Assembly: GCF_013002715.1 (NCBI RefSeq)
Contig: NZ_JABENB010000001.1
Span: 1,550,001 to 1,614,000 of the forward strand
Length of the DNA: 64,000 nt
DNA from: Flexivirga aerilata
GTDB taxonomy: Bacteria; Actinomycetota; Actinomycetes; Actinomycetales; Dermatophilaceae
Direction: 5' to 3'
Positions 1-64,000 of the stretch are shown in pieces; the stretch's first letter is position 1; each line of letters starts with the position of its first letter. The position numbers and the translations under genes are program-made. The notes beneath the pieces were generated by a model. The model saw nothing but the letters and a program-made list of their open reading frames with translations, was not told the DNA's origin and made no database searches.

Positions 1-545
1 TCCCGGTCAGGAGGCTCCGGCGCGGCCCAGGGATGCTGCGCAAAGCCGATGATCGGGTTGGTCACCATCGACGCGACCTCCCAGGCGTGGTCGTTGAACG
101 TTTCGGGGCGGGCTAGGCCGACGCACGCGAATCTGCCTGCGGGGCGCAGGATTTCGTGCACCTGCAGCAGCGCCGTGCGGAGGTCGAGGTGGTGCAGGAC
201 TGCGATCATCGTCACGAGGTCGGCGCTTTCGGCCGGCATGTCGTCAAGTTGCGTCGCGTCGACCGTGACGTTGGGCAGACCCGCGCACCGTGCCGCGCTG
301 ACCCGGCGCATCTCGGCGTCGGCGTCGGTCCCGTGCACGCGCTCGAAGCGCTCGGCGAGCACGGCGAGGAGTTCACCGCGGCCGCACCCGACGTCCAGCG
401 CATCCGCACGGTGATCAGGCAACTGTGTGGTGATCCAGGTGTGGAAAACGTCGTTGTGGCTCCACGGGTGCCGATCATTCATTCGGCGCAGTGCGTTCGC
501 CGCCCACGCGCCGTGGCGCGAACCAGATATCGCTCGAATCACCAT
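1..545 (-). CDS. Class I SAM-dependent methyltransferase, partial (3' end outside window)
   Basis: The minus strand from an ATG at 545 is open to the window edge (181 codons seen). It carries a Rossmann methyltransferase core: motif I LDVGCGRGELL near residue 48, an acidic GTDAD turn that would bind the SAM ribose, and a MIAVLHHLD motif IV-like stretch. The product would transfer a methyl group from S-adenosylmethionine to an unidentified small molecule. A second in-frame ATG at 482 could be the start instead; neither has a clear ribosome site. The gene lies 15 bases behind the VOC gene on the same strand and may be co-transcribed. The substrate cannot be told, and the C-terminus is missing only because the window ends. 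Confidence 0.75.
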   Translation of the reverse strand, partial: MVIRAISGSRHGAWAANALRRMNDRHPWSHNDVFHTWITTQLPDHRADALDVGCGRGELLAVLAERFERVHGTDADAEMRRVSAARCAGLPNVTVDATQLDDMPAESADLVTMIAVLHHLDLRTALLQVHEILRPAGRFACVGLARPETFNDHAWEVASMVTNPIIGFAQHPWAAPEPPDR

Positions 546-560
546 GATCTGTAGGCGATT

Positions 561-998
561 TCAGCGCAATGCCTCGGCCAGCCCGACGAGAATGCCCTCG
601 GGTCCACGGACGTAACAGAGCCGGTAGACGTCCTCGAATTGGACGACCTCGGTGCTGACCAGCTCTGCGCCATACGGCTCGATGCGGGCGAGCGCGGCGT
701 CCAGGTCGTCGAGCTCGAACATCACCCGCAGGTAGCCCAGCGCGTTGACCGGCGCCCGCCGGTGGTCGGCGACGACGGCCGGCTCGATGAAGCGCGACAG
801 CTCCAGACGGCTGTGCCCGTCCGGCGTGACCATCATCGCGATCTCGACCTGCTGATCGCCCAATCCCGTTACCCTGCCTGCCCATTCGCCCTCGACCATC
901 ATCCGGCCCTCGAGCTCGAGCCCGAGCGCGCGGAAGAACTCGACGGTTGCGGTGAGATCCTCGACGACGATGCCGACGTTGTTCATGCGCACTGTCAT
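561..998 (-). CDS. VOC (glyoxalase/bleomycin-resistance fold) family protein
   Basis: A 145-residue single-domain vicinal-oxygen-chelate protein. The start MTVRMNNVGIVVEDL is typical: a first beta strand, then FFRALGLELEGR, and a second half with YLRVMFELDDLDAALAR and a C-terminal YVRGPEGILVGLAE, the usual end of lactoylglutathione lyase-like proteins. The putative metal ligands are incomplete, so enzymatic activity is uncertain; families of this length include dioxygenase-like and resistance proteins. The start ATG at 998 overlaps, as ATGA, a TGA in the frame where the upstream NhaA-DsbA gene would be expected to end, which suggests an operon. Confidence 0.75.
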   Translation of the reverse strand: MTVRMNNVGIVVEDLTATVEFFRALGLELEGRMMVEGEWAGRVTGLGDQQVEIAMMVTPDGHSRLELSRFIEPAVVADHRRAPVNALGYLRVMFELDDLDAALARIEPYGAELVSTEVVQFEDVYRLCYVRGPEGILVGLAEALR

Positions 999-2887
999 GC
1001 CTGCAGCGTATGGCGGCCCGCGCCGACGACCGGCCCGAGGCGCGCAGCTCGGCGGCGAGGGTCGCTGCGTCATACGCCCCGATGTGGCGGCGGTCGCCGA
1101 CGAAGAACGTCGGGGTGCCGTGCGCACCGCTCGCGTCGGCGCTGCGAGCGTCCTCCAGCACCCGGAGCTCGACCTCGGGCGACTGCAGGTCGGCGAGGAA
1201 CTGCTCGACGTCGAGATCGAGTTCGGCGGCGTAGCCGATCAGGTCGTCGGTCGTCAGCTCGTCCTGGTGGGCGAAGAGCAGATCGTGCATCGGCCAGAAC
1301 TTCCCCTGCAGCGACGCGGCCTCCGCTGCGTGTGCGGCCAGCTCGGCGTGCGGGTGCGGCTCGACGAGCGGCAGGTGCCGGAAGACGTAGCGCAGCTCAC
1401 CCGCAAACTCCTCGCGCAGGTCGCGGAGCATGCCCGTGGCGCGGCCGCAGAAGGGGCACTCGAAATCGCCATACTCCACCAATGTGTATGGCGCGTCGAC
1501 GTTTCCGCGGATGTGGTCCCGCTCGGGGTCGACCGGTCTGTCCAGTCTCACCGGCAGGGTCGCGTAGTGGTGCCCGAGCACCCGGCTGGAGACCAGGAAG
1601 ATCAGGCCGCCGACGAGCGCGGCGAAGACGGCGGACAGCAGCACGCCGACCGTGGCGTCGCGGCGCAACTCCTCGGAGTCGAACGCGAGCCCGATGATCA
1701 GCAGGGACACCGTGAAGCCCATGCCGGACATCGCGGCACCACCGAGCACCTGCGACGGGCTGACGCCCTCCGGCAGCCGGCCCCAGTGCAGCCGCACCGC
1801 ACCGATCGCGCCGAAGCCGACACCGACGAGCTTGCCGATGACCAGACCGGCGACGACGCCCCAGGTGACCGGGGAGCGCAGCGCGTCCTGCAGCACCCCA
1901 CCCCGCAGGTCGACGCCCGCGTTGGCCAGCGCGAAGACCGGGACGATCAGGTAGCTCGTCCACGGGTGCATGCGCACCTGCATCCGCTCGTTGACCGACA
2001 CCGCGCGCCGCAGCGTGGTCGTCGCGGCATGGCCGACATCGGGCATCGGCGACTGCCGGAACGCCCGGAACTGCTGCACGGCCCGGTCGACGTCGCTGCG
2101 GCGCGGGCCGAACGCCGGGACGAGCAGGCCGGCGACCATCCCGGCGATCGACGGGTGCAGGCCGGACCGGACGGTCGCGAGCCACAGCAGGGGGATCGCC
2201 ACGGCATACGGCCAGGTCTGCCAGACGCCGAGCCGGTCGAGCACGAGCAGCGCCACGACGCACGCCAGTGCGCCGAAAAGGCCTGGTAGGTAGTTGTTCT
2301 CGGAGTAGACGACACCGATGATGCTGACCGCGACGATGTCGTCGAAGACGGTCAGGGTCAGCAGGAAGAGCCGCAACTGGCCGGGGCACCTGGGCCCGAG
2401 CAGGGCGACCGCACCCAGCATGAACGCGGTGTCGGTGCCGATCACCGTGCCCCATCCGGCGGCGGCGTCACCCGAGGAGTTGATCGCCCGGTAGATCGCG
2501 GCCGGCACGAGGATGCCGCAGAGCGCGGCAGTGAGGGGCACCACGATCCGTCGCCGGTCGGTGAGCTCGCCCATCGACAACTCGCGGCGCACCTCCAGGC
2601 CGACGACGAGGAAGAACAGCACCATCAGGCCGTCGTTGACCCAGAAATGCAGGTCGTGCTCCATGCCGGCCGACCCGATGCGCACGCCGGGCGGTGGTCT
2701 CCCAGAGCGACTCGTAACTGTGCGACCACGGCGAATTCGCCCAGGCCACGGCGATCACCGCGGCCGCGAGCAGGAATCCGGCGCTGCCCGCCTCGGTCGA
2801 CAGGTAGTGGCGGGCGGCGCGCGGGATCTGGGCCAGCCCGCTGCCCGGTGATCGTTCGGAGGTGGTGCCGAGATCGGTCCGCGCCAT
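995..2887 (-). pseudogene. nhaA: NhaA Na+/H+ antiporter fused to a DsbA-like thioredoxin domain, frameshifted
   Basis: Two reading frames together make one NhaA. The N-terminus (from ATG 2887: [20 protein letters not shown], then [17 protein letters not shown]) is in one frame; the rest, from [20 protein letters not shown] near 2690, is in another. One extra base in the CCC near 2696 would explain this. The antiporter core is otherwise intact, including GTDTAFMLGA and LTVFDDIVAV with the Asp residues needed for ion exchange. After the membrane part comes a DsbA-like domain (VEYGDFECPFCGRATG, CPFC redox pair; GTPTFFVGDRR near the end). NhaA-thioredoxin fusions are known in actinobacteria. The open frame then runs on to 475 across the VOC gene, probably non-genuine: a TGA at 995-997 in the original N-terminal frame would give the ATGA overlap usual here. 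Two compensating indels, or sequencing errors, are likely. Confidence 0.75.
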
Positions 2888-2962
2888 GCCGGGAGTCTAG
2901 GTGGACGACCGGCCGGGGGAGTCGCCCTCGCCTCACCGGCGCAGGTGTGCTGTGGTGTGCGT

Positions 2963-3838
2963 ATGACGAACGACACCTTCCCCCTGGCCGGCCACGACGT
3001 GCACCGCATGGGTTACGGCGCGATGCAGCTGCCCGGGCCGGGAGTCATGGGACCGCCGCGCGACCGGGACGCCGCGCTCGCGGTGCTGCGGCGCGCCGTC
3101 GAACTCGGCGTCAACCACATCGACACCGCCCAGTTCTACGGCCCGGACGTCGCCAACGAGCTGATCCGCGAGGCGCTGCACCCCTACCCCGACGACCTGG
3201 TGCTGGTCTCCAAGGTCGGCGCCCGCCGCGACGACGTCGGTGCCTGGCTGCCCGCGCAGCGGCCGGAGCAACTGCAGGACGACGTGCGGCACAACCTGCG
3301 CGAGCTCGGCGTCGAGCGCCTCCCGGTGGTCAACCTGCGGGTGATGCCGCGCGAGGAGATCGCCGCGGAGGACTACGTGCCGCTCGACGAACAGCTCGCG
3401 GCCATGCGGGAACTCGTCGACCAGGGTCTGCTGGAGGCGTTCGGCGTCAGCAACGTGCCGCCGGAGCAGGCACGCGTCGCGATCGACGCCGGCGCCGTCT
3501 GCGTGCAGAACGCCTACAACCTGCTCTTCCGCGACGACGAGGCCACCCTGCAGCTGTGTGCCGAGCGGAAGGTCGCCTACGTGCCGTTCTTCCCGCTCGG
3601 CTCGGCCTTCCCCAACATGCCGAAGGTCACCGAGGACCCGACCGTGCAGGCGGTCGCGGCCCGGCTCGGCGTCACGCCGTCGCAGGTCGGCCTCGCCTGG
3701 CTGCTGCAGCAGGCCGACAACGTGCTGCTGATCCCCGGCACCTCGTCGGTCGCGCACCTGGAGGAGAACATCGCCGCCGCCCAGGTGCGGCTGACCGACG
3801 CCGACATCGCCGAGCTGGAAGGGCCGCTCGCGGACTAG
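2963..3838 (+). CDS. Aldo/keto reductase
   Basis: A 291-residue TIM-barrel NADPH-dependent oxidoreductase. Visible features are the GYGAMQLPG entry, the catalytic Asp-Tyr block NHIDTAQFYGP near residue 54, the catalytic Lys in VLVSKVGAR, and a coenzyme-binding end with LLIPGTSSVAHLEEN. The position that usually holds the catalytic His (often LHRPD) reads VVNLRVMPR, as in a subgroup of bacterial members, so substrate range is uncertain. ATG 2963 (MTNDTF) is chosen over an upstream alternative at 2945. It stands alone and ends head-on against the gentisate operon with a hairpin between them. Confidence 0.85.
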   Translation: MTNDTFPLAGHDVHRMGYGAMQLPGPGVMGPPRDRDAALAVLRRAVELGVNHIDTAQFYGPDVANELIREALHPYPDDLVLVSKVGARRDDVGAWLPAQRPEQLQDDVRHNLRELGVERLPVVNLRVMPREEIAAEDYVPLDEQLAAMRELVDQGLLEAFGVSNVPPEQARVAIDAGAVCVQNAYNLLFRDDEATLQLCAERKVAYVPFFPLGSAFPNMPKVTEDPTVQAVAARLGVTPSQVGLAWLLQQADNVLLIPGTSSVAHLEENIAAAQVRLTDADIAELEGPLAD

Positions 3839-3853
3839 CCGCCCGCGGGACCG

Positions 3854-3892
3854 GCTCGGCCCCCTGCAACCAGTTACAGCCAGGGGCCGAGC
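3854..3892. terminator. Hairpin between convergent genes
   Basis: Arms GCTCGGCCCC (3854-3863) and GGGGCCGAGC (3883-3892) pair perfectly with a 19-base loop. It starts after the aldo/keto reductase stop and overlaps the last codons of the convergent isomerase gene. There is no T-tract, as is common in actinobacteria; a bidirectional terminator is likely. Confidence 0.5.
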
Positions 3893-4599
3893 TGCGGCAG
3901 CGCTGCGTCACCGGCGACGCGCAGCCCCGATGTGCCGCGGCCGGCGAGGTATGCCGCAACCGCCGCCACGCCACCGCTCACCTCGGCCGCGGTCTGCCCC
4001 TCCGCGACCGGTGCGGTGACGACCGCGCCATCGTCGACCGACAGCGCCACCCGCGACGCCCCGTCCGGTGCCTTGGCGGTGCGTTGTGCCGCGATGTCCG
4101 CGATCAGCGAAGCCAGGAAATCCGTTGGCAGCGAGGAAAATTCGTCTTCCGGTGCGAGGTCGACGGCGTGGATGAAGACCTCCCGGCAGCGCATCCACGG
4201 CACCTCCGATGCCGGCACCTCGCGGCCCTGCGCGGTGCGCACGGGCGCCTGCCAGTCGGCGTCGGGCAGCTCGCGGAGCCGGCCGAGGAGCACCGCGCCA
4301 CGCTCGATCGTCAACGATCGCAACGCGGTTGGCGACTCTTGCGCGAGTCGCTCGATGTCGGCGTTGCGCTGGCCGGGCGAGGAATACATCGGCGTCTCGA
4401 CTCCGGTCAGGGCCCACGACGCAAGGTTGCCGAGTGCGTCGGCGTTGGCCGCGACGTGCGCGACGACATGTGCGTTGGTCCAGCCGGGCAGGCGGCTCGG
4501 AGCGGCGAAGTCGGCGTCGGACAGGCCGTCCACGGCGCGCTCGAAGAGCTGCTGGCCGGTCCTCGCCCAGGGCAGTGTGGTGGCGACGGGCTCCGTCAT
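3874..4599 (-). CDS. Mycothiol-dependent maleylpyruvate isomerase family protein
   Basis: 241 residues with the DinB-like four-helix fold of the MDMPI family. The N-terminal bundle has the metal-ligand pattern WTNAHVVAHVAANADA (His near 50) and MRCREVFIHAVDL (Glu and His near 143-148); a C-terminal domain follows. The known enzyme isomerises maleylpyruvate to fumarylpyruvate in the gentisate pathway using mycothiol. The context supports that role: the start (ATG 4599, bases ACG next) overlaps the FAH hydrolase stop by 4 bases and gentisate dioxygenase follows upstream. The genome also encodes MshB at 40.8 kb for mycothiol synthesis. The start codon lies inside a copy of the GTATGNCG word. Confidence 0.8.
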   Translation of the reverse strand: MTEPVATTLPWARTGQQLFERAVDGLSDADFAAPSRLPGWTNAHVVAHVAANADALGNLASWALTGVETPMYSSPGQRNADIERLAQESPTALRSLTIERGAVLLGRLRELPDADWQAPVRTAQGREVPASEVPWMRCREVFIHAVDLAPEDEFSSLPTDFLASLIADIAAQRTAKAPDGASRVALSVDDGAVVTAPVAEGQTAAEVSGGVAAVAAYLAGRGTSGLRVAGDAALPQLGPWL

Positions 4600-5432
4600 A
4601 CGGCTGCCTGTGCTGCGCGGCAGGTCGACGACCCGAGCCCGGTGATCGTGGTGGTGAGCACGTCCCCATTGTGCAGGTAGCGGGCCGGCTTTCGGGCGTG
4701 GCCGACCCCGCCCGGAGTGCCTGTCGCGATGACGTCGCCGGGCTGCAGGGTGATCATCGTCGAGACATATTCGACGAGCCGGACCGGGTCGAAGACGAGG
4801 TCGGCGGTGTCGGCCTTCTGCACGACCTCGCCGTTGACCTCCCCGACCAGCGCGAGTGCCGGACGGGTGCCGCCGGGCAGTTCGTCCGGGGTGACGAGGT
4901 AGGGGCCGAGCGGTGTCGTCTCCTCCCACGTCTTGCCCTGGAGCCACATGGGCGAGCGATACTGCCAGTCACGCATCGTCACGTCGTTCAGCACCGCAAA
5001 CCCGGCGATCGCGTCCGACGCCTGCTGCGTCGTTGCCCGGCGGACCCGATCGCCGATGACGACCGCCAGCTCGGCCTCCCAGTCGACCGCGTCGGACTCG
5101 GGCGGCAGCACGATCGCGTCCTCGGCGCCGATGAGACTCTCGGCATACTTGGCGAAAAGGGTTGGAAACTCGGGGAGTTCGCGACTCATCTCGAGGATGT
5201 GATTGCGATAGTTGAGGCCGACGCAGACGATCTTGCCCGGTCGGGTGACGACGGGCGCATAGTCCACCGCGTCCGCTGCGTATGACGTGGCAGCCGCTGC
5301 CGCACGGTCCCGCCAGCCCGGCCGAGCCAGCAGCTCGTCCAGCGTGTCGCAGCCCAGGTCGACCAGCCGGTCGTCGTCGACGCGCACGGCCCGGGTGGCG
5401 TGCTCGGCGGTGCGGACGGTTGCCAGTTTCAT
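4596..5432 (-). CDS. Fumarylacetoacetate hydrolase family protein, probable fumarylpyruvate hydrolase
   Basis: 278 residues. The C-terminal FAH fold begins near residue 70 with KIVCVGLNYRNHILE; the metal-binding acidic cluster DWEAELAVVIG lies near 117-127; QPGDVIATGTPGGVG near 245 is the typical end motif. Such enzymes split C-C bonds of acylpyruvates; in this operon the substrate is most likely fumarylpyruvate, giving fumarate and pyruvate. Both ends overlap neighbours as ATGA (with dioxygenase and isomerase), so translation is probably coupled. The exact substrate is inferred from context only. Confidence 0.88.
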   Translation of the reverse strand: MKLATVRTAEHATRAVRVDDDRLVDLGCDTLDELLARPGWRDRAAAAATSYAADAVDYAPVVTRPGKIVCVGLNYRNHILEMSRELPEFPTLFAKYAESLIGAEDAIVLPPESDAVDWEAELAVVIGDRVRRATTQQASDAIAGFAVLNDVTMRDWQYRSPMWLQGKTWEETTPLGPYLVTPDELPGGTRPALALVGEVNGEVVQKADTADLVFDPVRLVEYVSTMITLQPGDVIATGTPGGVGHARKPARYLHNGDVLTTTITGLGSSTCRAAQAAV

Positions 5433-6568
5433 CGGTCATCCTCTGTCTCGGAACGGAATTGGTGCATTGCCAGGTGGATCGGCGCATCGCTGAAGCGGAA
5501 CAGGTCGAGCGCGCCGGAGTCGGAGTCGTCGGTCGATGCCTCGGACACGACAGACAGCGGCTGCCACGACGGCACGACGAAGAGGTCGCCCCGGCTCACC
5601 GACCACTCCTCGTCACCCACCCGGACGCGGCCGGACCCGTCGAAGACCTGCCACACCGATGAGCCGGTCTCGCGGCGCGGCGCGGTCTGCGCTCCCCGTC
5701 GCACCCGGTGCATCTCGGCACGGATGGTCGGCAGCACATCGCCACCGGTCTGCGGGTGCAGGAAGCGCACGGCCGCGTGGCCGGGCTCGATCGTGTGGGT
5801 CTCGCCCTGTGCCTCGAGCTCGAGCTGCGCGGTGAGCGCGGCGTCGGTGTGCTCCCAGCGGTAGGCGAGCAGCGGTGTCGTGCCGACGGAGGCGTCCGCA
5901 GCGGCGACCGGAGCGAGCCCCGGGTGGGCCCAAAGGCGTTCGGACTTGGAGGTTTCCGGCGCCGACCGGTCCTCGATGCGGTCACGCCCGAAGTCGAAGA
6001 AGGTCGTCTCGGCGTAGTGCGCATAGGGGATGTCGAGACCGTCGATCCAGGCCATCGGGGCATCGCCCGGGTTGAAGTGCGCGTGGAAGTTCCAGCCGGC
6101 CTGTGGCAGGAAGTCGCCGCGCCGCATGGCCACCGGGTCGTCGCCCACGACCGTCCAGACGCCCTCGCCCTCGACCACGAAGCGGAAGGCGTTCTGGGTG
6201 TGCCGGTGCTCGGGCGCCTCCTCGCCCGCGCCCAGATATTGGATGGCGGCCCACAGGGTCGGGGTGGCGAACGGGCGCCCGCCGAGGCCCGGGTTGGCGA
6301 GCGCGATCGCCCGCCGCTCGCCGCCCCGCCCGACCGGGACGAGATCGCCGGCCTGCCGGGCGAGTGCGTAGAGCGCCGACCACGTCCAGCGGTGCGGCAA
6401 CGCGCGGGAGACGGGGGCGGCGGGCATCAGCTCGCCGATCTCCGCCCACAGCGGCACGAGCAGCTCCTGCTCGAACCCGCGATAGAGGGCGAGCAGCTGC
6501 TCGCTCGGGGCCGGCTGGTCGGGCGCATCCGTCATCTCGATGCGGACACCACCGATGGTGTCGGTCAT
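5429..6568 (-). CDS. Gentisate 1,2-dioxygenase (bicupin)
   Basis: 379 residues, a double cupin. The first cupin holds the iron ligands in PEHRHTQNAFRFVVEGEG (two His) near 115-130, followed by the conserved FLPQAGWNFHAHFN; a second cupin (SRGDLFVVPSWQPLSV) closes the protein. Length matches gentisate dioxygenases. It cleaves the ring of gentisate next to the carboxylate to give maleylpyruvate, which the two downstream genes would process. Start ATG 6568 has an AGGAG about 8 bases ahead; an upstream open frame continues in phase but has no support. 1-Hydroxy-2-naphthoate dioxygenase is a possible alternative in the same family. Confidence 0.88.
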   Translation of the reverse strand: MTDTIGGVRIEMTDAPDQPAPSEQLLALYRGFEQELLVPLWAEIGELMPAAPVSRALPHRWTWSALYALARQAGDLVPVGRGGERRAIALANPGLGGRPFATPTLWAAIQYLGAGEEAPEHRHTQNAFRFVVEGEGVWTVVGDDPVAMRRGDFLPQAGWNFHAHFNPGDAPMAWIDGLDIPYAHYAETTFFDFGRDRIEDRSAPETSKSERLWAHPGLAPVAAADASVGTTPLLAYRWEHTDAALTAQLELEAQGETHTIEPGHAAVRFLHPQTGGDVLPTIRAEMHRVRRGAQTAPRRETGSSVWQVFDGSGRVRVGDEEWSVSRGDLFVVPSWQPLSVVSEASTDDSDSGALDLFRFSDAPIHLAMHQFRSETEDDR

Positions 6569-6636
6569 GCGATCACTCCTGGTCTGGCTGGCCTGCATGG
6601 CCTGCCTGGTCTGCATGGTCAGAAGATGGTTGGAAA
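6569..6636. repeat. Short imperfect repeats between transporter and dioxygenase genes
   Basis: The 68-base gap holds overlapping copies of a GGCCTGCATGG/GGTCTGCATGG-type word (about 6590-6620). It also carries the AGGAG ribosome site of the dioxygenase. No promoter or hairpin is convincing, so the operon probably reads through from the transporter. Confidence 0.35.
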
Positions 6637-7953
6637 TCAGTGGGCGACAACGGAGTCCAGCTGTTTGCGCGGCGCCGATGCCGCTCGCACGGTGCGCGTG
6701 GTCACCGCCAGCAGCGCCGCCGCCAGTGCGGAGGCAGCGGCGAACATCGCGATGTTGCCGCCGACCCCGTAGCCGCCGTCGATCAGCCAGCCGCCGGCCT
6801 GTGGCGCGACGATCGCCCCCACGCGCCCCGCGCCGAGCGCGAAGCCGAGCGCCGTGCCCCGGGCCACCGCCGGATAGCGGTTGGTGATCGCGGCGATGAT
6901 GAGGCACTGCGTGCCGTGGGTGCCGATGCCGGCGATCACCAGCGCGGCATAGACCGGCACGGCGCTGGACGGGTAGGTGAGCAGGAAGGCCAGACCGGCC
7001 GCGGCCGCCAACGCGGCAACCGCCGCGCTGCGCAGGGGTCCGAAGCGGTCGCCCGCCCACGCGGTGAGGGCGGACCCGGCGACGGCCCCCAGGTTGAGAG
7101 CGAGCAGGAAGGTCAGCGGGTCGCCCAGGTCGAATCTGCCGTCCGGTCCCATGAGCTTGGGCAGCCAGGTGCCGAGGCCATACCACGCGAAAAGCGTTGC
7201 GATCGTTGCGCATGCGAACAGCACGGACGCAACGAGATAGGGCGGTCGCAGCACCGCGCTGAGCGGTGCGACGTGTCCGGTGCCGACCGGGTCGGCCTCG
7301 CCGGTCAAGCCGAACTCCTGCTCGATGCGGTGGGCCTGCTCCGGCCGGCCGTGCACCCGCAACCACGCGGGCGACTCCGGCAGGAGCACCGCAGCGGCCG
7401 GCAGCAGCACGACCAGCGCGAGTGCGGCGACGGCATACATGCCGCGCCACTCGATTGTCGGCATCGCCCACAGCCCGAGCAGCGCGGCGATCGAGCCACC
7501 GATCGGCACACCGGACATCATCGCGGTGGCGATGAGCGCGCGCCTGCCCTTGCCGACGAATTCGGCGGTGAGCGCGTTGGCGGTGGGCACCAGGCCGCCC
7601 AGGCCGATGCCCGCCACGAAGCGCAGGATCCCGAACGACGTCGGGCCGCCGGCGAAGGCGCACAGGGTCGTGAAGACCGAGAACCACGCGGTGCAGGCGA
7701 GGATCATCCGGCGGCGGCCGAGCCGGTCGGCGAGCACCCCGGCGCCGAGTGCGCCGACCAGCATGCCGGCGAAGGCCAGGCTGCCGATCGTGCCCGCCTG
7801 GCCGGCGGTCAGCCCCCAGCCGGGCTCGGCCAGGAGCTTCGGGATCGTCGTCCCGTAGACGATGAGGTCGTAGCCGTCGAAGACGACGATCGACCAGCAC
7901 AACACCGCGACGAGCAGTGTGGACCGGCGCTTGCCGGAGGTGACCTGTGTCAT
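6637..7953 (-). CDS. MFS transporter, aromatic acid:H+ symporter type
   Basis: 438 residues, about 12 membrane segments. TM1 carries DGYDLIVYG, the acidic DGxD motif typical of the AAHS family (PcaK, GenK), and the loop 2-3 signature ADRLGRRRMI is present, with LPESPAWL at the mid-loop. Being the first gene of the gentisate operon, it probably imports gentisate or a precursor such as 3-hydroxybenzoate or salicylate. The start is placed at ATG 7953 (MTQVTSGKRR), which leaves a 50-base divergent promoter to the IclR gene; an in-frame ATG at 8016 would overlap that gene. Confidence 0.85.
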   Translation of the reverse strand: MTQVTSGKRRSTLLVAVLCWSIVVFDGYDLIVYGTTIPKLLAEPGWGLTAGQAGTIGSLAFAGMLVGALGAGVLADRLGRRRMILACTAWFSVFTTLCAFAGGPTSFGILRFVAGIGLGGLVPTANALTAEFVGKGRRALIATAMMSGVPIGGSIAALLGLWAMPTIEWRGMYAVAALALVVLLPAAAVLLPESPAWLRVHGRPEQAHRIEQEFGLTGEADPVGTGHVAPLSAVLRPPYLVASVLFACATIATLFAWYGLGTWLPKLMGPDGRFDLGDPLTFLLALNLGAVAGSALTAWAGDRFGPLRSAAVAALAAAAGLAFLLTYPSSAVPVYAALVIAGIGTHGTQCLIIAAITNRYPAVARGTALGFALGAGRVGAIVAPQAGGWLIDGGYGVGGNIAMFAAASALAAALLAVTTRTVRAASAPRKQLDSVVAH

Positions 7954-7972
7954 AGCGATCGATGATTCAATG

Positions 7973-7991
7973 TGTTCCTCATCAAAGAACA
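7973..7991. promoter_or_regulatory. Inverted repeat in the divergent IclR/transporter promoter
   Basis: TGTTC (7973-7977) and GAACA (7987-7991) form an inverted repeat with a 9-base spacer, inside the only 50 bases between the divergent transporter and IclR genes. IclR-type regulators usually bind such short palindromes beside their own gene, so this is the best operator candidate. The assignment rests on position and symmetry only. Confidence 0.4.
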
Positions 7992-8003
7992 GGACTTTCT
8001 GCC

Positions 8004-8801
8004 ATGAAGAATCCACCGAGTTACGCGATCGCCAGCGTGGACCACGCGCTGCGACTGGCGGTGATGTTGCAGGTGGAGGGCCCGCTCGGCGTCAGCGACG
8101 CCGCGGAACGTCTCGGGGTCGCTCGCTCCACCGCGCACCGGTTGCTCTCGATGCTCGCCTACCGGGACTTCGCCGTGCAGCGCTCCGACCGTCGGTATGC
8201 CGTGGGACCCGTGCTGGCAGTGGGTCATTCGTCGGATCGCTCGCGCACCGCGCACCTTCGCGCGGCCGCGATGCCCTGGCTCGCGGCGCTGATGGAGGAG
8301 GTGCAGGAGTCGGCGAACGTCCAGGTCCTCACCGGGGAGCACTGCCGCTTCGTGGGCGCCGTCGAGTGCCGCCAGGCGCTGCGCGTGGGGGATCGGGAGG
8401 GCATGGCCTTCCCGGCGCACAAGGTGTCGGGCGGGAAGGTGCTGCTCGCCGAACTCTCGACCGCCGAGCTGAGCGCTCTCTACAGCGCCGAGCGCTTCGC
8501 CGACCGTCCGGAGGAACTGCCCAATGTGGCGAGCCTGCGGCAGGAGCTGTCGTGGGTCCGGCGGCGCGGCTACGCGATCAACATCGAGGGTGCGGAGAAG
8601 GGCGTGGTCGGGATCGGCCGGCCGTTGCGGCTCGGTGCCGAGCGCGCGGAGGCGGCGGTCTGCGTGTCGTTGCCGACCGTGCGATTCGACGATGAGCGGG
8701 TGCGGGTCATCCTGGGCGCGCTGACCCGCGCCGCTGTCGGCATCGAGGCCGACTTCGTCGCCCAGCGGCCCGGCGGGCTCAGCGCGCCGGCGGACGCATG
8801 A
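8004..8801 (+). CDS. IclR-family transcriptional regulator of the gentisate operon
   Basis: 265 residues. An N-terminal winged helix (ALRLAVMLQVEGPLGVSDAA, then LGVARSTAHRLLSMLAYRDF) is followed by the IclR effector domain with REGMAFPAHKVSGGKVLLAE and RGYAINIEGAEKGVVGIG. IclR proteins adjacent to aromatic catabolic genes sense the pathway substrate. The gene is divergent from the transporter with 50 bases between. ATG 8004 is preferred over an upstream in-frame start because AGGAC lies 11 bases before it. Its 3' end overlaps the convergent DUF1295 gene by 23 bases. Confidence 0.88.
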   Translation: MKNPPSYAIASVDHALRLAVMLQVEGPLGVSDAAERLGVARSTAHRLLSMLAYRDFAVQRSDRRYAVGPVLAVGHSSDRSRTAHLRAAAMPWLAALMEEVQESANVQVLTGEHCRFVGAVECRQALRVGDREGMAFPAHKVSGGKVLLAELSTAELSALYSAERFADRPEELPNVASLRQELSWVRRRGYAINIEGAEKGVVGIGRPLRLGAERAEAAVCVSLPTVRFDDERVRVILGALTRAAVGIEADFVAQRPGGLSAPADA

Positions 8802-9552
8802 CGAACATCGGTGTCCGGCTGCGATATTCGGCATAGCCCGGGCGGTCAGCCATCGCCTTCTCGAGCAACCGGGCACCGCTGCCCCAGACCAGCAGGCCCA
8901 CCATGATCGCCGGTGACAAGACCGTCGCGACGCCGGGCCAGGCGGCGCACGCCACGAGGTAGACGCCCACCCAGAAGCACGCGTCGCCGAAGTAGTTGGG
9001 ATGGCGCGACCACGCCCACAGGCCGGTGTCCAGGATCGGCGGGCGAGGTTGCTGCTGCTTGTAGTTGGTCAGTTGCGCGTCGGCGACGGCCTCGATGACC
9101 AGCCCGGCGACCGCGACCACCACGCCCAGCACGGCGAGGACGACGAGCGCGCCGCCCGGGTCGGACGTGACCGCCACGACCTGGATCGGCGCCGAGACGA
9201 TCCACTGGATCAGGCCCTGCAGACCGAACACCCGCAGTGCAGTCGCAAGGGTCGAACGCCCTTGCGTCATACGCACATAACGCGGGTCGTCGTCGTGCGG
9301 CCGGCTCCGCCGCCCGATGTGTATGGCGAGGCGTGCGGCCCAGGCGGTCACCAACACCGCGAGCGCGACGCGCCGCCATACGCCGCCGTGGCCGGTCGCC
9401 AGGCCGAGCAGTGCCACGGCCGCGATGCCCGGACCCCAGACCACGTCGGCCACGTCCCAGCGGCCGGCCCGTCGTGACCACCAGAATGCGGCCGCCTGGA
9501 TGAGCGCCACGAGGACGGCGCTGGCCAGTGCCATCCAGAGGAGGTCAGGCAC
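8779..9552 (-). CDS. DUF1295 membrane protein (steroid 5-alpha-reductase-like fold)
   Basis: 257 residues, about six membrane helices. The C-terminal GLWAWSRHPNYFGDACFW (near 180) is the signature of the DUF1295/isoprenylcysteine methyltransferase-like fold, and KAMADRPGYAEYRSRTPMF ends the domain. The GTG start at 9552 overlaps the CFA synthase stop by 8 bases. In M. tuberculosis the equivalent gene (Rv0446c, from memory) sits next to ufaA1 and sigK, so a role in membrane-lipid modification is likely, but no reaction has been fixed. Confidence 0.8.
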   Translation of the reverse strand: MPDLLWMALASAVLVALIQAAAFWWSRRAGRWDVADVVWGPGIAAVALLGLATGHGGVWRRVALAVLVTAWAARLAIHIGRRSRPHDDDPRYVRMTQGRSTLATALRVFGLQGLIQWIVSAPIQVVAVTSDPGGALVVLAVLGVVVAVAGLVIEAVADAQLTNYKQQQPRPPILDTGLWAWSRHPNYFGDACFWVGVYLVACAAWPGVATVLSPAIMVGLLVWGSGARLLEKAMADRPGYAEYRSRTPMFVMRPPAR

Positions 9553-10861
9553 GCGGATCGCTCCAGGACGCCGGGCGCACGGCGGGCAGTCGCGAGGGTC
9601 CGGTGCGGCGCCGCACGGCGAGGATCTGGTCGACACCCATCCGGCCCTGCTCGAAGGCGAGCAGGCCACCGGCGAGATAGAGCTCCCAGACCCGGATCAC
9701 CTCCGGATCGACGAGTTGTTCGATTTGCGAGCGGTTTTGGTCGAATCGGCGCTGCCACGACCGCACCGTCCACGCATAGTGTTCGCGCATCGCGTGCACG
9801 TCGCGCACCTCCAGCCCGGCAGCCTCCAGAAGTTCGATCGTGTCACCGACCGGCCGCATCGTCATGTCGGGTGCGATGAACGCCTCGATGAAGGGACCGC
9901 CGCCCGGGTGCCGTCCGCGCCGGCTCATCTGCTGCACGAGGATGCGCGCGTCGTCGTGCGCGGCATCGTGCAGGACCTTCGCGTAGGTCGGGTAACCCTT
10001 GTCACCGGCGTGCTCGCCCATCTCCAGCGATGCGACGGCGTCGTAGCGACCCTGCACGTCGCGGTAGTCGCGCAGCTCGATCGTCACCCGGTCCTGCAGG
10101 CCGCGATCGTGAATGCGCTTGTCGATGAACGCTTTCTGCTCCTCGGCGATGGTCACCCCGGTGACCTTGGCGCCGTAACGCTCGGCCGCGTGGAGCGAGA
10201 GCGATCCCCATCCGCAGCCGACGTCGAGCATCGTCATGCCGGGTCGCTGGTCGAGGCCGATCTTGCGGCAGACCAGGTCGAGTTTGTCGGCCTGCGCCGC
10301 CTCGAGCGGGTAGGCGTCGGTCTCGGCTCCGTCGATGTCGCCCTCGGTGACGTAGGCGCAGGAGTAGGCCATGTGCTGATCGAGGATCATCTCGTAGAAC
10401 CGGCTGTCGACGTCGTAGTGGTGGTGGATCACGTCACGGTCGCGGGTGCGGGAGTGCAGCCGGCCGCGCACCGCGATCTGGGTCTTCGGTGCGGTCAGGG
10501 GAGCACCGACGGCACCGGTGGTGAAGGCGGCCCGGAGCGCGCGGGGCAGCCGGGCGAGCAGTGTGCCCCGGTCCTTGAGGTCGCGGTCGGCGACGGTGCC
10601 CCACGCGTGCCGCAGCGCGTCGGCGACGTTGCCGTCGACCTCCAGGTCTCCGGCGACATAGGCCTGTGCGGCGCCGAGTTCGCCCGGGTGCCAGAGCAAT
10701 CGGCGCAACGCATCGGGACTGTTGAGCCGCACGTGCGGCCCGTCGGCCGCGCCCGCGGTGCTGCCGTCCCAGGCGGTCAGCCGCACCGGGAGGTCACCGC
10801 CGACGACCGGGCGCAGCGCCTCGGCCAGGGTGCCGGCGACGTCGGCCGGCCTCGCGCTCAC
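9545..10861 (-). CDS. Cyclopropane-fatty-acid synthase family methyltransferase, copy 2
   Basis: 438 residues. After an N-terminal lipid-binding part (LGAAQAYVAGDLEVDGNV) comes the SAM domain with MTMLDVGCGWGSLSLHAAER near 200, preceded by HHHYDVDSRFYEMILD and followed by FIEAFIAPDMTM around the active site. Such enzymes add a methylene or methyl group from SAM across lipid double bonds. GTG start at 10861 overlaps copy 1's stop as GTGA; a longer upstream frame lies inside copy 1 and is not real. Copies 1 and 2 differ clearly in sequence (DVGCGWG against EIGSGWG), so they may act on different positions or in sequence. Confidence 0.85.
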   Translation of the reverse strand: MSARPADVAGTLAEALRPVVGGDLPVRLTAWDGSTAGAADGPHVRLNSPDALRRLLWHPGELGAAQAYVAGDLEVDGNVADALRHAWGTVADRDLKDRGTLLARLPRALRAAFTTGAVGAPLTAPKTQIAVRGRLHSRTRDRDVIHHHYDVDSRFYEMILDQHMAYSCAYVTEGDIDGAETDAYPLEAAQADKLDLVCRKIGLDQRPGMTMLDVGCGWGSLSLHAAERYGAKVTGVTIAEEQKAFIDKRIHDRGLQDRVTIELRDYRDVQGRYDAVASLEMGEHAGDKGYPTYAKVLHDAAHDDARILVQQMSRRGRHPGGGPFIEAFIAPDMTMRPVGDTIELLEAAGLEVRDVHAMREHYAWTVRSWQRRFDQNRSQIEQLVDPEVIRVWELYLAGGLLAFEQGRMGVDQILAVRRRTGPSRLPAVRPASWSDPRA

Positions 10862-12117
10862 GCCTCGCCACCTTCGCGCACGAACGTCAGCTGGTGCACA
10901 TCGAGGTAGCCGGCCCGGAAGCCTCCCTCGGAGTAGCGCAGGTAGAAGTCCCACATCCGCCGGAAGGTGTTGTCGAAGCCCAGCTCGGCCAGCTCGTCCG
11001 CCCGCGCGTCGAAGCGCTGTGCCCACAGGTCGAGGGTGCGCGCGTAGGAGTCACCCATGGCCAGGTCGTCCACGATGCGCAGCCCGGCCCGGCCCGCGCT
11101 GGCCTCGATGAGCTCCATCGAGGGCAGTGCTCCGCCGGGGAAGATGTACTTGTGGATCCAGGTGTAGGTGTTGCGGGTCTGCAGCACCCGGTGGTGTGGC
11201 ATCACGATCGCCTGGACCGCGGCGCGCCCGCCCGGCCGCAGCACCGCCGCGATGCGGTCGAAGTAGGAGTCGAGGAAGTCCAGACCGACCGCCTCGATCA
11301 TCTCCACCGAGACGACCGCGTCGAACGTCCCGGTCACGTCGCGGTAGTCGCTGAGGCTCACGTGCGCGCGGTCGCCCAGGCCCGTGCGTTCGAGGAGGTC
11401 GTTGGCCCATCGCTGCTGCTCGGTGGACAGCGTGATGCTGTCCACGATGGCGCCGCGCTGTGCGGCGCGCAAGGCCAAACCGCCCCAGCCAGAACCGATT
11501 TCGAGCAGGCGGCTGCCCGTGCCGACGCCGGCCTGGTCGAGCAGCCGGTCGATCTTGCGGCGCTGTGCCGTCGTGAGGTGGTCGCTGGTGTCGAAGAGCG
11601 CCGACGAGTAGGTCATCGTCTCGTCGAGGAAGGTCGCGAACATCTCGTTGGACAGGTCGTAGTGCCGCTCGACGTTGGTGCGCGATTGCTCCGGCACCGG
11701 CCGGTCGCCGGCCGGTTGCCGCTTGAGCACCGCGGTCCGGAAGGCCCGCAGAGGCGCCGGCACGAGTTGCTCCACGCTCGAGGCGAACTGGGCGATGAGT
11801 CCGGCCAGGTCGTCGCTGTCCCATTCGCCCGCGAGGTAGGACTCGCCGAAACCGATCAGGCCGCCGCTGCCGATCCGCCGGGCCAGCGCGGACGGCTCGT
11901 GGACGTACATCGTGGGAGCTGCTCCACTGCGGTCACCGCCGAGGACGGTGCCGTCGGGCATCATGACCCGAATCCCCAACCGGGAGACGGCATGCCGGAA
12001 GATGCGCTCGGCGACGACGGTCGCGACGTCGGCGCGCACGCCTCGCGGGATGCGGGCCACGTCGGGCCAGCGCACCGGGTCGACGAGTGATGACGGTGGG
12101 TTGAGCGCGGTGCTCAT
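10858..12117 (-). CDS. Cyclopropane-fatty-acid synthase family methyltransferase, copy 1
   Basis: 419 residues. It shows GFGESYLAGEWDSDDLAGL (N-terminal lipid domain), NVERHYDLSNEMFATFLDE, SAM motif RLLEIGSGWGGLALRAA near 195, VSVEMIEAVG, and IHKYIFPGGALPSMELI, all conserved in mycobacterial UfaA1-like enzymes. It would methylate or cyclopropanate unsaturated phospholipid acyl chains. ATG 12117 has AGGAGG about 7 bases upstream and overlaps the DUF1365 stop by 4 bases. It is the closer counterpart of the single ufaA1 of the mycobacterial sigK locus. Confidence 0.87.
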   Translation of the reverse strand: MSTALNPPSSLVDPVRWPDVARIPRGVRADVATVVAERIFRHAVSRLGIRVMMPDGTVLGGDRSGAAPTMYVHEPSALARRIGSGGLIGFGESYLAGEWDSDDLAGLIAQFASSVEQLVPAPLRAFRTAVLKRQPAGDRPVPEQSRTNVERHYDLSNEMFATFLDETMTYSSALFDTSDHLTTAQRRKIDRLLDQAGVGTGSRLLEIGSGWGGLALRAAQRGAIVDSITLSTEQQRWANDLLERTGLGDRAHVSLSDYRDVTGTFDAVVSVEMIEAVGLDFLDSYFDRIAAVLRPGGRAAVQAIVMPHHRVLQTRNTYTWIHKYIFPGGALPSMELIEASAGRAGLRIVDDLAMGDSYARTLDLWAQRFDARADELAELGFDNTFRRMWDFYLRYSEGGFRAGYLDVHQLTFVREGGEA

Positions 12118-12833
12118 GACACCTCCTGGAGGTGGTCGGGTCGGGGTTGGACGGGAAGTCGTTTTGTCCAGAGGCGGATGCCCTGCAGGCGGATCCGGGC
12201 CGTGACGAGCTGGGACGCGAACGGCTGGTGGGCGAGCAGCCGCAGCCGGCCGGCGAGAGTGTGGGGCAGGACGCCCTGCCAGGTCGCGACGAACGGCCGC
12301 TGGCCGGGACGGTGCAGGGTGATGCGGACGTCGAAACCCTGCGGTCCGGGCGGTGGCACGCTCATCGTGTAGTCACCGGTGGTGTCGTTGAACGGCGAGA
12401 CGTAGAGCCGCTTTTCGGTCCGGGCGACGTCCCGGTCGTCGGGACTGACGACATACGCATGACGCTGGCCGTAGGTGTTGCGCACCTCGGCGATCACCGT
12501 CACCAGGGATCCGTCCGGTGCGGTGCACCAGTAGAGCGTGAGCGGGTCGAAGGCGTATCCCAGCGTCGCGGCGCCGCTGAGCGCGGTGATGCTGCACGCC
12601 GACAGGTCCAGTCCCCGCTCGCGCCCGAACGCGACCAGGTTGGCGCGCCAGTCGTCGCCGTCGCCGAGATGGTCGGCGGCGCGGAACCGCACGAACGGCC
12701 GCTGCCACCAACGCAGCCCGGCGTTGGGGTCGTCGTCGAGTGAGACCGCCCAGGTGCAGGTGCGGTAGGTGAAGTCGTGGCGGACGGGGGAGGTGCGGGT
12801 GTGCCGGACCGTCGCGAGGTATGCCGTGCTCAC
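12114..12833 (-). CDS. DUF1365 family protein
   Basis: 239 residues. It has the family start TAYLATVRHTRTSPVRHDFTYRTC, DPLTLYWC in the middle and a histidine-rich LHRPGQRPFVATW near 190. The function is unknown, but the family is almost always found with CFA synthases and an FAD oxidoreductase (Rv0448c beside Rv0447c/Rv0449c, from memory), so a step in modified fatty acid synthesis is inferred. The GTG start at 12833 overlaps the FAD gene stop as GTGA, and the stop overlaps CFA copy 1 as ATGA. Confidence 0.82.
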   Translation of the reverse strand: MSTAYLATVRHTRTSPVRHDFTYRTCTWAVSLDDDPNAGLRWWQRPFVRFRAADHLGDGDDWRANLVAFGRERGLDLSACSITALSGAATLGYAFDPLTLYWCTAPDGSLVTVIAEVRNTYGQRHAYVVSPDDRDVARTEKRLYVSPFNDTTGDYTMSVPPPGPQGFDVRITLHRPGQRPFVATWQGVLPHTLAGRLRLLAHQPFASQLVTARIRLQGIRLWTKRLPVQPRPDHLQEVS

Positions 12834-14119
12834 CACCGGCCCCCGAGCGCCTCCGCGGCGAGCAGACCGGACAGGGCACCGTCCTCGTGGAAGCCCCACC
12901 CGTGGTAGGCCCCGGCGAACGCGAGCCGAGGCTCGGTGAGCAGCGGCAGCCTCGCCTGTGCGGCCACGAATTCCCTGGAATACAGCGGGTGTTCGTACTG
13001 CATGCGGGCGACGACCGTCGCCGGGTCGACGCGACCCTCGCCGCCGAGCGTGACGAGCACTCGCTGGTCCTCGGGCGACTGCAGCCGCATCAACCGGGTC
13101 AGGTCGTAGGACACCAGCACGCCGTCGGTCGCCTCCACCAGCAGCCGGTAGTTCCAGGACGCCCGCGCCGCCCGGGCCGGCGGCAGCACGGAGCTGTCGG
13201 TGTGCAGCAGCGCCGGGTTCTGCGAATAACGCAGGGCGCCGAGCACCTCGGCCTGCTCGGGGCTCGGCGACTTGAGCATCGCGAGGGCGGCGGACGGATG
13301 CGTGGCGATCACGACCGCGCTGAAGTCGTGCTCGGCCCGGTCGGTCTGCAGGGTCACGCTGTCGGCACGCGGGGCGACCGCCTGCACCGGGGTGCCGAGC
13401 TCCAGATCGATGCGCGCGTCGGAGAAGACCCGCTCGACATAGGTGCGGGAACCGCCGGCGACCGTGCGCCACGTCGGGGAGCCGGTGACGGTGAGCATGC
13501 CGTGATGCTGCAGGAAGGTGAGCAGGCTGCGGGCGGGATAGGACAGCGCGTCCTGCGGCGCGCACGACCAGACGGCAGCGACGAGCGGCGTGGCGAAATG
13601 CTCGAGGAACGCCTCGTCGAACCGCAGCCGGGCCAGCCAGTCGCCGATGCTCGTCAGGTCGTCCGCGGCGGCCTCGCTGAGGAAATCGGTTGCAGCAGCG
13701 TGGAATCGGCGCACCTGCCACAACATCTTCAGGTATGCCGGGCGTCGCACGGTGGCCGGGTCGGCGAGGATGCCGCGCACGCCCTGGCCACCGGCATACT
13801 GCCAGCCGGTGCGCTCGGAGAAGACCGACATGCTCATGTCGGTCGGTCGCGTCTCGACCGACAACTCACCGAAGAGCCGTTGCAGGGTCGGGTAGGTGCG
13901 GTCGTTGTGCACGATGAAGCCGCTGTCGACGGGCACGGTGGCGCCGTCGGCAAGCCGGACGTCGTGGGTGTGGGCGTGTCCGCCCGGGCGGTCGTCGGCC
14001 TCGAAAACCGTCACCCGGCCGGTGCGGCACAAGACGTGGGCGGCGACCAGACCGGACACGCCGCTTCCGATGACTGCGTAGTGAGGTGGCACGGTGGTGG
14101 TTCGGTGCGGCGCGCTCAC
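12830..14119 (-). CDS. FAD-dependent amine oxidase-like oxidoreductase
   Basis: 429 residues. An N-terminal FAD-binding dinucleotide fold (YAVIGSGVSGLVAAHVL, then VFEADDRPGGHAHTHDV) is followed by FIVHNDRTYPTL and, at the C-terminus, RLAFAGAYHGWGFHEDGA, the FAD-contact end. It resembles the NAD(P)-binding, flavin amine-oxidase-like protein of the mycobacterial sigK locus (Rv0449c). A role in desaturating or reducing a lipid intermediate with DUF1365 and the CFA enzymes is inferred. GTG 14119 is the start, 12 bases after the Nudix stop. Confidence 0.85.
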   Translation of the reverse strand: MSAPHRTTTVPPHYAVIGSGVSGLVAAHVLCRTGRVTVFEADDRPGGHAHTHDVRLADGATVPVDSGFIVHNDRTYPTLQRLFGELSVETRPTDMSMSVFSERTGWQYAGGQGVRGILADPATVRRPAYLKMLWQVRRFHAAATDFLSEAAADDLTSIGDWLARLRFDEAFLEHFATPLVAAVWSCAPQDALSYPARSLLTFLQHHGMLTVTGSPTWRTVAGGSRTYVERVFSDARIDLELGTPVQAVAPRADSVTLQTDRAEHDFSAVVIATHPSAALAMLKSPSPEQAEVLGALRYSQNPALLHTDSSVLPPARAARASWNYRLLVEATDGVLVSYDLTRLMRLQSPEDQRVLVTLGGEGRVDPATVVARMQYEHPLYSREFVAAQARLPLLTEPRLAFAGAYHGWGFHEDGALSGLLAAEALGGRW

Positions 14120-14131
14120 CGGATGGGTCTC

Positions 14132-14560
14132 TCAGTCCTCTGACCGGACCGGGGTCCGATGGTCGTCGCGCAGTGCCGGGAAGACGTGCAGTGCGAGCAA
14201 CGGCGCGAGGTCGGCCGGGATGGTTTCGACCGGTTGCCAACGGAGTTCGGCGATCTCAGCCGATGCTCCGGTGATGGGGGCCGGCGGGTGCAGGTAGACC
14301 GTGCCGTGCACCTCGTGGCCGGCTTCGTTCGCGGCCGGTGCCCGCCATACGCCGAGGAGGGTGAGGTGCTCCGGGCAGAGCACGGCACCCACCTCCTCGG
14401 CCGTCTCCCGGACGGCCGCCGTCGCGGCGTCCTCGCCGGGCTCGGGCTTGCCGCCCGGCAGCTGGAACCGCTCGCTGCCGTGCTTGCGCACAGTGAGCAC
14501 GCGGCCGGCGTCATCGCGCAGGACGACGGCACTGACGGTCACGGTCGGCGCGGCGGTCAT
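14132..14560 (-). CDS. Nudix hydrolase
   Basis: 142 residues. The Nudix box is complete: GGKPEPGEDAATAAVRETAE then EVG, at about residues 37-59. It hydrolyses a nucleoside diphosphate linked to another moiety; the substrate is not evident. It sits in line with rskA (1-base gap) and the FAD gene, so it belongs to the sigK operon here, although I do not recall it in the mycobacterial locus. It may be an oxidised-nucleotide cleaner added to a redox-responsive operon, which is inference. Confidence 0.88.
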   Translation of the reverse strand: MTAAPTVTVSAVVLRDDAGRVLTVRKHGSERFQLPGGKPEPGEDAATAAVRETAEEVGAVLCPEHLTLLGVWRAPAANEAGHEVHGTVYLHPPAPITGASAEIAELRWQPVETIPADLAPLLALHVFPALRDDHRTPVRSED

Positions 14561-14561
14561 C

Positions 14562-15335
14562 TCAGGCCAGCGCGACCGTCATGAGCGGCTTGCTGGTCGG
14601 TTGCTGCGAGCCTCCCGCGGGTTCGACGGTCACTGCGGCGGCACTGGCGCCGGACACGGATCCGTCGAGCACGGTGGCGGTCCCGGGCGTGAGCAGGCCG
14701 GCGCTGACCGGCTTGCCACCCGCGATGAACCACGCCTGGTAGGCCTTCCCAGCCGGAGCCGGCGGCATCCCGCGCAGCGTCGCGACCGCCTTGCCGCGTT
14801 GTGCGGAGGTGACCACGACCAGCGACCCGCCGTCGGCGGAGACCGTCGTGCTGCGGGCGTCTGGTGCCTGCTCGACCTGCTGCACCGCCGAGACCGGTGC
14901 CTTGTCCTGCTGCCACGGCTGCGCCACCAGCGTCACGCCGCCCGCGATGAGCAGGACGGCAGCGGCAGCCGCGAGCAGCCAGCGTGCAGGGTGGTTGCGG
15001 CGGCGGCTCGCCGACACGGTCGTTGCCTGCGAGGTCCGGTCCGCCGGAGTCTCTGCGTGCGGCGCCGGTGATGGCGGTGCCGGTGTCTGCGGGGTCTGTG
15101 TTTGCGGGGTTTGTGCGACCGCGCTCAGCACCGAGTCGCGCAGCGCCGGTGGCGGGCTCACCGGCGCGGTCGACTCGCCGAGCGCCGCTGTCGCCTCCTG
15201 CAACTCAGCCACCTCGGCGCGGCACTGGGCGCAGTGCTCGAGGTGGCGGTCGGCCCATCGCCGACTGACCTCGTCCATTGCATCGAGCGCGTAGTCGAGC
15301 GTGTCGATGTGCTTGTCGTGCATGTCCTCGGTCAT
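14562..15335 (-). CDS. rskA: Anti-sigma-K factor RskA
   Basis: 257 residues. The N-terminal cytoplasmic domain has a zinc-finger-like HLEHCAQCRAEVAEL near 32-46; a Pro/Thr-rich linker with TPQTQTPQTP leads to one membrane helix (WLLAAAAAVLLIAGGV, near 118-134); the extracytoplasmic RskA domain contains AYQAWFIAGGKPVSAGLL. It would hold SigK inactive until an envelope signal triggers its proteolysis. The start overlaps sigK as ATGA, the usual coupling of a sigma factor and its antagonist. Confidence 0.9.
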   Translation of the reverse strand: MTEDMHDKHIDTLDYALDAMDEVSRRWADRHLEHCAQCRAEVAELQEATAALGESTAPVSPPPALRDSVLSAVAQTPQTQTPQTPAPPSPAPHAETPADRTSQATTVSASRRRNHPARWLLAAAAAVLLIAGGVTLVAQPWQQDKAPVSAVQQVEQAPDARSTTVSADGGSLVVVTSAQRGKAVATLRGMPPAPAGKAYQAWFIAGGKPVSAGLLTPGTATVLDGSVSGASAAAVTVEPAGGSQQPTSKPLMTVALA

Positions 15336-15940
15336 GATTCACCTCCCAGCGCGTCGCGCAGTCTGAGCAGCCCGTCACGGATGCGTGACTTGGCGGTGCC
15401 CAACGGTATGCCGAGGCGATCTGCCACCTCGGTGTGCGAAAGTCCTTCGAAATAGGCCAGTTCCACCGCTTCGCGTTGTCGTCCCGTGAGGGTGCCGATC
15501 GCGGCTCGGACTCGGTCTGCTCGCATGCGGTCGTCCACCTGCTCCGCCGTCGAGTCGTATGACGGGGCGTTCTGCTCCGCGGTGTAGGCCGTGTCGCGCC
15601 GACGGGACGCGTCGACGGCGCGCACCCGGTCCACCGCCTTGCGGTGCGCGATCGTGAACATCCACGACAACGCCGACCCGCGGCCGGCGTCGAAACCCGG
15701 GCTGCCGCGCCAGATCTCCAGGAAGACCTCCTGGGTGACCTCCTCGGCGAGCGTCCGGTCCACGACCACCCGGCAGACGAGACCGTGCAGCCGGGCGGCC
15801 GCCTCGTCGTACAACCGGGCGAAGGCGCGCTCGTCACCCTGTCCGACCTGCTGGAGCAGATCGGACAGGGTCGGTGCCTGGCCCACGGACATGGGGTCCA
15901 TTGTGGCGGGCGGGGCTCCCGTGACGAGCACTGAGGTCAT
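15332..15940 (-). CDS. sigK: ECF RNA polymerase sigma factor SigK
   Basis: 202 residues. Region 2 spans about residues 31-100 (FARLYDEAAARLHGLVCRVV; EEVTQEVFLEIWR) and region 4 about 140-195 (LTGRQREAVELAYFEGLSHT, then GIPLGTAKSRIRDGLLRLR). The partner RskA and the CFA/DUF1365/DUF1295/FAD neighbours identify it as SigK. It lies 33 bases behind the fasciclin gene and is probably transcribed from the promoter ahead of that gene, giving autoregulation. The start could be ATG 15940 or one of the internal ATGs at residues 14 and 17. Confidence 0.9.
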   Translation of the reverse strand: MTSVLVTGAPPATMDPMSVGQAPTLSDLLQQVGQGDERAFARLYDEAAARLHGLVCRVVVDRTLAEEVTQEVFLEIWRGSPGFDAGRGSALSWMFTIAHRKAVDRVRAVDASRRRDTAYTAEQNAPSYDSTAEQVDDRMRADRVRAAIGTLTGRQREAVELAYFEGLSHTEVADRLGIPLGTAKSRIRDGLLRLRDALGGES

Positions 15941-15973
15941 GGCATTTCTCGTGCGGTGACGAGCCGGCTGGTC

Positions 15974-16690
15974 CTACTTGCCCATCAGCACGGTGTCGAC
16001 GATGTAGACCGTGGCGTTGGCGGTCTGCACGTTGCCGCAGACGACCGCCGAGTTGCCGTCGACCTTGAAGTTCTCGCCCGAGCCGGCGACGGTCACGGTG
16101 GTGCCGGCGAGCGACTTGTGCGTGCCGGCCAGCTGCTGCGGGCTCAGGCGGCCCTGCACGACGTGGCCGGTGAGCAGCTTGGTCAGCTTCGCCTTGTCGG
16201 CGAGCACCGCGTCCAGGTCGGCCTTCGGGATCTTGGCGAAGGCCGAGTCGGCCGGCGCGAAGACGGTCAGCGCCGACGCGCTGTTGAGGGTGTCGACGAG
16301 GCCGGCCTTCTTGACGGCCGCCGTCAGGGTGGAGAGCGCGGGGTTGTTGGAGGCGGCCGTGGCGACCGGGTCCTGCGCCATACCGCTGAAGGAGCCCTTG
16401 CCGTCCTTCGGCACCGTGGAGCAGGCCGGGCCGAAGGGCTGTGCGGCGTTCGCGGCACCGCTGCCCATGCCGGACTCGCTGGCCATCGACGAGCCCATGC
16501 CGGACTCGCTGCCCATCGCGCTCGAGCTCATGCCCGATCCCGCGTCGCTGGTCATGGAGGACGAGCTGGAGGCCATCGGGGTGCTGTTGCCGCTGCTGGC
16601 CGAGCCGCCCGAACCGGACGAGCCGCATGCGGTGAGCGAGGCGGTCAGCAACGTCGCGGCCGCGAGGGTGACGGTCGTGCGAGTCTTCAT
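15974..16690 (-). CDS. Fasciclin-domain surface lipoprotein (MPT83-like)
   Basis: 238 residues. A signal peptide ends in a lipobox-like LTASLTAC (Cys 22). A low-complexity Ser/Gly/Met linker of about 60 residues with repeated ESGMGSS follows, then a FAS1 domain from near 100 (FGPACSTVPKDGKGSFSGMA; ALTVFAPADSAFAKIP; LTGHVVQGRLSP; ATVYIVDTVLMG). Mycobacterial MPT70/MPT83 are the best-known SigK-controlled proteins and have this domain. ATG 16690 has AGGAG 9 bases ahead; a longer in-frame start at 16747 lies inside the promoter and is rejected. The SigK-type promoter at 16734-16760 precedes it. Confidence 0.9.
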   Translation of the reverse strand: MKTRTTVTLAAATLLTASLTACGSSGSGGSASSGNSTPMASSSSSMTSDAGSGMSSSAMGSESGMGSSMASESGMGSGAANAAQPFGPACSTVPKDGKGSFSGMAQDPVATAASNNPALSTLTAAVKKAGLVDTLNSASALTVFAPADSAFAKIPKADLDAVLADKAKLTKLLTGHVVQGRLSPQQLAGTHKSLAGTTVTVAGSGENFKVDGNSAVVCGNVQTANATVYIVDTVLMGK

Positions 16691-16733
16691 GGTCTTAACT
16701 CCTGAGGTTTTCGGTGCCTTACGAACACTGGTG

Positions 16734-16760
16734 ATTCGGTGCCGCACGGTGATCGGATGG
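16734..16760 (-). promoter_or_regulatory. SigK-type promoter of the fasciclin-sigK operon
   Basis: On the minus strand CCATCC (16755-16760) and CCGAAT (16734-16739) are separated by 15 bases. This matches the mycobacterial SigK consensus as I recall it (CCATCC, about 16 bases, CCGAAT). It lies 44 bases ahead of the fasciclin ATG, so transcription would start near 16727. Confidence 0.75.
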
Positions 16761-16792
16761 GTGTGGCGGCAGATGATTTGCGTCGGCCGGGA

Positions 16793-18313
16793 TCAGCCGA
16801 CGAGGAAGACGCGCTCCTCGATGCCGCTCGACCCGGAGGGAAACACCCCGGCCCGCGCGGACGTCTGGATTTCGTTGTCGCCGTAGACGACTCGGGCCCG
16901 CACGCTGTGCTGACCGGGCCAACTGCTCTGCCACGCGTAGTACCACTGCCGCCAGTAGTCGACGTTGACGTCCGGGCCGAGGGTCGCGGCCGTCCATGGG
17001 CCGCCGTCGATGCTGACCTGCACGCCCACGACACCGCGCCGTTGCGCCCACGCGGTCCCGCCGATGAGCACGCGCCCCGGCTTGACCGTGGCCAGACCGG
17101 CCGGAACATCAATGCGCGCAGTCGGTTTGATCTCGCCGTCGGTCGTCCAGCCGCGCTTGGTCCAGTAGGCCTTGCGGTCGGCATAGGTGGTGACGGTCAG
17201 CCTGGTGACCCATTTGGTGCAGCCGAGCATCCCGTAGAGGCCGGGAGTGATGAGGCGAGCCGGGAAACCGTGCTCACGGGGGAGCGGCGCGCCGTTCATC
17301 CCGATGGCGAGCATCGCTCCGCGGTCGTCGGTCATCGCGCCGAGCGGGGTGCTGATGGTGAAGCCGTTGAAGGAGGTGCTCAGCACCTGCAGATCCGGCC
17401 GGTCCGGGTTCTTCACCCGGGCCTCGGCGAGCAGATCCTTGAGCAGGACGCCGCGCCAGGTGGCACCACCGGCATACTTGCCGCCGACCTCGTTGCTCAC
17501 GCAGGTGATGGTGATGTTGCGCTCGGTGAGGGGCCGGCGCAGAAGCTCCGAAAAGCTTATGGTGTAAGGGTTTTCGACGTCGCCATCGATGGTCAGCTTC
17601 CAGTCGGAAGCGCTGAGGTTGGGCACCGACAGCTCGGTGTCGACACGGTAGAACGACGAGTTGGGAGTGCGCAGCGGCGTGACGCCGGGCACGGTCTCGT
17701 CGAGCCCGGCCGGCAGGGCGGGAGCCGCCGGATCGGCGGCGGGCAGTTTCACGTCGATGGCGGAGCGGGAGTCGGTGATCGCCCGGCCGCTGGCGACGCC
17801 GAGCGCGGCCAGGGCCGCGGTGCCCCCGGCCGCAGCGACGAAGGTGCGGCGGCTCGCCCCCTGCGGCCCCGGCGACGGCGCGGCCAGCCGGAGCAGCACG
17901 AACAACGCCGCGATCGACACGGCACCGGCGCACACCGTCGGCACCAGGTCGCTCGCCGCCGCGAAAGGCCTTGTCAGCACGGCATATCCGGCGACGACGA
18001 GCATGGCGACCTGCACGGCGGCTCCGAGCCACGGGCGCGATCGGGCGAGCAGACCGGAGGCGGCAGCCACCACCAGGACGGCCACGACCACCGACGCCAG
18101 CAGCACCGGCTTGTCGTTGCTGCCGAAGGTGCGGATCGCCCAGTCCTTGAGCGAGGTCGGCGTGCGATCGATCACCGCGGAGCCGACCGCGAGCACCGGC
18201 GAGGTGGCCGGGTTGCGCAGCGCCCCGACGAGCTGGCCCGCGGCGAGTCCGACGCCGACCGACAGCAGGCCGATCAGGGCGGCACGGATCCGGGACAGTC
18301 GCTCGTCGGTCAT
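16793..18313 (-). CDS. Membrane-anchored molybdopterin-dependent oxidoreductase (sulfite oxidase family)
   Basis: 506 residues. About four membrane helices (residues 10-150) are followed by SRRTFVAAAGGTAALAALG, a twin-arginine-like segment, then the MoCo domain with the cofactor cysteine in ITCVSNEVGGKYAGG near 278 and GFPARLITPGLYGMLGCTKW near 365, and the dimerisation domain to the end. It would act outside the membrane on a small oxidised or reduced sulphur or protein substrate. A SigK-like promoter at 18321-18347 suggests it belongs to the SigK regulon. Its 3' end faces the fasciclin promoter region. Confidence 0.87.
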   Translation of the reverse strand: MTDERLSRIRAALIGLLSVGVGLAAGQLVGALRNPATSPVLAVGSAVIDRTPTSLKDWAIRTFGSNDKPVLLASVVVAVLVVAAASGLLARSRPWLGAAVQVAMLVVAGYAVLTRPFAAASDLVPTVCAGAVSIAALFVLLRLAAPSPGPQGASRRTFVAAAGGTAALAALGVASGRAITDSRSAIDVKLPAADPAAPALPAGLDETVPGVTPLRTPNSSFYRVDTELSVPNLSASDWKLTIDGDVENPYTISFSELLRRPLTERNITITCVSNEVGGKYAGGATWRGVLLKDLLAEARVKNPDRPDLQVLSTSFNGFTISTPLGAMTDDRGAMLAIGMNGAPLPREHGFPARLITPGLYGMLGCTKWVTRLTVTTYADRKAYWTKRGWTTDGEIKPTARIDVPAGLATVKPGRVLIGGTAWAQRRGVVGVQVSIDGGPWTAATLGPDVNVDYWRQWYYAWQSSWPGQHSVRARVVYGDNEIQTSARAGVFPSGSSGIEERVFLVG

Positions 18314-18320
18314 GCACGTG

Positions 18321-18347
18321 GTTCGACGCGCGACCGCCCGCGGATGG
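18321..18347 (-). promoter_or_regulatory. SigK-like promoter of the molybdopterin oxidoreductase
   Basis: On the minus strand CCATCC (18342-18347) and TCGAAC (18321-18326) are separated by 15 bases, the same spacing as the promoter at 16734. The -10 keeps the CGAA core but differs at both ends from CCGAAT. The ATG at 18313 is only 8 bases past the -10, so the transcript would be nearly leaderless. Confidence 0.55.
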
Positions 18348-18359
18348 GTGCGCGGGTGG

Positions 18360-18980
18360 CTACGGCCGCTCGTCGAGCACGCCCAGGCCCAGCTCGCGCA
18401 GCGTGGTGTTCGCCATCTCGCGATGCCCGACCGCGTTGGGGTGCGTGTGGTCGTCCATCCAGGCGGTGGGCGCCGCCGCGCCGAAATGGTCCAGCCAGTG
18501 CCGCTCGTGGTCGATCAGGGTCGAGCCCTCGGCCGCGGCGACCGCGCGCACGACCTCGGCGTATGACGGGAGCCACTCACGCCGGGCCGCGGGTGCGTCC
18601 GGCATGACCGGCACCGGCGTGTGCAGCACGACCCGGGCACCCAGCGCCGTCGAACGCCGCGCGATGTCGGTGAGCTCGTCGCGGAACGATGCCAAGCCGG
18701 CCTCACCGTCGAGCGCATCGTTGGTGCCGAGTGCGATGCTGACGACCGTCGGCGCGAACCTGCCCACCAAATGGTCGAATTCGGCGTTCACCTCTGCCGC
18801 GGTCCAGCCGGACACGCCCGAGTTGATCACGATGTCCATCAGACGGTCGAGCTCCCAGCGGACGCGTTCGTGGATCAGCTCCACCCACGAGCGAGCTCCG
18901 TGGGTGTGGAACACGCCCTGGGTGATGCTGTCGCCGGCAAAGACCCAGGTCGCCCGCTGCGGCAGGCCGCCGAGAGTCAT
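18360..18980 (-). CDS. SGNH/GDSL-family lipase or esterase
   Basis: 206 residues. The SGNH blocks are all present: WVFAGDSITQG (catalytic Ser near 16), INSGVSGWTAAEV (Gly), SIALGTNDALDG (Asn), and DDHTHPNAVGHREMA (Asp and His near 185). No signal peptide is seen, so it is probably cytoplasmic and acts on an ester such as a carbohydrate acetate or a lipid. ATG 18980 leaves 7 bases to the glutathione peroxidase stop; an ATG at 19022 would overlap that gene and is rejected. Confidence 0.87.
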   Translation of the reverse strand: MTLGGLPQRATWVFAGDSITQGVFHTHGARSWVELIHERVRWELDRLMDIVINSGVSGWTAAEVNAEFDHLVGRFAPTVVSIALGTNDALDGEAGLASFRDELTDIARRSTALGARVVLHTPVPVMPDAPAARREWLPSYAEVVRAVAAAEGSTLIDHERHWLDHFGAAAPTAWMDDHTHPNAVGHREMANTTLRELGLGVLDERP

Positions 18981-18987
18981 CGCGTGC

Positions 18988-19476
18988 TCAGCCGAGGGCC
19001 GACTGCACCGCGCCGACCACACGCTCGTCGTCCGGGGTCACCGTCGGGCTGAAACGCCGCAGCACCGTGCCGTCGGCGGAGATCACGAACTTCTCGAAGT
19101 TCCACTGGATGTCGCCGGTCTTACCGCTCTCGTCCGTGGTCTGGGTCAGCTCGGCGTAGATCGGGTGCCGGTCGTCGCCGTTCACGTCGATCTTCTCGGT
19201 CATCGGGAACGTCACGCCATACGTCGCGCTGCAGAACTGCTCGATCTCCTCGGAGCTGCCGGGCTCCTGACCGCCGAACTGGTTGCACGGCAGGCCGACC
19301 ACCGTGAAGCCCTGTGCTTCGTAGTCCTTCTGCAGTTGCTCCAGCGCAGTGTACTGCGGGGTGAGGCCGCACTTGCTGGCGACGTTGACCAGCAGCGCGG
19401 GCCTGCCCCCGGTGATCTCGCCGAGGGTGGACGCGGTGCCGTCGAGGCGGGCGATGGAAATGTCGAGGATGCTCAT
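18988..19476 (-). CDS. Glutathione peroxidase family thiol peroxidase
   Basis: 162 residues, full length. The catalytic tetrad is visible: NVASKCGLTPQY (Cys 36), QFGGQEPGSSEE (Gln), and IQWNFEKFVIS (Trp, Asn). Selenocysteine is replaced by Cys. Actinobacteria lack glutathione, so thioredoxin is the likely reductant for hydroperoxides. ATG 19476 (MSILDIS) is chosen; an upstream in-frame start at 19521 would lengthen the protein beyond the family. It probably forms an operon with the SGNH hydrolase. Confidence 0.9.
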   Translation of the reverse strand: MSILDISIARLDGTASTLGEITGGRPALLVNVASKCGLTPQYTALEQLQKDYEAQGFTVVGLPCNQFGGQEPGSSEEIEQFCSATYGVTFPMTEKIDVNGDDRHPIYAELTQTTDESGKTGDIQWNFEKFVISADGTVLRRFSPTVTPDDERVVGAVQSALG

Positions 19477-19537
19477 ACCTGCCAATGTATGTCGCCACCG
19501 GGCCACGACCCGCCGGGGCACTACTAGCGTGGGTCAC

Positions 19538-20065
19538 ATGCGAGCACGTGAGCTGGCCAAACCCTTCCCGACCGTCACGCTGGAGACCGACGCGCTCGTC
19601 GCCGCGGCCACGATGGGCGAGCGCGACCTGCCCGGGCTCGTCGTGCTGGACAAGGACGGCCGGCCGTTCACCGTGGTGCCCGCATCGCAGGTGCTGCGGT
19701 TCGTCATACCCGGTTATGTGCAGGACGACCCGCACCTGGCCAGGGTGTATGACGAGGAGGCCGCCGACCGCTTCTGCCAGAAGCTCGCCGCGGTCACGAT
19801 CGGTGACATCGTCGGCACCAAACGCCCGGACGACTACGACCACCTGCCGGTCGTCGACGCGGACGCCAAGCTCATCGAGGTCGCCGCGGTCATGGCGCGC
19901 AACCGCAGCCCGCTCGCCCTGGTCACCGAGGGGGACAAGCCGCTCGGCGTGATCCGCATCGGCGCGCTGCTCGGGCAGTTGCTGCCCACCTCCGCCGACC
20001 GGGTGCCCGACCCGCTGCCGGACTACCCGGCGTCCTCGCCCGATGCCGGCTCCGGCCCCGCATGA
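19538..20065 (+). CDS. CBS-domain protein
   Basis: 175 residues with two CBS motifs: one at about 5-60 (FPTVTLETDALVAAATMGER; GLVVLDKDGRPFTVV) and one at about 95-155 (YDHLPVVDADAKLIEVAAVM; RNRSPLALVTEGDKPLGVI). CBS pairs bind adenine nucleotides and act as regulatory modules. Its last codons overlap the ion transporter start (ATGA), so it probably regulates that transporter or is made with it. The start ATG 19538 has no strong ribosome site. Confidence 0.85.
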   Translation: MRARELAKPFPTVTLETDALVAAATMGERDLPGLVVLDKDGRPFTVVPASQVLRFVIPGYVQDDPHLARVYDEEAADRFCQKLAAVTIGDIVGTKRPDDYDHLPVVDADAKLIEVAAVMARNRSPLALVTEGDKPLGVIRIGALLGQLLPTSADRVPDPLPDYPASSPDAGSGPA

Positions 20066-21351
20066 TCACCGCGCTCGCGGTCGTCGCCTTCCTGGCGGCG
20101 TACATCCTCATTGCCACCGAGCGCATCCACCGCGTCGCCGCAGCCTTCTGGGGCGCGGCCGTGATGGTGGTGCTCGGGCAGGTCACCAGCGAGTCGGCCT
20201 TCTTCAGCGAAGAGACCGGCATCGAGTGGAACGTCATCTTCCTGTTGCTCGGCATGATGATCCTGGTCGGCGTCATCAAGCAGACCGGCGCCTTCGAGTT
20301 TCTCGCGATCTGGTCCGCAAAACGCGCACGGGGCAAGCCTTTTCGGGTGATGGTCATGCTCGTCGTCATCACCGCGGTGGCGTCGGCGCTGCTCGACAAC
20401 GTCACCACGGTGCTGCTCATCGCGCCGGTCACCCTGCTGGTCTGCGACCGCATCGGCGCCCCGGCGATCCCGTTCCTGATCAGCGAGGCGATGGCGTCCA
20501 ACATCGGCGGCGCCGGCACTCTGATCGGTGACCCGCCCAACATCATCATCGCCAGCCGGGCGGGCCTGTCGTTCAACGACTTCCTCGCGCACATGCTCCC
20601 GGTGGTCGTGCTGCTCATGGTCGTCTTCATCGGGTTGATGAAGCTGATGTTCGGCAAGCAGCTGGTGTATGACGCCGAGCGCGCCGCCGACCTGATGCGG
20701 CTGTCGGAGAAGGACGCGATCCACGACCCGCGGCTGCTGATCTCCTCAGGCGTGATCCTCGCCGGGGTGATGGTCGGCTTCGTCACCCACTCGATCACCG
20801 GCCTCGACCCGTCCATGGTGGCGCTGCTGGGCGCCGGTGCGGCCGTTGCGGTTTCGCGGCTCGAGCCACGCGACTATCTCGCCGACGTGGAGTGGTCGAC
20901 GCTCGCCTTCTTCGCCGGGCTCTTCGTCATGGTCGGCGGCCTCGTGCACACCGGGATCATCGCCGACATGGGCGACTGGCTCACCGCTCGGCTCGGCACC
21001 AACTGGCTGCTCGGCTCGACCGTGCTGATCTGGATCTCCGGTGCTCTCTCGGCGATCGTCGACAACATCCCGTATGTCGCGACGATCAGCCCGCTCGTCG
21101 CCGACCTCACCCATGGGACGAGCGGCGCCGGCCCCGAATCCCTCTGGTGGGCCTTGGCACTCGGCGCCGACCTCGGCGGCAACGCCACAGCGGTCGGGGC
21201 GTCCGCCAACGTCGTCGTGATCGGCATCGCCGCCCGCAACGGCCACCGCATCTCGTTCTGGACCTTCACCAAATACGGCCTCGTCGTCGCCTCGGTGACC
21301 ATCGCCGTCGCGTGGGCCTACGTCGCCCTGCGCTACTTTGCCCTCGCATGA
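20062..21351 (+). CDS. ArsB/NhaD (SLC13-like) ion transporter
   Basis: 429 residues, 11-12 membrane segments. Features include EWNVIFLLLGMMILVGVIKQ near 55, SALLDNVTTVLLIAPVT near 108, ASNIGGAGTLIGDPPNII near 148, and at the C-terminal half SAIVDNIPYVATISP and LGADLGGNATAVGASANV. The two-fold DN(V/I)T/P and GGN/GDPPN motifs are those of the ion-transporter superfamily (arsenite/antimonite, Na+/H+ NhaD, citrate). The ion is not determined. It overlaps the CBS gene by 4 bases. Confidence 0.85.
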   Translation: MITALAVVAFLAAYILIATERIHRVAAAFWGAAVMVVLGQVTSESAFFSEETGIEWNVIFLLLGMMILVGVIKQTGAFEFLAIWSAKRARGKPFRVMVMLVVITAVASALLDNVTTVLLIAPVTLLVCDRIGAPAIPFLISEAMASNIGGAGTLIGDPPNIIIASRAGLSFNDFLAHMLPVVVLLMVVFIGLMKLMFGKQLVYDAERAADLMRLSEKDAIHDPRLLISSGVILAGVMVGFVTHSITGLDPSMVALLGAGAAVAVSRLEPRDYLADVEWSTLAFFAGLFVMVGGLVHTGIIADMGDWLTARLGTNWLLGSTVLIWISGALSAIVDNIPYVATISPLVADLTHGTSGAGPESLWWALALGADLGGNATAVGASANVVVIGIAARNGHRISFWTFTKYGLVVASVTIAVAWAYVALRYFALA

Positions 21352-21354
21352 GTC

Positions 21355-21433
21355 GCTCGCGCTCTACCTGGAGAACTCCCAGGGCTTCGAGGCCGAGATC
21401 GCGGTGGCCGATCCGCCCGGCCGCACACCCTGA
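21355..21433 (+). other. Possible gene remnant (about 26 codons)
   Basis: Right after the transporter stop, one frame reads ESLALYLENSQGFEAEIAVA and then DPPGRTP before a TGA at 21431-21433, with good actinobacterial codon usage but no start. It looks like the tail of a lost or truncated gene. No homology can be claimed. Confidence 0.25.
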
Positions 21434-21442
21434 CAGCCGCAC

Positions 21443-21510
21443 ACTCTGACGGTCCGATTCACGTTTGACGGTCGAATTCGACCGTCAAACGTGAATGCGG
21501 CCGTCAGAGT
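21443..21510. repeat. Nested palindrome D (REP-like element)
   Basis: Outer arms ACTCTGACGG (21443-21452) and CCGTCAGAGT (21501-21510) enclose a perfect 40-base palindrome (21457-21496) whose half is ATTCACGTTTGACGGTCGAA. It shares the GACGG/CCGTC cores and nested layout of elements A-C at 43963, 45071 and 58861. The exporter gene ends inside it: its last codons (Ile-His-Val-stop) come from the palindrome. Bidirectional termination is likely. Confidence 0.75.
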
Positions 21511-23056
21511 CGGCCGGCGCATCGTCGTCCGCGTCGCCCGCTGCAGCGCCCGCCGTCCGGCTCGCTGTCTGGTCGGCCGCGCCGCGACGGGGGCGGATCA
21601 GCACGGCGGCGAGCAGCCCGCCGACCAGTCCGAGCACGCCCGAGATGAGCGCCGTCAGCCGCAGGCCGTCGACCGCGGCCAGGTGGATGGTGTGGTCGGC
21701 GGCCTGACGCGCGGCGGCCGGCACCTGTGCGAGCACCCGGCCCGACTGGCCGCCGGCCACGGCGTCACCGGCTCGCGACGCGTCGGGCACGGAGTGGGCC
21801 GACAGCACCGAGGTGATGCGCGCGGCGAAGACCGTGCCCAGCGCCGCGATGCCGAGCGCGAAGCCGAGCTGGCGCGCGGTGTTGACCGCGCCCGCCGCCA
21901 TACCGCCCCGGTGCATCGGCACCGCGGACATCGCGGTCGAGCTGAGCGTCGGCGCCGCGAGCCCGACCCCGATGCCGGCGACCACCAGGCCGGGCACCAG
22001 CGCCACCCAGGTCGCGTCCGCGCCGTTGAGCAGCCAGGCGACGAGCAGGCCGCCGACGCCGGTGAGCGCGATGCCGAAGCCGACCGCCATCCAGTTGCGG
22101 CCGCCGTGCATCAGCCGGCCCACGCTCGCACTCGTCGCAAAGGACGCCGCCGCAAGCGGCAGGGAGGCCAGCCCGGCCTCCACCGGTGACATGCCGCGCA
22201 CCGACTGCATCCAGATCGACGCGTAGGTCAGGTAGGCGAAAGCGCCTGCGGTCAGGACAAATCCGGCGATCAGCGAGCCGACGAACGGTCCGTTGCGCAG
22301 CAGCCCGAGATCGAACATCGGATGCCGCAACCTGGCCTGCGCGACGACGAAACCGAGCAGTGCGAGCCCGGAGAGCACGAACGATCCGATCACCACAGGG
22401 TCACCCCAGCCGTCCTCGTTGGCCCGGATCAGCGCATAGGTCAGCGCGCCCGCGAAGACCGTGAAGGTCGTCATCCCGACGAAGTCGAGCGGGGTGTGGT
22501 GGCGTTCGTCGCGCGGGAGCACCACGAAGCAGAGCACGATCGCCGCGATCGCGAAGGGCAGGTTGACGAAGAAGATCCACCGCCACGACAGGTGCTCGGT
22601 GAGCAGGCCGCCCGCGATCGGGCCGACCGCGGCGGCGGCGCCGGACACCGCACCCCAGATGCCGTATGCCGTGCCCCGGTCGCGGCCGTGATAGCTGCTG
22701 TTGAGCAACGCGAACGTGGTGGCGAACATCGCGGCGGCACCGACTCCCTGCACGCCGCGCGAGACGATCAGCACGGTGTCGCTGCCGGCCAGACCGCTCG
22801 CTGCCGACGCGAGCGCGAAGAGGGCGAGACCCACGACATACGTCGCGCGGTGACCCAGCCGGTCGGCCAGCGAGCCGATGCCGAGCAGCAGCGCGGCGAG
22901 CACCAGCGCGTAGATGTCGACCACCCATTGCAGGGAGGTGAACGTGGTGTGCAGGCCGGCGGCCATGTCCGGCAGCGCGACGTTCACGATCGTGACGTCG
23001 ACGAGGAGCATGAGCGTGCCGGTGCAGATCGTGACCAGGGGAAGCCACTTGCGCAT
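21485..23056 (-). CDS. MFS drug exporter, DHA2 (14-TM) family
   Basis: 523 residues, 14 predicted membrane segments. TM1 shows LMLLVDVTIVNVALPDMA, motif A is GSLADRLGHRATYV near 60, and the QWVVDIYALVLAAL helix is typical of EmrB/QacA proteins. It would export drugs or a metabolite using the proton gradient. It is divergent from an Lrp-type regulator, a common pairing for self-regulated exporters. The C-terminus is charged (DADDDAPADSDG) and ends in the palindrome. Confidence 0.9.
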   Translation of the reverse strand: MRKWLPLVTICTGTLMLLVDVTIVNVALPDMAAGLHTTFTSLQWVVDIYALVLAALLLGIGSLADRLGHRATYVVGLALFALASAASGLAGSDTVLIVSRGVQGVGAAAMFATTFALLNSSYHGRDRGTAYGIWGAVSGAAAAVGPIAGGLLTEHLSWRWIFFVNLPFAIAAIVLCFVVLPRDERHHTPLDFVGMTTFTVFAGALTYALIRANEDGWGDPVVIGSFVLSGLALLGFVVAQARLRHPMFDLGLLRNGPFVGSLIAGFVLTAGAFAYLTYASIWMQSVRGMSPVEAGLASLPLAAASFATSASVGRLMHGGRNWMAVGFGIALTGVGGLLVAWLLNGADATWVALVPGLVVAGIGVGLAAPTLSSTAMSAVPMHRGGMAAGAVNTARQLGFALGIAALGTVFAARITSVLSAHSVPDASRAGDAVAGGQSGRVLAQVPAAARQAADHTIHLAAVDGLRLTALISGVLGLVGGLLAAVLIRPRRGAADQTASRTAGAAAGDADDDAPADSDGRIHV

Positions 23057-23210
23057 GACGGATCACACCTTCAAGAGGGGGAGAAGTAACTGGCTGCATC
23101 GGTATGACGATCGGCGACGCTGCGCATCGACATCCGAAGCGAACGCGCCCAGTCTGGCGCTCGGCTATGACAGCTTCCAACCCGCAGGCGGCGAGGCGTA
23201 GATTTCCGCC

Positions 23211-24208
23211 ATGACTGCGATGTCATCCGACAGATCCGCCATCGCCGACGATCTCGACACCAGGATCACCCACAGCCTGCAGGTGTCGCCGCGCGTGCCG
23301 TTCGCGCTGATCGGCGGCGTGCTGGGCGTGTCGGAGCAGACGGTCGCGCGTCGCTACCGGCGGCTGCGCGAGGCCGGGGCCGTGCGGGTGGTGGGCCTGG
23401 TTGATCCGTCCGCGTTCGGCCAGCAGAACTGGAGCCTGCGCCTCGCCTGCCGCCCGGACGCCTCCGAACAGATCGCCAGGGCGCTCGCCCGCCGCGACGA
23501 CGTGCACTGGGTCGCGCTGCTCTCCGGCGGCACCGAGGTGGTGTGCGTCCTCCGGGCGCGGAGCGCGCAGGAGCGCGACCACCTGTTGTTGCGCCAGCTG
23601 CCCCGCACCGCGCAGATCGACTCCATCACCGCGTATGGCGTGCTGCACGTCTTCCGCGGCGGGACGATCCGGGACTGGCGGGTCGGCGGCAGCCTGCTGA
23701 CCCCCGAGCAGGAGGCGGCGCTGCTCGCGTCGGCCATCGTGCGCGACGGTCGCACCGCGTCGCTCACCCCGGCCGACGAGCCGATGCTGCGCGAGCTGCT
23801 GCGGGACGGCCGGGCGACCTATGCCGCGCTGCGCGACACCGTGGCCGACGGCCGGAGCGACGCGCAGCTGCGCCGGCGGATCGAAGAGCTCACCGCCGCC
23901 GGGGTGCTGACCTCGACGTCGACGTGGACGACGCACAGTTCGGCCGGCCGGTGCGTGCCTACCTGTCGCTCACGGTCACCCCGGCGCAGCTGCAGGCGGT
24001 CGGCGACGCGATGTCCGATCACAACGCCGTGCGCTATGCCGCGGCAGTCACCGGACCGGCGAGCATCGTTGCCAACACTGCGTTTGCGAGCGTGGACGAC
24101 CTCTACCGGTTCGTCGCCGAGGATCTCGGCCGGCTGGACGGTGTCGCACAGGTGCAGGTGCTGCCGATCAGCAAGGCGATCAAGCAGGGCGGCAGCGTGC
24201 GCGAGTAG
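23211..24208 (+). pseudogene. Two-part Lrp/AsnC regulator with a frameshift
   Basis: From ATG 23211 (or 23220) an AsnC-type helix-turn-helix (VPFALIGGVLGVSEQTVARR) and a first ligand domain read well to TAAGVL near 23910. The frame then derails; the proper continuation (DLDVDVDDAQFGRPVRAYLS, then a second Lrp effector domain ending KQGGSVRE) is one frame over, to a TAG at 24206. Total length 998 is one base short of whole codons; restoring a G (GTGCTGGACC for GTGCTGACC) heals it. Probably a sequencing error or recent mutation. It would regulate the divergent exporter. Confidence 0.75.
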
Positions 24209-24219
24209 AGCGGGCAGGC

Positions 24220-24927
24220 TCAGACGGCGCGGCCGACGAGATGACCCACGCCATACGTGATGGCCATCGCGACCACCCCGCCGAGCACGTTGCGGATGAT
24301 CGCCGGCCGGCTCGGGGCCTGGCCGAGCCGTGCGCTCACCGCGCCGGTGACGATCAGCGCCACGATGACGGCGGCGAAGCAGATCGGCACCCGCAGGCTG
24401 GGGGAGGGCAGCAGGATCGCGACCAGCGGGATGAGCGCGCCGAGCGTGAACGACAGGAACGACGCTCCGGCCGCCTCCCACGGGTTGGTGAGTTCGTCGG
24501 GGTCGATCCCGAGCTCCGCCTCGGCGTGCGCGCCGAGCGCGTCGTGCGCGGTCAGCTGCACCGCGACCTGGCGCGCGAGGTCCCTGTCGAGGCCCTTGGC
24601 CTGGTAGATCTCGGTGAGCTCGTCGAGTTCTTCCTCGGGCAGCTCGCGCAGCTCGTACTTCTCCTTGCGCAGCATCGCCCGCTCGCTGTCGCGCTGAGTG
24701 CTGACCGAGACGTATTCGCCTGCGGCCATTGACAATGCGCCGGCGACGAGGCCGGCGATGCCGGCGATCGCGATGCTGTTGCGATCGGTGGTCGCGCCCG
24801 CGACGCCGGCCACGATGCCGGCGACGCTCACGACGCCGTCGTTGGCGCCGAGCACGCCGGCGCGCAGCCAGTTGAGCCGGCCGGAGAGCGCATCGTCGTG
24901 TGGCTCCCCGGCATGGGCCGCGGTCAC
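24220..24927 (-). CDS. VIT1/CCC1-family iron/manganese transporter
   Basis: 235 residues. The N-terminal GVLGANDGVVSVAGIVAGVA near 26 and AGALSMAAGEYVSVSTQRDS near 62 are the family signatures; an acidic cytoplasmic helix (LRELPEEELDELTEIYQAKG) lies between helices 2 and 3; three membrane segments follow. Bacterial members move Fe2+ or Mn2+ out of the cytoplasm. The start overlaps the pterin dehydratase stop as ATGA. Confidence 0.88.
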   Translation of the reverse strand: MTAAHAGEPHDDALSGRLNWLRAGVLGANDGVVSVAGIVAGVAGATTDRNSIAIAGIAGLVAGALSMAAGEYVSVSTQRDSERAMLRKEKYELRELPEEELDELTEIYQAKGLDRDLARQVAVQLTAHDALGAHAEAELGIDPDELTNPWEAAGASFLSFTLGALIPLVAILLPSPSLRVPICFAAVIVALIVTGAVSARLGQAPSRPAIIRNVLGGVVAMAITYGVGHLVGRAV

Positions 24928-25232
24928 CGGGTCACCTCGGCACCGACCTGCGCCGCCGCCTCGGCGATGCGGTGCGCGAGCTCGATGTCGAGCTGGGTGA
25001 TGCCGTGCTCGCTGTGCGTCGACAGGGTCCAGTCGATGTGAGTGTAGGAGACGGCGAAGTCGGGGTGATGGTTCATCTGCTCCGCGTCGTCCGCGACCCG
25101 CGAGATGAGGTCGACCACGCCGGGGAATGTCGTTGTGTCATATGACGATCGGAGCGTGTCACCGGCACGCGACCAGCCCGGCAGGTCACGCAACTGTCGC
25201 TCGATCTCCTCGTCGGTCAGCAAGCGGCTCAT
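24924..25232 (-). CDS. Pterin-4a-carbinolamine dehydratase
   Basis: 102 residues, the normal length. The signature QMNHHPDFAVSYTHIDWTLS (catalytic His-His near 57-58) and the Trp at LPGWSRAG are present. It dehydrates 4a-hydroxytetrahydrobiopterin and related pterins. The partner hydroxylase is not in the window. ATG 25232 is the start, with AGGAGA-like bases nearby but on the wrong side, so the ribosome site is weak. Confidence 0.9.
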   Translation of the reverse strand: MSRLLTDEEIERQLRDLPGWSRAGDTLRSSYDTTTFPGVVDLISRVADDAEQMNHHPDFAVSYTHIDWTLSTHSEHGITQLDIELAHRIAEAAAQVGAEVTR

Positions 25233-25323
25233 GAGGAGAGAGTGACCCTCGCCGGGCCCGCTGTCCACGAAGGCGAGGCTTGCCGCACCGACTCCTCGCG
25301 GCGCGTGTGCGAGGCTGACGGTC

Positions 25324-25755
25324 GTGACCAGACGTGCCGTGGTCGGCGCAGCGATCGTCGACGACCTCCGCCGGCCGACCCGGCTGCTCGCCGCGCAGCG
25401 CGCCGAGCCATCGTCGCTCGCCGGTGGGTGGGAGCTGCCCGGTGGCAAGGTCGAACCCGGCGAAGGGCCGATCGACGCGCTGCACCGGGAGGTGCAGGAG
25501 GAGCTCGACGTGCGGGTGCGGCTCGGCGACCAGGTGCCCGGTCCACTCACCGCGGCCGGTGCCGCGTGGCCGCTCGGAGCGTCATACGCGATGCAGGTGT
25601 GGTGGGCCGAAATCATCGACGGCACACCGGAGTTCGGCCCCGAGCATCAGGCGATCCGCTGGCTCACGCCCGATGAGCTGTATGACGTGGCGTGGCTCAC
25701 CGACGACCTGCCGATCGTGCAACGGCTGGAGGCCGCGTTCCGGTGCACGGGATGA
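25324..25755 (+). CDS. Nudix hydrolase (MutT-like, 8-oxo-dGTP cleaner type)
   Basis: 143 residues starting at GTG 25324. The Nudix box GGKVEPGEGPIDALHREVQE then ELD is at residues 39-61, preceded by WELP, as in MutT. It would hydrolyse oxidised nucleoside triphosphates. It stands alone and ends 3 bases before the convergent response regulator. It is not closely similar to the Nudix protein of the sigK operon. Confidence 0.88.
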   Translation: MTRRAVVGAAIVDDLRRPTRLLAAQRAEPSSLAGGWELPGGKVEPGEGPIDALHREVQEELDVRVRLGDQVPGPLTAAGAAWPLGASYAMQVWWAEIIDGTPEFGPEHQAIRWLTPDELYDVAWLTDDLPIVQRLEAAFRCTG

Positions 25756-25758
25756 CGC

Positions 25759-26403
25759 TCAGGCGCTGAGGTAGGCGAGCACCGCCAGCACGCGGCGGTT
25801 GTCGTCGGCGGAGACCGGCAGGTCGAGCTTGGTGAAGATCGCGTTGGTGTGCTTGCTGATCGCCTTCTCGGTGACGAAGAGGGCAGCCGCGATCGCGGCG
25901 TTCGAGCGCCCCTCCGCCATGAGCCCGAGGACCTCGCGCTCGCGCTCGGTGAGCCGGTCGACCGGGCTGCCCTCGGTGCGGCGGGCCAGCAGGTTGCGCA
26001 CGACATCCGGGTCGAGCACGGTGCCTCCCCCGGCGACCTGGCGCACCGCGCTGACGAAGGCGCCGACGTCGGAGACGCGGTCCTTCAGCAGGTAACCGAC
26101 GCCGCCGTCGCCGTCCTCGAGCAGCTCTCGGGCATAAAGCTGTTCGACATATTGCGAGAGGACGACGACCGGCAGTCCGGGCCGCTCGCGACGCGCCTCG
26201 ATCGCCACGCGCAGGCCCTCGTCGGTCAGCGTCGGGGGCATGCGCACGTCGACGACCGCCACGTCGGGCCGCTCCTCACGCAGAGCGCGAGTCAGCGACG
26301 GCGCGTTGTCCACCGAGGCGACCACCTCGATCTGGTGGGCGCGCAGGATGCGCTCCAGCCCGTCGCGCAACAGCGCGTGATCCTCGCCGATCACCGCACG
26401 CAC
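25759..26403 (-). CDS. NarL/LuxR-type response regulator
   Basis: 214 residues. The receiver domain has IGEDHALLRDGLERIL, the phospho-acceptor Asp in DVAVVDVRMPP (near 51), and the Lys in GYLLKDRV. The C-terminal LuxR helix-turn-helix is LTEREREVLGLMAEGRSNAA near 150. It pairs with the adjacent sensor kinase; GTG 26403 lies 13 bases inside that gene's end. The MMPL exporter divergent from the kinase is a likely target. Confidence 0.9.
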   Translation of the reverse strand: MRAVIGEDHALLRDGLERILRAHQIEVVASVDNAPSLTRALREERPDVAVVDVRMPPTLTDEGLRVAIEARRERPGLPVVVLSQYVEQLYARELLEDGDGGVGYLLKDRVSDVGAFVSAVRQVAGGGTVLDPDVVRNLLARRTEGSPVDRLTEREREVLGLMAEGRSNAAIAAALFVTEKAISKHTNAIFTKLDLPVSADDNRRVLAVLAYLSA

Positions 26404-27620
26404 GGCACCTCCAGGTTGACGATGGTCGGGCCGCCGACCGGACTCGACACCGACATCGTGCCGTCGAAGACCGCCAGGCGCGAGGCGACGCCCCGCAGCC
26501 CGCTGCCCTCCGGCGCAGCACCGCCCACACCGTTGTCGCCGATCTCGATGTGCAGCAACCCGTTTCGCGGGTGCATGGTGACCCAGGCGGCGCTCGCGCG
26601 GGAGTGCTTGCCGATGTTGGCCAGGCACTCGGCGACGCTGAAATAGACCGCCGACTCCGTCGGCGCCGGCAGCGGGGGCGCCTCCAGCTGCAGCTCGAAG
26701 TCGACCGGCAGATCGACGGCGAGGGCCCGGATGGCGTCGACCACCCCTCGGTCGGCGAGCACCGGCGGGTGGATGCCTCGCACCACCGAGCGGATGTCCT
26801 GCAGCGCGTCCCCCGCGTTGTCGCGGGCCTCGAGCAGGAGCTGCCGGGCGCCCTCGGGGTCGCCGTCGACGAGCTCCGCGGCGAGGCCGAGGTTCATGCC
26901 GAGCGCGACCAGCCGGGCCTGCGCGCCGTCGTGCAGGTCACGCTCGATGCGGCGCAGCTCCGCCGCGGCGGCGTCCGCACCCCGGGCGCGCGAGATCGTC
27001 ACTTCGTCCACCCGGCGTTGCAGGCGGACCTGGCGGGAGGGGCCGAGCAGGTAGCTGTCGACGCCGAATCGCCAGCGTGCCAGGGGTTTTGCGGCATACC
27101 ACCAGAGAACGGAGCTGACCACGACGTTGACCGCGGTGAAGAGCAGCGCCTGGCCGGTGGTGTGGATGTGGAGCACCCCGAACGGCGTGCCGAAGACGTC
27201 CGGCATGCCGAGCCAGAGGAAGAACCACACGATCGACCAGAGCGGGTAGATCAGCAGGCTGAGGCTGAGCATCGACAGGAAGTGTCCGATGCTCACCGAG
27301 TAGAGCCCCCAGAGCAGGTCGCGCCACCGGGTCGGGTCGGTCGCCCAGCGCCGCACCCGCGCGACCGGGCGCAGCCCCTTGGCGTCGGCGTATTCCTGCA
27401 CGACCGGCTCCCGCAGCACCACACGCGCGAGTGCACGTTGGCCGCTCGCGACGAGTTGGAGGGCAGGGACGGTCGCGAGCAACAGCACGATCCCGATGCC
27501 GATCGGGGCGGCGACGATGCCGACGACCGTCAGCGCGCAGAAGAGGAGCGTCGGCACCGAGAGCAGGATCGACACCCAGTGCGCGAGCACGATCAGGGGG
27601 CGGCCGGCGATGTGGTTCAC
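26391..27620 (-). CDS. NarL-type sensor histidine kinase
   Basis: 409 residues from GTG 27620. The N-terminal half is a putative sensor domain with four to six membrane helices (for example VLAHWVSILLSVPTLLFCAL; LSMLSLSLLIYPLWSIVWFF). The dimerisation helix carries the phospho-His in RRIERDLHDGAQARLVALGM near 228, and the ATPase domain shows AVYFSVAECLANIGKHS and EIGDNGVGGA. It phosphorylates the downstream regulator. The signal is unknown; the divergent MMPL exporter suggests envelope or lipid stress. Confidence 0.9.
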   Translation of the reverse strand: MNHIAGRPLIVLAHWVSILLSVPTLLFCALTVVGIVAAPIGIGIVLLLATVPALQLVASGQRALARVVLREPVVQEYADAKGLRPVARVRRWATDPTRWRDLLWGLYSVSIGHFLSMLSLSLLIYPLWSIVWFFLWLGMPDVFGTPFGVLHIHTTGQALLFTAVNVVVSSVLWWYAAKPLARWRFGVDSYLLGPSRQVRLQRRVDEVTISRARGADAAAAELRRIERDLHDGAQARLVALGMNLGLAAELVDGDPEGARQLLLEARDNAGDALQDIRSVVRGIHPPVLADRGVVDAIRALAVDLPVDFELQLEAPPLPAPTESAVYFSVAECLANIGKHSRASAAWVTMHPRNGLLHIEIGDNGVGGAAPEGSGLRGVASRLAVFDGTMSVSSPVGGPTIVNLEVPCVR

Positions 27621-27672
27621 GCTGCCATCCTTCCCGACATCGTGCGCCGAGTCCGGCGGGCAAGGCCCACGT

Positions 27673-27698
27673 CGATGGTGGGGTTAAGCCCACCATCG
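27673..27698. promoter_or_regulatory. Inverted repeat between kinase and MMPL genes
   Basis: CGATGGTGGG (27673-27682) and CCCACCATCG (27689-27698) are perfect 10-base arms around GTTAAG, placed between the divergent kinase (start 27620) and MMPL gene (start 27801). It could be the operator of the response regulator or a hairpin in the MMPL leader. Confidence 0.45.
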
Positions 27699-27800
27699 AT
27701 CGGGGTGCTCACGACACTGACATCGCCAGTCGTCTGCCGAAGTCTGGTCGGTGCCGGCGGATCCGCCGGCGACCATCCGACCTCGAGGGAGGGACCAGGC

Positions 27801-29966
27801 GTGAAAAGGTCTGGTATCACACTGAATATCGCACGATGGAGCGTGCGGCACCCCTGGCGGTCGCTCGGGGTGTGGATGCTGCTCGTCGTGGCAGCCGTCG
27901 CCCTGGGCGCCGGCATCTCGATGAAAACGACCACCGACGCCGACTACCGCACCGGGCAGTCGGGCACCGCCGCCCGCTGGATCGACGAAGCCGGGCTGCG
28001 CGCGCCGGACAGCGAATACGTCGTCGTCACCGACGCCGCCGGCGGCCCGGTGACCGGCGCGGCCCGCTCGGCCGCCGACGCCCTGGGCGCGCGGCTCGCC
28101 CGCGACCCCCACGTGCGCGCGGTGGCGCCGCCGGTCGTCGCACCGGACCGCACGTCGGTCCTCGTCGCGGCAACCATGAAGCAGGTCGCCGACGACGCCA
28201 CACCGGACATCTCGGGTCTCGAGAAGGCCGTCACGCAGGCACAGGAACGCGCGCCGGGCCTGCGCTTCGTGCAGACCGGCGACACCTCGCTCAACACGGC
28301 GATCAACGACCGGGTCGCCGGCGACCTCGGTGCGGCCGAGACGATCAGCCTGCCGATCACGCTGGCGCTGATGCTGCTGGTCTTCGCCGCCCTCATCGCG
28401 GCCGGCATCCCGGTGCTCCTCGCGATCACCAGCGTCTTCGCCACGATGGGGCTGATGGGGCCGATCTCGCTGATCGTGCCGATGGAGCCCACGGTCACCA
28501 GCATGATCCTGCTGATCGGCATGGCGGTCGGCGTCGACTACTCGCTGTTCTACCTCAAGCGGGAGCGCCAGGAGCGCCAGCGCGGGCGCGGCACCATCGA
28601 CGCCGTCGAGATCGCGGCGGCCACCTCGGGTCACTCGATCGTGGTCTCCGGCTTCGCGGTCGCGGTGAGCATGGTCGGCCTGTATGTCGTCGGCGACGCC
28701 ACCTTCAACTCACTCGCCACCGGCGCGCTCCTCGTGGTCGTGATCGCGGTCTTCGGGTCGCTCACGGTGTTGCCGGCACTCCTCTCGCTGCTCGGTCACA
28801 CGGTCGATCGACCGCGAATCCCTTTGCTGTGGCGCGTTTCGGCCCGCATGCAGCCGGGCGCGATCAGCCGGAGGCTGCTCGGTCCGGCGATGCGCCGGCC
28901 GGTCGTCGCGCTGGTGGCCGGCGTTGTCGTGCTGGTGGGTCTCGCCGCCCCGGCGGTGGGCATGAAGCTGCAGACGAGCAGCCTCGAATCGCTGCCGCAG
29001 GACCTGCCCGCGGTCCAGGCGATGCAGCAGATCAGCAGGAGCTACCCGGGCGACGGGCCCACCGCAGAGGTCGTGCTGCGCGGCGACGACGCGGCCGCCT
29101 TGCGCCAGAGGGCCAAAGTCGTTGAGGGCAAGGCGGTTTCGACCGGTCACTGGAAGCGGGTCGCGGACGCGACACGGCAGTCCGCGGACGGCCGGACCCT
29201 CGTGCTCACCCTCGGCAGCACGGCGGCCGAGGGCTCCTTCGCCGCGGGTGACGCCGTGCAGCAGTTGCGGTCCGACGTGCTGCCCCGCGCCATACCTGAC
29301 CGGGAGTGGGCGGTCGGCGGCGGCGTGGCGAGCAGCTACGACCAGATGGAGCAGCAGTCCGCGGGCCTGCCGAGAGTGCTGGTCTTCGTGCTCGGGCTGA
29401 CGCTGGTGATGATGGCGGTGACCTTCCGCAGCGTGCTGATCGCGCTGCTCACCACCGCACTCAACCTGCTCTCGCTCGGTGCGGCCTTCGGCGTGATCAC
29501 GCTTGTCTTCCAACATGATTGGGCGCAGTCGCTGCTGCACTTCAACTCCACCGGGGGCATCATCTCGTGGATCCCCATCTTCCTCTTCGTGGTGCTGATG
29601 GGACTGTCGATGGACTACCACGTCTTCGTGCTGAGCAGGGTGCGTGAACATGTCAGGGCGGGCATCCCGCCTCGGCTCGCGGTCCGTCAGGGCGTGCAGG
29701 AGACTGCCGGGGTGGTGACCAGCGCCGCGGTGGTGATGATCTCCGTCTTCGCGCTCTTCGCCACGCTGTCGATGATCGAGATGAAGGAGATGGGCGTCGG
29801 CCTGTCCGTCGCGATCGCCCTGGATGCGACCGTGGTCCGGCTGATCGTGCTGCCGTCGGCGCTCGCGCTGCTCGGACGCACCGCCTGGTGGCCGGCCCGC
29901 TCGACGCCCACCGCGGAGCAGCACCAGGTGACGCCGGCGCCGCCCCCGCTGACGCCCACCCGCTGA
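27801..29966 (+). CDS. MMPL/RND-family exporter
   Basis: 721 residues with two repeats of one helix, an outer domain and five helices. Motifs are LLIGMAVGVDYSLFYLKRER near 235 and LFVVLMGLSMDYHVFVLSRV near 595 (Asp-Tyr pairs that carry protons), plus VRHPWRSLGVWMLLVVAA at the start. Such proteins export lipids or lipophilic molecules. GTG 27801 follows GAGGGAGGG by about 8 bases. A very long open frame reaching back to 26550 is antisense to the kinase and not real. The stop lies inside a 14-base tandem repeat. Confidence 0.9.
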   Translation: MKRSGITLNIARWSVRHPWRSLGVWMLLVVAAVALGAGISMKTTTDADYRTGQSGTAARWIDEAGLRAPDSEYVVVTDAAGGPVTGAARSAADALGARLARDPHVRAVAPPVVAPDRTSVLVAATMKQVADDATPDISGLEKAVTQAQERAPGLRFVQTGDTSLNTAINDRVAGDLGAAETISLPITLALMLLVFAALIAAGIPVLLAITSVFATMGLMGPISLIVPMEPTVTSMILLIGMAVGVDYSLFYLKRERQERQRGRGTIDAVEIAAATSGHSIVVSGFAVAVSMVGLYVVGDATFNSLATGALLVVVIAVFGSLTVLPALLSLLGHTVDRPRIPLLWRVSARMQPGAISRRLLGPAMRRPVVALVAGVVVLVGLAAPAVGMKLQTSSLESLPQDLPAVQAMQQISRSYPGDGPTAEVVLRGDDAAALRQRAKVVEGKAVSTGHWKRVADATRQSADGRTLVLTLGSTAAEGSFAAGDAVQQLRSDVLPRAIPDREWAVGGGVASSYDQMEQQSAGLPRVLVFVLGLTLVMMAVTFRSVLIALLTTALNLLSLGAAFGVITLVFQHDWAQSLLHFNSTGGIISWIPIFLFVVLMGLSMDYHVFVLSRVREHVRAGIPPRLAVRQGVQETAGVVTSAAVVMISVFALFATLSMIEMKEMGVGLSVAIALDATVVRLIVLPSALALLGRTAWWPARSTPTAEQHQVTPAPPPLTPTR

Positions 29967-29988
29967 CGCCCACCCGCTGACGCCCGCC
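29947..29988 (+). repeat. Three copies of a 14-base tandem repeat at the MMPL 3' end
   Basis: CGCTGACGCCCACC occurs at 29947, 29961 and, with one change, 29975. The stop codon TGA of the MMPL gene is part of the second copy, so copy number changes here could move the stop without harming the protein. Confidence 0.7.
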
Positions 29989-30006
29989 CGCCACCACCCC
30001 CACCTG

Positions 30007-30091
30007 ACCGAGAGGCCCACACACGGAACGAGGGGCACAAGAAATCAGCCAGACTTCTTGTGCCCCTCGGGGCGTAGGTGTGCCTCTCGGT
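30007..30091. terminator. Nested bidirectional terminator
   Basis: Inner arms CGAGGGGCACAAGAA (30029-30043) and TTCTTGTGCCCCTCG (30055-30069) pair over 15 bases; outer arms ACCGAGAGGC (30007-30016) and GCCTCTCGGT (30082-30091) pair over 10. It lies between the convergent MMPL and ABC transporter genes and should stop both transcripts. Confidence 0.75.
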
Positions 30092-30117
30092 GGGGTGCCC
30101 GCCGTACCGCCGGACGG

Positions 30118-31302
30118 TCAGACGCCGGGCGGTCGCGCGTCCGGGTAGGGATCGGCCCCGGGCGCCCCGTCCTCGATGACATCGGGACGGGGCTGGTCGG
30201 CGTCGGGGTCGACGGCGGTCGGTGCGACGCTGTGCGGCTGGAGTTCGCCCGAGGCGATCTGCTCGGCGAAGTGACAGGCCACCCGGTGGCTCGCCGGCAC
30301 GCCCTCGATGCGCACCTCGCGCAACTCGGGCCGGTCGGTGTCGCACCGGGTGTCCTGACGCCACGGGCACCGGGTGTGGAAGCGGCACCCGCTCGGCGGC
30401 GCCGCGGGGGAGGGGAGATCGCCCGCCAGGATGATGCGCTCGCGCCGGTCCTCGACCTGCGGGTCGGGGATCGGCACGGCCGACATCAGCGCCCGCGTGT
30501 AGGGGTGCAGCGGGATCGCGTAGAGGTCGTCCGCGTCGGCCTCCTCCACCAGTGCGCCGAGATACATCACGCCCACCCGGTCGCTGATGTGGCGTACGAC
30601 GGCCAGGTCGTGCGCGATCACCAGGTAGGTGAGACCGAACTGCTCCTGCACGTCCTCCAGCAGGTTGATCACCTGGGCCTGCACCGAGACGTCGAGTGCA
30701 CTCACCGGCTCGTCGGCGACGATCAGTTGCGGATCGACCGACAGCGCGCGGGCGATGCCGATGCGCTGCCGCTGGCCGCCGGAGAACTCGTGCGGATACT
30801 TCTTCAACGCCGCCTCGGGAAGGCCTACGGCAGCGAGCAGTTCGCGCAGGCGGGCGTGCGCGGCCGCCTTGTCCTTGGTCAGGCCGTGCGCCCGCATCCC
30901 CTCCAGCAGCAGGGCCTCCACGGTCTGCCGGGGGTCCAGGCTCGACAGCGGGTCCTGGAAGACCATCTGCATGTTGCGCCGTTGCTTGCGCAGGGTCTCG
31001 CCCTTAAGGCTGGACAGGTCGGTGCCGTCGAAGGTGACCGCGCCCGCAGTCGGCTCCTCGAGCCGCAGGAGAGCGCGTCCGAATGTCGACTTGCCGCAAC
31101 CGGATTCGCCGACCAGGCCGTAGGTCTCGCCGCGGTTGATCTGCAGCGACATGCCGTCGACGGCATAGACGTAACCGACCGTGCGGTCGAAGACCACACC
31201 GCGCTTGATCGGGAAGTGCACCTTGACGTCCTGCGCGTCGAGCAGCACGTCGGCGCGGTCTCCGGTGGTCTTCTTGTCGAGGATCGACGTCTGTTCACTC
31301 AT
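30118..31302 (-). CDS. Dipeptide/oligopeptide ABC transporter ATPase (OppF/DppF type)
   Basis: 394 residues. Walker A is [20 protein letters not shown] near 65, the Q-loop [15 protein letters not shown], the ABC signature [15 protein letters not shown] near 185 and Walker [15 protein letters not shown]-terminal oligopeptide-transporter domain has the Cys cluster [15 protein letters not shown]. It energises peptide uptake with the OppD partner, whose stop it overlaps (ATGA). The tail is Pro/Asp-rich ([19 protein letters not shown]). Confidence 0.93.
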
Positions 31303-32345
31303 GACTGGGGGTCCGTTCCGGGGAGGATCGGGTGATGGCAGCGCAGCGTGTGCCCGGGTGTGCCAGTCGGGTCCTGCTCGAGCACCGGTGACTGGTCGCG
31401 GCAGATCTCCGTCGCTTGCGTGCAGCGCGGCGCGAACGCGCAACCGGCGGTCCACGGGATGTTGTCCGCCACCGACCCGGGTATGGCGTGCAGCGCCCCC
31501 TCACGCGAACCGTCCAGCCGAGGGATCGACCCCAGCAGGCCGTGCGTGTAGGGATGCTCCGGGTGGGCGAAAATCTCGTGGCGAGAAGCACTTTCGACGA
31601 TGCGCCCGGCATACATGACGTTGACCTCGTCACACAGTCCGGCGACGACGCCGAGGTCGTGGGTGATCATGATCAGCGACGTGCCGGAGTCGACCACGAG
31701 CTCGCGCAGCACCTCCAGGATCTGCGCCTGGATGGTGACGTCCAGTGCTGTCGTCGGTTCGTCGGCGATGAGCAGCCGCGGCTTGCAGGCCAGCGCCATC
31801 GCGATCAGCGCGCGCTGCCGCATGCCGCCGGAGAGCTGGTGCGGATATTCCTTCAGCCGCCGGGCCGGGTCGGGGATGCCGACCCGGTCGAGCAGGATGC
31901 GCGACTCCTGCATCGCCTGAGCCTTCTTCAGCCCCTGGTGCCGTTGCATGACCTCGGCGACCTGCACGCCGATCGGCACGACGGGGTTCAGCGACGACAG
32001 CGGGTCCTGGAAGATCATCGCGATGTCCCGGCCGCGCCGGTCGCTCAGTTCGCGCTGGTCGAGGGTGAGCAGGTCGGTCCCGTCGAACGTCGCGGAGCCG
32101 GCGACCTTGTTGCCGCGCGCCGGCAGCAGACCCATGATCGCGAGCGAGGTGACCGACTTGCCACAGCCGGATTCGCCCACCAGGCCTATGGTTTGGCCCG
32201 GTTTGACGTCGAACGAGACACCATCGACCGCCCGGAACGTCGGCCGGCCCTTGCCGCCGAACTCGACGACCAGGTCGCGCACGGAGAGCAGGGAGTCACC
32301 CCCCACCTCCGGTTCGTATGCCGCAGCAGTCATCGCGCGGGTCAC
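31299..32345 (-). CDS. Dipeptide/oligopeptide ABC transporter ATPase (OppD/DppD type)
   Basis: 348 residues. Walker [22 protein letters not shown]-loop [14 protein letters not shown], signature [15 protein letters not shown] and Walker [13 protein letters not shown] are all present; the C-terminal peptide-transporter extension holds [15 protein letters not shown]. The GTG start at 32345 overlaps the permease stop as GTGA; an ATG four codons in (32333) is an alternative. It pairs with the OppF-type subunit. Confidence 0.93.
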
Positions 32346-33325
32346 CTCCGGCTCTTGGGATCGAGGGCCTCACGCAGCGACTCACCCATCAGTGTGAAGC
32401 CGAACGCGACGACGACGATGCAGGCGGCCGGCCAGAAGGCCAGTCGCGGTGCGACGTCGAAGTAGTCCTGCGCCTTGCCGAGCATCTGGCCCCATTCCGG
32501 TGAGGAGTCGTCGGGGTTGCCGAGCCCGAGGAAGCTCAGCGCGGCGGCGTCGATGATCGACGTCGCCAGCACCAGGGTGGCCTGCACGAGCACCGGCCCC
32601 AGCGAGTTGGGCAGCATGTGCCGGAAGGTGATCGGCCCGCGCTTCACCCCGAGGGCGCGAGCCGCGAGCACGTGGTCGCTCGCCCGCTGGGCGAGCATCG
32701 AGCCGCGCAGCAGCCGGGCGAAGATCGGCACCTGCACGACGCTGATCGCGACGATCAGGGTCCACTGCGACGGCCGGCCGAAGAGAGTCGCGACCGAGAT
32801 CGCGAGCAGCAGCGACGGCAGCGAGAGCATCACGTCCACCAGTCGCATGACGACGGTGTCGACCCAGCCGCCGAACGCGCCCGCGAGCGTGCCGAGCACG
32901 ATGCCGCCGGCGAGGCCGGCGAGCGTCGCGCAGACGCCGACGATCAGCGTCTGGCGCGAGCCGAGGATCAGCCGGGACAGCAGGTCGCGCCCGGTCTGAC
33001 CGTCCGCCCCGAGCGGGAAGCCGTCCTGCCCGCCCGGCACCGGGTCGTCCGGGGTGACCTGGCTCAGCAGGTAGCCGGTGTGCCCGTTGTGCGGGGCGAG
33101 CAGCGGGGCGAAGATCGCGATCAGCACGAACAGCACGGTCACGGTGAGACCGATCAGGAAGACCGGGTTGCGCCGCAACCGGCGCCAGGCGCTCGCGATC
33201 AGGCTGACGCCGCCGGTGTCGGCGACCTTGCCGGCGTCCGGCACGTCGGCCGAGACGCCCGCGGCCTGCTGCGCGAGCGCGTCGATGCGGTCCTTCTTGC
33301 GTTGCATGGGGTTCATCGCGCTCAC
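32342..33325 (-). CDS. Dipeptide ABC transporter permease (DppC/OppC type)
   Basis: 327 residues. An extended cytoplasmic N-terminus leads to WRRLRRNPVFLIGLTVTVLF (TM1) and the inner-membrane transport domain with six helices. The EAA-like loop is VLAARALGVKRGPITFRHML near 238. GTG 33325 overlaps the DppB stop (GTGA); an ATG at 33316 is an alternative. It forms the translocation pore with the DppB-type subunit. Confidence 0.92.
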   Translation of the reverse strand: MSAMNPMQRKKDRIDALAQQAAGVSADVPDAGKVADTGGVSLIASAWRRLRRNPVFLIGLTVTVLFVLIAIFAPLLAPHNGHTGYLLSQVTPDDPVPGGQDGFPLGADGQTGRDLLSRLILGSRQTLIVGVCATLAGLAGGIVLGTLAGAFGGWVDTVVMRLVDVMLSLPSLLLAISVATLFGRPSQWTLIVAISVVQVPIFARLLRGSMLAQRASDHVLAARALGVKRGPITFRHMLPNSLGPVLVQATLVLATSIIDAAALSFLGLGNPDDSSPEWGQMLGKAQDYFDVAPRLAFWPAACIVVVAFGFTLMGESLREALDPKSRR

Positions 33326-34332
33326 CTCGTCCGAACGCGGGGGTCGATGACGGCATACGCAAGGTCGACCAGCAGGTTGACGATCACATATCCGAGGGCG
33401 GCCATGAGGATCAGCACTTGCAGCACCGGGTAGTCGCGGGTGGTGAACGCGGTGGCGAGGGCGTCACCGAGGCCGGGGAAGGCGAACACCGTCTCGGTGA
33501 GCACGGCGCCGGTGAGCAGGCCGCCGACCTGCAGGCCGATCGTGGTGACGACTGGGAGCATGGCGTTGCGCAGCACGTGGCGGCCGCGAATCACTCTGCG
33601 GGACAAGCCTTTTGCCTCTGCAGTGCGCACATAGTCCTCATTGAGCACGTCGAGCACGGACGCGCGGGTGATGCGGAAGATGATCGCGAACGGGATCGTC
33701 GCCAGCGCGATCGCGGGCAGGATGAGGTGCTTGATCGCATCCCACGAGGCGTCGAACTCGCGAGTCAGCAACCCGTCGAGCACGTAGAAGTTGGTCACCC
33801 GCGTCGCGTTGAGGTCGGGGCTCTGCCGGCCCGTCGGCGGCAGCAGGTGCCACTCGATCGAGAAGAAGTACTTCAGCACGAAACCGAGGAAGAAGACCGG
33901 CACGGCGACGCCGATCAGCGACAGCACCACCGACCCCGTGTCGAGCAGCCCGCCGTGCCGCTTGGCGGCGAAGTAGCCGAGGGGGATCGCGGTGGCCAGC
34001 GCGATGATGATCGCGAACACCGACAGCTCGACGGTCGCGGGAAGCCGCTGCCAGAAGAGGCTGAACGCGTCGGTGCCGGACTGCACCCCGGTCGAGGTGC
34101 CGAAGTTGCCGTGGATCGCGTTGTCCACGAAGCGCAGATATTGCACCGGGATCGGGTCGTCGAGGCCGAGCGTCTTGCGCATGGCGGCACGGTTCTCGGG
34201 GGTGGCCCGCTCGCCGAGCATCGCGTCGACGGGGCCGCCGGGCAGCGAGCGCAGCCAGGCGAAGAGGAGCAGCGACAGGACGAACAGGACCAGCACGGCC
34301 TGCAAGAGTCGCCGCAGGATGTAGCGCAGCAC
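33322..34332 (-). CDS. Dipeptide ABC transporter permease (DppB/OppB type)
   Basis: 336 residues starting MLRYILRRLLQAVLVLFVLS, the classic DppB entry. RPG-like LPGGPVDAMLGERATPEN follows, and the EAA-like loop is EDYVRTAEAKGLSRRVIRGR near 238. Six membrane helices are predicted. It lies 82 bases behind the binding-protein gene, with a hairpin in that gap that could lower expression of the permease relative to the binding protein. Confidence 0.92.
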   Translation of the reverse strand: MLRYILRRLLQAVLVLFVLSLLLFAWLRSLPGGPVDAMLGERATPENRAAMRKTLGLDDPIPVQYLRFVDNAIHGNFGTSTGVQSGTDAFSLFWQRLPATVELSVFAIIIALATAIPLGYFAAKRHGGLLDTGSVVLSLIGVAVPVFFLGFVLKYFFSIEWHLLPPTGRQSPDLNATRVTNFYVLDGLLTREFDASWDAIKHLILPAIALATIPFAIIFRITRASVLDVLNEDYVRTAEAKGLSRRVIRGRHVLRNAMLPVVTTIGLQVGGLLTGAVLTETVFAFPGLGDALATAFTTRDYPVLQVLILMAALGYVIVNLLVDLAYAVIDPRVRTR

Positions 34333-34366
34333 GAAGGGTGGCTCCTACCTGGAAGAGGACCGGCCG

Positions 34367-34395
34367 TCGGTGCCGCGGCGAGCGCCGCGACACCG
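34367..34395 (-). terminator. Attenuator-like hairpin between binding protein and permease genes
   Basis: Within the 82-base gap, GGTG-CGCGGC and GCCGCG-CACC (about 34369-34393) form an imperfect stem with a four-base loop. Partial termination or mRNA protection here is usual in binding-protein operons, where the binding protein is needed in excess. Confidence 0.45.
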
Positions 34396-34414
34396 GCGGG
34401 TGGCGGTCAGGCGA

Positions 34415-36085
34415 CTACTTGTCGACCTTGGCGGTCCACAGGTGCTCGTCGGTGAGCGGGCTCGGCGTCACGCCGCTCACCTTCTTGGAGAAGACGATCG
34501 CCGGCGGGGAGCTCGAGATCGGCAGGCCCGGCAGGTACTGCTCCATGACCTGCTTGTTGATCGTCTCGTACTTCGCCGCCCGCGCGGACTCGTCCACGAT
34601 GGAGTCTGCGTCGGAGAGGTCCTTCACGAACGTCGCGCCCCACGGGTAGGCGCCCACGGTCATCTGACCCTTCGGGTCGGAGAAGAAGCTGCCGAGGAAG
34701 TTGTCCGGGGTGTCGTAGTCACCGGTCCAACCCATCAGGTATGCCGAGGCCTTGCCGTTCTGGGTCTGGGTGACGTAACCGCCGGCCCACGGCAGCGGCT
34801 TCGGGGTGACCTTGATGCCGACCGCTTCCCAGTTGGCCTTGATCGCGTTGAAGATCTTGTCGGGCGCCGGCATGTAGGGGCGGCTGACCTCGGTCGGATA
34901 CCAGAGGGTGATCGACATACCGGACTTGCCCGCCTCGGACAGCAGCTGCTTGGCCTTGGCCGGGTCGTACTTGTAGGGCTGCAGCGAATCGTTATAGCCC
35001 GCAACGGTCTTCGGCATGAACTGGGTCGCGACGCTGGCACCGGACGGCAGCAGCGACTTCACCAGCTGGTCGCGGTTGATCGCGTAGTAGAGCGCCTGGC
35101 GGACCTTGAGGTCCTTCAGGTTGGGGTCGACCTTGGAGTTCAGGCCCAGGTAGAGGATGTTGAACGCCGGGCGGATCTCGAGGTTGTCGTCCTTCTTCAG
35201 CGCCGGCCAGTCGACCGGGTTCGGCAGGTCGTAACCGTCGATGGTGCCCGCGGACAGCGCCTGCTTGCGGGCGGTCTCGTCCGGGATGATCTGGAAGACG
35301 AGCTTGGCGATCGTCGGCTTCTCGTCGCCGGCGTAGTCGTCGTTGCGCACCAGGGTGACGGTCTTGTTGGTCTTGTCGTAGGCCTGGAACTTCATCGGGC
35401 CGGTGCCGACCGGGTGGGCGTTGGCGTATGCGGGGTAGACGAAGCCCTCGCCCTGCGCCTTGATGTCGTTGGCCTTGTACTTGTCGAGCGCGGTGGGCGA
35501 CTGCATCGAGAACGCCGGAAGGCCCAGCAGGGCAGGGAATTTCGAGGTCGGCCGGGCGATCTTGATCTCGACGGTCGAGGCGTCCTTGGCGGTGCAGCCC
35601 TGGTAGAGCTCGCCCTTGGCGCCGTTGTAGCCGCCCATGTTGGTCAGCCAATACTCCGATGCCTGCTGGCCGGCGGCGTTCTGGCTGTCCATGCGCTTGA
35701 AGTTCTTGCAGACGGCGTCGGCGTTGAACGGCGTGCCGTCGTGGAATTTCACGCCGGTCTTCAGCTTGAAGGTCCAGGTCTTGCCGTCACTGGACGGGGT
35801 CCAGCTGGTGGCGAGGGCAGGTGCGACCTCGGCGGTGCCCGGCTTGAACCCGGTCAGGCCCTGGAACATCTGCCGGCTGACCCGGAAGGTCTCGCCGTCG
35901 CTGGCGTAGAAGGGGTCGAGCGTGCCGGGTGCTCCCGCAGCGCCGAAGTTCAGCGTGGCGTTGGTGTTGCCTTTCGCGCCTCCCGACGCGTTGCTGTCGC
36001 TGCGCTTGGAACTGGCGCAGGCGCTGAGGGTGAGCGCCGAAGCGGCGACCAGCGCAACCGCAGCCGCGGGTTTGGTGACGGCCAT
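34415..36085 (-). CDS. Peptide ABC transporter substrate-binding lipoprotein (family 5)
   Basis: 556 residues. A lipoprotein signal ends at LALTLSAC-like LTLSAC (Cys 23); the SBP_bac_5 domain shows GVKFHDGTPFNADAVCKNFK near 115, PVGTGPMKFQAYDK near 230 and DLPNPVDWPALKK. It captures di- or oligopeptides outside the membrane for the permease. ATG 36085 follows GAAAGGTC by about 8 bases. It is the first gene of the operon. Confidence 0.93.
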   Translation of the reverse strand: MAVTKPAAAVALVAASALTLSACASSKRSDSNASGGAKGNTNATLNFGAAGAPGTLDPFYASDGETFRVSRQMFQGLTGFKPGTAEVAPALATSWTPSSDGKTWTFKLKTGVKFHDGTPFNADAVCKNFKRMDSQNAAGQQASEYWLTNMGGYNGAKGELYQGCTAKDASTVEIKIARPTSKFPALLGLPAFSMQSPTALDKYKANDIKAQGEGFVYPAYANAHPVGTGPMKFQAYDKTNKTVTLVRNDDYAGDEKPTIAKLVFQIIPDETARKQALSAGTIDGYDLPNPVDWPALKKDDNLEIRPAFNILYLGLNSKVDPNLKDLKVRQALYYAINRDQLVKSLLPSGASVATQFMPKTVAGYNDSLQPYKYDPAKAKQLLSEAGKSGMSITLWYPTEVSRPYMPAPDKIFNAIKANWEAVGIKVTPKPLPWAGGYVTQTQNGKASAYLMGWTGDYDTPDNFLGSFFSDPKGQMTVGAYPWGATFVKDLSDADSIVDESARAAKYETINKQVMEQYLPGLPISSSPPAIVFSKKVSGVTPSPLTDEHLWTAKVDK

Positions 36086-36235
36086 GGGGGTGACCTTTCG
36101 GGCCGGGAACAAATGTCGTGCGATGTTACCCAGCTCACAGGCCCTGCACGGCTGGTTGCCGGTTTACCTTGATCATCTCGAGATCATCTGGCTGACCTCG
36201 GAGGCTCGACACCCCGGCGTGCGGCGTATGGCGCG
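36086..36235. promoter_or_regulatory. Upstream region of the peptide transporter operon
   Basis: The 150 bases between the binding protein start and the SoxR stop hold a direct repeat GATCATCT (about 36171 and 36182) around the palindrome ATCTCGAGAT. These are possible operator sequences; no clear -35/-10 pair can be assigned. The promoter of the transporter must lie here or read through from soxR. Confidence 0.3.
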
Positions 36236-36703
36236 TCAGCGCGGCGGCTGCGGCCGGCGGAGCAGTGTCGGCAGGAACGCCGCCCCGGGCTCCGCGCCCC
36301 CGGCGACGTCGCCGGGGTTGGAGATCGAGCACCGCTGCAGGGAGAGGCAGCCGCAGCCGATGCACGAGTCGAGTCCGTCGCGCAGCTTCTCCAGCGCCGT
36401 GATCTGCTCGTCCAGCCGGCCGCGCCAGTGCCCGGTGATCCGCTGCCAGTCGGCCTTGGTCGGGGTGCGGCCGCCGGGCAGCATGTCGAGCTCGGTGCGG
36501 ATCTCCTCCAGGGTGAGGCCGACGTTGGACGCCGCGCGGATGAAGGCCAGCCGGCGCAGCACACTGCGCTCGAAGCGCCGCTGGCCGCCCGGGTTGCGCT
36601 CGGCCGAGATCAGCCCCTGCGCCTCGTAGTAGCGCAGCGCCGACGCCGCGAAGCCGCTGCGCTCCGCGACGGCGCCGACGGTGAGCGAGTCGTGCTTGTC
36701 CAT
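36236..36703 (-). CDS. soxR: Redox-sensitive transcriptional regulator SoxR
   Basis: 155 residues. A MerR helix-turn-helix (LTVGAVAERSGFAASALRYY) and coiled-coil are followed by the [2Fe-2S] motif CIGCGCLSLQRC (C-x2-C-x-C-x5-C, near 119-130), which defines SoxR. Oxidation of the cluster by redox-active compounds activates target promoters. The gene is divergent from an SDR gene; a perfect inverted repeat at 36765-36788 is its likely binding site. Confidence 0.93.
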   Translation of the reverse strand: MDKHDSLTVGAVAERSGFAASALRYYEAQGLISAERNPGGQRRFERSVLRRLAFIRAASNVGLTLEEIRTELDMLPGGRTPTKADWQRITGHWRGRLDEQITALEKLRDGLDSCIGCGCLSLQRCSISNPGDVAGGAEPGAAFLPTLLRRPQPPR

Positions 36704-36764
36704 TGCGGTTCCTCTGCCGTTCCTCTGCGATTTCTCTGTGAATCACCGAAATTCAGGTCTTGAC

Positions 36765-36788
36765 TTCAAGTTAACTGCAACTTGAAGG
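36765..36788. promoter_or_regulatory. SoxR box ahead of the SDR gene
   Basis: CTTCAAGTT (36765-36773) and AACTTGAAG (36780-36788) are perfect 9-base arms with a 6-base spacer. The left arm overlaps a -35-like TTGACT (36761-36766), the arrangement by which MerR-family proteins twist a promoter with an overlong spacer. The known SoxR box contains CTCAAG/CTTGAG-type arms, close to these. Confidence 0.75.
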
Positions 36789-36824
36789 ATGCCTACATCA
36801 TCTTCGTCGAGGCAAGGAAACGCA

Positions 36825-37582
<758 letters not shown>

Positions 37583-37586
<4 letters not shown>

Positions 37587-38653
37587 GGACCGGTGGACCC
37601 ACGAGGACGCTGCGCACCGGCCCGGCCACCCGCTTCCCGGCGCCCGAGGAGCAGACAGCTCCGGCACCCGCCGAGGAGCGCGGCCTGGCCCGGGACGAGG
37701 TGCGGCTGCTGGTCGGCACCCGCGACGGCATCGACCACGTGCGCTTCCGCGACCTGCCCGACCACCTCAGCGCGGGGGATCTGGTGGTGGTCAACAACTC
37801 CGCGACGATCGCCGGTCAGGTCGACGCCCGCGTCGCCGGGAGCGGGCCGGTCGTGCTGCACGTCGCGACGCCGCTCGACGACGGCACGTGGGTGGTGGAG
37901 TTGCGTTCGGCGCCGGACGCCGCCCGCGCCGTGCTCGACGCGCGACCCGGCGACCATCTCGAGACGGGCGCGCTCGTGCTCACGCTGCGTGCGCCATACC
38001 CGTTCGACTCCTCGCCGACCGGCACGGGCAATCGCCTCTGGCAGGCCGAGGTCGACGGCGACCTGGCCGCTCACCTGCGGGTCGCGGGACGGCCCATCAG
38101 CTACGGCTACCTCGACCGGCGCTACCCGCTGTCGGCCTACCAGACGGTCTTCAGCACCGTGCCCGGAAGTGCCGAAATGCCTTCGGCGGCAAGGCCGTTC
38201 ACGCCCGAGGTCGTCACCCGGCTGGTCGCCGCAGGCGTCGGGGTCGCGCCGATCACCCTGCACACCGGAGTGTCCTCCCAGGAAGCGGGAGAGGGGCCGC
38301 AGGCCGAACGCTTCGAGGTGCCGGAGGCGACCGCGCGTCAGGTCAACGCGACCCGCGCCGCCGGCGGCCGCGTCGTCGCGGTCGGCACCACCGTCACGCG
38401 CGCGCTGGAGTCGGCGGTCACCACCGATGGACGGGTCGGCCCGGCATACGGATGGACCGAGCGGGTGGTTACCCCCGACGACCCGCCGCGCGTCGTCGAC
38501 GGCCTGATCACCGGCTGGCACGACCCGCAGGCCTCGCACCTGCTGCTCGTGGAGGCGGTCGCCGGCCCCGTCCTCACCCAGGCGGCGTATGACGCGGCGG
38601 TCGCCCACGGCTACCGCTGGCACGAGTTCGGCGACGCTGCGCTCCTACTCTGA
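37583..38653 (+). CDS. QueA-like S-adenosylmethionine:tRNA ribosyltransferase-isomerase paralogue
   Basis: 356 residues, the normal QueA length. LPDHLSAGDLVVVNNSATI near 65 and GYLDRRYPLSAYQTVFS near 170 follow the family; ITLHTGVSSQE and VVAVGTTVTRALES near 265 are also QueA-like. The usual AAPTAGLHFT block reads EMPSAARPFT, so the active site is altered. No other queuosine gene is visible, and it is coupled (ATGA) to the SoxR-controlled SDR. It may have a function other than queuosine formation; divergent actinobacterial paralogues of this kind exist. Confidence 0.75.
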
Positions 38654-38835
38654 TGGCTCGATTCCGCGCATCGGGACCGGCTTGCTGCGCTGCGCCGGTC
38701 CCGGCTGTCATCTCGCTGCGCTGCTGCTGTGATGGCTCGATTCCGCGCGTCGGGACCGGCTTGCTGCGCTGCGCCGGTCCCGGCTGTCATCTCGCGGCGT
38801 TGCTGCTGTGATGGCTCGATTCCGCGCGTCGGGAC
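38651..38835. repeat. 79-base unit repeated 2.3 times ahead of typA
   Basis: Copies start at 38651, 38730 and (partial) 38809. The first two differ at only a few bases. Each full unit holds a hairpin with arms GGGACCGGC and GCCGGTCCC around a 12-base loop. The first unit starts at the stop codon of the QueA-like gene. It may act as terminator or mRNA structure; there are no spacers, so it is not CRISPR. Confidence 0.8.
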
Positions 38836-38878
38836 GTCGTGGTCATGCGCGCTCCAAAACCCTGCGAAAATAGGTCGC

Positions 38879-40780
38879 ATGTCTTTGAAGTCCCGTAGTG
38901 ACGTGCGTAACGTCGCGATCGTTGCCCACGTCGACCACGGCAAGACGACCCTCGTCGACAAGATGCTCTGGCAGACCGGCTCCTTCGGGGAGCGGCAGAC
39001 CGTCGAGACCACCGGCGAGCGAGTCATGGACTCCGGTGACCTCGAGCGCGAGAAGGGCATCACGATCCTCGCCAAGAACACCGCGATCTCCTACGACGGG
39101 CCGTCCGCCGACGGCAAGCCGGTGACCATCAACATCATCGACACCCCCGGCCACGCCGACTTCGGCGGCGAGGTGGAGCGCGGTCTGTCGATGGTCGACG
39201 GTGTCGTGCTGCTCGTCGACGCCAGCGAGGGCCCGCTGCCGCAGACCCGTTTCGTGCTGCGCAAGGCGCTCGCGGCCAAGATGCCGGTGATCCTCTGCAT
39301 CAACAAGGTCGACCGCCCCGACTCCCGCATCGAGGAGGTCGAGGAGGAGACCTACGAGCTGTTCATGGATCTGCTCGACGACGCCGACGCCGATGCCGAC
39401 CAGCTGGACTTCCCGGTGGTCTACGCCTCGGCGAAGGCCGGTGTCGCCTCCACGACCCGCCCGGCCAACGGCGGCCTGCCCGACGGCAACGACCTGGAGC
39501 CGCTCTTCAAGACCATCCTGGAGACCATCCCGGCGCCGACGTATGACGACCAGGCCCCGCTCCAGGCGCACGTCACCAACCTCGACTCCAGCAACTTCCT
39601 CGGCCGGCTCGCGCTGCTGCGCGTGCACAACGGCGAGATCAAGAAGAACCAGCAGGTCACCTGGTGCCGCCACGACGGCTCCCAGCGATCGGTGAAGATC
39701 ACCGAGCTGCTGATGACCGAGGGCCTGGAGCGTCAGCCCGCCGACTCCGCCGGCCCCGGCGACATCATCGCCGTCGCGGGCATCCCCGAGATCACCATCG
39801 GCGAGACCCTTGCCGACCCGGACAACCCGATCCCGTTGCCGCTCATCACGGTCGACGAGCCGGCGATCTCGATGACGATCGGCACCAACACCTCGCCGAT
39901 GGCCGGCAAGGTCCGCGGGTCGAAGGTCACCGCGCGCCTGGTCAAGGACCGGCTCGACCGCGAGCTGATCGGCAACGTGTCGCTGCGCGTGCTGCCCACC
40001 GAGCGCCCCGACGCGTGGGAGGTGCAGGGTCGTGGTGAGCTCGCGCTCGCGATCCTGGTCGAGCAGATGCGCCGCGAGGGTTACGAGCTGACCGTCGGCA
40101 AGCCGCAGGTCGTCACCAAGGAGGTCGACGGCAAGCTGCAGGAGCCGGTCGAGCACCTGACGATCGACACCCCCGAGGAGCACCTCGGCACGATCACCCA
40201 GATCCTCGCCGCCCGCAAGGGCCGCATGGAGCAGATGACCAACCACGGCACCGGTTGGGTCCGCATGGAATTCGTCGTCCCGTCCCGTGGCCTGATCGGC
40301 TTCCGCACCGAGTTCCTGACCGAGACCCGTGGCACCGGCATCGCCCACCACGTCTTCTCCGGCTACGAGCCCTGGTTCGGCCCGATCGTCACCCGGCAGT
40401 CCGGTTCGCTGGTCGCCGACCGCTCCGGCGCGGTCACCTCCTACGCGATGGTCAACCTGCAGGAGCGCGGCACGCTCTTCGTCGAGCCGACCACCGAGGT
40501 CTACGAGGGCATGATCGTCGGGGAAAACTCCCGCGCCGACGACATGGACGTCAACATCACCAAGGAGAAGAAGCTCACCAACGTGCGCGCCTCGAGCGCG
40601 GACAACTTCGAGAAGATCTTCCCGCCGCGCAAGCTGTCGCTCGAGCAGAGCCTGGAGTTCTGCCGCGAGGACGAATGCGTCGAGGTGACCCCGGACGACG
40701 TGCGCATCCGCAAGGTCGTGCTCAACGCCGGTGAACGCGCCCGTGCCGCCGCTCGCGCCCGGAGCTCCGCGAAAAGCTAA
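38879..40780 (+). CDS. typA: Translational GTPase TypA/BipA
   Basis: 633 residues, full length. G1 is [18 protein letters not shown] (near 14), G2 [12 protein letters not shown]3 [16 protein letters not shown]4 [11 protein letters not shown] and G5 [11 protein letters not shown]-like domains and the TypA-specific C-terminus ([34 protein letters not shown]) follow. It binds the ribosome and aids assembly and stress adaptation. ATG 38879 (MSLKSRSD) has only a weak ribosome site (AGGTCG 8 bases ahead). mshB follows after 2 bases. Confidence 0.95.
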
Positions 40781-40782
40781 CT

Positions 40783-41655
40783 ATGCGAATGGTTTTCGTG
40801 CACGCGCACCCGGACGACGAGTCGCTGTGGACCGGGCTCGCGATCGCCCACCACGCGGCCCGCGGGGACGACGTGCACGTGCTCACCGCAACCCTCGGCG
40901 AGGAGGGTGAGGTCATCCCGCCCGAGCTCCGGCACCTGCAGCTGCCGGACGGCGAGGCCCGCCCGGCCGACATCGCCGACCCGCTCGCTGCGGTGCGCCG
41001 CGACGAACTCGCCGGCGCCACCAAGGCGCTCGGGGTCAGCTCGGTGACGGTGCTGGCCGATGGCGGCTACCGCGACTCCGGCATGGCGGGCACCCCGTCG
41101 GCCGCGCACCCGCGGGCCTTCACCGGCGCCTCGGTGGACGAGGTGGCGGCCGCCATCGCTGGCCACCTGCGGCAGCTGGACGCCGACGTGGTCGTCACCT
41201 ACGACGCGCACGGCGGCTACGGCCACCCCGACCACATCCGCACGCACGACGCGACCCGGCTGGCGGTGGCCTCCATCGAGCGGCAGCCGGCGCTGTATGC
41301 CGTTGTCACTCCTCGCAGTTGGGCGACCGAAGACCGTCGGTGGCTCGCCGGTCACGTCGACCGCCCGGGTGTCGTCGTGCCGCCGGAGGACGATGCGTTC
41401 CTGCCGAGCGTCGTCGACGACGAGGTCGTCACGCACACCGTGGTCGACGAGCGTGCGCTGCCCGCGCAGGTGGCCGCGCTGGAGCAGCACCGCACCCAGG
41501 TGAGCGTCTTCGACGGCTACTACACGCTGTCCAACGACGTCGCGACCCGCCTCGCCGCACGCGAGGCGTTCGTGCGGCTGGACCCGGCGACCGGTGGGGT
41601 GGCAGAGGGGACCCCGTCGGCGCGCGACCTGCGTCATACAGGCTTGGCAGGATGA
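40783..41655 (+). CDS. mshB: Mycothiol biosynthesis deacetylase MshB
   Basis: 290 residues. The zinc motif VHAHPDDESLWTG (His and Asp-Asp near 8-12) and the second His in GHPDHIRTHDATRLA near 147 mark the PIG-L/LmbE fold; the length and YDAHGGYGHPDH fit MshB. It deacetylates GlcNAc-inositol in mycothiol synthesis. It lies 2 bases behind typA, as typA and mshB are near each other in mycobacteria, and its stop overlaps the flavin reductase start. A related LmbE deacetylase cannot be wholly excluded. Confidence 0.85.
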   Translation: MRMVFVHAHPDDESLWTGLAIAHHAARGDDVHVLTATLGEEGEVIPPELRHLQLPDGEARPADIADPLAAVRRDELAGATKALGVSSVTVLADGGYRDSGMAGTPSAAHPRAFTGASVDEVAAAIAGHLRQLDADVVVTYDAHGGYGHPDHIRTHDATRLAVASIERQPALYAVVTPRSWATEDRRWLAGHVDRPGVVVPPEDDAFLPSVVDDEVVTHTVVDERALPAQVAALEQHRTQVSVFDGYYTLSNDVATRLAAREAFVRLDPATGGVAEGTPSARDLRHTGLAG

Positions 41656-42176
41656 CCGAACAACCCGAACAACCACTGCAACAGCCCGAGCCGGTCGATC
41701 CCGACGCCTTCCGGCAGGTGATGGGCCGGCTGGTCACCGGCGTGACGGTCGTGACGACCAAGGCGGGCGGCCTCGACCACGCGATGACCGCCAACGCCGT
41801 CATGTCGGTGTCGCTGGAGCCGCTGCTGGTCGTGCTGAGCGTCGAGAAGGAGGCGCGCTTCCACGACGCGGTGCTGGAGTCGCAGGTCTGGGGCATCAGC
41901 ATCCTGCCCGAATCCGCCCGGGCGACCGCCACCTGGCTCGCGACCCGCGGCCGCCCGCTGCACGGTCAGCTCGACCGCATCCCGCACCACCACGGGCCGG
42001 CGACCGGGGTGGCCCTCCTCGACGACGCACTCGGCACCCTCGAATGTCACACCTTCGACACGGTCGGCGCGGGAGATCATTCGCTGCTGATCGGCGACGT
42101 ACGCTCGTTGTCGATCAATGAACGGCCAGGTGACGCCCTGGTCTACTACCGGGGAGCATTTGGGGTACAACGTTGA
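41652..42176 (+). CDS. Flavin reductase-like FMN-binding protein
   Basis: 174 residues. The split-barrel flavin reductase domain shows FRQVMGRLVTGVTVVTTKAG near 20, DHAMTANAVMSVSLEPLLVV (FMN contact) and HSLLIGDVRSLSI near 145. It would reduce free FMN with NAD(P)H for a monooxygenase or act as a flavin-bound oxidoreductase. It overlaps mshB as ATGA and the VanW gene as TTGA. Confidence 0.87.
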   Translation: MTEQPEQPLQQPEPVDPDAFRQVMGRLVTGVTVVTTKAGGLDHAMTANAVMSVSLEPLLVVLSVEKEARFHDAVLESQVWGISILPESARATATWLATRGRPLHGQLDRIPHHHGPATGVALLDDALGTLECHTFDTVGAGDHSLLIGDVRSLSINERPGDALVYYRGAFGVQR

Positions 42177-43906
42177 CGATCGACGAGGCGCAGGCGGGGG
42201 AAGTCGTGGCCGACGGCAAGAAGCCCGGCAAACGGCGCGCCCTGCGCCGCGCGCTGTGGATCGGCGGGCCGATCGTCCTGCTGGCGGGCGGCTACGTCGC
42301 ACTGGCGGCGTCGCAGTCCGGCACCGTGCCCGACGGCACGACAGTGGGCGGCGTCAAGATCGGCGGCCTCGACGAGGCCGACGCGACCGCCAAGCTGCGG
42401 GCGTCGACCCGGGCGCAGCTCGACAAGCCGATCACGATCACGGCGGTCGGGCGCGACCTCACGATCACCCCGGCGAGCTCCGGCATCTCGATCGACACCT
42501 CGCGCGGGCTCGACGGGCTGACCGGCTTCTCGCTCAACCCCCGGGTGGTGTGGCAGCACCTCACCGGTGGGGGACCGCACCGCAACCTGCCGACCACGAT
42601 CGACCAGGGCGCGCTGCAGCAGGCGGTGGCGCAGGCCGGAGCCGTCATCAAGGGCTCACCGGTCAACGGCTCGGTGAAGTTCCTCGGCGGCAAGGTCGTC
42701 ACGACTCCGTCCACCCCGGGCAAGGGCGTCGACGCGGGCGCCGTGGCCAAGGACATCGCGGACGGCTGGCCCGGCCGCACCAGCTACCCGGCGGACATCT
42801 CCGAGCAGCCGCCGGCGCTCACCGACGGCGAGATCGACCGCTACGTCAAGTCCTTCGCCGACCCGGCGATGTCGGCGCCGGTCACGGTTGCCGTCGGCGA
42901 CAAGTCCGCCAAGCTGCAGCCCAAGGAGGTCTCCGACCTGCTCAGCACCAGCTTCGACGGCACGTCCCTGCAGCCCAAGGTCGACCAGGGCATGCTCAAG
43001 GAGTTCCTCGACAGCCGCACGGCGGGGCTGGTCACCTCGCCGGTCAACGCCAAGCTGACCGTCAAGGACGGGCAGACCTCCGTCATACCCGGTAAGGACG
43101 GGACTGTCGTCGAGACCGGCAACGCCGGCGGGCTGCTCATCGACGCGCTCACCGCGCCGAACCGCACGATGACTCTGCCGACCAAGCCGGCCAAGCCCGC
43201 GGTGACCGAGGCCGACCTCAGGAAGGTGACGATCGGCAACGAGCTGATGTCGGAGTTCGTCTCGCCGTTCCCGACCGGCGCCGAAAACGCCGCCCGCACC
43301 GCCAACATCCGGGTCGGGCTGTCCCGGCTCAACGGCATCGTCGTCGCGCCCGGCGAGACCTTCTCCCTGCTCGACACGCTGCGGCCGTTCACCAAGGAGA
43401 ACGGCTACGTCGACGCGCCGACGCTGCAGGGCGGCATCGACGTGCCCGGCATGGGCGGCGGCATCTCGCAGGTGTCGACGACGCTCTACAACGCCACGTT
43501 CTTCGCCGGGCTCAAGCTCGTCGAGCACACCCCGCACGCGTTCTGGATCCCGCGCTACCCGATGGGCCGCGAGGCGACGATGTGGGACCCGACGATCGAC
43601 AACAAGTGGACCAACGACTCCGGCCACCCGGTGCGCATCGAGGCCGGCATCGAGGGCAACGCCGCGGTGATCCGGCTCTACGGCACCAAGGTCTTCTCGG
43701 TCAGCTCCACGACCGGCAACAAGTTCGACATCCAGCAGCCCGGCGAGCCCAAGCACCTCACCGGCGACAAGTGCATCCCGCAGCCGCCGCAGGAGGGCTT
43801 CAAGGTGACCGTCACCCGCGTGGTCACCGACGGCTCCGGCACAGTGGTCAAGAACGAGAGCGTCACCACCAAGTACGCCCCCGCCGTGCGCGTCACCTGC
43901 AACTGA
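42173..43906 (+). CDS. VanW family protein with peptidoglycan-binding-like repeats
   Basis: 577 residues from a TTG start that overlaps the previous stop (TTGA). A cytoplasmic basic N-terminus and one helix (ALWIGGPIVLLAGGYVALAA) anchor it; two PG-binding_4-like domains occupy about 60-330; the VanW domain at 360-500 has GIVVAPGETFSLLDTL, GGGISQVSTTLYNATFFAGL and HAFWIPRYPMGREATM, followed by a G5-like end with two Cys. The role in cell wall metabolism is inferred; no function is fixed for VanW proteins. Confidence 0.87.
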   Translation: MTIDEAQAGEVVADGKKPGKRRALRRALWIGGPIVLLAGGYVALAASQSGTVPDGTTVGGVKIGGLDEADATAKLRASTRAQLDKPITITAVGRDLTITPASSGISIDTSRGLDGLTGFSLNPRVVWQHLTGGGPHRNLPTTIDQGALQQAVAQAGAVIKGSPVNGSVKFLGGKVVTTPSTPGKGVDAGAVAKDIADGWPGRTSYPADISEQPPALTDGEIDRYVKSFADPAMSAPVTVAVGDKSAKLQPKEVSDLLSTSFDGTSLQPKVDQGMLKEFLDSRTAGLVTSPVNAKLTVKDGQTSVIPGKDGTVVETGNAGGLLIDALTAPNRTMTLPTKPAKPAVTEADLRKVTIGNELMSEFVSPFPTGAENAARTANIRVGLSRLNGIVVAPGETFSLLDTLRPFTKENGYVDAPTLQGGIDVPGMGGGISQVSTTLYNATFFAGLKLVEHTPHAFWIPRYPMGREATMWDPTIDNKWTNDSGHPVRIEAGIEGNAAVIRLYGTKVFSVSSTTGNKFDIQQPGEPKHLTGDKCIPQPPQEGFKVTVTRVVTDGSGTVVKNESVTTKYAPAVRVTCN

Positions 43907-43962
43907 CGCCCTCCACTCGCCCCGCGCGCCCCACCCGCACGCCCCACCCGCACGCCAAACCC

Positions 43963-44031
43963 GCGAGTGACGGCTCCCTCGGCGACTGACGGCTCGAAAC
44001 AGCCGTCGCTCGGCAGACCGACCGTCACTCG
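43963..44031. repeat. Nested palindrome A (REP-like element)
   Basis: Outer arms GAGTGACGG and CCGTCACTC (about 43965-43973 and 44022-44030) enclose an inner hairpin GACGGCT/AGCCGTC. The first 20 bases are almost identical to those of element B (45071) and C (58861). It lies in the 217-base gap after the VanW gene. That gap also holds a 13-base direct repeat CCCCACCCGCACG near 43930-43955. Confidence 0.75.
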
Positions 44032-44123
44032 ACGAGCGTCGCTGGCGGGCGTCTCCGGCGCCCGCCGGATTGCCTGTGGATAAGGCACGGCAGGTCGGTC
44101 GCCCGATGCTGCACGATGCGGCG

Positions 44124-45080
44124 ATGGCAACATCCCAGATCCGGCCCGATGAGGTGCTCACCTCAGCCGAGCTCTACCGCTCCGGCGTCAATGCGCCGTA
44201 CGAACTGCTCCGTATGCCGTCCCGGCTGGTACGCGTGCGGGTCGGTGACTACGTTGCGGCGGAGCGCTGGGCCGAACTCGACTCCGCAGATCGCCACCGG
44301 GCCCTGATCTTCGCAACGCTTCGCCGCATGCGAGGCGAGGTTCCAACCTTGTCGCATCTGTCCTCGGCCGCCTTGTGGGGCATGCCGATCCTCGGCAAAT
44401 GGCCGGATCGGGTGCACGTCACCATGGCGGCCGAGGCGGCTGGGTCGAGCACTTTGATCCGGCGCCATCGTGTCGAGTCCTTGCCGGAGCCGGCGATGAT
44501 CAACGGCATCCCGGTGACCGGCGTCGCCCGGACCGTCGTCGACCTGGCGCGGGCCGGCAACCTCGCACGGGCGGTGATTGCCGGTGACTGGGCGGTCCGC
44601 GAAGGCGCCTGTTCGTTGCGCCAACTCGACGCTGAGGTCGACCGCGTCCCTCGGGGTGGCCGAGGCCGACGCGGCGCCCAACTCCTGCAACTTCTCGTCG
44701 ATCCCAGATCGGAGTCGGTCGGCGAGTCGCTCAGCAGGACGCGCATGTTCGAAGGTGGCTTTCCGCAGCCGAACCTGCAGGTGGCGCTCATCGACGCGCA
44801 GGGCGAGTTCGGGCGAGCGGATTTCGGTTGGGACGGCCTGATCGGCGAGTTCGACGGCGAACGCAAATATCGCGCGACCGGCGACGCGGGCGACGTAGCC
44901 AGCGAGGACGTCGTGCTCAGGGAGAAGGCCCGCGAGGACAGGGCTCGTCGGACCGGAGTGGGCGTCGCGCGCTGGTGCTGGATGGAGGCCCTTGGCGGTG
45001 AGGGAATGTTCCGGATCCTGCGATCGGCGGGCCTGCGTCCGAGCAGCAGATCAAATTGGACGCCGTTTCCGCGCGAGTGA
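44124..45080 (+). CDS. AbiEi-like/DUF559-type orphan protein
   Basis: 318 residues, unlike its neighbours in lower G/C bias and looser codon use. The N-terminal part (SAELYRSGVNAPYELLRMPS) resembles the helix-turn-helix domain of AbiEi-type antitoxins; the middle has PTLSHLSSAALWGMPILGKW and GIPVTGVARTVVDLARAGN. The C-terminal FGRADFGWDGLIGEFDGERK looks like a PDDEXK nuclease core (Asp, Glu-x-Asp, Lys). No AbiEii toxin gene is adjacent. The gene is bracketed by palindromes A and B, and its stop (TGA, 45078) is inside B, which suggests insertion as a unit. Confidence 0.6.
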   Translation: MATSQIRPDEVLTSAELYRSGVNAPYELLRMPSRLVRVRVGDYVAAERWAELDSADRHRALIFATLRRMRGEVPTLSHLSSAALWGMPILGKWPDRVHVTMAAEAAGSSTLIRRHRVESLPEPAMINGIPVTGVARTVVDLARAGNLARAVIAGDWAVREGACSLRQLDAEVDRVPRGGRGRRGAQLLQLLVDPRSESVGESLSRTRMFEGGFPQPNLQVALIDAQGEFGRADFGWDGLIGEFDGERKYRATGDAGDVASEDVVLREKAREDRARRTGVGVARWCWMEALGGEGMFRILRSAGLRPSSRSNWTPFPRE

Positions 45081-45144
45081 CGGCTCGTTTGGCGAGTGAC
45101 CCCTCAAACAGGCCGTCACTCGCCGAGGGAGCCGTCAGTCGCGG
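45071..45144. repeat. Nested palindrome B (REP-like element) holding two stop codons
   Basis: Outer arms GCGAGTGACGGCTC and GAGCCGTCAGTCGC pair with one mismatch; inner arms GGCGAGTGAC (45091-45100) and GTCACTCGCC (45114-45123) pair perfectly. The plus-strand gene stops at 45078-45080 and the minus-strand acetyltransferase stops at 45135-45137, both inside the element. Confidence 0.8.
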
Positions 45145-46151
45145 GAGGGGGAGCGGGCGTAGTGGTAGTCGTGGTGGACCTCGAAGCCGAGCGACCGGTA
45201 GAGCGCGATCGCGGGCTCGTTGTCGGCGCTCACCTGCAGGTAGAGCAGCCGCGAGCCGTGGTCGATCGCGTCGCGCGCGCTCGCCGCCATGAGGGCGCTC
45301 GCGACCCCGCGCCGGCGCACGTCCTCGCGGGTGTGCAGGTCGAAGATGCCGCACCAGCCCGCGGAGTGCACCGTGCGCACGTGGCCAACCCCCGCACCGT
45401 CGACGTATGACGTGAGATACCCGCCGACCGGCACCAGCCGGAGCATCGCGCTCAGCGTGTCCCGGTGGGCCAGCGCGCGCGGGGAAGCTGTCGCCCACCA
45501 GTCCGCATCCGGCTCATCGGTCACCGAAACCTCAACGACACCAGTCGGATTCGCCGCGAGCCGGGATGCGTCGGCGGTCATCACCAGGGTGTGCTGGAAG
45601 ATCTGCCAGCCGTCCGCGACGAGCAGCGCTCCGAGCGGGTCGTCCGCCGGGTCGAAACCGGCCGGCCCGTAGAGCTGGAACAGTGCGGGCACCTCGCGCG
45701 CGGCATACCAGTCCCGCACCCGCTGCACGGCGAGATCCAGCGGCGCACGCGGATCGCCAAGCGGCAGAGTCGAGTTCGCGCGGCCGGTGTAGCCGTTGGC
45801 CCAGCGCAACCACCAGTCGCCGACGCGCGCATCGGCGAGCGGCGGCATACCTTCGGCCATCATCCGCTCGAGGTCGGCGATGCCGATCGCACGGTGCGGC
45901 CGGCCGCGACGGGCGGGCGCGGGCGGCAACTCCTTGGCCGCCACGACGTCGGCTGCCGGCACGGAGACCTCACCCCGCCGTGTCCGAATAGCGAACATTC
46001 CGTCCGCGATGTGTGCGACCTCGCCCACTACATCTGTAAAGTGCGGCCCGCCGGGCGGCACGTCGTCCGCAGCCAGTCGCACCCGCAGGACGACCCGCGA
46101 ACCAGGGCGTAGCTGCGCGGGGCCGGACTGGCTGAAGGGCGCGGGCGGCAC
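45135..46151 (-). CDS. GNAT family N-acetyltransferase
   Basis: 338 residues from GTG 46151. The N-terminal third is a small beta-rich part (GSRVVLRVRLAADDVPPGGP; GEVSVPAADVVAAKEL). The C-terminal GNAT domain contains WCGIFDLHTREDVRRRGVAS then ALMAASARDAI (acetyl-CoA loop, near 275-295) and YLQVSADNEPAIALYRSLGF. The substrate is unknown. It is divergent from the ferredoxin gene with 87 bases between; in mycobacteria a GNAT gene also lies near fdxC. Confidence 0.85.
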   Translation of the reverse strand: MPPAPFSQSGPAQLRPGSRVVLRVRLAADDVPPGGPHFTDVVGEVAHIADGMFAIRTRRGEVSVPAADVVAAKELPPAPARRGRPHRAIGIADLERMMAEGMPPLADARVGDWWLRWANGYTGRANSTLPLGDPRAPLDLAVQRVRDWYAAREVPALFQLYGPAGFDPADDPLGALLVADGWQIFQHTLVMTADASRLAANPTGVVEVSVTDEPDADWWATASPRALAHRDTLSAMLRLVPVGGYLTSYVDGAGVGHVRTVHSAGWCGIFDLHTREDVRRRGVASALMAASARDAIDHGSRLLYLQVSADNEPAIALYRSLGFEVHHDYHYARSPSRD

Positions 46152-46238
46152 GGCGGCATACTAGTCGTCGATATCGACGCAAGCGGCCCGCTCCGGCGGC
46201 AACCGCTCGCCCACCCGCAAGCAGGAGGACCGTTCGTC

Positions 46239-46562
46239 ATGACCTACGTCATTGCACAGCCGTGCGTCGATGTGAAGGACAAGGCGTGCATCGAGGAATG
46301 TCCGGTCGACTGCATCTACGAGGGCGAACGCAGCCTCTACATCCACCCCGACGAGTGCGTCGACTGTGGCGCCTGCGAGCCGGTCTGCCCGGTCGAGGCG
46401 ATCTACTACGAGGACGACACCCCCGAGCAGTGGGCCGACTACTACAAGGCCAACGTGGAGTTCTTCGACGACCTGGGCAGCCCGGGCGGCGCGGCGAAGA
46501 TGGGTGTCATCGCCAAGGACCACCCGCTGATCGCCGATCTGCCCCCGCAGAACCAAGAGTGA
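46239..46562 (+). CDS. fdxA: 7Fe ferredoxin
   Basis: 107 residues. CVDVKDKACIEECPVDC and CVDCGACEPVCPVEAI give the [3Fe-4S] and [4Fe-4S] cluster ligands, and the acidic C-terminal extension fits the actinobacterial FdxA/FdxC type. It carries electrons to cytochrome P450s and other oxidoreductases. AGGAGG lies about 12 bases before ATG 46239. dapC follows 6 bases downstream, as fdxC and the aminotransferase do in M. tuberculosis. Confidence 0.93.
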   Translation: MTYVIAQPCVDVKDKACIEECPVDCIYEGERSLYIHPDECVDCGACEPVCPVEAIYYEDDTPEQWADYYKANVEFFDDLGSPGGAAKMGVIAKDHPLIADLPPQNQE

Positions 46563-46568
46563 CCTCGC

Positions 46569-47684
46569 GTGCCGGTCGCTGACCTGCCCGACTTCCCCTG
46601 GGACTCACTGGCCGGCGCGAAGGCGGAGGCCGCCGCGCATCCGGACGGCATCGTCGACCTGTCGGTCGGCACCCCCGTCGATCCGACCCCGGCGATCCTG
46701 CAGGAGGCGCTGGCCTGTGCGGCCGATGCACCGGGCTACCCCCAGGTGTGGGGCACCCCCGACCTGCGCGAGGCGGTCGCGAGTTGGTTCGCCCGGCGGC
46801 GCAACGCGCCCGGTGTCGACCCCGACGGCGTCATGCCGACGATCGGCAGCAAGGAGCTCGTGGCCTGGCTGCCGACCCTGCTCGGCGTCGGCCCGGGGGA
46901 GAGCGTCGGCTTCCCGCAGCTCGCCTACCCGACGTATGACGTGGGCGCCCGCATCGCCGGCGCCACGCCGACGCCCGCCGCCGGCCTGCTGCAATACGGC
47001 CCGACGGCGCCGAAACTGTTGTGGCTCAATACTCCCGCCAACCCGCACGGCCAGGTGCTCCCGGTGGACCATCTCGCCAAAGTCGTTGCCTGGGCTCGTG
47101 ATCGGGGCGTCATCGTCGCCAGCGACGAGTGCTACGCCGAGCTCGACTGGCGAGGCGAGCGGCAGGAGGGCGACGGCCCGACGACGCCGAGCATCCTCGA
47201 CGAGCGCGTCACGGGCGGCTCCCACGAGGGTCTGCTCGCGGTCTACTCGCTGTCCAAGCAGAGCAACCTGGCCGGTTATCGCGCGGCGTTCGTGGCCGGC
47301 GACCCGAAGCTGGTGCGGCAACTGGTCCAGGTCCGCAAGCACGCCGGGATGATCGTGCCGTGGCCGGTGCAGCGGGTCATCAAGGCGGCGGTCGGCGACG
47401 ACGCGCACGTCGCCGCCCAGAAGCAGCTGTATGCCGCGCGCCGCGCGCAGCTGAAGGGCGCCCTGGAGCAGGCCGGCTGGCGCATCGACCACTCCGACGC
47501 GGGGCTCTATCTGTGGGCGACAGAAGGCAATTCGTGCCGCGAGAGCGTCAACCGGCTGGCACGTCTCGGCATACTTGCCGCCCCCGGCGACTTCTACGGA
47601 GCAGCGGGGGCGCAGCATGTACGCATAGCGCTCACCGCAACGGACGAACGTATTGCCGCGGCGTCAAAGAGACTGGTTTCTTGA
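46569..47684 (+). CDS. dapC: Succinyldiaminopimelate transaminase
   Basis: 371 residues from GTG 46569. A fold-type I PLP aminotransferase: LLWLNTPANPHGQVL near 155, IVASDECYAELDW near 180, the Schiff-base Lys in VYSLSKQSNLAGYR near 225, and the Arg in HVRIALTATDERI at the end. It converts N-succinyl-2-amino-6-ketopimelate to succinyl-diaminopimelate in lysine and peptidoglycan synthesis. dapD and dapE lie 4-5 kb away, so three steps of the pathway are in this window. Confidence 0.88.
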   Translation: MPVADLPDFPWDSLAGAKAEAAAHPDGIVDLSVGTPVDPTPAILQEALACAADAPGYPQVWGTPDLREAVASWFARRRNAPGVDPDGVMPTIGSKELVAWLPTLLGVGPGESVGFPQLAYPTYDVGARIAGATPTPAAGLLQYGPTAPKLLWLNTPANPHGQVLPVDHLAKVVAWARDRGVIVASDECYAELDWRGERQEGDGPTTPSILDERVTGGSHEGLLAVYSLSKQSNLAGYRAAFVAGDPKLVRQLVQVRKHAGMIVPWPVQRVIKAAVGDDAHVAAQKQLYAARRAQLKGALEQAGWRIDHSDAGLYLWATEGNSCRESVNRLARLGILAAPGDFYGAAGAQHVRIALTATDERIAAASKRLVS

Positions 47685-47707
47685 CGCCGGGGTCGCCCCG
47701 AAGGGGC
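47661..47707 (+). terminator. Hairpins after dapC
   Basis: GCGTCAA (47661-47667) pairs with TTGACGC (47681-47687) around the dapC stop, and GCCCC-GAA-GGGGC (47695-47707) follows. They could end the ferredoxin-dapC transcript before gltA; the 77 bases from 47708 to 47783 must hold the gltA promoter, where no clear -35/-10 is visible. Confidence 0.45.
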
Positions 47708-47783
47708 AGGTGACTCTGCGGTAACGTCGAAAGCGCTGACTTCTCCGGCATCGGAGCCGGTAACCACGAAGGACGGAAAGCAC

Positions 47784-49077
<1,294 letters not shown>

Positions 49078-49079
<2 letters not shown>

Positions 49080-49111
49080 TCGACCTGATCGACCAGATCG
49101 ACCTGATCGAC
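49078..49111. repeat. 18-base tandem repeat after gltA
   Basis: GATCGACCTGATCGAC occurs at 49078 and 49096, starting in the gltA stop codon (TGA then TCGACC). It is itself composed of GATCGACC-type half units. No function is seen. Confidence 0.6.
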
Positions 49112-49124
49112 ACCATATGACGTG

Positions 49125-49156
49125 AAGGCCCCGATTCCCTTGGGAATCGGGGCCTT
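49125..49156. terminator. Bidirectional terminator between gltA and lipase
   Basis: Arms AAGGCCCCGATTCCC (49125-49139) and GGGAATCGGGGCCTT (49142-49156) pair over 15 bases, ending in TTT. With A/T-flanked ends it looks like a true intrinsic terminator for both convergent genes. Confidence 0.85.
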
Positions 49157-49176
49157 TCGCATGCGAGCGGGATCGG

Positions 49177-50097
49177 TCAGAGCGCCGGCCCGTAACCGCT
49201 GCAGGCCGGCTTGAAACCGGCCGGTCCGCCGCCGAGCGCGTTCATCGTCAGCTGCAGCGTCGGCTGGTCGAGGAAGAGCCCGACGTGGCCCACGGGGTCG
49301 CTCGGGCAGAGCTGCTGCACCACGATGTTCTGCGCGCCGGGCAGCGACTGGGTGGCGTACGGCGTGACGACCGCGTCCTTGGTGGACTGGATGGTGACGT
49401 ACTTCGGCCCCTGCGGCAGCGGGATCGCCCCCGTCCTGGTGTTGTATGCCGAGCCGACCTGCTGATCGACCAGTGACGGTGCACCGAAGGCCTGGATGCC
49501 GAGGTTGACAAAGCCCAGGGTGCCGAACGCCTTGCCGAGGGTGGTCAGCCCGGAGAGCGTCGTGCCGTTCGAGCTCTGGCCCCATCCGACGTAGGTGCCG
49601 ACCGCGTTGCCGCCGCCGTGCAGCTTGAGGTAGTTGACGCCCATCGACCCACCCTGGCTGTGGCCGACGATGTCGACCTTGGCGGCTCCGGTGGTGGCGC
49701 GCACCCGGTCGATGAACGCCGCCACCTCGTTGCCGGAGTCGGTCTCGCTCCTCATGCCGCCGATGCGACCGCCCGAGAACCAGGTCATCCCGAAGTTGGT
49801 GGCGAAGACGCAGTAGCCGGCGTTCTTCAGCATGGGGGACAGCGCCACGAAGTTGGAGCCGATGTTGGCGAACGTGCCGGGCAGCAGCACGACCGGGTTG
49901 GGGTGGGCGGCCGACGGCTTGCAGGACCAGTCGTTGGCGCCGGCGACGGTGCCGGGGTGGAGGGCATAGCCGGCGCCGGCCTCGGGCAGCCCGCCGATCG
50001 GCAGCGGCGCGGCCTGCGCCGGGGCGGACGCCGCGACGAAGAGCGCGGTCGCCGCGCCGGTGCAGGCGAGGGCGGAGAGGGGGCGGGGGATGCGCAT
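49177..50097 (-). CDS. Secreted triacylglycerol lipase (alpha/beta hydrolase, class 2)
   Basis: 306 residues. A Sec signal peptide ends near residue 29 (ALFVAASAPAQAA). The hydrolase core has NPVVLLPGTFANIGSNF, the nucleophile elbow DIVGHSQGGSMGVNY (Ser near 147), Asp in STKDAVVTP and His in PVGHVGLFLDQP near 270. Four Cys suggest disulphides. It would hydrolyse extracellular esters or triglycerides. ATG 50097 is the start. Confidence 0.9.
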   Translation of the reverse strand: MRIPRPLSALACTGAATALFVAASAPAQAAPLPIGGLPEAGAGYALHPGTVAGANDWSCKPSAAHPNPVVLLPGTFANIGSNFVALSPMLKNAGYCVFATNFGMTWFSGGRIGGMRSETDSGNEVAAFIDRVRATTGAAKVDIVGHSQGGSMGVNYLKLHGGGNAVGTYVGWGQSSNGTTLSGLTTLGKAFGTLGFVNLGIQAFGAPSLVDQQVGSAYNTRTGAIPLPQGPKYVTIQSTKDAVVTPYATQSLPGAQNIVVQQLCPSDPVGHVGLFLDQPTLQLTMNALGGGPAGFKPACSGYGPAL

Positions 50098-50174
50098 GGG
50101 TGACCCTTCGTCGGTGTGAGGCAGGTCACCCCAGATTAGCTACCTTCGGGTAACTTGTCCGCGCTCCCGGCGGG

Positions 50175-51278
50175 TCACTTCGGCTGGGCAAGGTCGATCC
50201 GCACGGTGGTGCCGCCGGAGGTCGGCTGCCCGGCGTCCCGCCACGTCCAGCCGTCCTTGCCGCGGTGTCGCTCCCACGAGCGGTTGCCGACGGTGACGGT
50301 CTGGATGCCGTCGGCGTCGGCGTGGGCGACCGCCCAGGACGCGACGGCCCACGCGGTGGCCGGGCTGGAGCCGGTGTAGGTGACCGACCCGTCGCCGGCG
50401 CGCGCGACCAGGGCGCTCTGCGTCTGGAGCTCGGTGACCACCTGCTGGGGTGTCTTGGCCGACTTCGCCGGGTCCAGCCGGCAGCCGACGCCCTCCTTGG
50501 CCGCGCCGGTCATCACCGCGGTGATCGTCTCGCCCTGCGTCTCGTGGTCGTTGTAGGCGTCGGGGTAACCGCTGCGCTGCACCTCTTGCGCGGCGGCGCC
50601 GATCGACAGCGTCTGCCACGACGGGATCTTGGTCAGCGCGTTGTAGAACGAGCCGCTGGCGTAGACCGGGTCCTGGATCTGGTCGGCGGTGCCCCAGCCC
50701 TGGCTCGGCCGCTGCTGGAAGAGCCCGAGCGAGTCGAGGTCGCCGTAGGTGAGGTTGCGCAGTTTCGACTCCTGCAACGCCGTCGTCGTGGCGACGGTCG
50801 CCGCGCGCGCGGGCAGCCCCTTCTTGAAGACGCCGACGTCGACGATCGTCGCGGCATTGGCCGTCTGCTCCGGATCCCATTGGTAGTCAAAGCCGTTCGC
50901 GGCCACCTTGCACGACGGCGAGCCGAAGTTGTTGACCAGGTGCTGGTATGCCGCGTAACCGCCGTAGGCGATGCCGCCGATGATCGCGATCGGAATCAGG
51001 CAGCCGAGGGTGCGGCGCAGCGGGCCGCGTGGCTTGTGCTCCTCGGCGGCGTAGTCGTCGTCGCCGAAGCCGAGTGAGTCCGCCGGGTGGCGGTCGTCCT
51101 CGTCGTAGTCGGCGTCGTCGTACTCGTAGTGCTCATAGTGCTCCGAGTGGTCGGAGTCGTCCGAGTAGTGGGGATAGTCGTCCTCCAGGCCGTCGTCATC
51201 CCGGCCCTGGTCGGTGTGCGTGTCGTAGAGGCCGTCGAACTCGCGGTCACCGGGGTTGCTCTTGCGGCGAAATGGCAT
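50175..51278 (-). CDS. Membrane-anchored lysozyme-like protein with acidic N-terminus
   Basis: 367 residues. Residues 1-85 are cytoplasmic and extremely acidic and aromatic (DDSDHSEHYEHYEYDDADYD). One helix near 90-108 (LIPIAIIGGIAYGGYAAYQH) is followed by an outer domain with TTALQESKLRNLTYGDLDSL and LGLFQQRPSQGWGTADQIQD, a lytic-transglycosylase-like core with a candidate catalytic Glu near 168. Hypothetical proteins of this layout are common in actinobacteria; peptidoglycan cleavage is inferred from the fold only. Confidence 0.65.
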   Translation of the reverse strand: MPFRRKSNPGDREFDGLYDTHTDQGRDDDGLEDDYPHYSDDSDHSEHYEHYEYDDADYDEDDRHPADSLGFGDDDYAAEEHKPRGPLRRTLGCLIPIAIIGGIAYGGYAAYQHLVNNFGSPSCKVAANGFDYQWDPEQTANAATIVDVGVFKKGLPARAATVATTTALQESKLRNLTYGDLDSLGLFQQRPSQGWGTADQIQDPVYASGSFYNALTKIPSWQTLSIGAAAQEVQRSGYPDAYNDHETQGETITAVMTGAAKEGVGCRLDPAKSAKTPQQVVTELQTQSALVARAGDGSVTYTGSSPATAWAVASWAVAHADADGIQTVTVGNRSWERHRGKDGWTWRDAGQPTSGGTTVRIDLAQPK

Positions 51279-51302
51279 GTGGCAGTGGTGGTTTCGGGTG
51301 GT

Positions 51303-52241
51303 CTAGTTGGCGTGGAGTTCGTCGTTGAGCGCGATGCCGTCGCCCTTGCGCTGACGGACCTCGACCACACCGGTGGTCGAGTTGCGGATGAAGAGCATGG
51401 AGTCGCCGCCGGACAGTTCCTGCGCCTTGACGACGCTCCCGTCCGGCCGGGTCACCTTGGTGCCGGCGGTGATGTAGAGCCCCGCCTCGACCACGCAGTC
51501 GTCGCCCAGCGCGATGCCGATGCCGGCCTCGGCGCCGATCAGGCAGCGCTTGCCGATCGACACCCGCTCGGTGCCGCCACCGGAGAGGGTCCCCATGATC
51601 GACGCGCCGCCACCGATGTCGGAGCCGTCACCCACGACGACGCCCTGCACGATGCGGCCCTCGACCATCGAGGTGCCGAGCGTGCCGGCGTTGAAGTTGC
51701 AAAAGCCCTCGTGCATGACTGTGGTGCCCTCGGCGAGGTGCGCGCCCAGCCGGACCCGGTCGGCGTCGGCGATGCGCACACCGCTCGGCACGACGTAGTC
51801 GGTCATCCTCGGGAACTTGTCGATGCCGAAGACCTGCACTGGGCCGTCCTGCTTCAGCCGCATCCGGGTGGTCTCGAATCCCTCGACGGCACAAGGGCCT
51901 TCGCTGGTCCACACCACGTTGGCGAGCGTGCCGAAGAGCCCGTCGAGGTTGATCGAGTTGGGCAGCACCAGCCGGTGGCTGAGCAGGTGCAGACGCAGGT
52001 AGGCGTCGGACGCGTCGGCGGGCGCCGCGTCGAGGTCGATGTCGGTGAGCACGACCCGGGTCTTCACCTCGCGCTGCGGGTAGTCGCGTGCGAGGGCGGC
52101 CAGCTCCGCGGGTTCGCCGTAGGGGTCGTCGTCGGGGGCGGATCCCAGCACGGGAGCCGGGAACCAGGTGTCGAGGACGGTCCCGTCATACGTCTCGGTG
52201 GCGAGGCCGTAACCCCAGGCGCGCCGTGGCGAAGCAGTCAT
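51303..52241 (-). CDS. dapD: Tetrahydrodipicolinate N-succinyltransferase
   Basis: 312 residues. The N-terminal domain is followed by a left-handed beta helix ([76 protein letters not shown]) and a C-terminal cap. This matches the actinobacterial DapD. It makes N-succinyl-2-amino-6-ketopimelate from succinyl-CoA for lysine and diaminopimelate. It is divergent from dapE, as Rv1201c and Rv1202 are in M. tuberculosis. Confidence 0.92.
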
Positions 52242-52263
52242 GGGGCAAGCCTAGGTGACCCGG

Positions 52264-52304
52264 GTATGACGCCGGACGCGGCGCGCGTGCGGCGAGCGTC
52301 ATAC
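52264..52304. promoter_or_regulatory. Inverted pair of GTATGACG words between dapD and dapE
   Basis: GTATGACGC (52264-52272) and GCGTCATAC (52296-52304) face each other across 23 bases in the 79-base divergent promoter region. It could form a hairpin or bind a dimeric protein. Both arms are copies of the word that is repeated over the whole window. Confidence 0.5.
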
Positions 52305-52320
52305 GGGAGACTTGCGACCC

Positions 52321-53385
52321 ATGGCAGACCTCGACCTGACCCGTGACGTCGTCGACCTCACCGCAGACGTGTGCGACATCGCGTCGGTGAGCAAGCACGA
52401 GCAGGAGCTCGCCGACGCCGTCGAGCAGGCGCTGCGGGCGCTGCCGCACCTGCGGGTGGACCGCGACGGCAACACGATCGTCGCCCGCACCCAGCTGGGC
52501 CGCGACGAGCGCGTGCTGCTCGCCGGGCACCTCGACACGGTGCCGCTGACCGACCCGCCCAACCTGCCCGTGCGCCGGGTCGACGGGATGCTCGTGGGGC
52601 GCGGCACCACCGACATGAAGGGCGGCGTCGCGGTGCAGCTCGCGCTCGCCGCGACCGTGCCCGAGCCGACCCGCGACGTCACCTACGTCTTCTACGACTG
52701 CGAGGAGATCGAGGACGAGTGGAACGGCCTCGGCCGCATCGCCCGCGGCCATCCCGACTGGCTCGCCGCCGATTTCGCGGTCCTGCTCGAACCGACCGAC
52801 GGCGGCATCGAGGGCGGCTGCAAGGGCACCCTGCGGGTCGACGTCTCGACCAAGGGCATCTCGGCCCACTCGGCGCGACCGTGGAACGGGCACAACGCGA
52901 TTCACGATGCGGGGGAGATCCTGCGGCGGCTCTCGGCATACGAGCCGGCGACCGTGACCGTCGACGGCCTGGACTACCACGAGGCCCTCAACGCGGTCGG
53001 CATCAGCGGCGGCATCGCCGGCAACGTGATCCCGGACCGTTGCACGGTCACCGTCAACTACCGCTTCGCGCCGGACAAGACCGGTGAGGAGGCGCTCGCC
53101 CACGTCCACACCGTCTTCTCCGGGTATGACGTGAGTCTCGGCGACCTCGCCGACGGTGCCCGCCCCGGCCTCGACAAGCCGGCCGCCCAGTCGTTCGTCG
53201 CCGCGCTCGGCCTGCCGGTGACGGCGAAGGAGGGCTGGACCGACGTCGCCCGCTTCTCCACGCTCGGGGTGCCCGCGGTCAACTTCGGTCCCGGCGACCC
53301 CAACCTCGCGCACACCGACGACGAGCGGTGCCCGGAGCAGCAGATCACCGACGCGCTCGCGGCCCTGCGTCGGTGGCTGACGTGA
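52321..53385 (+). CDS. dapE: Succinyl-diaminopimelate desuccinylase
   Basis: 354 residues, M20 metallopeptidase family. Zinc ligands appear in VLLAGHLDTVPL (His, Asp near 70), GRGTTDMKGGVAVQLAL (Asp near 100), FYDCEEIEDEWNG (Glu-Glu near 135), LLEPTDGG (Glu) and NLAHTDDERCP (His). It releases L,L-diaminopimelate and succinate. ATG 52321 (MADLDLTRD) is chosen over a start three codons earlier. Actinobacterial TIGR01900-type dapE has this length. Confidence 0.92.
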   Translation: MADLDLTRDVVDLTADVCDIASVSKHEQELADAVEQALRALPHLRVDRDGNTIVARTQLGRDERVLLAGHLDTVPLTDPPNLPVRRVDGMLVGRGTTDMKGGVAVQLALAATVPEPTRDVTYVFYDCEEIEDEWNGLGRIARGHPDWLAADFAVLLEPTDGGIEGGCKGTLRVDVSTKGISAHSARPWNGHNAIHDAGEILRRLSAYEPATVTVDGLDYHEALNAVGISGGIAGNVIPDRCTVTVNYRFAPDKTGEEALAHVHTVFSGYDVSLGDLADGARPGLDKPAAQSFVAALGLPVTAKEGWTDVARFSTLGVPAVNFGPGDPNLAHTDDERCPEQQITDALAALRRWLT

Positions 53386-53404
53386 TCCGTGAGAGGTTGG
53401 CACC

Positions 53405-54160
53405 GTGACCATCGAGCGGGGAACCTATCGCAAGGGGGCGACGTCGCTGCGCGGTCGCCACGTGCCCAACACCACCACCGACCAGCGGCTGCTCGACCAG
53501 TCGCAGGACACCGACTGGGTGCACAGCGACCCGTGGCGGGTGATGCGCATCCAGGCCGAATTCGTCGAGGGCTTCGGTGCGCTCGCCGAGCTCGGCCCGG
53601 CGGTCAGCGTCTTCGGGTCGGCCCGCATCAAACCCGACAGCGACTACTACGCCAAGGGCGTCGAGCTCGGCCGCCTGCTCGCCGAGGCGGGTTACGCGGT
53701 CATCACCGGCGGGGGCCCGGGCGCGATGGAGGCCGCCAACAAGGGCGCCAGCGAGGCGGGTGGCACGAGCGTCGGGCTCGGCATCGAGCTGCCGTTCGAG
53801 GCCGGCCTCAACCCCTACGTCGACATCGGCGTCAACTTCCGGTACTTCTTCGCCCGCAAGACGATGTTCGTCAAGTACGCGCAGGGTTACGTCGTGCTGC
53901 CCGGCGGCTTCGGCACCCTCGACGAACTCTTCGAGGCGGTCACGCTCGCGCAGACCCAGAAGATCACCAGCTTCCCGATCGTGCTGCTCGGCCGGGCCTT
54001 CTGGGAGCCGATGCTGACCTTCATCAGCGACACCCTGCTCGCGCAGGGCATGATCGGCGAACCCGACCTGCACCGGCTGCAGGTCACCGACGACCCGGCC
54101 GAGGCGGTCCGGCTCATCATCGGCGGCGGTGTGGGCCTCGGCGTCAGCCGCCCGGAGTGA
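53405..54160 (+). CDS. LOG family protein (cytokinin riboside phosphoribohydrolase-like)
   Basis: 251 residues from GTG 53405. The LOG motifs are VSVFGSARIKPDSDYYAKGV, VITGGGPGAMEAANKGASEA near 100 and VVLPGGFGTLDELFEAVTLA near 165 (PGGxGTxxE). LOG proteins cleave AMP-linked ribosides. Its place directly after dapE mirrors Rv1205 of M. tuberculosis, which makes cytokinins. Confidence 0.9.
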   Translation: MTIERGTYRKGATSLRGRHVPNTTTDQRLLDQSQDTDWVHSDPWRVMRIQAEFVEGFGALAELGPAVSVFGSARIKPDSDYYAKGVELGRLLAEAGYAVITGGGPGAMEAANKGASEAGGTSVGLGIELPFEAGLNPYVDIGVNFRYFFARKTMFVKYAQGYVVLPGGFGTLDELFEAVTLAQTQKITSFPIVLLGRAFWEPMLTFISDTLLAQGMIGEPDLHRLQVTDDPAEAVRLIIGGGVGLGVSRPE

Positions 54161-54262
54161 TGCCTGACTGACGCCGATCCGCGCGTCGCGAGCGACCTCG
54201 CAGGCTCGGTCCCTCGCGGCTGGATCGACGTCTGCGGCTGCCCTCGTCGTACCCTGTCTGTC

Positions 54263-54565
54263 GTGCTCGTCTTTCTCATCGCCCTGCTGCTGGTCGTGAT
54301 CGGCCTGGTCGTCTTCGCGGTGCTCGGCCGGTTCGGCGCCCACCTCGAGGCGCCGACCTCGACCTCGCCGTTCGAGCCGCTGCCGCGCGGTGAGATCAGC
54401 GCCGAGGACATCGACCAGGTGCGCTTCGACCAGACGCTGCGCGGCTACCGCATGGGCCAGGTCGACGAGGTGCTCGACCGGCTGCGCGCCGAATTGCAGG
54501 CGCGCGACGAGGAGATCGCGGGCCTGCGCGCGGGACGCGGCGGTGGCCTTCCGGTGCGCGACTGA
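54263..54565 (+). CDS. DivIVA-domain membrane protein
   Basis: 100 residues from GTG 54263. One N-terminal helix (LVFLIALLLVVIGLVVFAVL) precedes a DivIVA domain signature, VRFDQTLRGYRMGQVDEVLD, then a short coiled coil and a Gly/Arg tail. DivIVA domains sense membrane curvature or guide polar growth; the helix would fix it in the membrane. It lies 2 bases before the SRPBCC gene. The mycobacterial counterpart is near Rv1209, from memory. Confidence 0.85.
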   Translation: MLVFLIALLLVVIGLVVFAVLGRFGAHLEAPTSTSPFEPLPRGEISAEDIDQVRFDQTLRGYRMGQVDEVLDRLRAELQARDEEIAGLRAGRGGGLPVRD

Positions 54566-54567
54566 CC

Positions 54568-55020
54568 GTGAAAGAGATTGTCGTCACTGCAGATTCGAGC
54601 GCATCGGTCGCACGTCTGTGGCAGGTCGTGTCCGACTGGGACGCGCACTCGCGCGCCTTCCCGTTCACCCGTATGACGGTGCTCGCGGGCGACCCCGGCG
54701 TCGGCCAGCGGCTGGACGCGATCACCGCGATCGGGCCGGTGCGCATGCACGACCCGATGACCGTCGTCCGGTGGGAGCCGCCGGGGGAGTCCGGCGCGTC
54801 GGCGGCCCTCGCGATCCACAAGACCGGGCGGGTGCTCGGCGGCGACGCCACCGTCGAGGTCACGCCGACCGCCACCGGCTCCCGGCTGACCTGGCGCACC
54901 GACGTCGGGCCGGCCCCGGCGTGGCTGCGTCGCCTCTCCGCGCCCGCATCCGGGCCGGTCGGGGGCCTGGTCTACCGGCACGCGGTCGGCCGGCTCGTCG
55001 CGGAGGCCGAGCATGGCTGA
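54568..55020 (+). CDS. SRPBCC/polyketide cyclase-like protein
   Basis: 150 residues from GTG 54568. The start VVTADSSASVARLWQVVSDW is typical of START/SRPBCC proteins, with a central beta sheet (GQRLDAITAIGPVRMHDPMT) and a C-terminal helix (PVGGLVYRHAVGRLVAEAEH). They bind small hydrophobic ligands; no ligand can be named. It overlaps the tag start by 8 bases. Confidence 0.8.
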   Translation: MKEIVVTADSSASVARLWQVVSDWDAHSRAFPFTRMTVLAGDPGVGQRLDAITAIGPVRMHDPMTVVRWEPPGESGASAALAIHKTGRVLGGDATVEVTPTATGSRLTWRTDVGPAPAWLRRLSAPASGPVGGLVYRHAVGRLVAEAEHG

Positions 55021-55624
55021 CCTGCCTGACCTGACTGACCTGCCTGGCCCGCCATCCCTCGTGGTCGGCGACGACGGCCGGGCGCGGTGCGCCTGGGGCG
55101 CCTCCACTGACGACTACCGCGTCTACCACGACACCGAGTGGGGCGCGCCCGTGCGCGGCGAGCAGGCGCTCTACGAACGCATCACGCTGGAGGCCTTCCA
55201 GTCGGGGCTGTCCTGGCTGACGATCCTGCGCAAACGCCCGGCGTTCCGTGCCGCGTTCGCCGGCTTCGACCCGGAGGTCGTCGCCGGTTACGGCGACGCC
55301 GACCGCGAGCGGCTGATGCAGGACGCCGGCATCGTGCGCAACCGCCGCAAGATCGACGCGGCGATCACCAACGCAGCCGCCGTGCTCCGGCTGCGCGAGG
55401 CCGGCGGACTCGACCAACTCATCTGGTCCCACCGCCCGCAGACGCACCGTCGTCCGCAATCGTTCGCCGAAACCCCAGCAACCACACCCGAATCCGTCGC
55501 TCTCGCCAAGGCCCTGAAGAAGGCGGGCTTCGCCCACGTCGGGCCGACCACCATGTATGCCGCGATGCAGGCGTGCGGCATTGTCGACGACCACATTGCC
55601 GGCTGCTTCCGGGCCCAGTCGTGA
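55013..55624 (+). CDS. tag: DNA-3-methyladenine glycosylase I
   Basis: 203 residues. The Tag motifs are RCAWGASTDDYRVYHDTEWG (Trp and His), GEQALYERITLEAFQSGLSW (Glu and Trp near 62), and FAHVGPTTMYAAMQACGIVD then DH near the end. It removes 3-methyladenine from DNA. The N-terminus has a DLPDLTDLPG repeat encoded by a CTGACCTGCC-type DNA repeat. It follows the LOG and DivIVA genes as tagA does in mycobacteria. Confidence 0.92.
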   Translation: MADLPDLTDLPGPPSLVVGDDGRARCAWGASTDDYRVYHDTEWGAPVRGEQALYERITLEAFQSGLSWLTILRKRPAFRAAFAGFDPEVVAGYGDADRERLMQDAGIVRNRRKIDAAITNAAAVLRLREAGGLDQLIWSHRPQTHRRPQSFAETPATTPESVALAKALKKAGFAHVGPTTMYAAMQACGIVDDHIAGCFRAQS

Positions 55625-56892
55625 GCGTGCGCACCTCTCCGGCGCCGGCCGCATCGGCCGCGGCTCCCGTCATACGGCCAGGCGGCTGGCGTCTGCGGCT
55701 GACCCGGCTGCTCGACCACCGGCTGCTGCTCTGCGTCGCGGTGGCCTACCTGGCGTTCCGGTTGTTCTCGGCGATCGTGATGGCGTTGGTCGCCTCGCAC
55801 CAGGACCTCGGCTTCGTCTATTACTCCACGGGCCGCCAGGACTACTGGGAGATGACCCACGTCTGGGACGGCCGGTGGTACCAGCGGATCGTCGAGGACG
55901 GCTATCCGGGCACCCTGCCGCGCGACTCGAGCGGCAACGTCGCCCAGAACCAGTGGGCGTTCTACCCGATGTACCCGATGCTCGTGTCCGCGTTGATGTG
56001 GCTCACCGGCGGGTCGTTCGCGGTCGTGGGCTCGCTGCTCTCGCTCGTGCTCGGGCTGGTCGCGGCACTGCTCATGGCGGTGTTGTTCCGGCAGCAGGTG
56101 GGTGCGGTCGCCGCGTTCGGGGCGGTCTGCGTCTATGCGGCAGCACCGCCGTCGCCGGTGCTGCAGATGACCTACACCGAGTCGCTCGCGATGGTGTTGC
56201 TGCTCGTGGCGCTGCTCGGCTTCCAGCGGCACAACTGGTGGCTGGTGACGCTCGCCGCGCTCGCCTGCGGGGTCGCCCGGCCGATCGCGGTGCCGTTGGC
56301 GCTGGTCGCGCTCGTCGTGGCGTGGCACCGCTGGAAGGAGCGTGACCGGCGCCCGATCTCCCGCGGCGAGTGGGCCGGTATGGCGTCGGCGCTCGTCGCG
56401 TGCGGCCTCTCCTGGGCGATCTGGCCGGTCTACGCAGGGCTGCGGACCGGGAGCTTCTCGGCATACACCGACACGATGGCCGCCTGGCGCGGCGGCGGGT
56501 CGATCACCTACTTCGTGTCCTGGGCGGGCAACTTCGACCGGCTCTTCGGACCGGTCGGGGCGGCGTTCTGGCTGACCGTGATGATCGTCGGCTTCCTGGC
56601 GCTGGTGCTCGGGCCGTGGGCGTCCGCCCTCGGCACGGTGCTGCGCACCTGGGTGCTCGCCTACGGGTTCTACCTGCTGGCCGTCCTGGACGCCTGGACC
56701 AGCACCTACCGCTACCTGCTGCTGATGTTCCCGATCGCGGTGGTGCTGATCGGTGCCGGCTGGCAGGACCGGCGCAACTGGCTGTTCGTCGGCCCGCGGA
56801 CGGTGATCTGGGTGGTGCTCGGCCTCGGCTGGCAGGTCTGGTGGTGCTGGACGCTGCTCGTGCTCACCCACATCGGTGGCGACGCGATCTGA
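55621..56892 (+). CDS. PIG-V-like mannosyltransferase, membrane protein
   Basis: 423 residues from a GTG that overlaps the tag stop (GTGA). About ten membrane helices; the first outer loop has WDGRWYQRIVEDGYPG near 88, with the Asp of the GT-C fold catalytic motif, and NQWAFYPMYPML follows as in PIG-V mannosyltransferases. It probably transfers a sugar from a polyprenyl donor to an envelope glycolipid or protein. Acceptor and sugar are unknown. Confidence 0.8.
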   Translation: MSVRTSPAPAASAAAPVIRPGGWRLRLTRLLDHRLLLCVAVAYLAFRLFSAIVMALVASHQDLGFVYYSTGRQDYWEMTHVWDGRWYQRIVEDGYPGTLPRDSSGNVAQNQWAFYPMYPMLVSALMWLTGGSFAVVGSLLSLVLGLVAALLMAVLFRQQVGAVAAFGAVCVYAAAPPSPVLQMTYTESLAMVLLLVALLGFQRHNWWLVTLAALACGVARPIAVPLALVALVVAWHRWKERDRRPISRGEWAGMASALVACGLSWAIWPVYAGLRTGSFSAYTDTMAAWRGGGSITYFVSWAGNFDRLFGPVGAAFWLTVMIVGFLALVLGPWASALGTVLRTWVLAYGFYLLAVLDAWTSTYRYLLLMFPIAVVLIGAGWQDRRNWLFVGPRTVIWVVLGLGWQVWWCWTLLVLTHIGGDAI

Positions 56893-56894
56893 CG

Positions 56895-56935
56895 CGCAAC
56901 CCGAATCGCAATCAATCGCAACCCGAATCGCAATC
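56895..56935. repeat. 19-base direct repeat after the PIG-V gene
   Basis: CGCAACCCGAATCGCAATC occurs at 56895-56913 and 56917-56935. The 216-base gap that follows is locally richer in A/T, with GAATTC and ATTTGATTG; it probably carries the promoter of the hydrolase gene, but no -35/-10 can be set with confidence. Confidence 0.6.
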
Positions 56936-57108
56936 GGTCGCATTTGATTGCCCCCAATCCACACATCGGCCGTTCATCCAGTTACGTTGGCTGTGCCGCG
57001 ACAGGGGGGCTGTCGTCCGAAGGGGCTCGCAACACTGCGAGAGGGATGTTCGCGTCTGGGGAGGCGCGTTCGCGGCGAAACACATTGTGAATGAGGGGAA
57101 TTCGTCTG

Positions 57109-58806
57109 ATGCCTTTGTATGGAATCGACATCAGCAACAACACCGGGGACATCGATCTGGCCGCCGTGCCCTACGACATCCTCGGGCTCAAGGCGACGGA
57201 GGGCCGGGGCTACCGCGACCAGTGGATGGCACGCCATTCCGACCTGAACCGCCGCACCAAGAACGCCGACGAGGTCTACTACCACTTCGTCTCGACCGGC
57301 AACACGGCCGAGCAGGAGGCGGCCAACTTCATCGAGACCGTTCGTGACCGGCTCCGGCCGCAGGATTGCATCTGCCTGGACTGGGAAGGCGCCGGCGTCG
57401 ACAACGGGGTCGAATGGGCACGCCGGTGGTGCCAGATCGTCGAGCCGGCGCTCGGCAAGCGCCCGTGGATCTACGCCCAGCAGTCCATTCTCGGGATGTT
57501 CGCGGGGACCGACATCGCCGACAACAACCCGCTCTGGATCGCCAACTACGGCCGGTCGCAGACGACTGGCGGCTATGGCGACCGGCCCTCGGTCCGGTGG
57601 TCCGGCGAGCCGTTCCGGCGGATCGTGGCCTGGCAGTTCACCGACAAGGGCCACCTCGACGGCTACTCCGGCACGCTCGACCTCGACGAGTTCTACGTCG
57701 AGCCCGGCCGGCTGATCGACTGGGCGGGCAACGTCGGCGGCGGCGAGCAGCCGCAGCCGGTGCCCGAGGTCTCGGGCCGCATCGGGGAGCGGTGGCGTGA
57801 GCTCGGCGGCCCCAACTCACCGCTCGGCAATCCGACCGGTGAGGAGATCGCCACCCCGCGCGGTGCCTGGCGGCAGTTCGAGCACGGCGTGATGATCTGG
57901 TCGCCGGAGACCGACGCGCACCCCAACTACGGTGCGATCCGCGAGCGCTACGCCGACTACGACTACGAGTACGGCCGGCTCGGCTTCCCGATCAGCGACG
58001 AATACCAGATCAAGGAGGACGGTCGCTGGCAGGAGTTCGAGCACGGCGCCATCTACTGGTCACCGGCGACGGGGGCGCACGCGGTCTACGGCCGGATCCG
58101 GGAGCGCTGGGGCGAATTCGGTTGGGAGAACGGCGCTTTGGGCTACCCGACCTCGGACGAGTTCGACGGCAGCAAGCCCGGTGGCCGGGTGCAGCGCTTC
58201 CAGGGCGGCGTCATGTACTGGACCCCGGCGGGCGACGCGCACCCGGTGTGGGGCCTGATGTTCGAGCGCTACACCCAGGACGGCTGGGAAGGCGGTCGCT
58301 GGGGTTACCCGGTGAGCGACGAACGCCGGACCGGCGCCGGCTGGGAGCAGGACTTCGAGGGCGGCCGGATGGACATCGCCGGTGGCACGCCTCCGCCCGC
58401 TCCGGCGCAGTACGTGCGGCCGGTGAAGGACCCGGCGAAGAACCCGATCGGTGCCAAGTGGCGCCAGCCCGGGCGGATGTGGAAGGCCGGCCATCACACC
58501 GGCATCGACATCGTGTGCCCGACCGGCACGCCGGTCTACGCGACGATCGGCGGGGACGTCCGGGATCGGCCGTGGGGCCCGTCGTACGGCACCTTCGTGG
58601 TGATCAACGACGACGTCGACGGCTCCGACTGGGGCTACTGCCACCTGTCCCGCAAGGTGGTGAGCGTCGGCCAGCGAGTGCAGACCGGCGACCTGATCGG
58701 CTACTCGGGTGCCACCGGCAACGTCTCGGGGCCGCACCTGCACCTCGAGCGGCGCCCGCGCGGCGGCCAGTACGGGTCGGACCTCGACCCCAACCTCTGG
58801 CCCTGA
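57109..58806 (+). CDS. GH25 muramidase-LGFP-M23 endopeptidase fusion (endolysin-like)
   Basis: 565 residues. Residues 1-205 form a GH25 muramidase (LYGIDISNNTGDIDLAAV; catalytic CICLDWEGAG; IVAWQFTDKGHLDGYSGTLD). Four LGFP repeats occupy about 225-420 (ALGYPTSDE-type ends). Residues 430-565 form an M23 endopeptidase with zinc motifs GHHTGIDIV and GPHLHLE. It could cut both glycan and peptide bonds of peptidoglycan. There is no signal peptide or membrane helix, as in phage endolysins, but no phage gene is nearby. ATG 57109 follows GAGGGG by about 12 bases; MRGIRLMPLYG from 57091 is an alternative. Confidence 0.87.
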   Translation: MPLYGIDISNNTGDIDLAAVPYDILGLKATEGRGYRDQWMARHSDLNRRTKNADEVYYHFVSTGNTAEQEAANFIETVRDRLRPQDCICLDWEGAGVDNGVEWARRWCQIVEPALGKRPWIYAQQSILGMFAGTDIADNNPLWIANYGRSQTTGGYGDRPSVRWSGEPFRRIVAWQFTDKGHLDGYSGTLDLDEFYVEPGRLIDWAGNVGGGEQPQPVPEVSGRIGERWRELGGPNSPLGNPTGEEIATPRGAWRQFEHGVMIWSPETDAHPNYGAIRERYADYDYEYGRLGFPISDEYQIKEDGRWQEFEHGAIYWSPATGAHAVYGRIRERWGEFGWENGALGYPTSDEFDGSKPGGRVQRFQGGVMYWTPAGDAHPVWGLMFERYTQDGWEGGRWGYPVSDERRTGAGWEQDFEGGRMDIAGGTPPPAPAQYVRPVKDPAKNPIGAKWRQPGRMWKAGHHTGIDIVCPTGTPVYATIGGDVRDRPWGPSYGTFVVINDDVDGSDWGYCHLSRKVVSVGQRVQTGDLIGYSGATGNVSGPHLHLERRPRGGQYGSDLDPNLWP

Positions 58807-58860
58807 TCCGCACCTGCTGACCCCGGCACCACGGGCCAGCACGGGTCGCCACAGGGATTA

Positions 58861-58934
58861 CCGCGAGTGACGGCTCCGTCGGCGGCTGACGGTCGATTGC
58901 GACCGTCGGTCGGTGAGGGAGCCGTCACTCGCGG
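58861..58934. repeat. Nested palindrome C (REP-like element)
   Basis: Outer arms CCGCGAGTGACGGCTCC (58861-58877) and GGAGCCGTCACTCGCGG (58918-58934) pair perfectly over 17 bases; the inner hairpin is GACGGTCG-ATTG-CGACCGTC. It sits between convergent genes and shares its outer arm with elements A and B. Confidence 0.85.
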
Positions 58935-58952
58935 GCTGTGCGCGCCGGGACC

Positions 58953-60341
58953 TCAGCTCTGGTGGTCGGTGCCGTCGCCGTGGCGGGGCTGCGGCTGGCC
59001 CGGCAGCTGCACCCCCTGCGGCGGGTATGCCGGGGGCGGCCCCTGCTGCAGCTGCGGCGGCTCACCCTGGCGCGGCTGGGCGGCCGTCGTCTCGGGCGAG
59101 ACCTCCGGCTGACCGTCGGGCGACTGGCCCGATCCCGACTGCCCCGGCTGCCCGGACTGGCTGGGCTGCCCCGATCCCGACTGGCCCGCGGCCGGGGACG
59201 GCGTCTCGGCGGCGCGCTTGGCGAGCCGGCCGGCCAGGGTCTCCTGCTCGGGGTCGGCCGACTGCCGCGCGACCGCCTCGGCGTCGGCGACCGCCTTGGC
59301 GACCGCCGGGTCGCGGGTCAGCTTGAACCACTCGGCGACGTCCTCGTCCTCGACCGGCGCCAGGTCCTCCGACGGCGGCATCTCGTAACGGAAGGTGCCG
59401 TCCTCGCCCTTGGTGCCGAACGACTTGGCGAAGCCCTGCAGCGCCGACCCGAAGTCGGTCGGCACCACCCACACCTTGCTCGCCTCGCCCTTGGCCATCT
59501 CGGGCAGCGTGCGCAGGTATTGGTAGGCCAGCAGCTCCGGGGTGGGCTTGCTCGCCCGGATCGCGTTGAACGTCTTCTCGATCGCCTTGGCCTCACCCTG
59601 CGCCTGGAGATACTGGGCGGCACGGTCACCCTCGGCGCGCAGCACCTGCGACTGCCGGTCGGCCTCGGCGGCCAGGATCGCCGCCTGCTTGGCACCCTCG
59701 GCGGCGAGGATCTGGCTCTGCTTGTCACCCTCGGCCGACTTGATCGCGGCCTCGCGGTGACCCTCGGCCGCCAGGATGGTCGCCCGCTTCTCGCGGTCGG
59801 CCTTCATCTGCTTCTCCATCGACTCCTGGATCGACGGCGGCGGGAAGATCGACTTCAGCTCCACCCGGGCCACGCGCAGGCCCCAGCGGCCGGTCGCCTC
59901 GTCGAGCACGCCGCGCAGCTGGGCGTTGATCGTCTCGCGTGAGGTGAGGGTCTCCTCCAGCGTCATACCGCCGACGACGTTGCGCAGCGTGGTGGTGGTC
60001 AGCTGCTCGACACCGACGATGTAGTCGTTGATCTCATAGACCGCGGCGCGGGGGTCGGTCACCTGGAAGTAGACGACGGTGTCGATGTTCACCGTCAGGT
60101 TGTCCTCGGTGATGACCGGCTGCGGCGGGAAGGACACCACCCGTTCGCGCAGATCCACCCGGGCGCGCACGCGGTCGATGAACGGCATCAGCAGCGTCAG
60201 CTGGCCCGACACGGTCTTGGTGTACCGCCCGAGCCGCTCGATCACCGCGGCTTCGGCCTGCGGGATCAGCGCCACGGACTTCACGACCACGACGATCACC
60301 AGGATCACCAGGATCGCGACGACGATCAGGACTGGTTCCAT
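58953..60341 (-). CDS. SPFH/Band 7 protein (stomatin/QmcA type)
   Basis: 462 residues. One N-terminal helix (VLIVVAILVILVIVVVVKSV), the SPFH domain (AVIERLGRYTKTVSGQLTLL; DNLTVNIDTVVYFQVTDPRA; RETINAQLRGVLDEATGRWG), a coiled coil rich in AAEG repeats (about 185-270), and an extended Gln/Pro/Gly/Ser tail with SGSGQPSQSGQPGQSGSGQS. Such proteins build membrane microdomains and regulate proteases. It is 3 bases behind the NfeD gene, its usual partner. Confidence 0.93.
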   Translation of the reverse strand: MEPVLIVVAILVILVIVVVVKSVALIPQAEAAVIERLGRYTKTVSGQLTLLMPFIDRVRARVDLRERVVSFPPQPVITEDNLTVNIDTVVYFQVTDPRAAVYEINDYIVGVEQLTTTTLRNVVGGMTLEETLTSRETINAQLRGVLDEATGRWGLRVARVELKSIFPPPSIQESMEKQMKADREKRATILAAEGHREAAIKSAEGDKQSQILAAEGAKQAAILAAEADRQSQVLRAEGDRAAQYLQAQGEAKAIEKTFNAIRASKPTPELLAYQYLRTLPEMAKGEASKVWVVPTDFGSALQGFAKSFGTKGEDGTFRYEMPPSEDLAPVEDEDVAEWFKLTRDPAVAKAVADAEAVARQSADPEQETLAGRLAKRAAETPSPAAGQSGSGQPSQSGQPGQSGSGQSPDGQPEVSPETTAAQPRQGEPPQLQQGPPPAYPPQGVQLPGQPQPRHGDGTDHQS

Positions 60342-60344
60342 ATG

Positions 60345-60773
60345 TCAATCTCCCCGTTTCACGACGGCTGTCGCGCCGTCGATGTCATGGACGACCACCG
60401 TCTCGCCGGTGCGGAACGTGTCGTCCTCGTCGGCGGGTCTCGCCGACCAGATCTCACCGGCCAGCCGGATCTGGCCACCGGTGTTGCCGAAGGCGGCGAG
60501 CACGGTCGCCTCCTCGCCCCGCAGCGCGTCGATGCCCATCCGCGTCCCCGGTGAGCGCAGCAGGTGCCGCTTGATCACCGGGCGTACGCCGAGCACCAGC
60601 CCGACGGACACGATCGCGAAGATGACACCGGTCAGCCACAGCGGCGCGCCGAGCCACGCGGCGAGTGCCGCCGCGAGTGCCCCGCCGCCCAGCATGAGCA
60701 GCACGAAATCCCCGCTGAGTGCCTCTGCTGCTGCCAGCAGAACCCCCGCGGCGAACCACACGATGGCTGCCAT
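60345..60773 (-). CDS. NfeD-family membrane protein
   Basis: 142 residues, the short NfeD type without protease domain. Two to three helices (IVWFAAGVLLAAAEALSGDF; WLTGVIFAIVSVGLVLGVRP) are followed by an OB-fold (GEEATVLAAFGNTGGQIRLA; GETVVVHDIDGATAVVKRG). It works with the SPFH protein encoded just downstream. ATG 60773 starts the pair. Confidence 0.9.
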   Translation of the reverse strand: MAAIVWFAAGVLLAAAEALSGDFVLLMLGGGALAAALAAWLGAPLWLTGVIFAIVSVGLVLGVRPVIKRHLLRSPGTRMGIDALRGEEATVLAAFGNTGGQIRLAGEIWSARPADEDDTFRTGETVVVHDIDGATAVVKRGD

Positions 60774-60825
60774 GGGCTCATTGTTTCATGAGCGACGTCA
60801 CACGCCGGATGTGACAGGTGGTGCG

Positions 60826-61629
60826 TCACCGGCCGGTGAAGACCGGCTGCTCCTTGGCGAGGAAGGCGTCGACGGCTGCCTTGTGGTCGGCCGTCGCGCC
60901 GGTGTCGTTCATCAGCTGCCCCTCGTGCGCGAGCGACTCGGCGAGGGTGTGGGTGGCCGAGTATTCGACCGCGCGCCGGATGGCGCCGTACGCCCGGGTC
61001 GGCCCGGCGGCGAGCGTGCGCGCCGTCTGCGCCACCTCGGCCGCGAACTCGCCGGCAGGTATGACGCGGGTCGCGATCCCGAGCTGCAGCGCCTCGTCCG
61101 CCTTGACGGTCCGCGGCATCAGCAGCAGCTCCTTGGCCTTGGCCACGCCGACCAGCCGCGGCAGCCAGAACGACGACCCGGAGTCGCTGGAGAGGGCGAT
61201 CCCGGCGAACGCCAGGTTGAAGCCGGCCGCGTCGCTCACCAGCCGCAGGTCGCAGGCGAAGGTGAACGCCGCACCGGCACCGGCGGCGACGCCGTTGACC
61301 GCAGCGATGACCGGCTTGTCCATGGTCGAGAGCAACTCCACGATTGGGTTGTAGTGCTCGGCGACCGTGGTGAACAGGCTCTCCGAGCCCTCTGCCAGGA
61401 GCCCGACGTGCTCTTTCAGGTCCTGGCCGACGCAGAACGCGCGGCCGGTGCCGGTCAGCACCACGCAGCGCGCCTCCGGGTCGGCGGCCACCCGCTGCAG
61501 CGCCGCGAGCAGCGCCTCCTTGGTGGCGATGTCGAGGGAGTTCATCGCGTCCGGCCGGTTGAGCCGGACCGTCGCCACCCCCTCGGCGTACTCGACGACG
61601 ACGGGCTGGTCGGTGGCGGCATCGGTCAT
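60826..61629 (-). CDS. Enoyl-CoA hydratase/isomerase family protein
   Basis: 267 residues, crotonase fold. RPDAMNSLDIATKEALLAAL near 27, the oxyanion-hole stretch GTGRAFCVGQDLKEH near 60 and VAAVNGVAAGAGAAFTFACD-like AAVNGVAAGAGAAFTFACDL near 108 are present. The second active-site position SSDSGSSFWLPRLVG has Asp-Ser-Gly where hydratases have Glu, so isomerase (PaaG-type) activity is likely. GAGGAG lies about 12 bases before ATG 61629. Confidence 0.87.
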   Translation of the reverse strand: MTDAATDQPVVVEYAEGVATVRLNRPDAMNSLDIATKEALLAALQRVAADPEARCVVLTGTGRAFCVGQDLKEHVGLLAEGSESLFTTVAEHYNPIVELLSTMDKPVIAAVNGVAAGAGAAFTFACDLRLVSDAAGFNLAFAGIALSSDSGSSFWLPRLVGVAKAKELLLMPRTVKADEALQLGIATRVIPAGEFAAEVAQTARTLAAGPTRAYGAIRRAVEYSATHTLAESLAHEGQLMNDTGATADHKAAVDAFLAKEQPVFTGR

Positions 61630-61848
61630 GCGGGGTGACTCCTCGGTCGGGACGGCGTGCGGTTCGCCCGTCATTCTGCGGCATGCCCCGGCGCCATCGG
61701 ATCGGTACAGGATTTCCCTACGCAGCGAGGTTGCTGAAATAATGAGCCAACTTGATGGCTGCATCGGCCGGACCAACCGGCATCGAAACACCGCGTGGCA
61801 AAGATGCGGCCGCACGCTGACGCCGCGCGGGCGGAAGGGGAAGCAGCC

Positions 61849-62016
61849 ATGGCGGCTATGAAGCCGAGGACCGGAGACGGCCCGCTCGAGGTCACCAAGG
61901 AAGGCCGCAGCATCCTGCTGCGCATGCCGCTCGAGGGTGGTGGCCGCCTGGTGGTCGAGATGAACGCCGAGGAGGCCCAGGCGCTCGGCGACGCGATCAA
62001 GGGTTGCATCGGCTGA
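61849..62016 (+). CDS. DUF3117 small protein
   Basis: 55 residues, nearly invariant across actinobacteria: MAAMKPRTGDGPLEVTKEGR then a small beta hairpin RLVVEMNAEEAQALGDAIKG. The function is unknown. GGAAGGGG ribosome site lies about 10 bases ahead; a longer in-frame start at 61795 is unlikely. In M. tuberculosis it is Rv1211, next to tagA. The 219 bases upstream hold its promoter; TTGCTG and AATAATG near 61731 are A/T-rich but not conclusive. Confidence 0.88.
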   Translation: MAAMKPRTGDGPLEVTKEGRSILLRMPLEGGGRLVVEMNAEEAQALGDAIKGCIG

Positions 62017-62041
62017 CCCGACCACCCGCGAACACCGCGTG

Positions 62042-62075
62042 AACGGCCCCGCACCACTGCTGGTGCGGGGCCGTT
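62042..62075. terminator. Intrinsic terminator after DUF3117
   Basis: Arms AACGGCCCCGCACCA (62042-62056) and TGGTGCGGGGCCGTT (62061-62075) pair over 15 bases with loop CTGC and end in TTT. It also serves the convergent methyltransferase gene that ends at 62128. Confidence 0.88.
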
Positions 62076-62127
62076 TCGCGCGTGCTTGTCAGGTCTCGCG
62101 CACGGTATGCCGGGGCGAGCGCCCGCC

Positions 62128-62760
62128 TCAGCGGCGCACTGCGGCCAGCAGCCCGTCGCCGACCGGCAGCAGGCTCGTCACCCAGGCAGGGTCGTCGCGC
62201 AACTGCTTGCCGAGGTCGCGCAGCAGCACGGTCGTCTCGTCCCGCACCGCCGGGTCGGCCACCTTGTCGTGCCAGAGCATGTTGTCGATCACGAGCAGGC
62301 CACCCGGGCGCAGCAGCTTCTGGGCCGCCTCCACGTAGGCGGGGTAGTCGGGCTTGTGCGCATCGACCAGCACCAGGTCGTAGCCGCCGTCGGCGAGGCG
62401 CGACATGACCTTCAGCGCGTCGCCGGTGATGATCCGGGTGCGGCCGGGTGCGACGCCGGCCTCGGCATACGCCTGCCGCGCGGCGCGCTGGTGCTCGGTC
62501 TTCACATCGATCGTGGTGAGCACGCCGTCGGCCGGCATGCCGTCGAGCAGCCACAGCCCGGAGACACCGGCTCCCGTGCCGACCTCGACGACCGCGCGCG
62601 CCCCGACCGCCGCCGCCAGCATCCGCAGGGCCGGGCCGGTGCCGGCGCCGATCGGCGTCGCGCCCAGCTCCTCACCGCGGCGGCGGGCCTGCTCGACGAT
62701 CTCTGGCTCGGGGACGAACTCTTCGGCATACCCCCAGGTCGCCGGTCGCATGGAAGACAT
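62128..62760 (-). CDS. O-methyltransferase (class I, catechol-type)
   Basis: 210 residues. Motif I is VVEVGTGAGVSGLWLLDGMP near 56; YDLVLVDAHKPDYPAYVEAA near 127 holds the metal-binding Asp; GGLLVIDNMLWHDKVADPAV near 153 has the Asp-Asn pair. It belongs to the family of Rv1220c, which lies divergent from sigE in M. tuberculosis, exactly as here. The substrate is not known. Confidence 0.88.
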   Translation of the reverse strand: MSSMRPATWGYAEEFVPEPEIVEQARRRGEELGATPIGAGTGPALRMLAAAVGARAVVEVGTGAGVSGLWLLDGMPADGVLTTIDVKTEHQRAARQAYAEAGVAPGRTRIITGDALKVMSRLADGGYDLVLVDAHKPDYPAYVEAAQKLLRPGGLLVIDNMLWHDKVADPAVRDETTVLLRDLGKQLRDDPAWVTSLLPVGDGLLAAVRR

Positions 62761-62972
62761 GGCGACGAAACTAGACCCTCCGCGCGGGCGCGGGCGACGC
62801 GGGCGGTGAAAACGCACCCGTGCCGGCGGCCGGTAACGAATCGCCGGTGTCGTGCGTTGTACCGGGCACGTCACCGGTCGGTGGTGCGCGCGCACAGCGG
62901 ACGCATAGCTTGATCGGTAAGGATGGCCTCTCCTGAAGAGGTTTCCCTAAGCTTCGAGGTGAATCGCACGTC

Positions 62973-63611
62973 ATGACCGATCAACTGCTGCGGGGTGCAG
63001 TCAAGACCGAGGTGCCCGATGTGGCGCCGCCCGGCTGGGAGCCGCCGACGTGGGAGGAGATCGTCACCGAGCACTCCGCTCGCGTCTACCGTCTCGCCTA
63101 CCGGCTGACCGGCAACGTGCACGACGCCGAGGACCTGACCCACGACGTGTTCGTGCGGGTCTTCCGGTCCCTGCACTCCTACCGCCCGGGCACCTTCGAG
63201 GGCTGGCTGCACCGCATCACCACCAACGTGTTCCTCGACAAGATGCGCCGCAAGCAGCGCATCCGCTTCGACGCGCTCGCCGACGACGCCGCCGCCCGGC
63301 TGCCCAGTCGCGAGGGCAGCCCCGAGCAGGTGTATGCCGACGCGCACTTCGACGACGACGTGCAGCGGGCGCTCGACGCGCTGGCGCCGGACTTCCGCGC
63401 CGCGGTCGTGCTCTGCGACATCGAGGGCCTGTCCTACGAGGAGATCGCCGCGACGCTCGACATCAAGCTCGGCACCGTGCGGTCGCGCATCCACCGCGGG
63501 CGCGCCCAGCTGCGCGAGGCGCTGGCCCACCGCGCGCCCGAAAACCGTCCCGCGCGCACCCGTGCCGCGACCGGCGGCCTCACCCTGTCCCCGGCGGCAG
63601 GCACGCGATGA
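62973..63611 (+). CDS. sigE: ECF RNA polymerase sigma factor SigE
   Basis: 212 residues. Region 2: [20 protein letters not shown] then [14 protein letters not shown] (about 38-72) and the -10 contact region [20 protein letters not shown]; region 4: [20 protein letters not shown] and [19 protein letters not shown] (about 140-190). It controls envelope-stress genes with the anti-sigma factor that overlaps its stop (ATGA). Neighbours (O-methyltransferase before, zinc-finger anti-sigma after) match the mycobacterial sigE locus. GAGGTG lies 12 bases ahead; the 212-base divergent region has no clear ECF promoter by eye. Confidence 0.9.
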
Positions 63612-64000
63612 TCAGCTTCGGCAGCCGGCAGCAGCACCAACAGCATCTCGGCGATGCCGTTGCCGAGTATGTCGACGGCAAGCTCAACCCCGCGCAGGAG
63701 CACCGGGCCGACCTGCACCTGATGATCTGCGAACACTGCCGCCACGCGGTGCAGCAGGAGCGCGAGATCATCGCCCAGCTGCGTTCGGTGAGCTTCGACT
63801 CCGGCGGTCACCAGCAGCTGATGGCCGGGCTGCTGTCGCTCGCGTCCGCCGAACCCCAGGCGCCGGGGTCACCCGCGGCCCCCGCCATACCCGCCCGGCG
63901 GGCGCCGGCTGTGGTCACCACCAGCGCCCCGCCGCAATATCAGTCGGCCCGCCGGTCGATGGCCTGCGCGCTGGCCGCGGTCGCCGGCTGCGTCGGCGTC
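63608..64000 (+). CDS. rseA: Zinc-finger anti-sigma factor RseA-like, partial (3' end outside window)
   Basis: 131 residues seen, open at the window edge. The anti-sigma zinc motif [15 protein letters not shown] (H-x3-C-x2-C) is at about 37-45, followed by a Pro/Ala-rich linker and [15 protein letters not shown], the start of a likely membrane helix. It should bind SigE and release it on envelope stress or redox change. The start overlaps sigE as ATGA. Confidence 0.85.

What the first reader, a model, noticed from the sequence alone, without database searches (positions are those of the whole stretch)
1..64000. An 8-base word, GTATGNCG, is scattered about every 730 bases on both strands
Seen by hand: GTATGNCG or its complement CGNCATAC occurs close to 90 times (about 45 plus, 42 minus). 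With about 70% G+C, independent bases predict roughly 6-7. Almost every GTATG in the window is followed by NCG; I found only a handful of exceptions (near 7160, 19475, 35430, 57117). N is mostly C or A, less often G, rarely T. Examples: 1008, 2961, 3949, 8195, 15400, 23103, 39540, 46939, 52264, 52304, 63333. Density and lack of strand bias resemble DNA uptake sequences or HIP1 rather than a polarised FtsK or Chi signal. Candidate roles: uptake word, nucleoid or recombination protein site, methylation motif. I know of no description in actinobacteria, but could not search.
Basis: partly seen in the sequence, partly recalled or inferred. Interest (0 to 1): 0.85.

Follow-up and report, generated by a model that had tools for sequence, protein, structure and literature searches.

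The report
Strand-spaced DNA word in soil actinobacteria
Thousands of copies of one 8-letter DNA word are spread through the genomes of one family of actinobacteria, spaced separately on each DNA strand as if a machine running along a single strand has to meet one regularly, and neither the word nor its reader turned up in the papers searched.

Summary
GTATGNCG occurs 88 times in the window (45 plus, 43 minus; 4.3 expected from shuffles) and 5,019 times in the 4.0 Mb genome, one per 798 bp. Protein sequence and codon usage do not explain it: 454 copies in predicted genes against 61 after synonymous shuffling.

The word belongs to one family (GTDB Dermatophilaceae, inferred). By my cut-off 85 of 149 family genomes carry it, 4 (one genus) carry a 7-base dialect GTATGCG, and 60 carry neither. 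Three genomes sampled use GTATGCCG almost exclusively. None of 290 genomes of other families in the class met the cut-off.

The spacing says otherwise. Same-orientation copies avoid each other out to about 0.6-1.3 kb; opposite-orientation copies do not. Each strand holds its own spaced set. That implies selection by a reader working on one strand at a time.

My best guess is a Chi-like self-mark read while broken ends are processed, with AdnAB the leading candidate reader; whether AdnAB uses Chi is stated as unknown in print.

The parts
668..675 (-). GTATGGCG
1008..1015 (+). GTATGGCG
1068..1075 (-). GTATGACG
1467..1474 (-). GTATGGCG
1486..1493 (+). GTATGGCG
2202..2209 (-). GTATGCCG
2961..2968 (+). 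GTATGACG
3949..3956 (+). GTATGCCG
4594..4601 (-). GTATGACG
5141..5148 (-). GTATGCCG
5280..5287 (+). GTATGACG
7431..7438 (-). GTATGCCG
8195..8202 (+). GTATGCCG
9265..9272 (-). GTATGACG
9321..9328 (+). GTATGGCG
9374..9381 (-). GTATGGCG
12449..12456 (-). GTATGTCG
12819..12826 (+). GTATGCCG
13733..13740 (+). GTATGCCG
13792..13799 (-). GTATGCCG
14343..14350 (-). GTATGGCG
15406..15413 (+). GTATGCCG
15557..15564 (+). GTATGACG
16376..16383 (-). GTATGGCG
17470..17477 (-). GTATGCCG
18561..18568 (+). GTATGACG
19215..19222 (-). GTATGGCG
19487..19494 (+). GTATGTCG
19702..19709 (-). GTATGACG
19747..19754 (+). GTATGACG
20667..20674 (+). GTATGACG
21072..21079 (+). GTATGTCG
21896..21903 (-). GTATGGCG
22664..22671 (+). 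GTATGCCG
22834..22841 (-). GTATGTCG
23102..23109 (+). GTATGACG
23633..23640 (+). GTATGGCG
24249..24256 (-). GTATGGCG
25580..25587 (-). GTATGACG
25680..25687 (+). GTATGACG
27092..27099 (-). GTATGCCG
28682..28689 (+). GTATGTCG
29288..29295 (-). GTATGGCG
31481..31488 (+). GTATGGCG
31607..31614 (-). GTATGCCG
32316..32323 (+). GTATGCCG
33351..33358 (-). GTATGCCG
34739..34746 (+). GTATGCCG
34913..34920 (-). GTATGTCG
36226..36233 (+). GTATGGCG
36947..36954 (+). GTATGACG
37992..37999 (-). GTATGGCG
38442..38449 (-). GTATGCCG
38587..38594 (+). GTATGACG
39541..39548 (+). GTATGACG
41295..41302 (+). GTATGCCG
41632..41639 (-). GTATGACG
43081..43088 (-). GTATGACG
44212..44219 (+). GTATGCCG
45405..45412 (+). 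GTATGACG
45701..45708 (-). GTATGCCG
45843..45850 (-). GTATGCCG
46154..46161 (-). GTATGCCG
46934..46941 (+). GTATGACG
47429..47436 (+). GTATGCCG
47567..47574 (-). GTATGCCG
48304..48311 (-). GTATGCCG
49444..49451 (+). GTATGCCG
50946..50953 (+). GTATGCCG
52184..52191 (-). GTATGACG
52264..52271 (+). GTATGACG
52297..52304 (-). GTATGACG
52934..52941 (-). GTATGCCG
53124..53131 (+). GTATGACG
54671..54678 (+). GTATGACG
55555..55562 (+). GTATGCCG
55668..55675 (-). GTATGACG
56378..56385 (+). GTATGGCG
56459..56466 (-). GTATGCCG
59025..59032 (+). GTATGCCG
59961..59968 (-). GTATGACG
61059..61066 (+). GTATGACG
62105..62112 (+). GTATGCCG
62463..62470 (-). GTATGCCG
62724..62731 (-). GTATGCCG
63332..63339 (+). 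GTATGCCG
63667..63674 (+). GTATGTCG
63883..63890 (-). GTATGGCG

Best explanation
GTATGNCG is a self-mark of the chromosome, kept by selection, and recognised in one orientation only by a machine that works on one DNA strand at a time. The most likely machine is the helicase-nuclease that processes broken DNA ends for recombination, so the word would act like Chi. An enzyme entering from one side of a break reads words on one strand; an enzyme entering from the other side reads the other strand. Each strand therefore needs its own word every 1-2 kb, and a second copy in the same orientation close by adds little. The leading candidate reader is AdnAB, possibly helped by an accessory factor that some lineages lost. 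Shown: enrichment independent of protein and codons, conservation, dialects, scarcity in acquired DNA, orientation-specific spacing. Guessed: that it is AdnAB and that the output is Chi-like.
For: Orientation-specific spacing: 355 of 536 consecutive pairs in the own-genome sample alternate in orientation (permutation mean 270 +- 12, 0 of 2000 as high). Pooled over 11 genomes, same-orientation pairs are 0.23-0.64 of expected from 8 to 640 bp, 0.84-0.89 to 1280 bp, then 1.0; opposite pairs scatter around 1. Against random choice among synonymously eligible sites, same-orientation pairs within 640 bp are 90 vs 146 +- 10 (0 of 500 as low); opposite 180 vs 153 +- 10. Six other words in G000 show no sustained same-orientation depletion (lowest single bin 0.68). 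The GTATGCG dialect of G024 also alternates, 52 of 76 (permutation 38.5 +- 4.4). Conservation: 48 of 51 words kept in an 88%-identical relative, against 60% for letter-shuffled controls. Word-poor stretches include a polyketide cluster and conjugation genes. Both AdnAB proteins were found in 40 of 40 genomes checked, 20 of them worded or dialect. Balanced strands do not exclude Chi: PMC5959072 passages say skew is insignificant in B. subtilis, S. aureus and H. influenzae and absent in Pseudomonas.
Against: AdnAB is equally present in wordless genomes. No alignment column was conserved in 19 worded and changed in most of 20 wordless AdnA or AdnB, or the reverse. The Walker A lysine of the first protein is arginine in 4 of 20 wordless and 1 of 20 worded genomes, so that does not track either. 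RecC does not track the word: 30 of 89 worded/dialect genomes have it against 30 of 60 wordless. The word state changes at least 7 times on an AdnA tree, odd for a core repair function. No replacement word was evident in the one wordless genome sampled deeply, G014. Genome by genome the alternation test is weak or absent in several: z is 0.09 for G026, 0.77 G007, 1.39 G004, 1.59 G021, 1.66 G003. No known Chi or uptake word was run through the same spacing test.
Confidence: 0.42

Rival explanations
1. Uptake word read on single strands: imported DNA enters as one strand, and a factor beside ComEC or DprA protects or favours strands that carry the word. Either strand may enter, so each needs its own spaced set.
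For: Density and dialects resemble DUS/USS; words are sparse in acquired DNA; ComEC is in 145 of 149 genomes and ComEA in 20 of 20 loci; repeated change of state fits an accessory trait.
Against: ComEC and ComEA are present in worded and wordless genomes alike, so neither tracks the word. PilM is in 5 of 149 and was not found in G000. A search for Intrasporangiaceae with natural transformation found no paper. No uptake factor that reads imported single strands by sequence is known to me.
Confidence: 0.2
2. Classical orientation-blind DNA uptake sequence (DUS/USS type): a surface pilin binds the duplex word and imports it.
For: One word per 0.6-6.5 kb in the genomes I called worded, balanced strands, present in and between genes, dialects within a family as in Neisseriaceae (PMC3630211 passages).
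Against: Uptake of known words is reported as independent of orientation (PMC1939737 passages), so same- and opposite-orientation pairs should be spaced alike; they are not. Near-words as a class are not in excess over synonymous shuffles. PilM not found in G000.
Confidence: 0.1
3. A polar chromosome-bound protein, such as a directional roadblock, loader or translocase guide, that needs a site per strand every kilobase or so.
For: Orientation-specific spacing and genome-wide coverage fit any polar DNA reader.
Against: No strand skew in the five large blocks sampled, unlike FtsK guides; sense and antisense copies are near balanced in genes (245 vs 209), against an RNA or transcription role. No candidate protein.
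Confidence: 0.18
4. Methylation- or mutation-driven word (HIP1-like drift): a modification or biased repair creates and keeps the word with no benefit of spacing.
For: HIP1-like abundance (HIP1 recalled); T at position 4 is most often C in wordless or dialect orthologues (10 of 16 one-mismatch sites).
Against: A local mutational process gives no reason for same-orientation avoidance over about 1 kb with none for opposite orientation. Of 58 aligned word sites in wordless or dialect relatives 41 differ at two or more positions.
Confidence: 0.05
5. Codon or dipeptide bias.
For: The commonest frames read Tyr-[ADGV] and NCA-Tyr.
Against: 454 vs 61 after synonymous shuffling, six frames used, similar density between genes (1.12 vs 1.20 per kb).
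Confidence: 0.01

Closest known systems
Chi sites of RecBCD and AddAB
   Same: Short asymmetric word, over-represented, functional in one orientation, can lack replichore skew, varies between lineages, marks self DNA.
   Different: About 5-6 times denser than E. coli Chi (one per 4.5 kb); orientation-specific spacing I have not seen described; RecC does not track it; AdnAB, found in all 40 genomes checked, has no known Chi (PMC4824097 passage).
DNA uptake sequences (Neisseriaceae DUS, Pasteurellaceae USS)
   Same: Density, balanced strands, location in and between genes, dialects within one family, scarcity in acquired DNA.
   Different: Actinobacteria; no specificity outside 8 bp; near-words as a class not in excess; spacing depends on orientation; PilM not found in G000.
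HIP1 of cyanobacteria (recalled)
   Same: Genome-wide iterated octamer, patchy across a clade, reader unknown.
   Different: HIP1 is a palindrome, so orientation cannot be tested there; this word is asymmetric and its two orientations behave separately.
KOPS/FtsK guiding words (recalled)
   Same: Polar DNA words read by a motor.
   Different: No strand skew in the blocks sampled.

Membership tests
Chi site | over-represented short word in the genome | tested here: met
   5,019 vs 853 reversed control; 554 vs 40 order-2 Markov in 448 kb
Chi site | acts in one orientation only | tested here: inconclusive
   Spacing is orientation-specific, which implies but does not show polar action
Chi site | alters the activity of a RecBCD/AddAB/AdnAB enzyme | not testable with these tools
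   needs biochemistry
Chi site | reader gene present where the word is, absent where it is not | tested here: not met
   RecC does not track; the nuclease domain that AdnA, AdnB and other enzymes share is in 149 of 149, both AdnAB proteins in 40 of 40 read, with no tracking column in the 39 compared. An enzyme without the word does not by itself exclude Chi
DUS/USS | enriched word with lineage dialects | tested here: met
   GTATGNCG, GTATGCCG, GTATGCG
DUS/USS | competence machinery present | tested here: inconclusive
   ComEC 145 of 149, ComEA 20 of 20 loci, T2SSE 148 of 149, PilM 5 of 149
DUS/USS | orientation does not matter (PMC1939737) | tested here: not met
   same-orientation pairs depleted, opposite not; indirect, from spacing
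DUS/USS | word promotes uptake | not testable with these tools
   needs transformation assay
HIP1 | palindromic octamer GCGATCGC (recalled) | tested here: not met
   the word is asymmetric, with a loosely specified base
KOPS/FtsK or AIMS | strand bias by replichore | tested here: not met
   in the five blocks of 64-80 kb plus and minus counts are 45/43, 59/56, 61/57, 46/45, 55/48; origin and terminus were not located

The most novel reading that the evidence does not exclude
This is the first Chi of the AdnAB class of recombination enzymes: an ultra-dense, strand-specifically spaced self-mark with genus-level dialects (GTATGNCG, GTATGCCG, GTATGCG), kept in much of one actinobacterial family and lost several times where AdnAB became blind to it.
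Probability: 0.3. Interest if true: 0.95.

Novelty: new variant of a known kind. Interest (0 to 1): 0.85.

Why it matters
AdnAB is the class of end-processing enzyme found in mycobacteria and streptomycetes. Whether it is regulated by Chi is stated as not known in 2016, and how a Chi-like stage is managed as unclear in 2026 (PMC4824097, PMC13309787; passages). A word this dense, with defined dialects and natural wordless relatives, makes the question directly testable. The orientation-pair test used here can also be applied to other iterated words of unknown or disputed function.

Tried and rejected
Codon or dipeptide bias: rejected by synonymous shuffling. RecBCD as reader: RecC does not track the word. 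Type IVa pili: PilM in 5 of 149 genomes. ComEC, ComEA and pilus-type ATPases: near-universal, uninformative. AdnAB residues: no separating column in 19 worded vs 20 wordless, dialect genome G024 left out. Longer motif: no marked specificity beyond 8 bp. A replacement word in wordless G014: best candidates by z are 1.6-3.5x over the model, and those with enough copies show no sustained orientation avoidance. Active avoidance of near-words: GTATG outside the word is about as rare in worded genomes as in the four high-GC wordless ones, so the apparent avoidance in the Markov model is an artefact. The E. coli stretch was fetched as an anchor for a Pasteurellaceae control that could not be run; it was not analysed, as I judged E. 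coli Chi too sparse and too skewed for this test.

Rows dropped: G000 sample blocks c3, c4, c5 (three of nine; acquired, doubtful or short contigs) were left out of the spacing and eligibility tests and, but kept. In one search G017 gave one 347-base contig, not used. Sites with gaps were dropped. The worded/wordless cut-off was my own choice; the statement that no genome outside the family meets it was read by eye from the tables.

Full report
WHAT IS THERE. GTATGNCG occurs 88 times in the 64 kb window, 45 plus and 43 minus, against 4.3 in dinucleotide shuffles. Of 92 GTATG, 88 are followed by NCG. In the whole genome (4,007,297 bases, 6 contigs) there are 2,555 forward and 2,464 reverse copies, one per 798 bp, against 853 for the reversed pattern. 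In a 448 kb sample of the genome (window plus stretches) it has the highest z among 7-mers and 8-mers with one or two inner free positions: 554 against 40 expected from an order-2 Markov model. Nothing outside the eight positions is markedly specific; N is A 0.36, C 0.34, G 0.20, T 0.10.

NOT CODING. With 380 genes predicted by a simple codon-usage caller, the word density is 1.20 per kb in genes and 1.12 per kb between them. All six frames are used, and shuffling synonymous codons within each gene leaves 61 +- 7 (maximum 80 of 100) against 454 copies. The cost in codons is large: 66 of 101 ATA codons and 189 of 534 TAT codons lie inside the word. Of sites where synonymous codons alone could make the word, 18% to 68%, by frame, carry it.

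WHERE IT LIVES. Named relatives of the window's citrate synthase put the organism near Knoellia, Nostocoides, Janibacter and Ornithinimicrobium; the family name Dermatophilaceae is my inference (GTDB usage recalled; one hit is a 'Dermatophilaceae bacterium'). In 149 genomes of the family I called 85 worded (at least 15 copies per 100 kb and at least twice the reversed control), 4 dialect and 60 wordless. Fourteen genomes, 4 of them dialect, have 8-20 copies per 100 kb, and two genera (g65, g69) straddle the cut-off with weak but visible enrichment. By genus 27 of 53 are worded throughout, 20 wordless, 1 dialect, 5 mixed. Outside the family no genome meets the same cut-off: 22 genomes of other families of the order and 290 of other families among 296 of the class (8 in common), read by eye. 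Some genomes of one family (f45) show ratios of about 2-5 at very low counts.

DIALECTS. In G011, G021 and G026 nearly all copies are GTATGCCG (117 of 120, 50 of 53, 69 of 71), and G024 uses GTATGCG, one base shorter (55 vs 5.5 expected in 80 kb). Genome-wide, GTATGCG is enriched in all four sampled genomes of that genus (2,328 vs 248; 1,971 vs 265; 1,368 vs 170; 2,148 vs 215). Elsewhere it reaches at most 3.2-fold (G127, 803 vs 250), and G000 has 112 copies. A contig of G024 has the same length (761,946) as a named Nostocoides scaffold, so this genus is probably Nostocoides.

HOW IT EVOLVES. Around the TypA gene, G004 (88% identical DNA) keeps 48 of 51 words, against 60% for letter-shuffled control words. 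At 76-78% identity, worded relatives keep 20/41, 23/37, 23/49, 13/34 and 10/20, against 28-32%. Wordless or dialect relatives keep 0/16, 1/27, 0/10 and 0/13, against 21-29%. So words are held in place and also turn over, with density kept. In wordless or dialect orthologues 41 of 58 sites differ by two or more bases. One-mismatch neighbours as a class are not in excess (713 vs 932 after synonymous shuffling, an inflated expectation), though CTATGNCG is 2.1-fold over the order-2 Markov model. GTATG outside the word is about as rare as in the four high-GC wordless genomes sampled. Words are sparse in acquired DNA: two in 20.7 kb spanning a type II polyketide cluster (contig C1, 908-929 kb), and 7 in the first 20 kb of contig C3, which has conjugation genes. 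They are also sparse on small contigs C4 (5 in the 20 kb read) and C5 (0 in 4.3 kb), whose nature I did not establish. On an AdnA tree of 40 genomes the word state needs 9 changes, at least 7 forced.

THE NEW CLUE: ORIENTATION. Consecutive words alternate in orientation more than they should: 355 of 536 in the own-genome sample (permutation 270 +- 12, 0 of 2000); 245 of 402 pooled over six relatives (203 +- 10, 0 of 2000); 52 of 76 in G024 with its own dialect (38.5 +- 4.4, 3 of 2000). Genome by genome z is 2.6 for G011 and G002, 2.2 G008, 1.9 G001, 1.7 G003, 1.6 G021, 1.4 G004, 0.8 G007 and 0.1 G026. Of seven control words the highest z is 2.3, for GTACGNCG. The window alone shows it: 58 of 87, with 12 of 5000 permutations as high. 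The pair correlation explains it. Pooled over 11 genomes, same-orientation pairs are at 0.23-0.64 of expectation from 8 to 640 bp, 0.84-0.89 from 640 to 1280 bp and 1.0 beyond. Opposite-orientation pairs scatter around 1, with an excess of divergent pairs (1.5-1.6) at 40-120 bp. The six relatives share one genomic region and many of its words, so they are not independent. Gene structure does not cause it: random choice among synonymously eligible sites, frame classes kept, gives 146 +- 10 same-orientation pairs within 640 bp against 90 seen (0 of 500 as low), and 153 +- 10 opposite against 180 (4 of 500 as high). Six other words in G000 show no sustained same-orientation depletion (lowest bin 0.68, most near or above 1). 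The better-populated words of G014 likewise show only isolated low bins (such as 0.31 for CGNTGTCG below 40 bp and 0.67 for GCGTCCG at 160-320 bp); the rarer ones have too few pairs to read.

WHAT IT MEANS. Selection treats a second copy nearby as redundant only if it points the same way. The beneficiary must read one orientation, so each strand needs its own set every 1-2 kb. Local mutation or modification bias gives no reason for this. Orientation-blind uptake is disfavoured, since uptake of known words is reported as independent of orientation (PMC1939737 passages).

WHO READS IT. RecC is in 60 of 149 genomes and does not track the word (30 of 89 worded/dialect, 30 of 60 wordless, Fisher p 0.06, in the wrong direction). 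The PD-(D/E)XK domain that AdnA and AdnB share with other nucleases is in 149 of 149. The two-gene adnAB locus was read in 40 genomes and both proteins were found in each (which gene is AdnA and which AdnB is my assignment). Pfam shows UvrD helicase plus PD-(D/E)XK nuclease in both of the own genome's proteins. No column is at least 95% conserved in 19 worded and at most half so in 20 wordless, or the reverse; the Walker A lysine of the first protein is arginine in 4 wordless and 1 worded genome. ComEC is in 145 of 149 and ComEA in 20 of 20 loci; PilM is in 5 of 149; secretion-type ATPases are in 148 of 149. No reader is identified. I favour AdnAB because it is a strand-translocating enzyme found in all 20 worded or dialect genomes checked, and because its relation to Chi is openly unknown. 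A word recognised on imported single strands predicts the same spacing and is the chief rival.

IN PRINT. The word was not found in any relevant paper held: exact forms GTATGNCG, GTATGCCG, GTATGACG and complements as whole words (three unrelated papers), and searches on GTATG with actinobacteria, uptake sequence with actinobacteria, HIP1 with actinobacteria, Intrasporangiaceae with natural transformation, and Chi motif with actinobacteria (the last lists one paper, on Proteobacteria, seen as a listing). The library holds open-licence papers only. Papers were seen as passages or as the first of three parts, others as search listings only.

Noticed in passing
L089:10644 to L090:8957 (G000 contig C1, about 911-929 kb): A word-poor, lower-GC stretch that encodes a type II polyketide-like cluster (two ketosynthases, a cyclase, P450, FAD halogenase-like enzyme, carboxyltransferase; ten of its proteins scanned).
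   Followed up: partly
L098:1-20000 (G000 contig C3 start): Conjugation genes (TraG/TraD-type coupling protein, weak TrbL, M23/NlpC-P60 peptidase) in a word-poor stretch, possibly an integrative conjugative element.
   Followed up: partly
L238-L257 and L167-L168 (G014, wordless): GGACGC is 1.7-fold and GGACGCCG 2.5-fold over an order-3 Markov model, without orientation-dependent spacing; meaning unknown.
   Followed up: partly
L121-L124 (G023): A weak excess of CGTACGNC (55 vs 16 in 80 kb).
   Followed up: no
G127 (genus g68), whole genome: Carries both GTATGNCG (1,036 vs 325 control) and a 3.2-fold excess of the Nostocoides-type GTATGCG (803 vs 250), perhaps a mixed or changing dialect.
   Followed up: no
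window 475-2685, minus: An open frame that reads like a Na+/H+ antiporter (NhaA type) fused to a thioredoxin/DsbA-like domain, judged by eye from the translation.
   Followed up: no
window 9545-12117, minus: Two adjacent frames that both read like cyclopropane-fatty-acid synthases, judged by eye.
   Followed up: no
   Followed up: no
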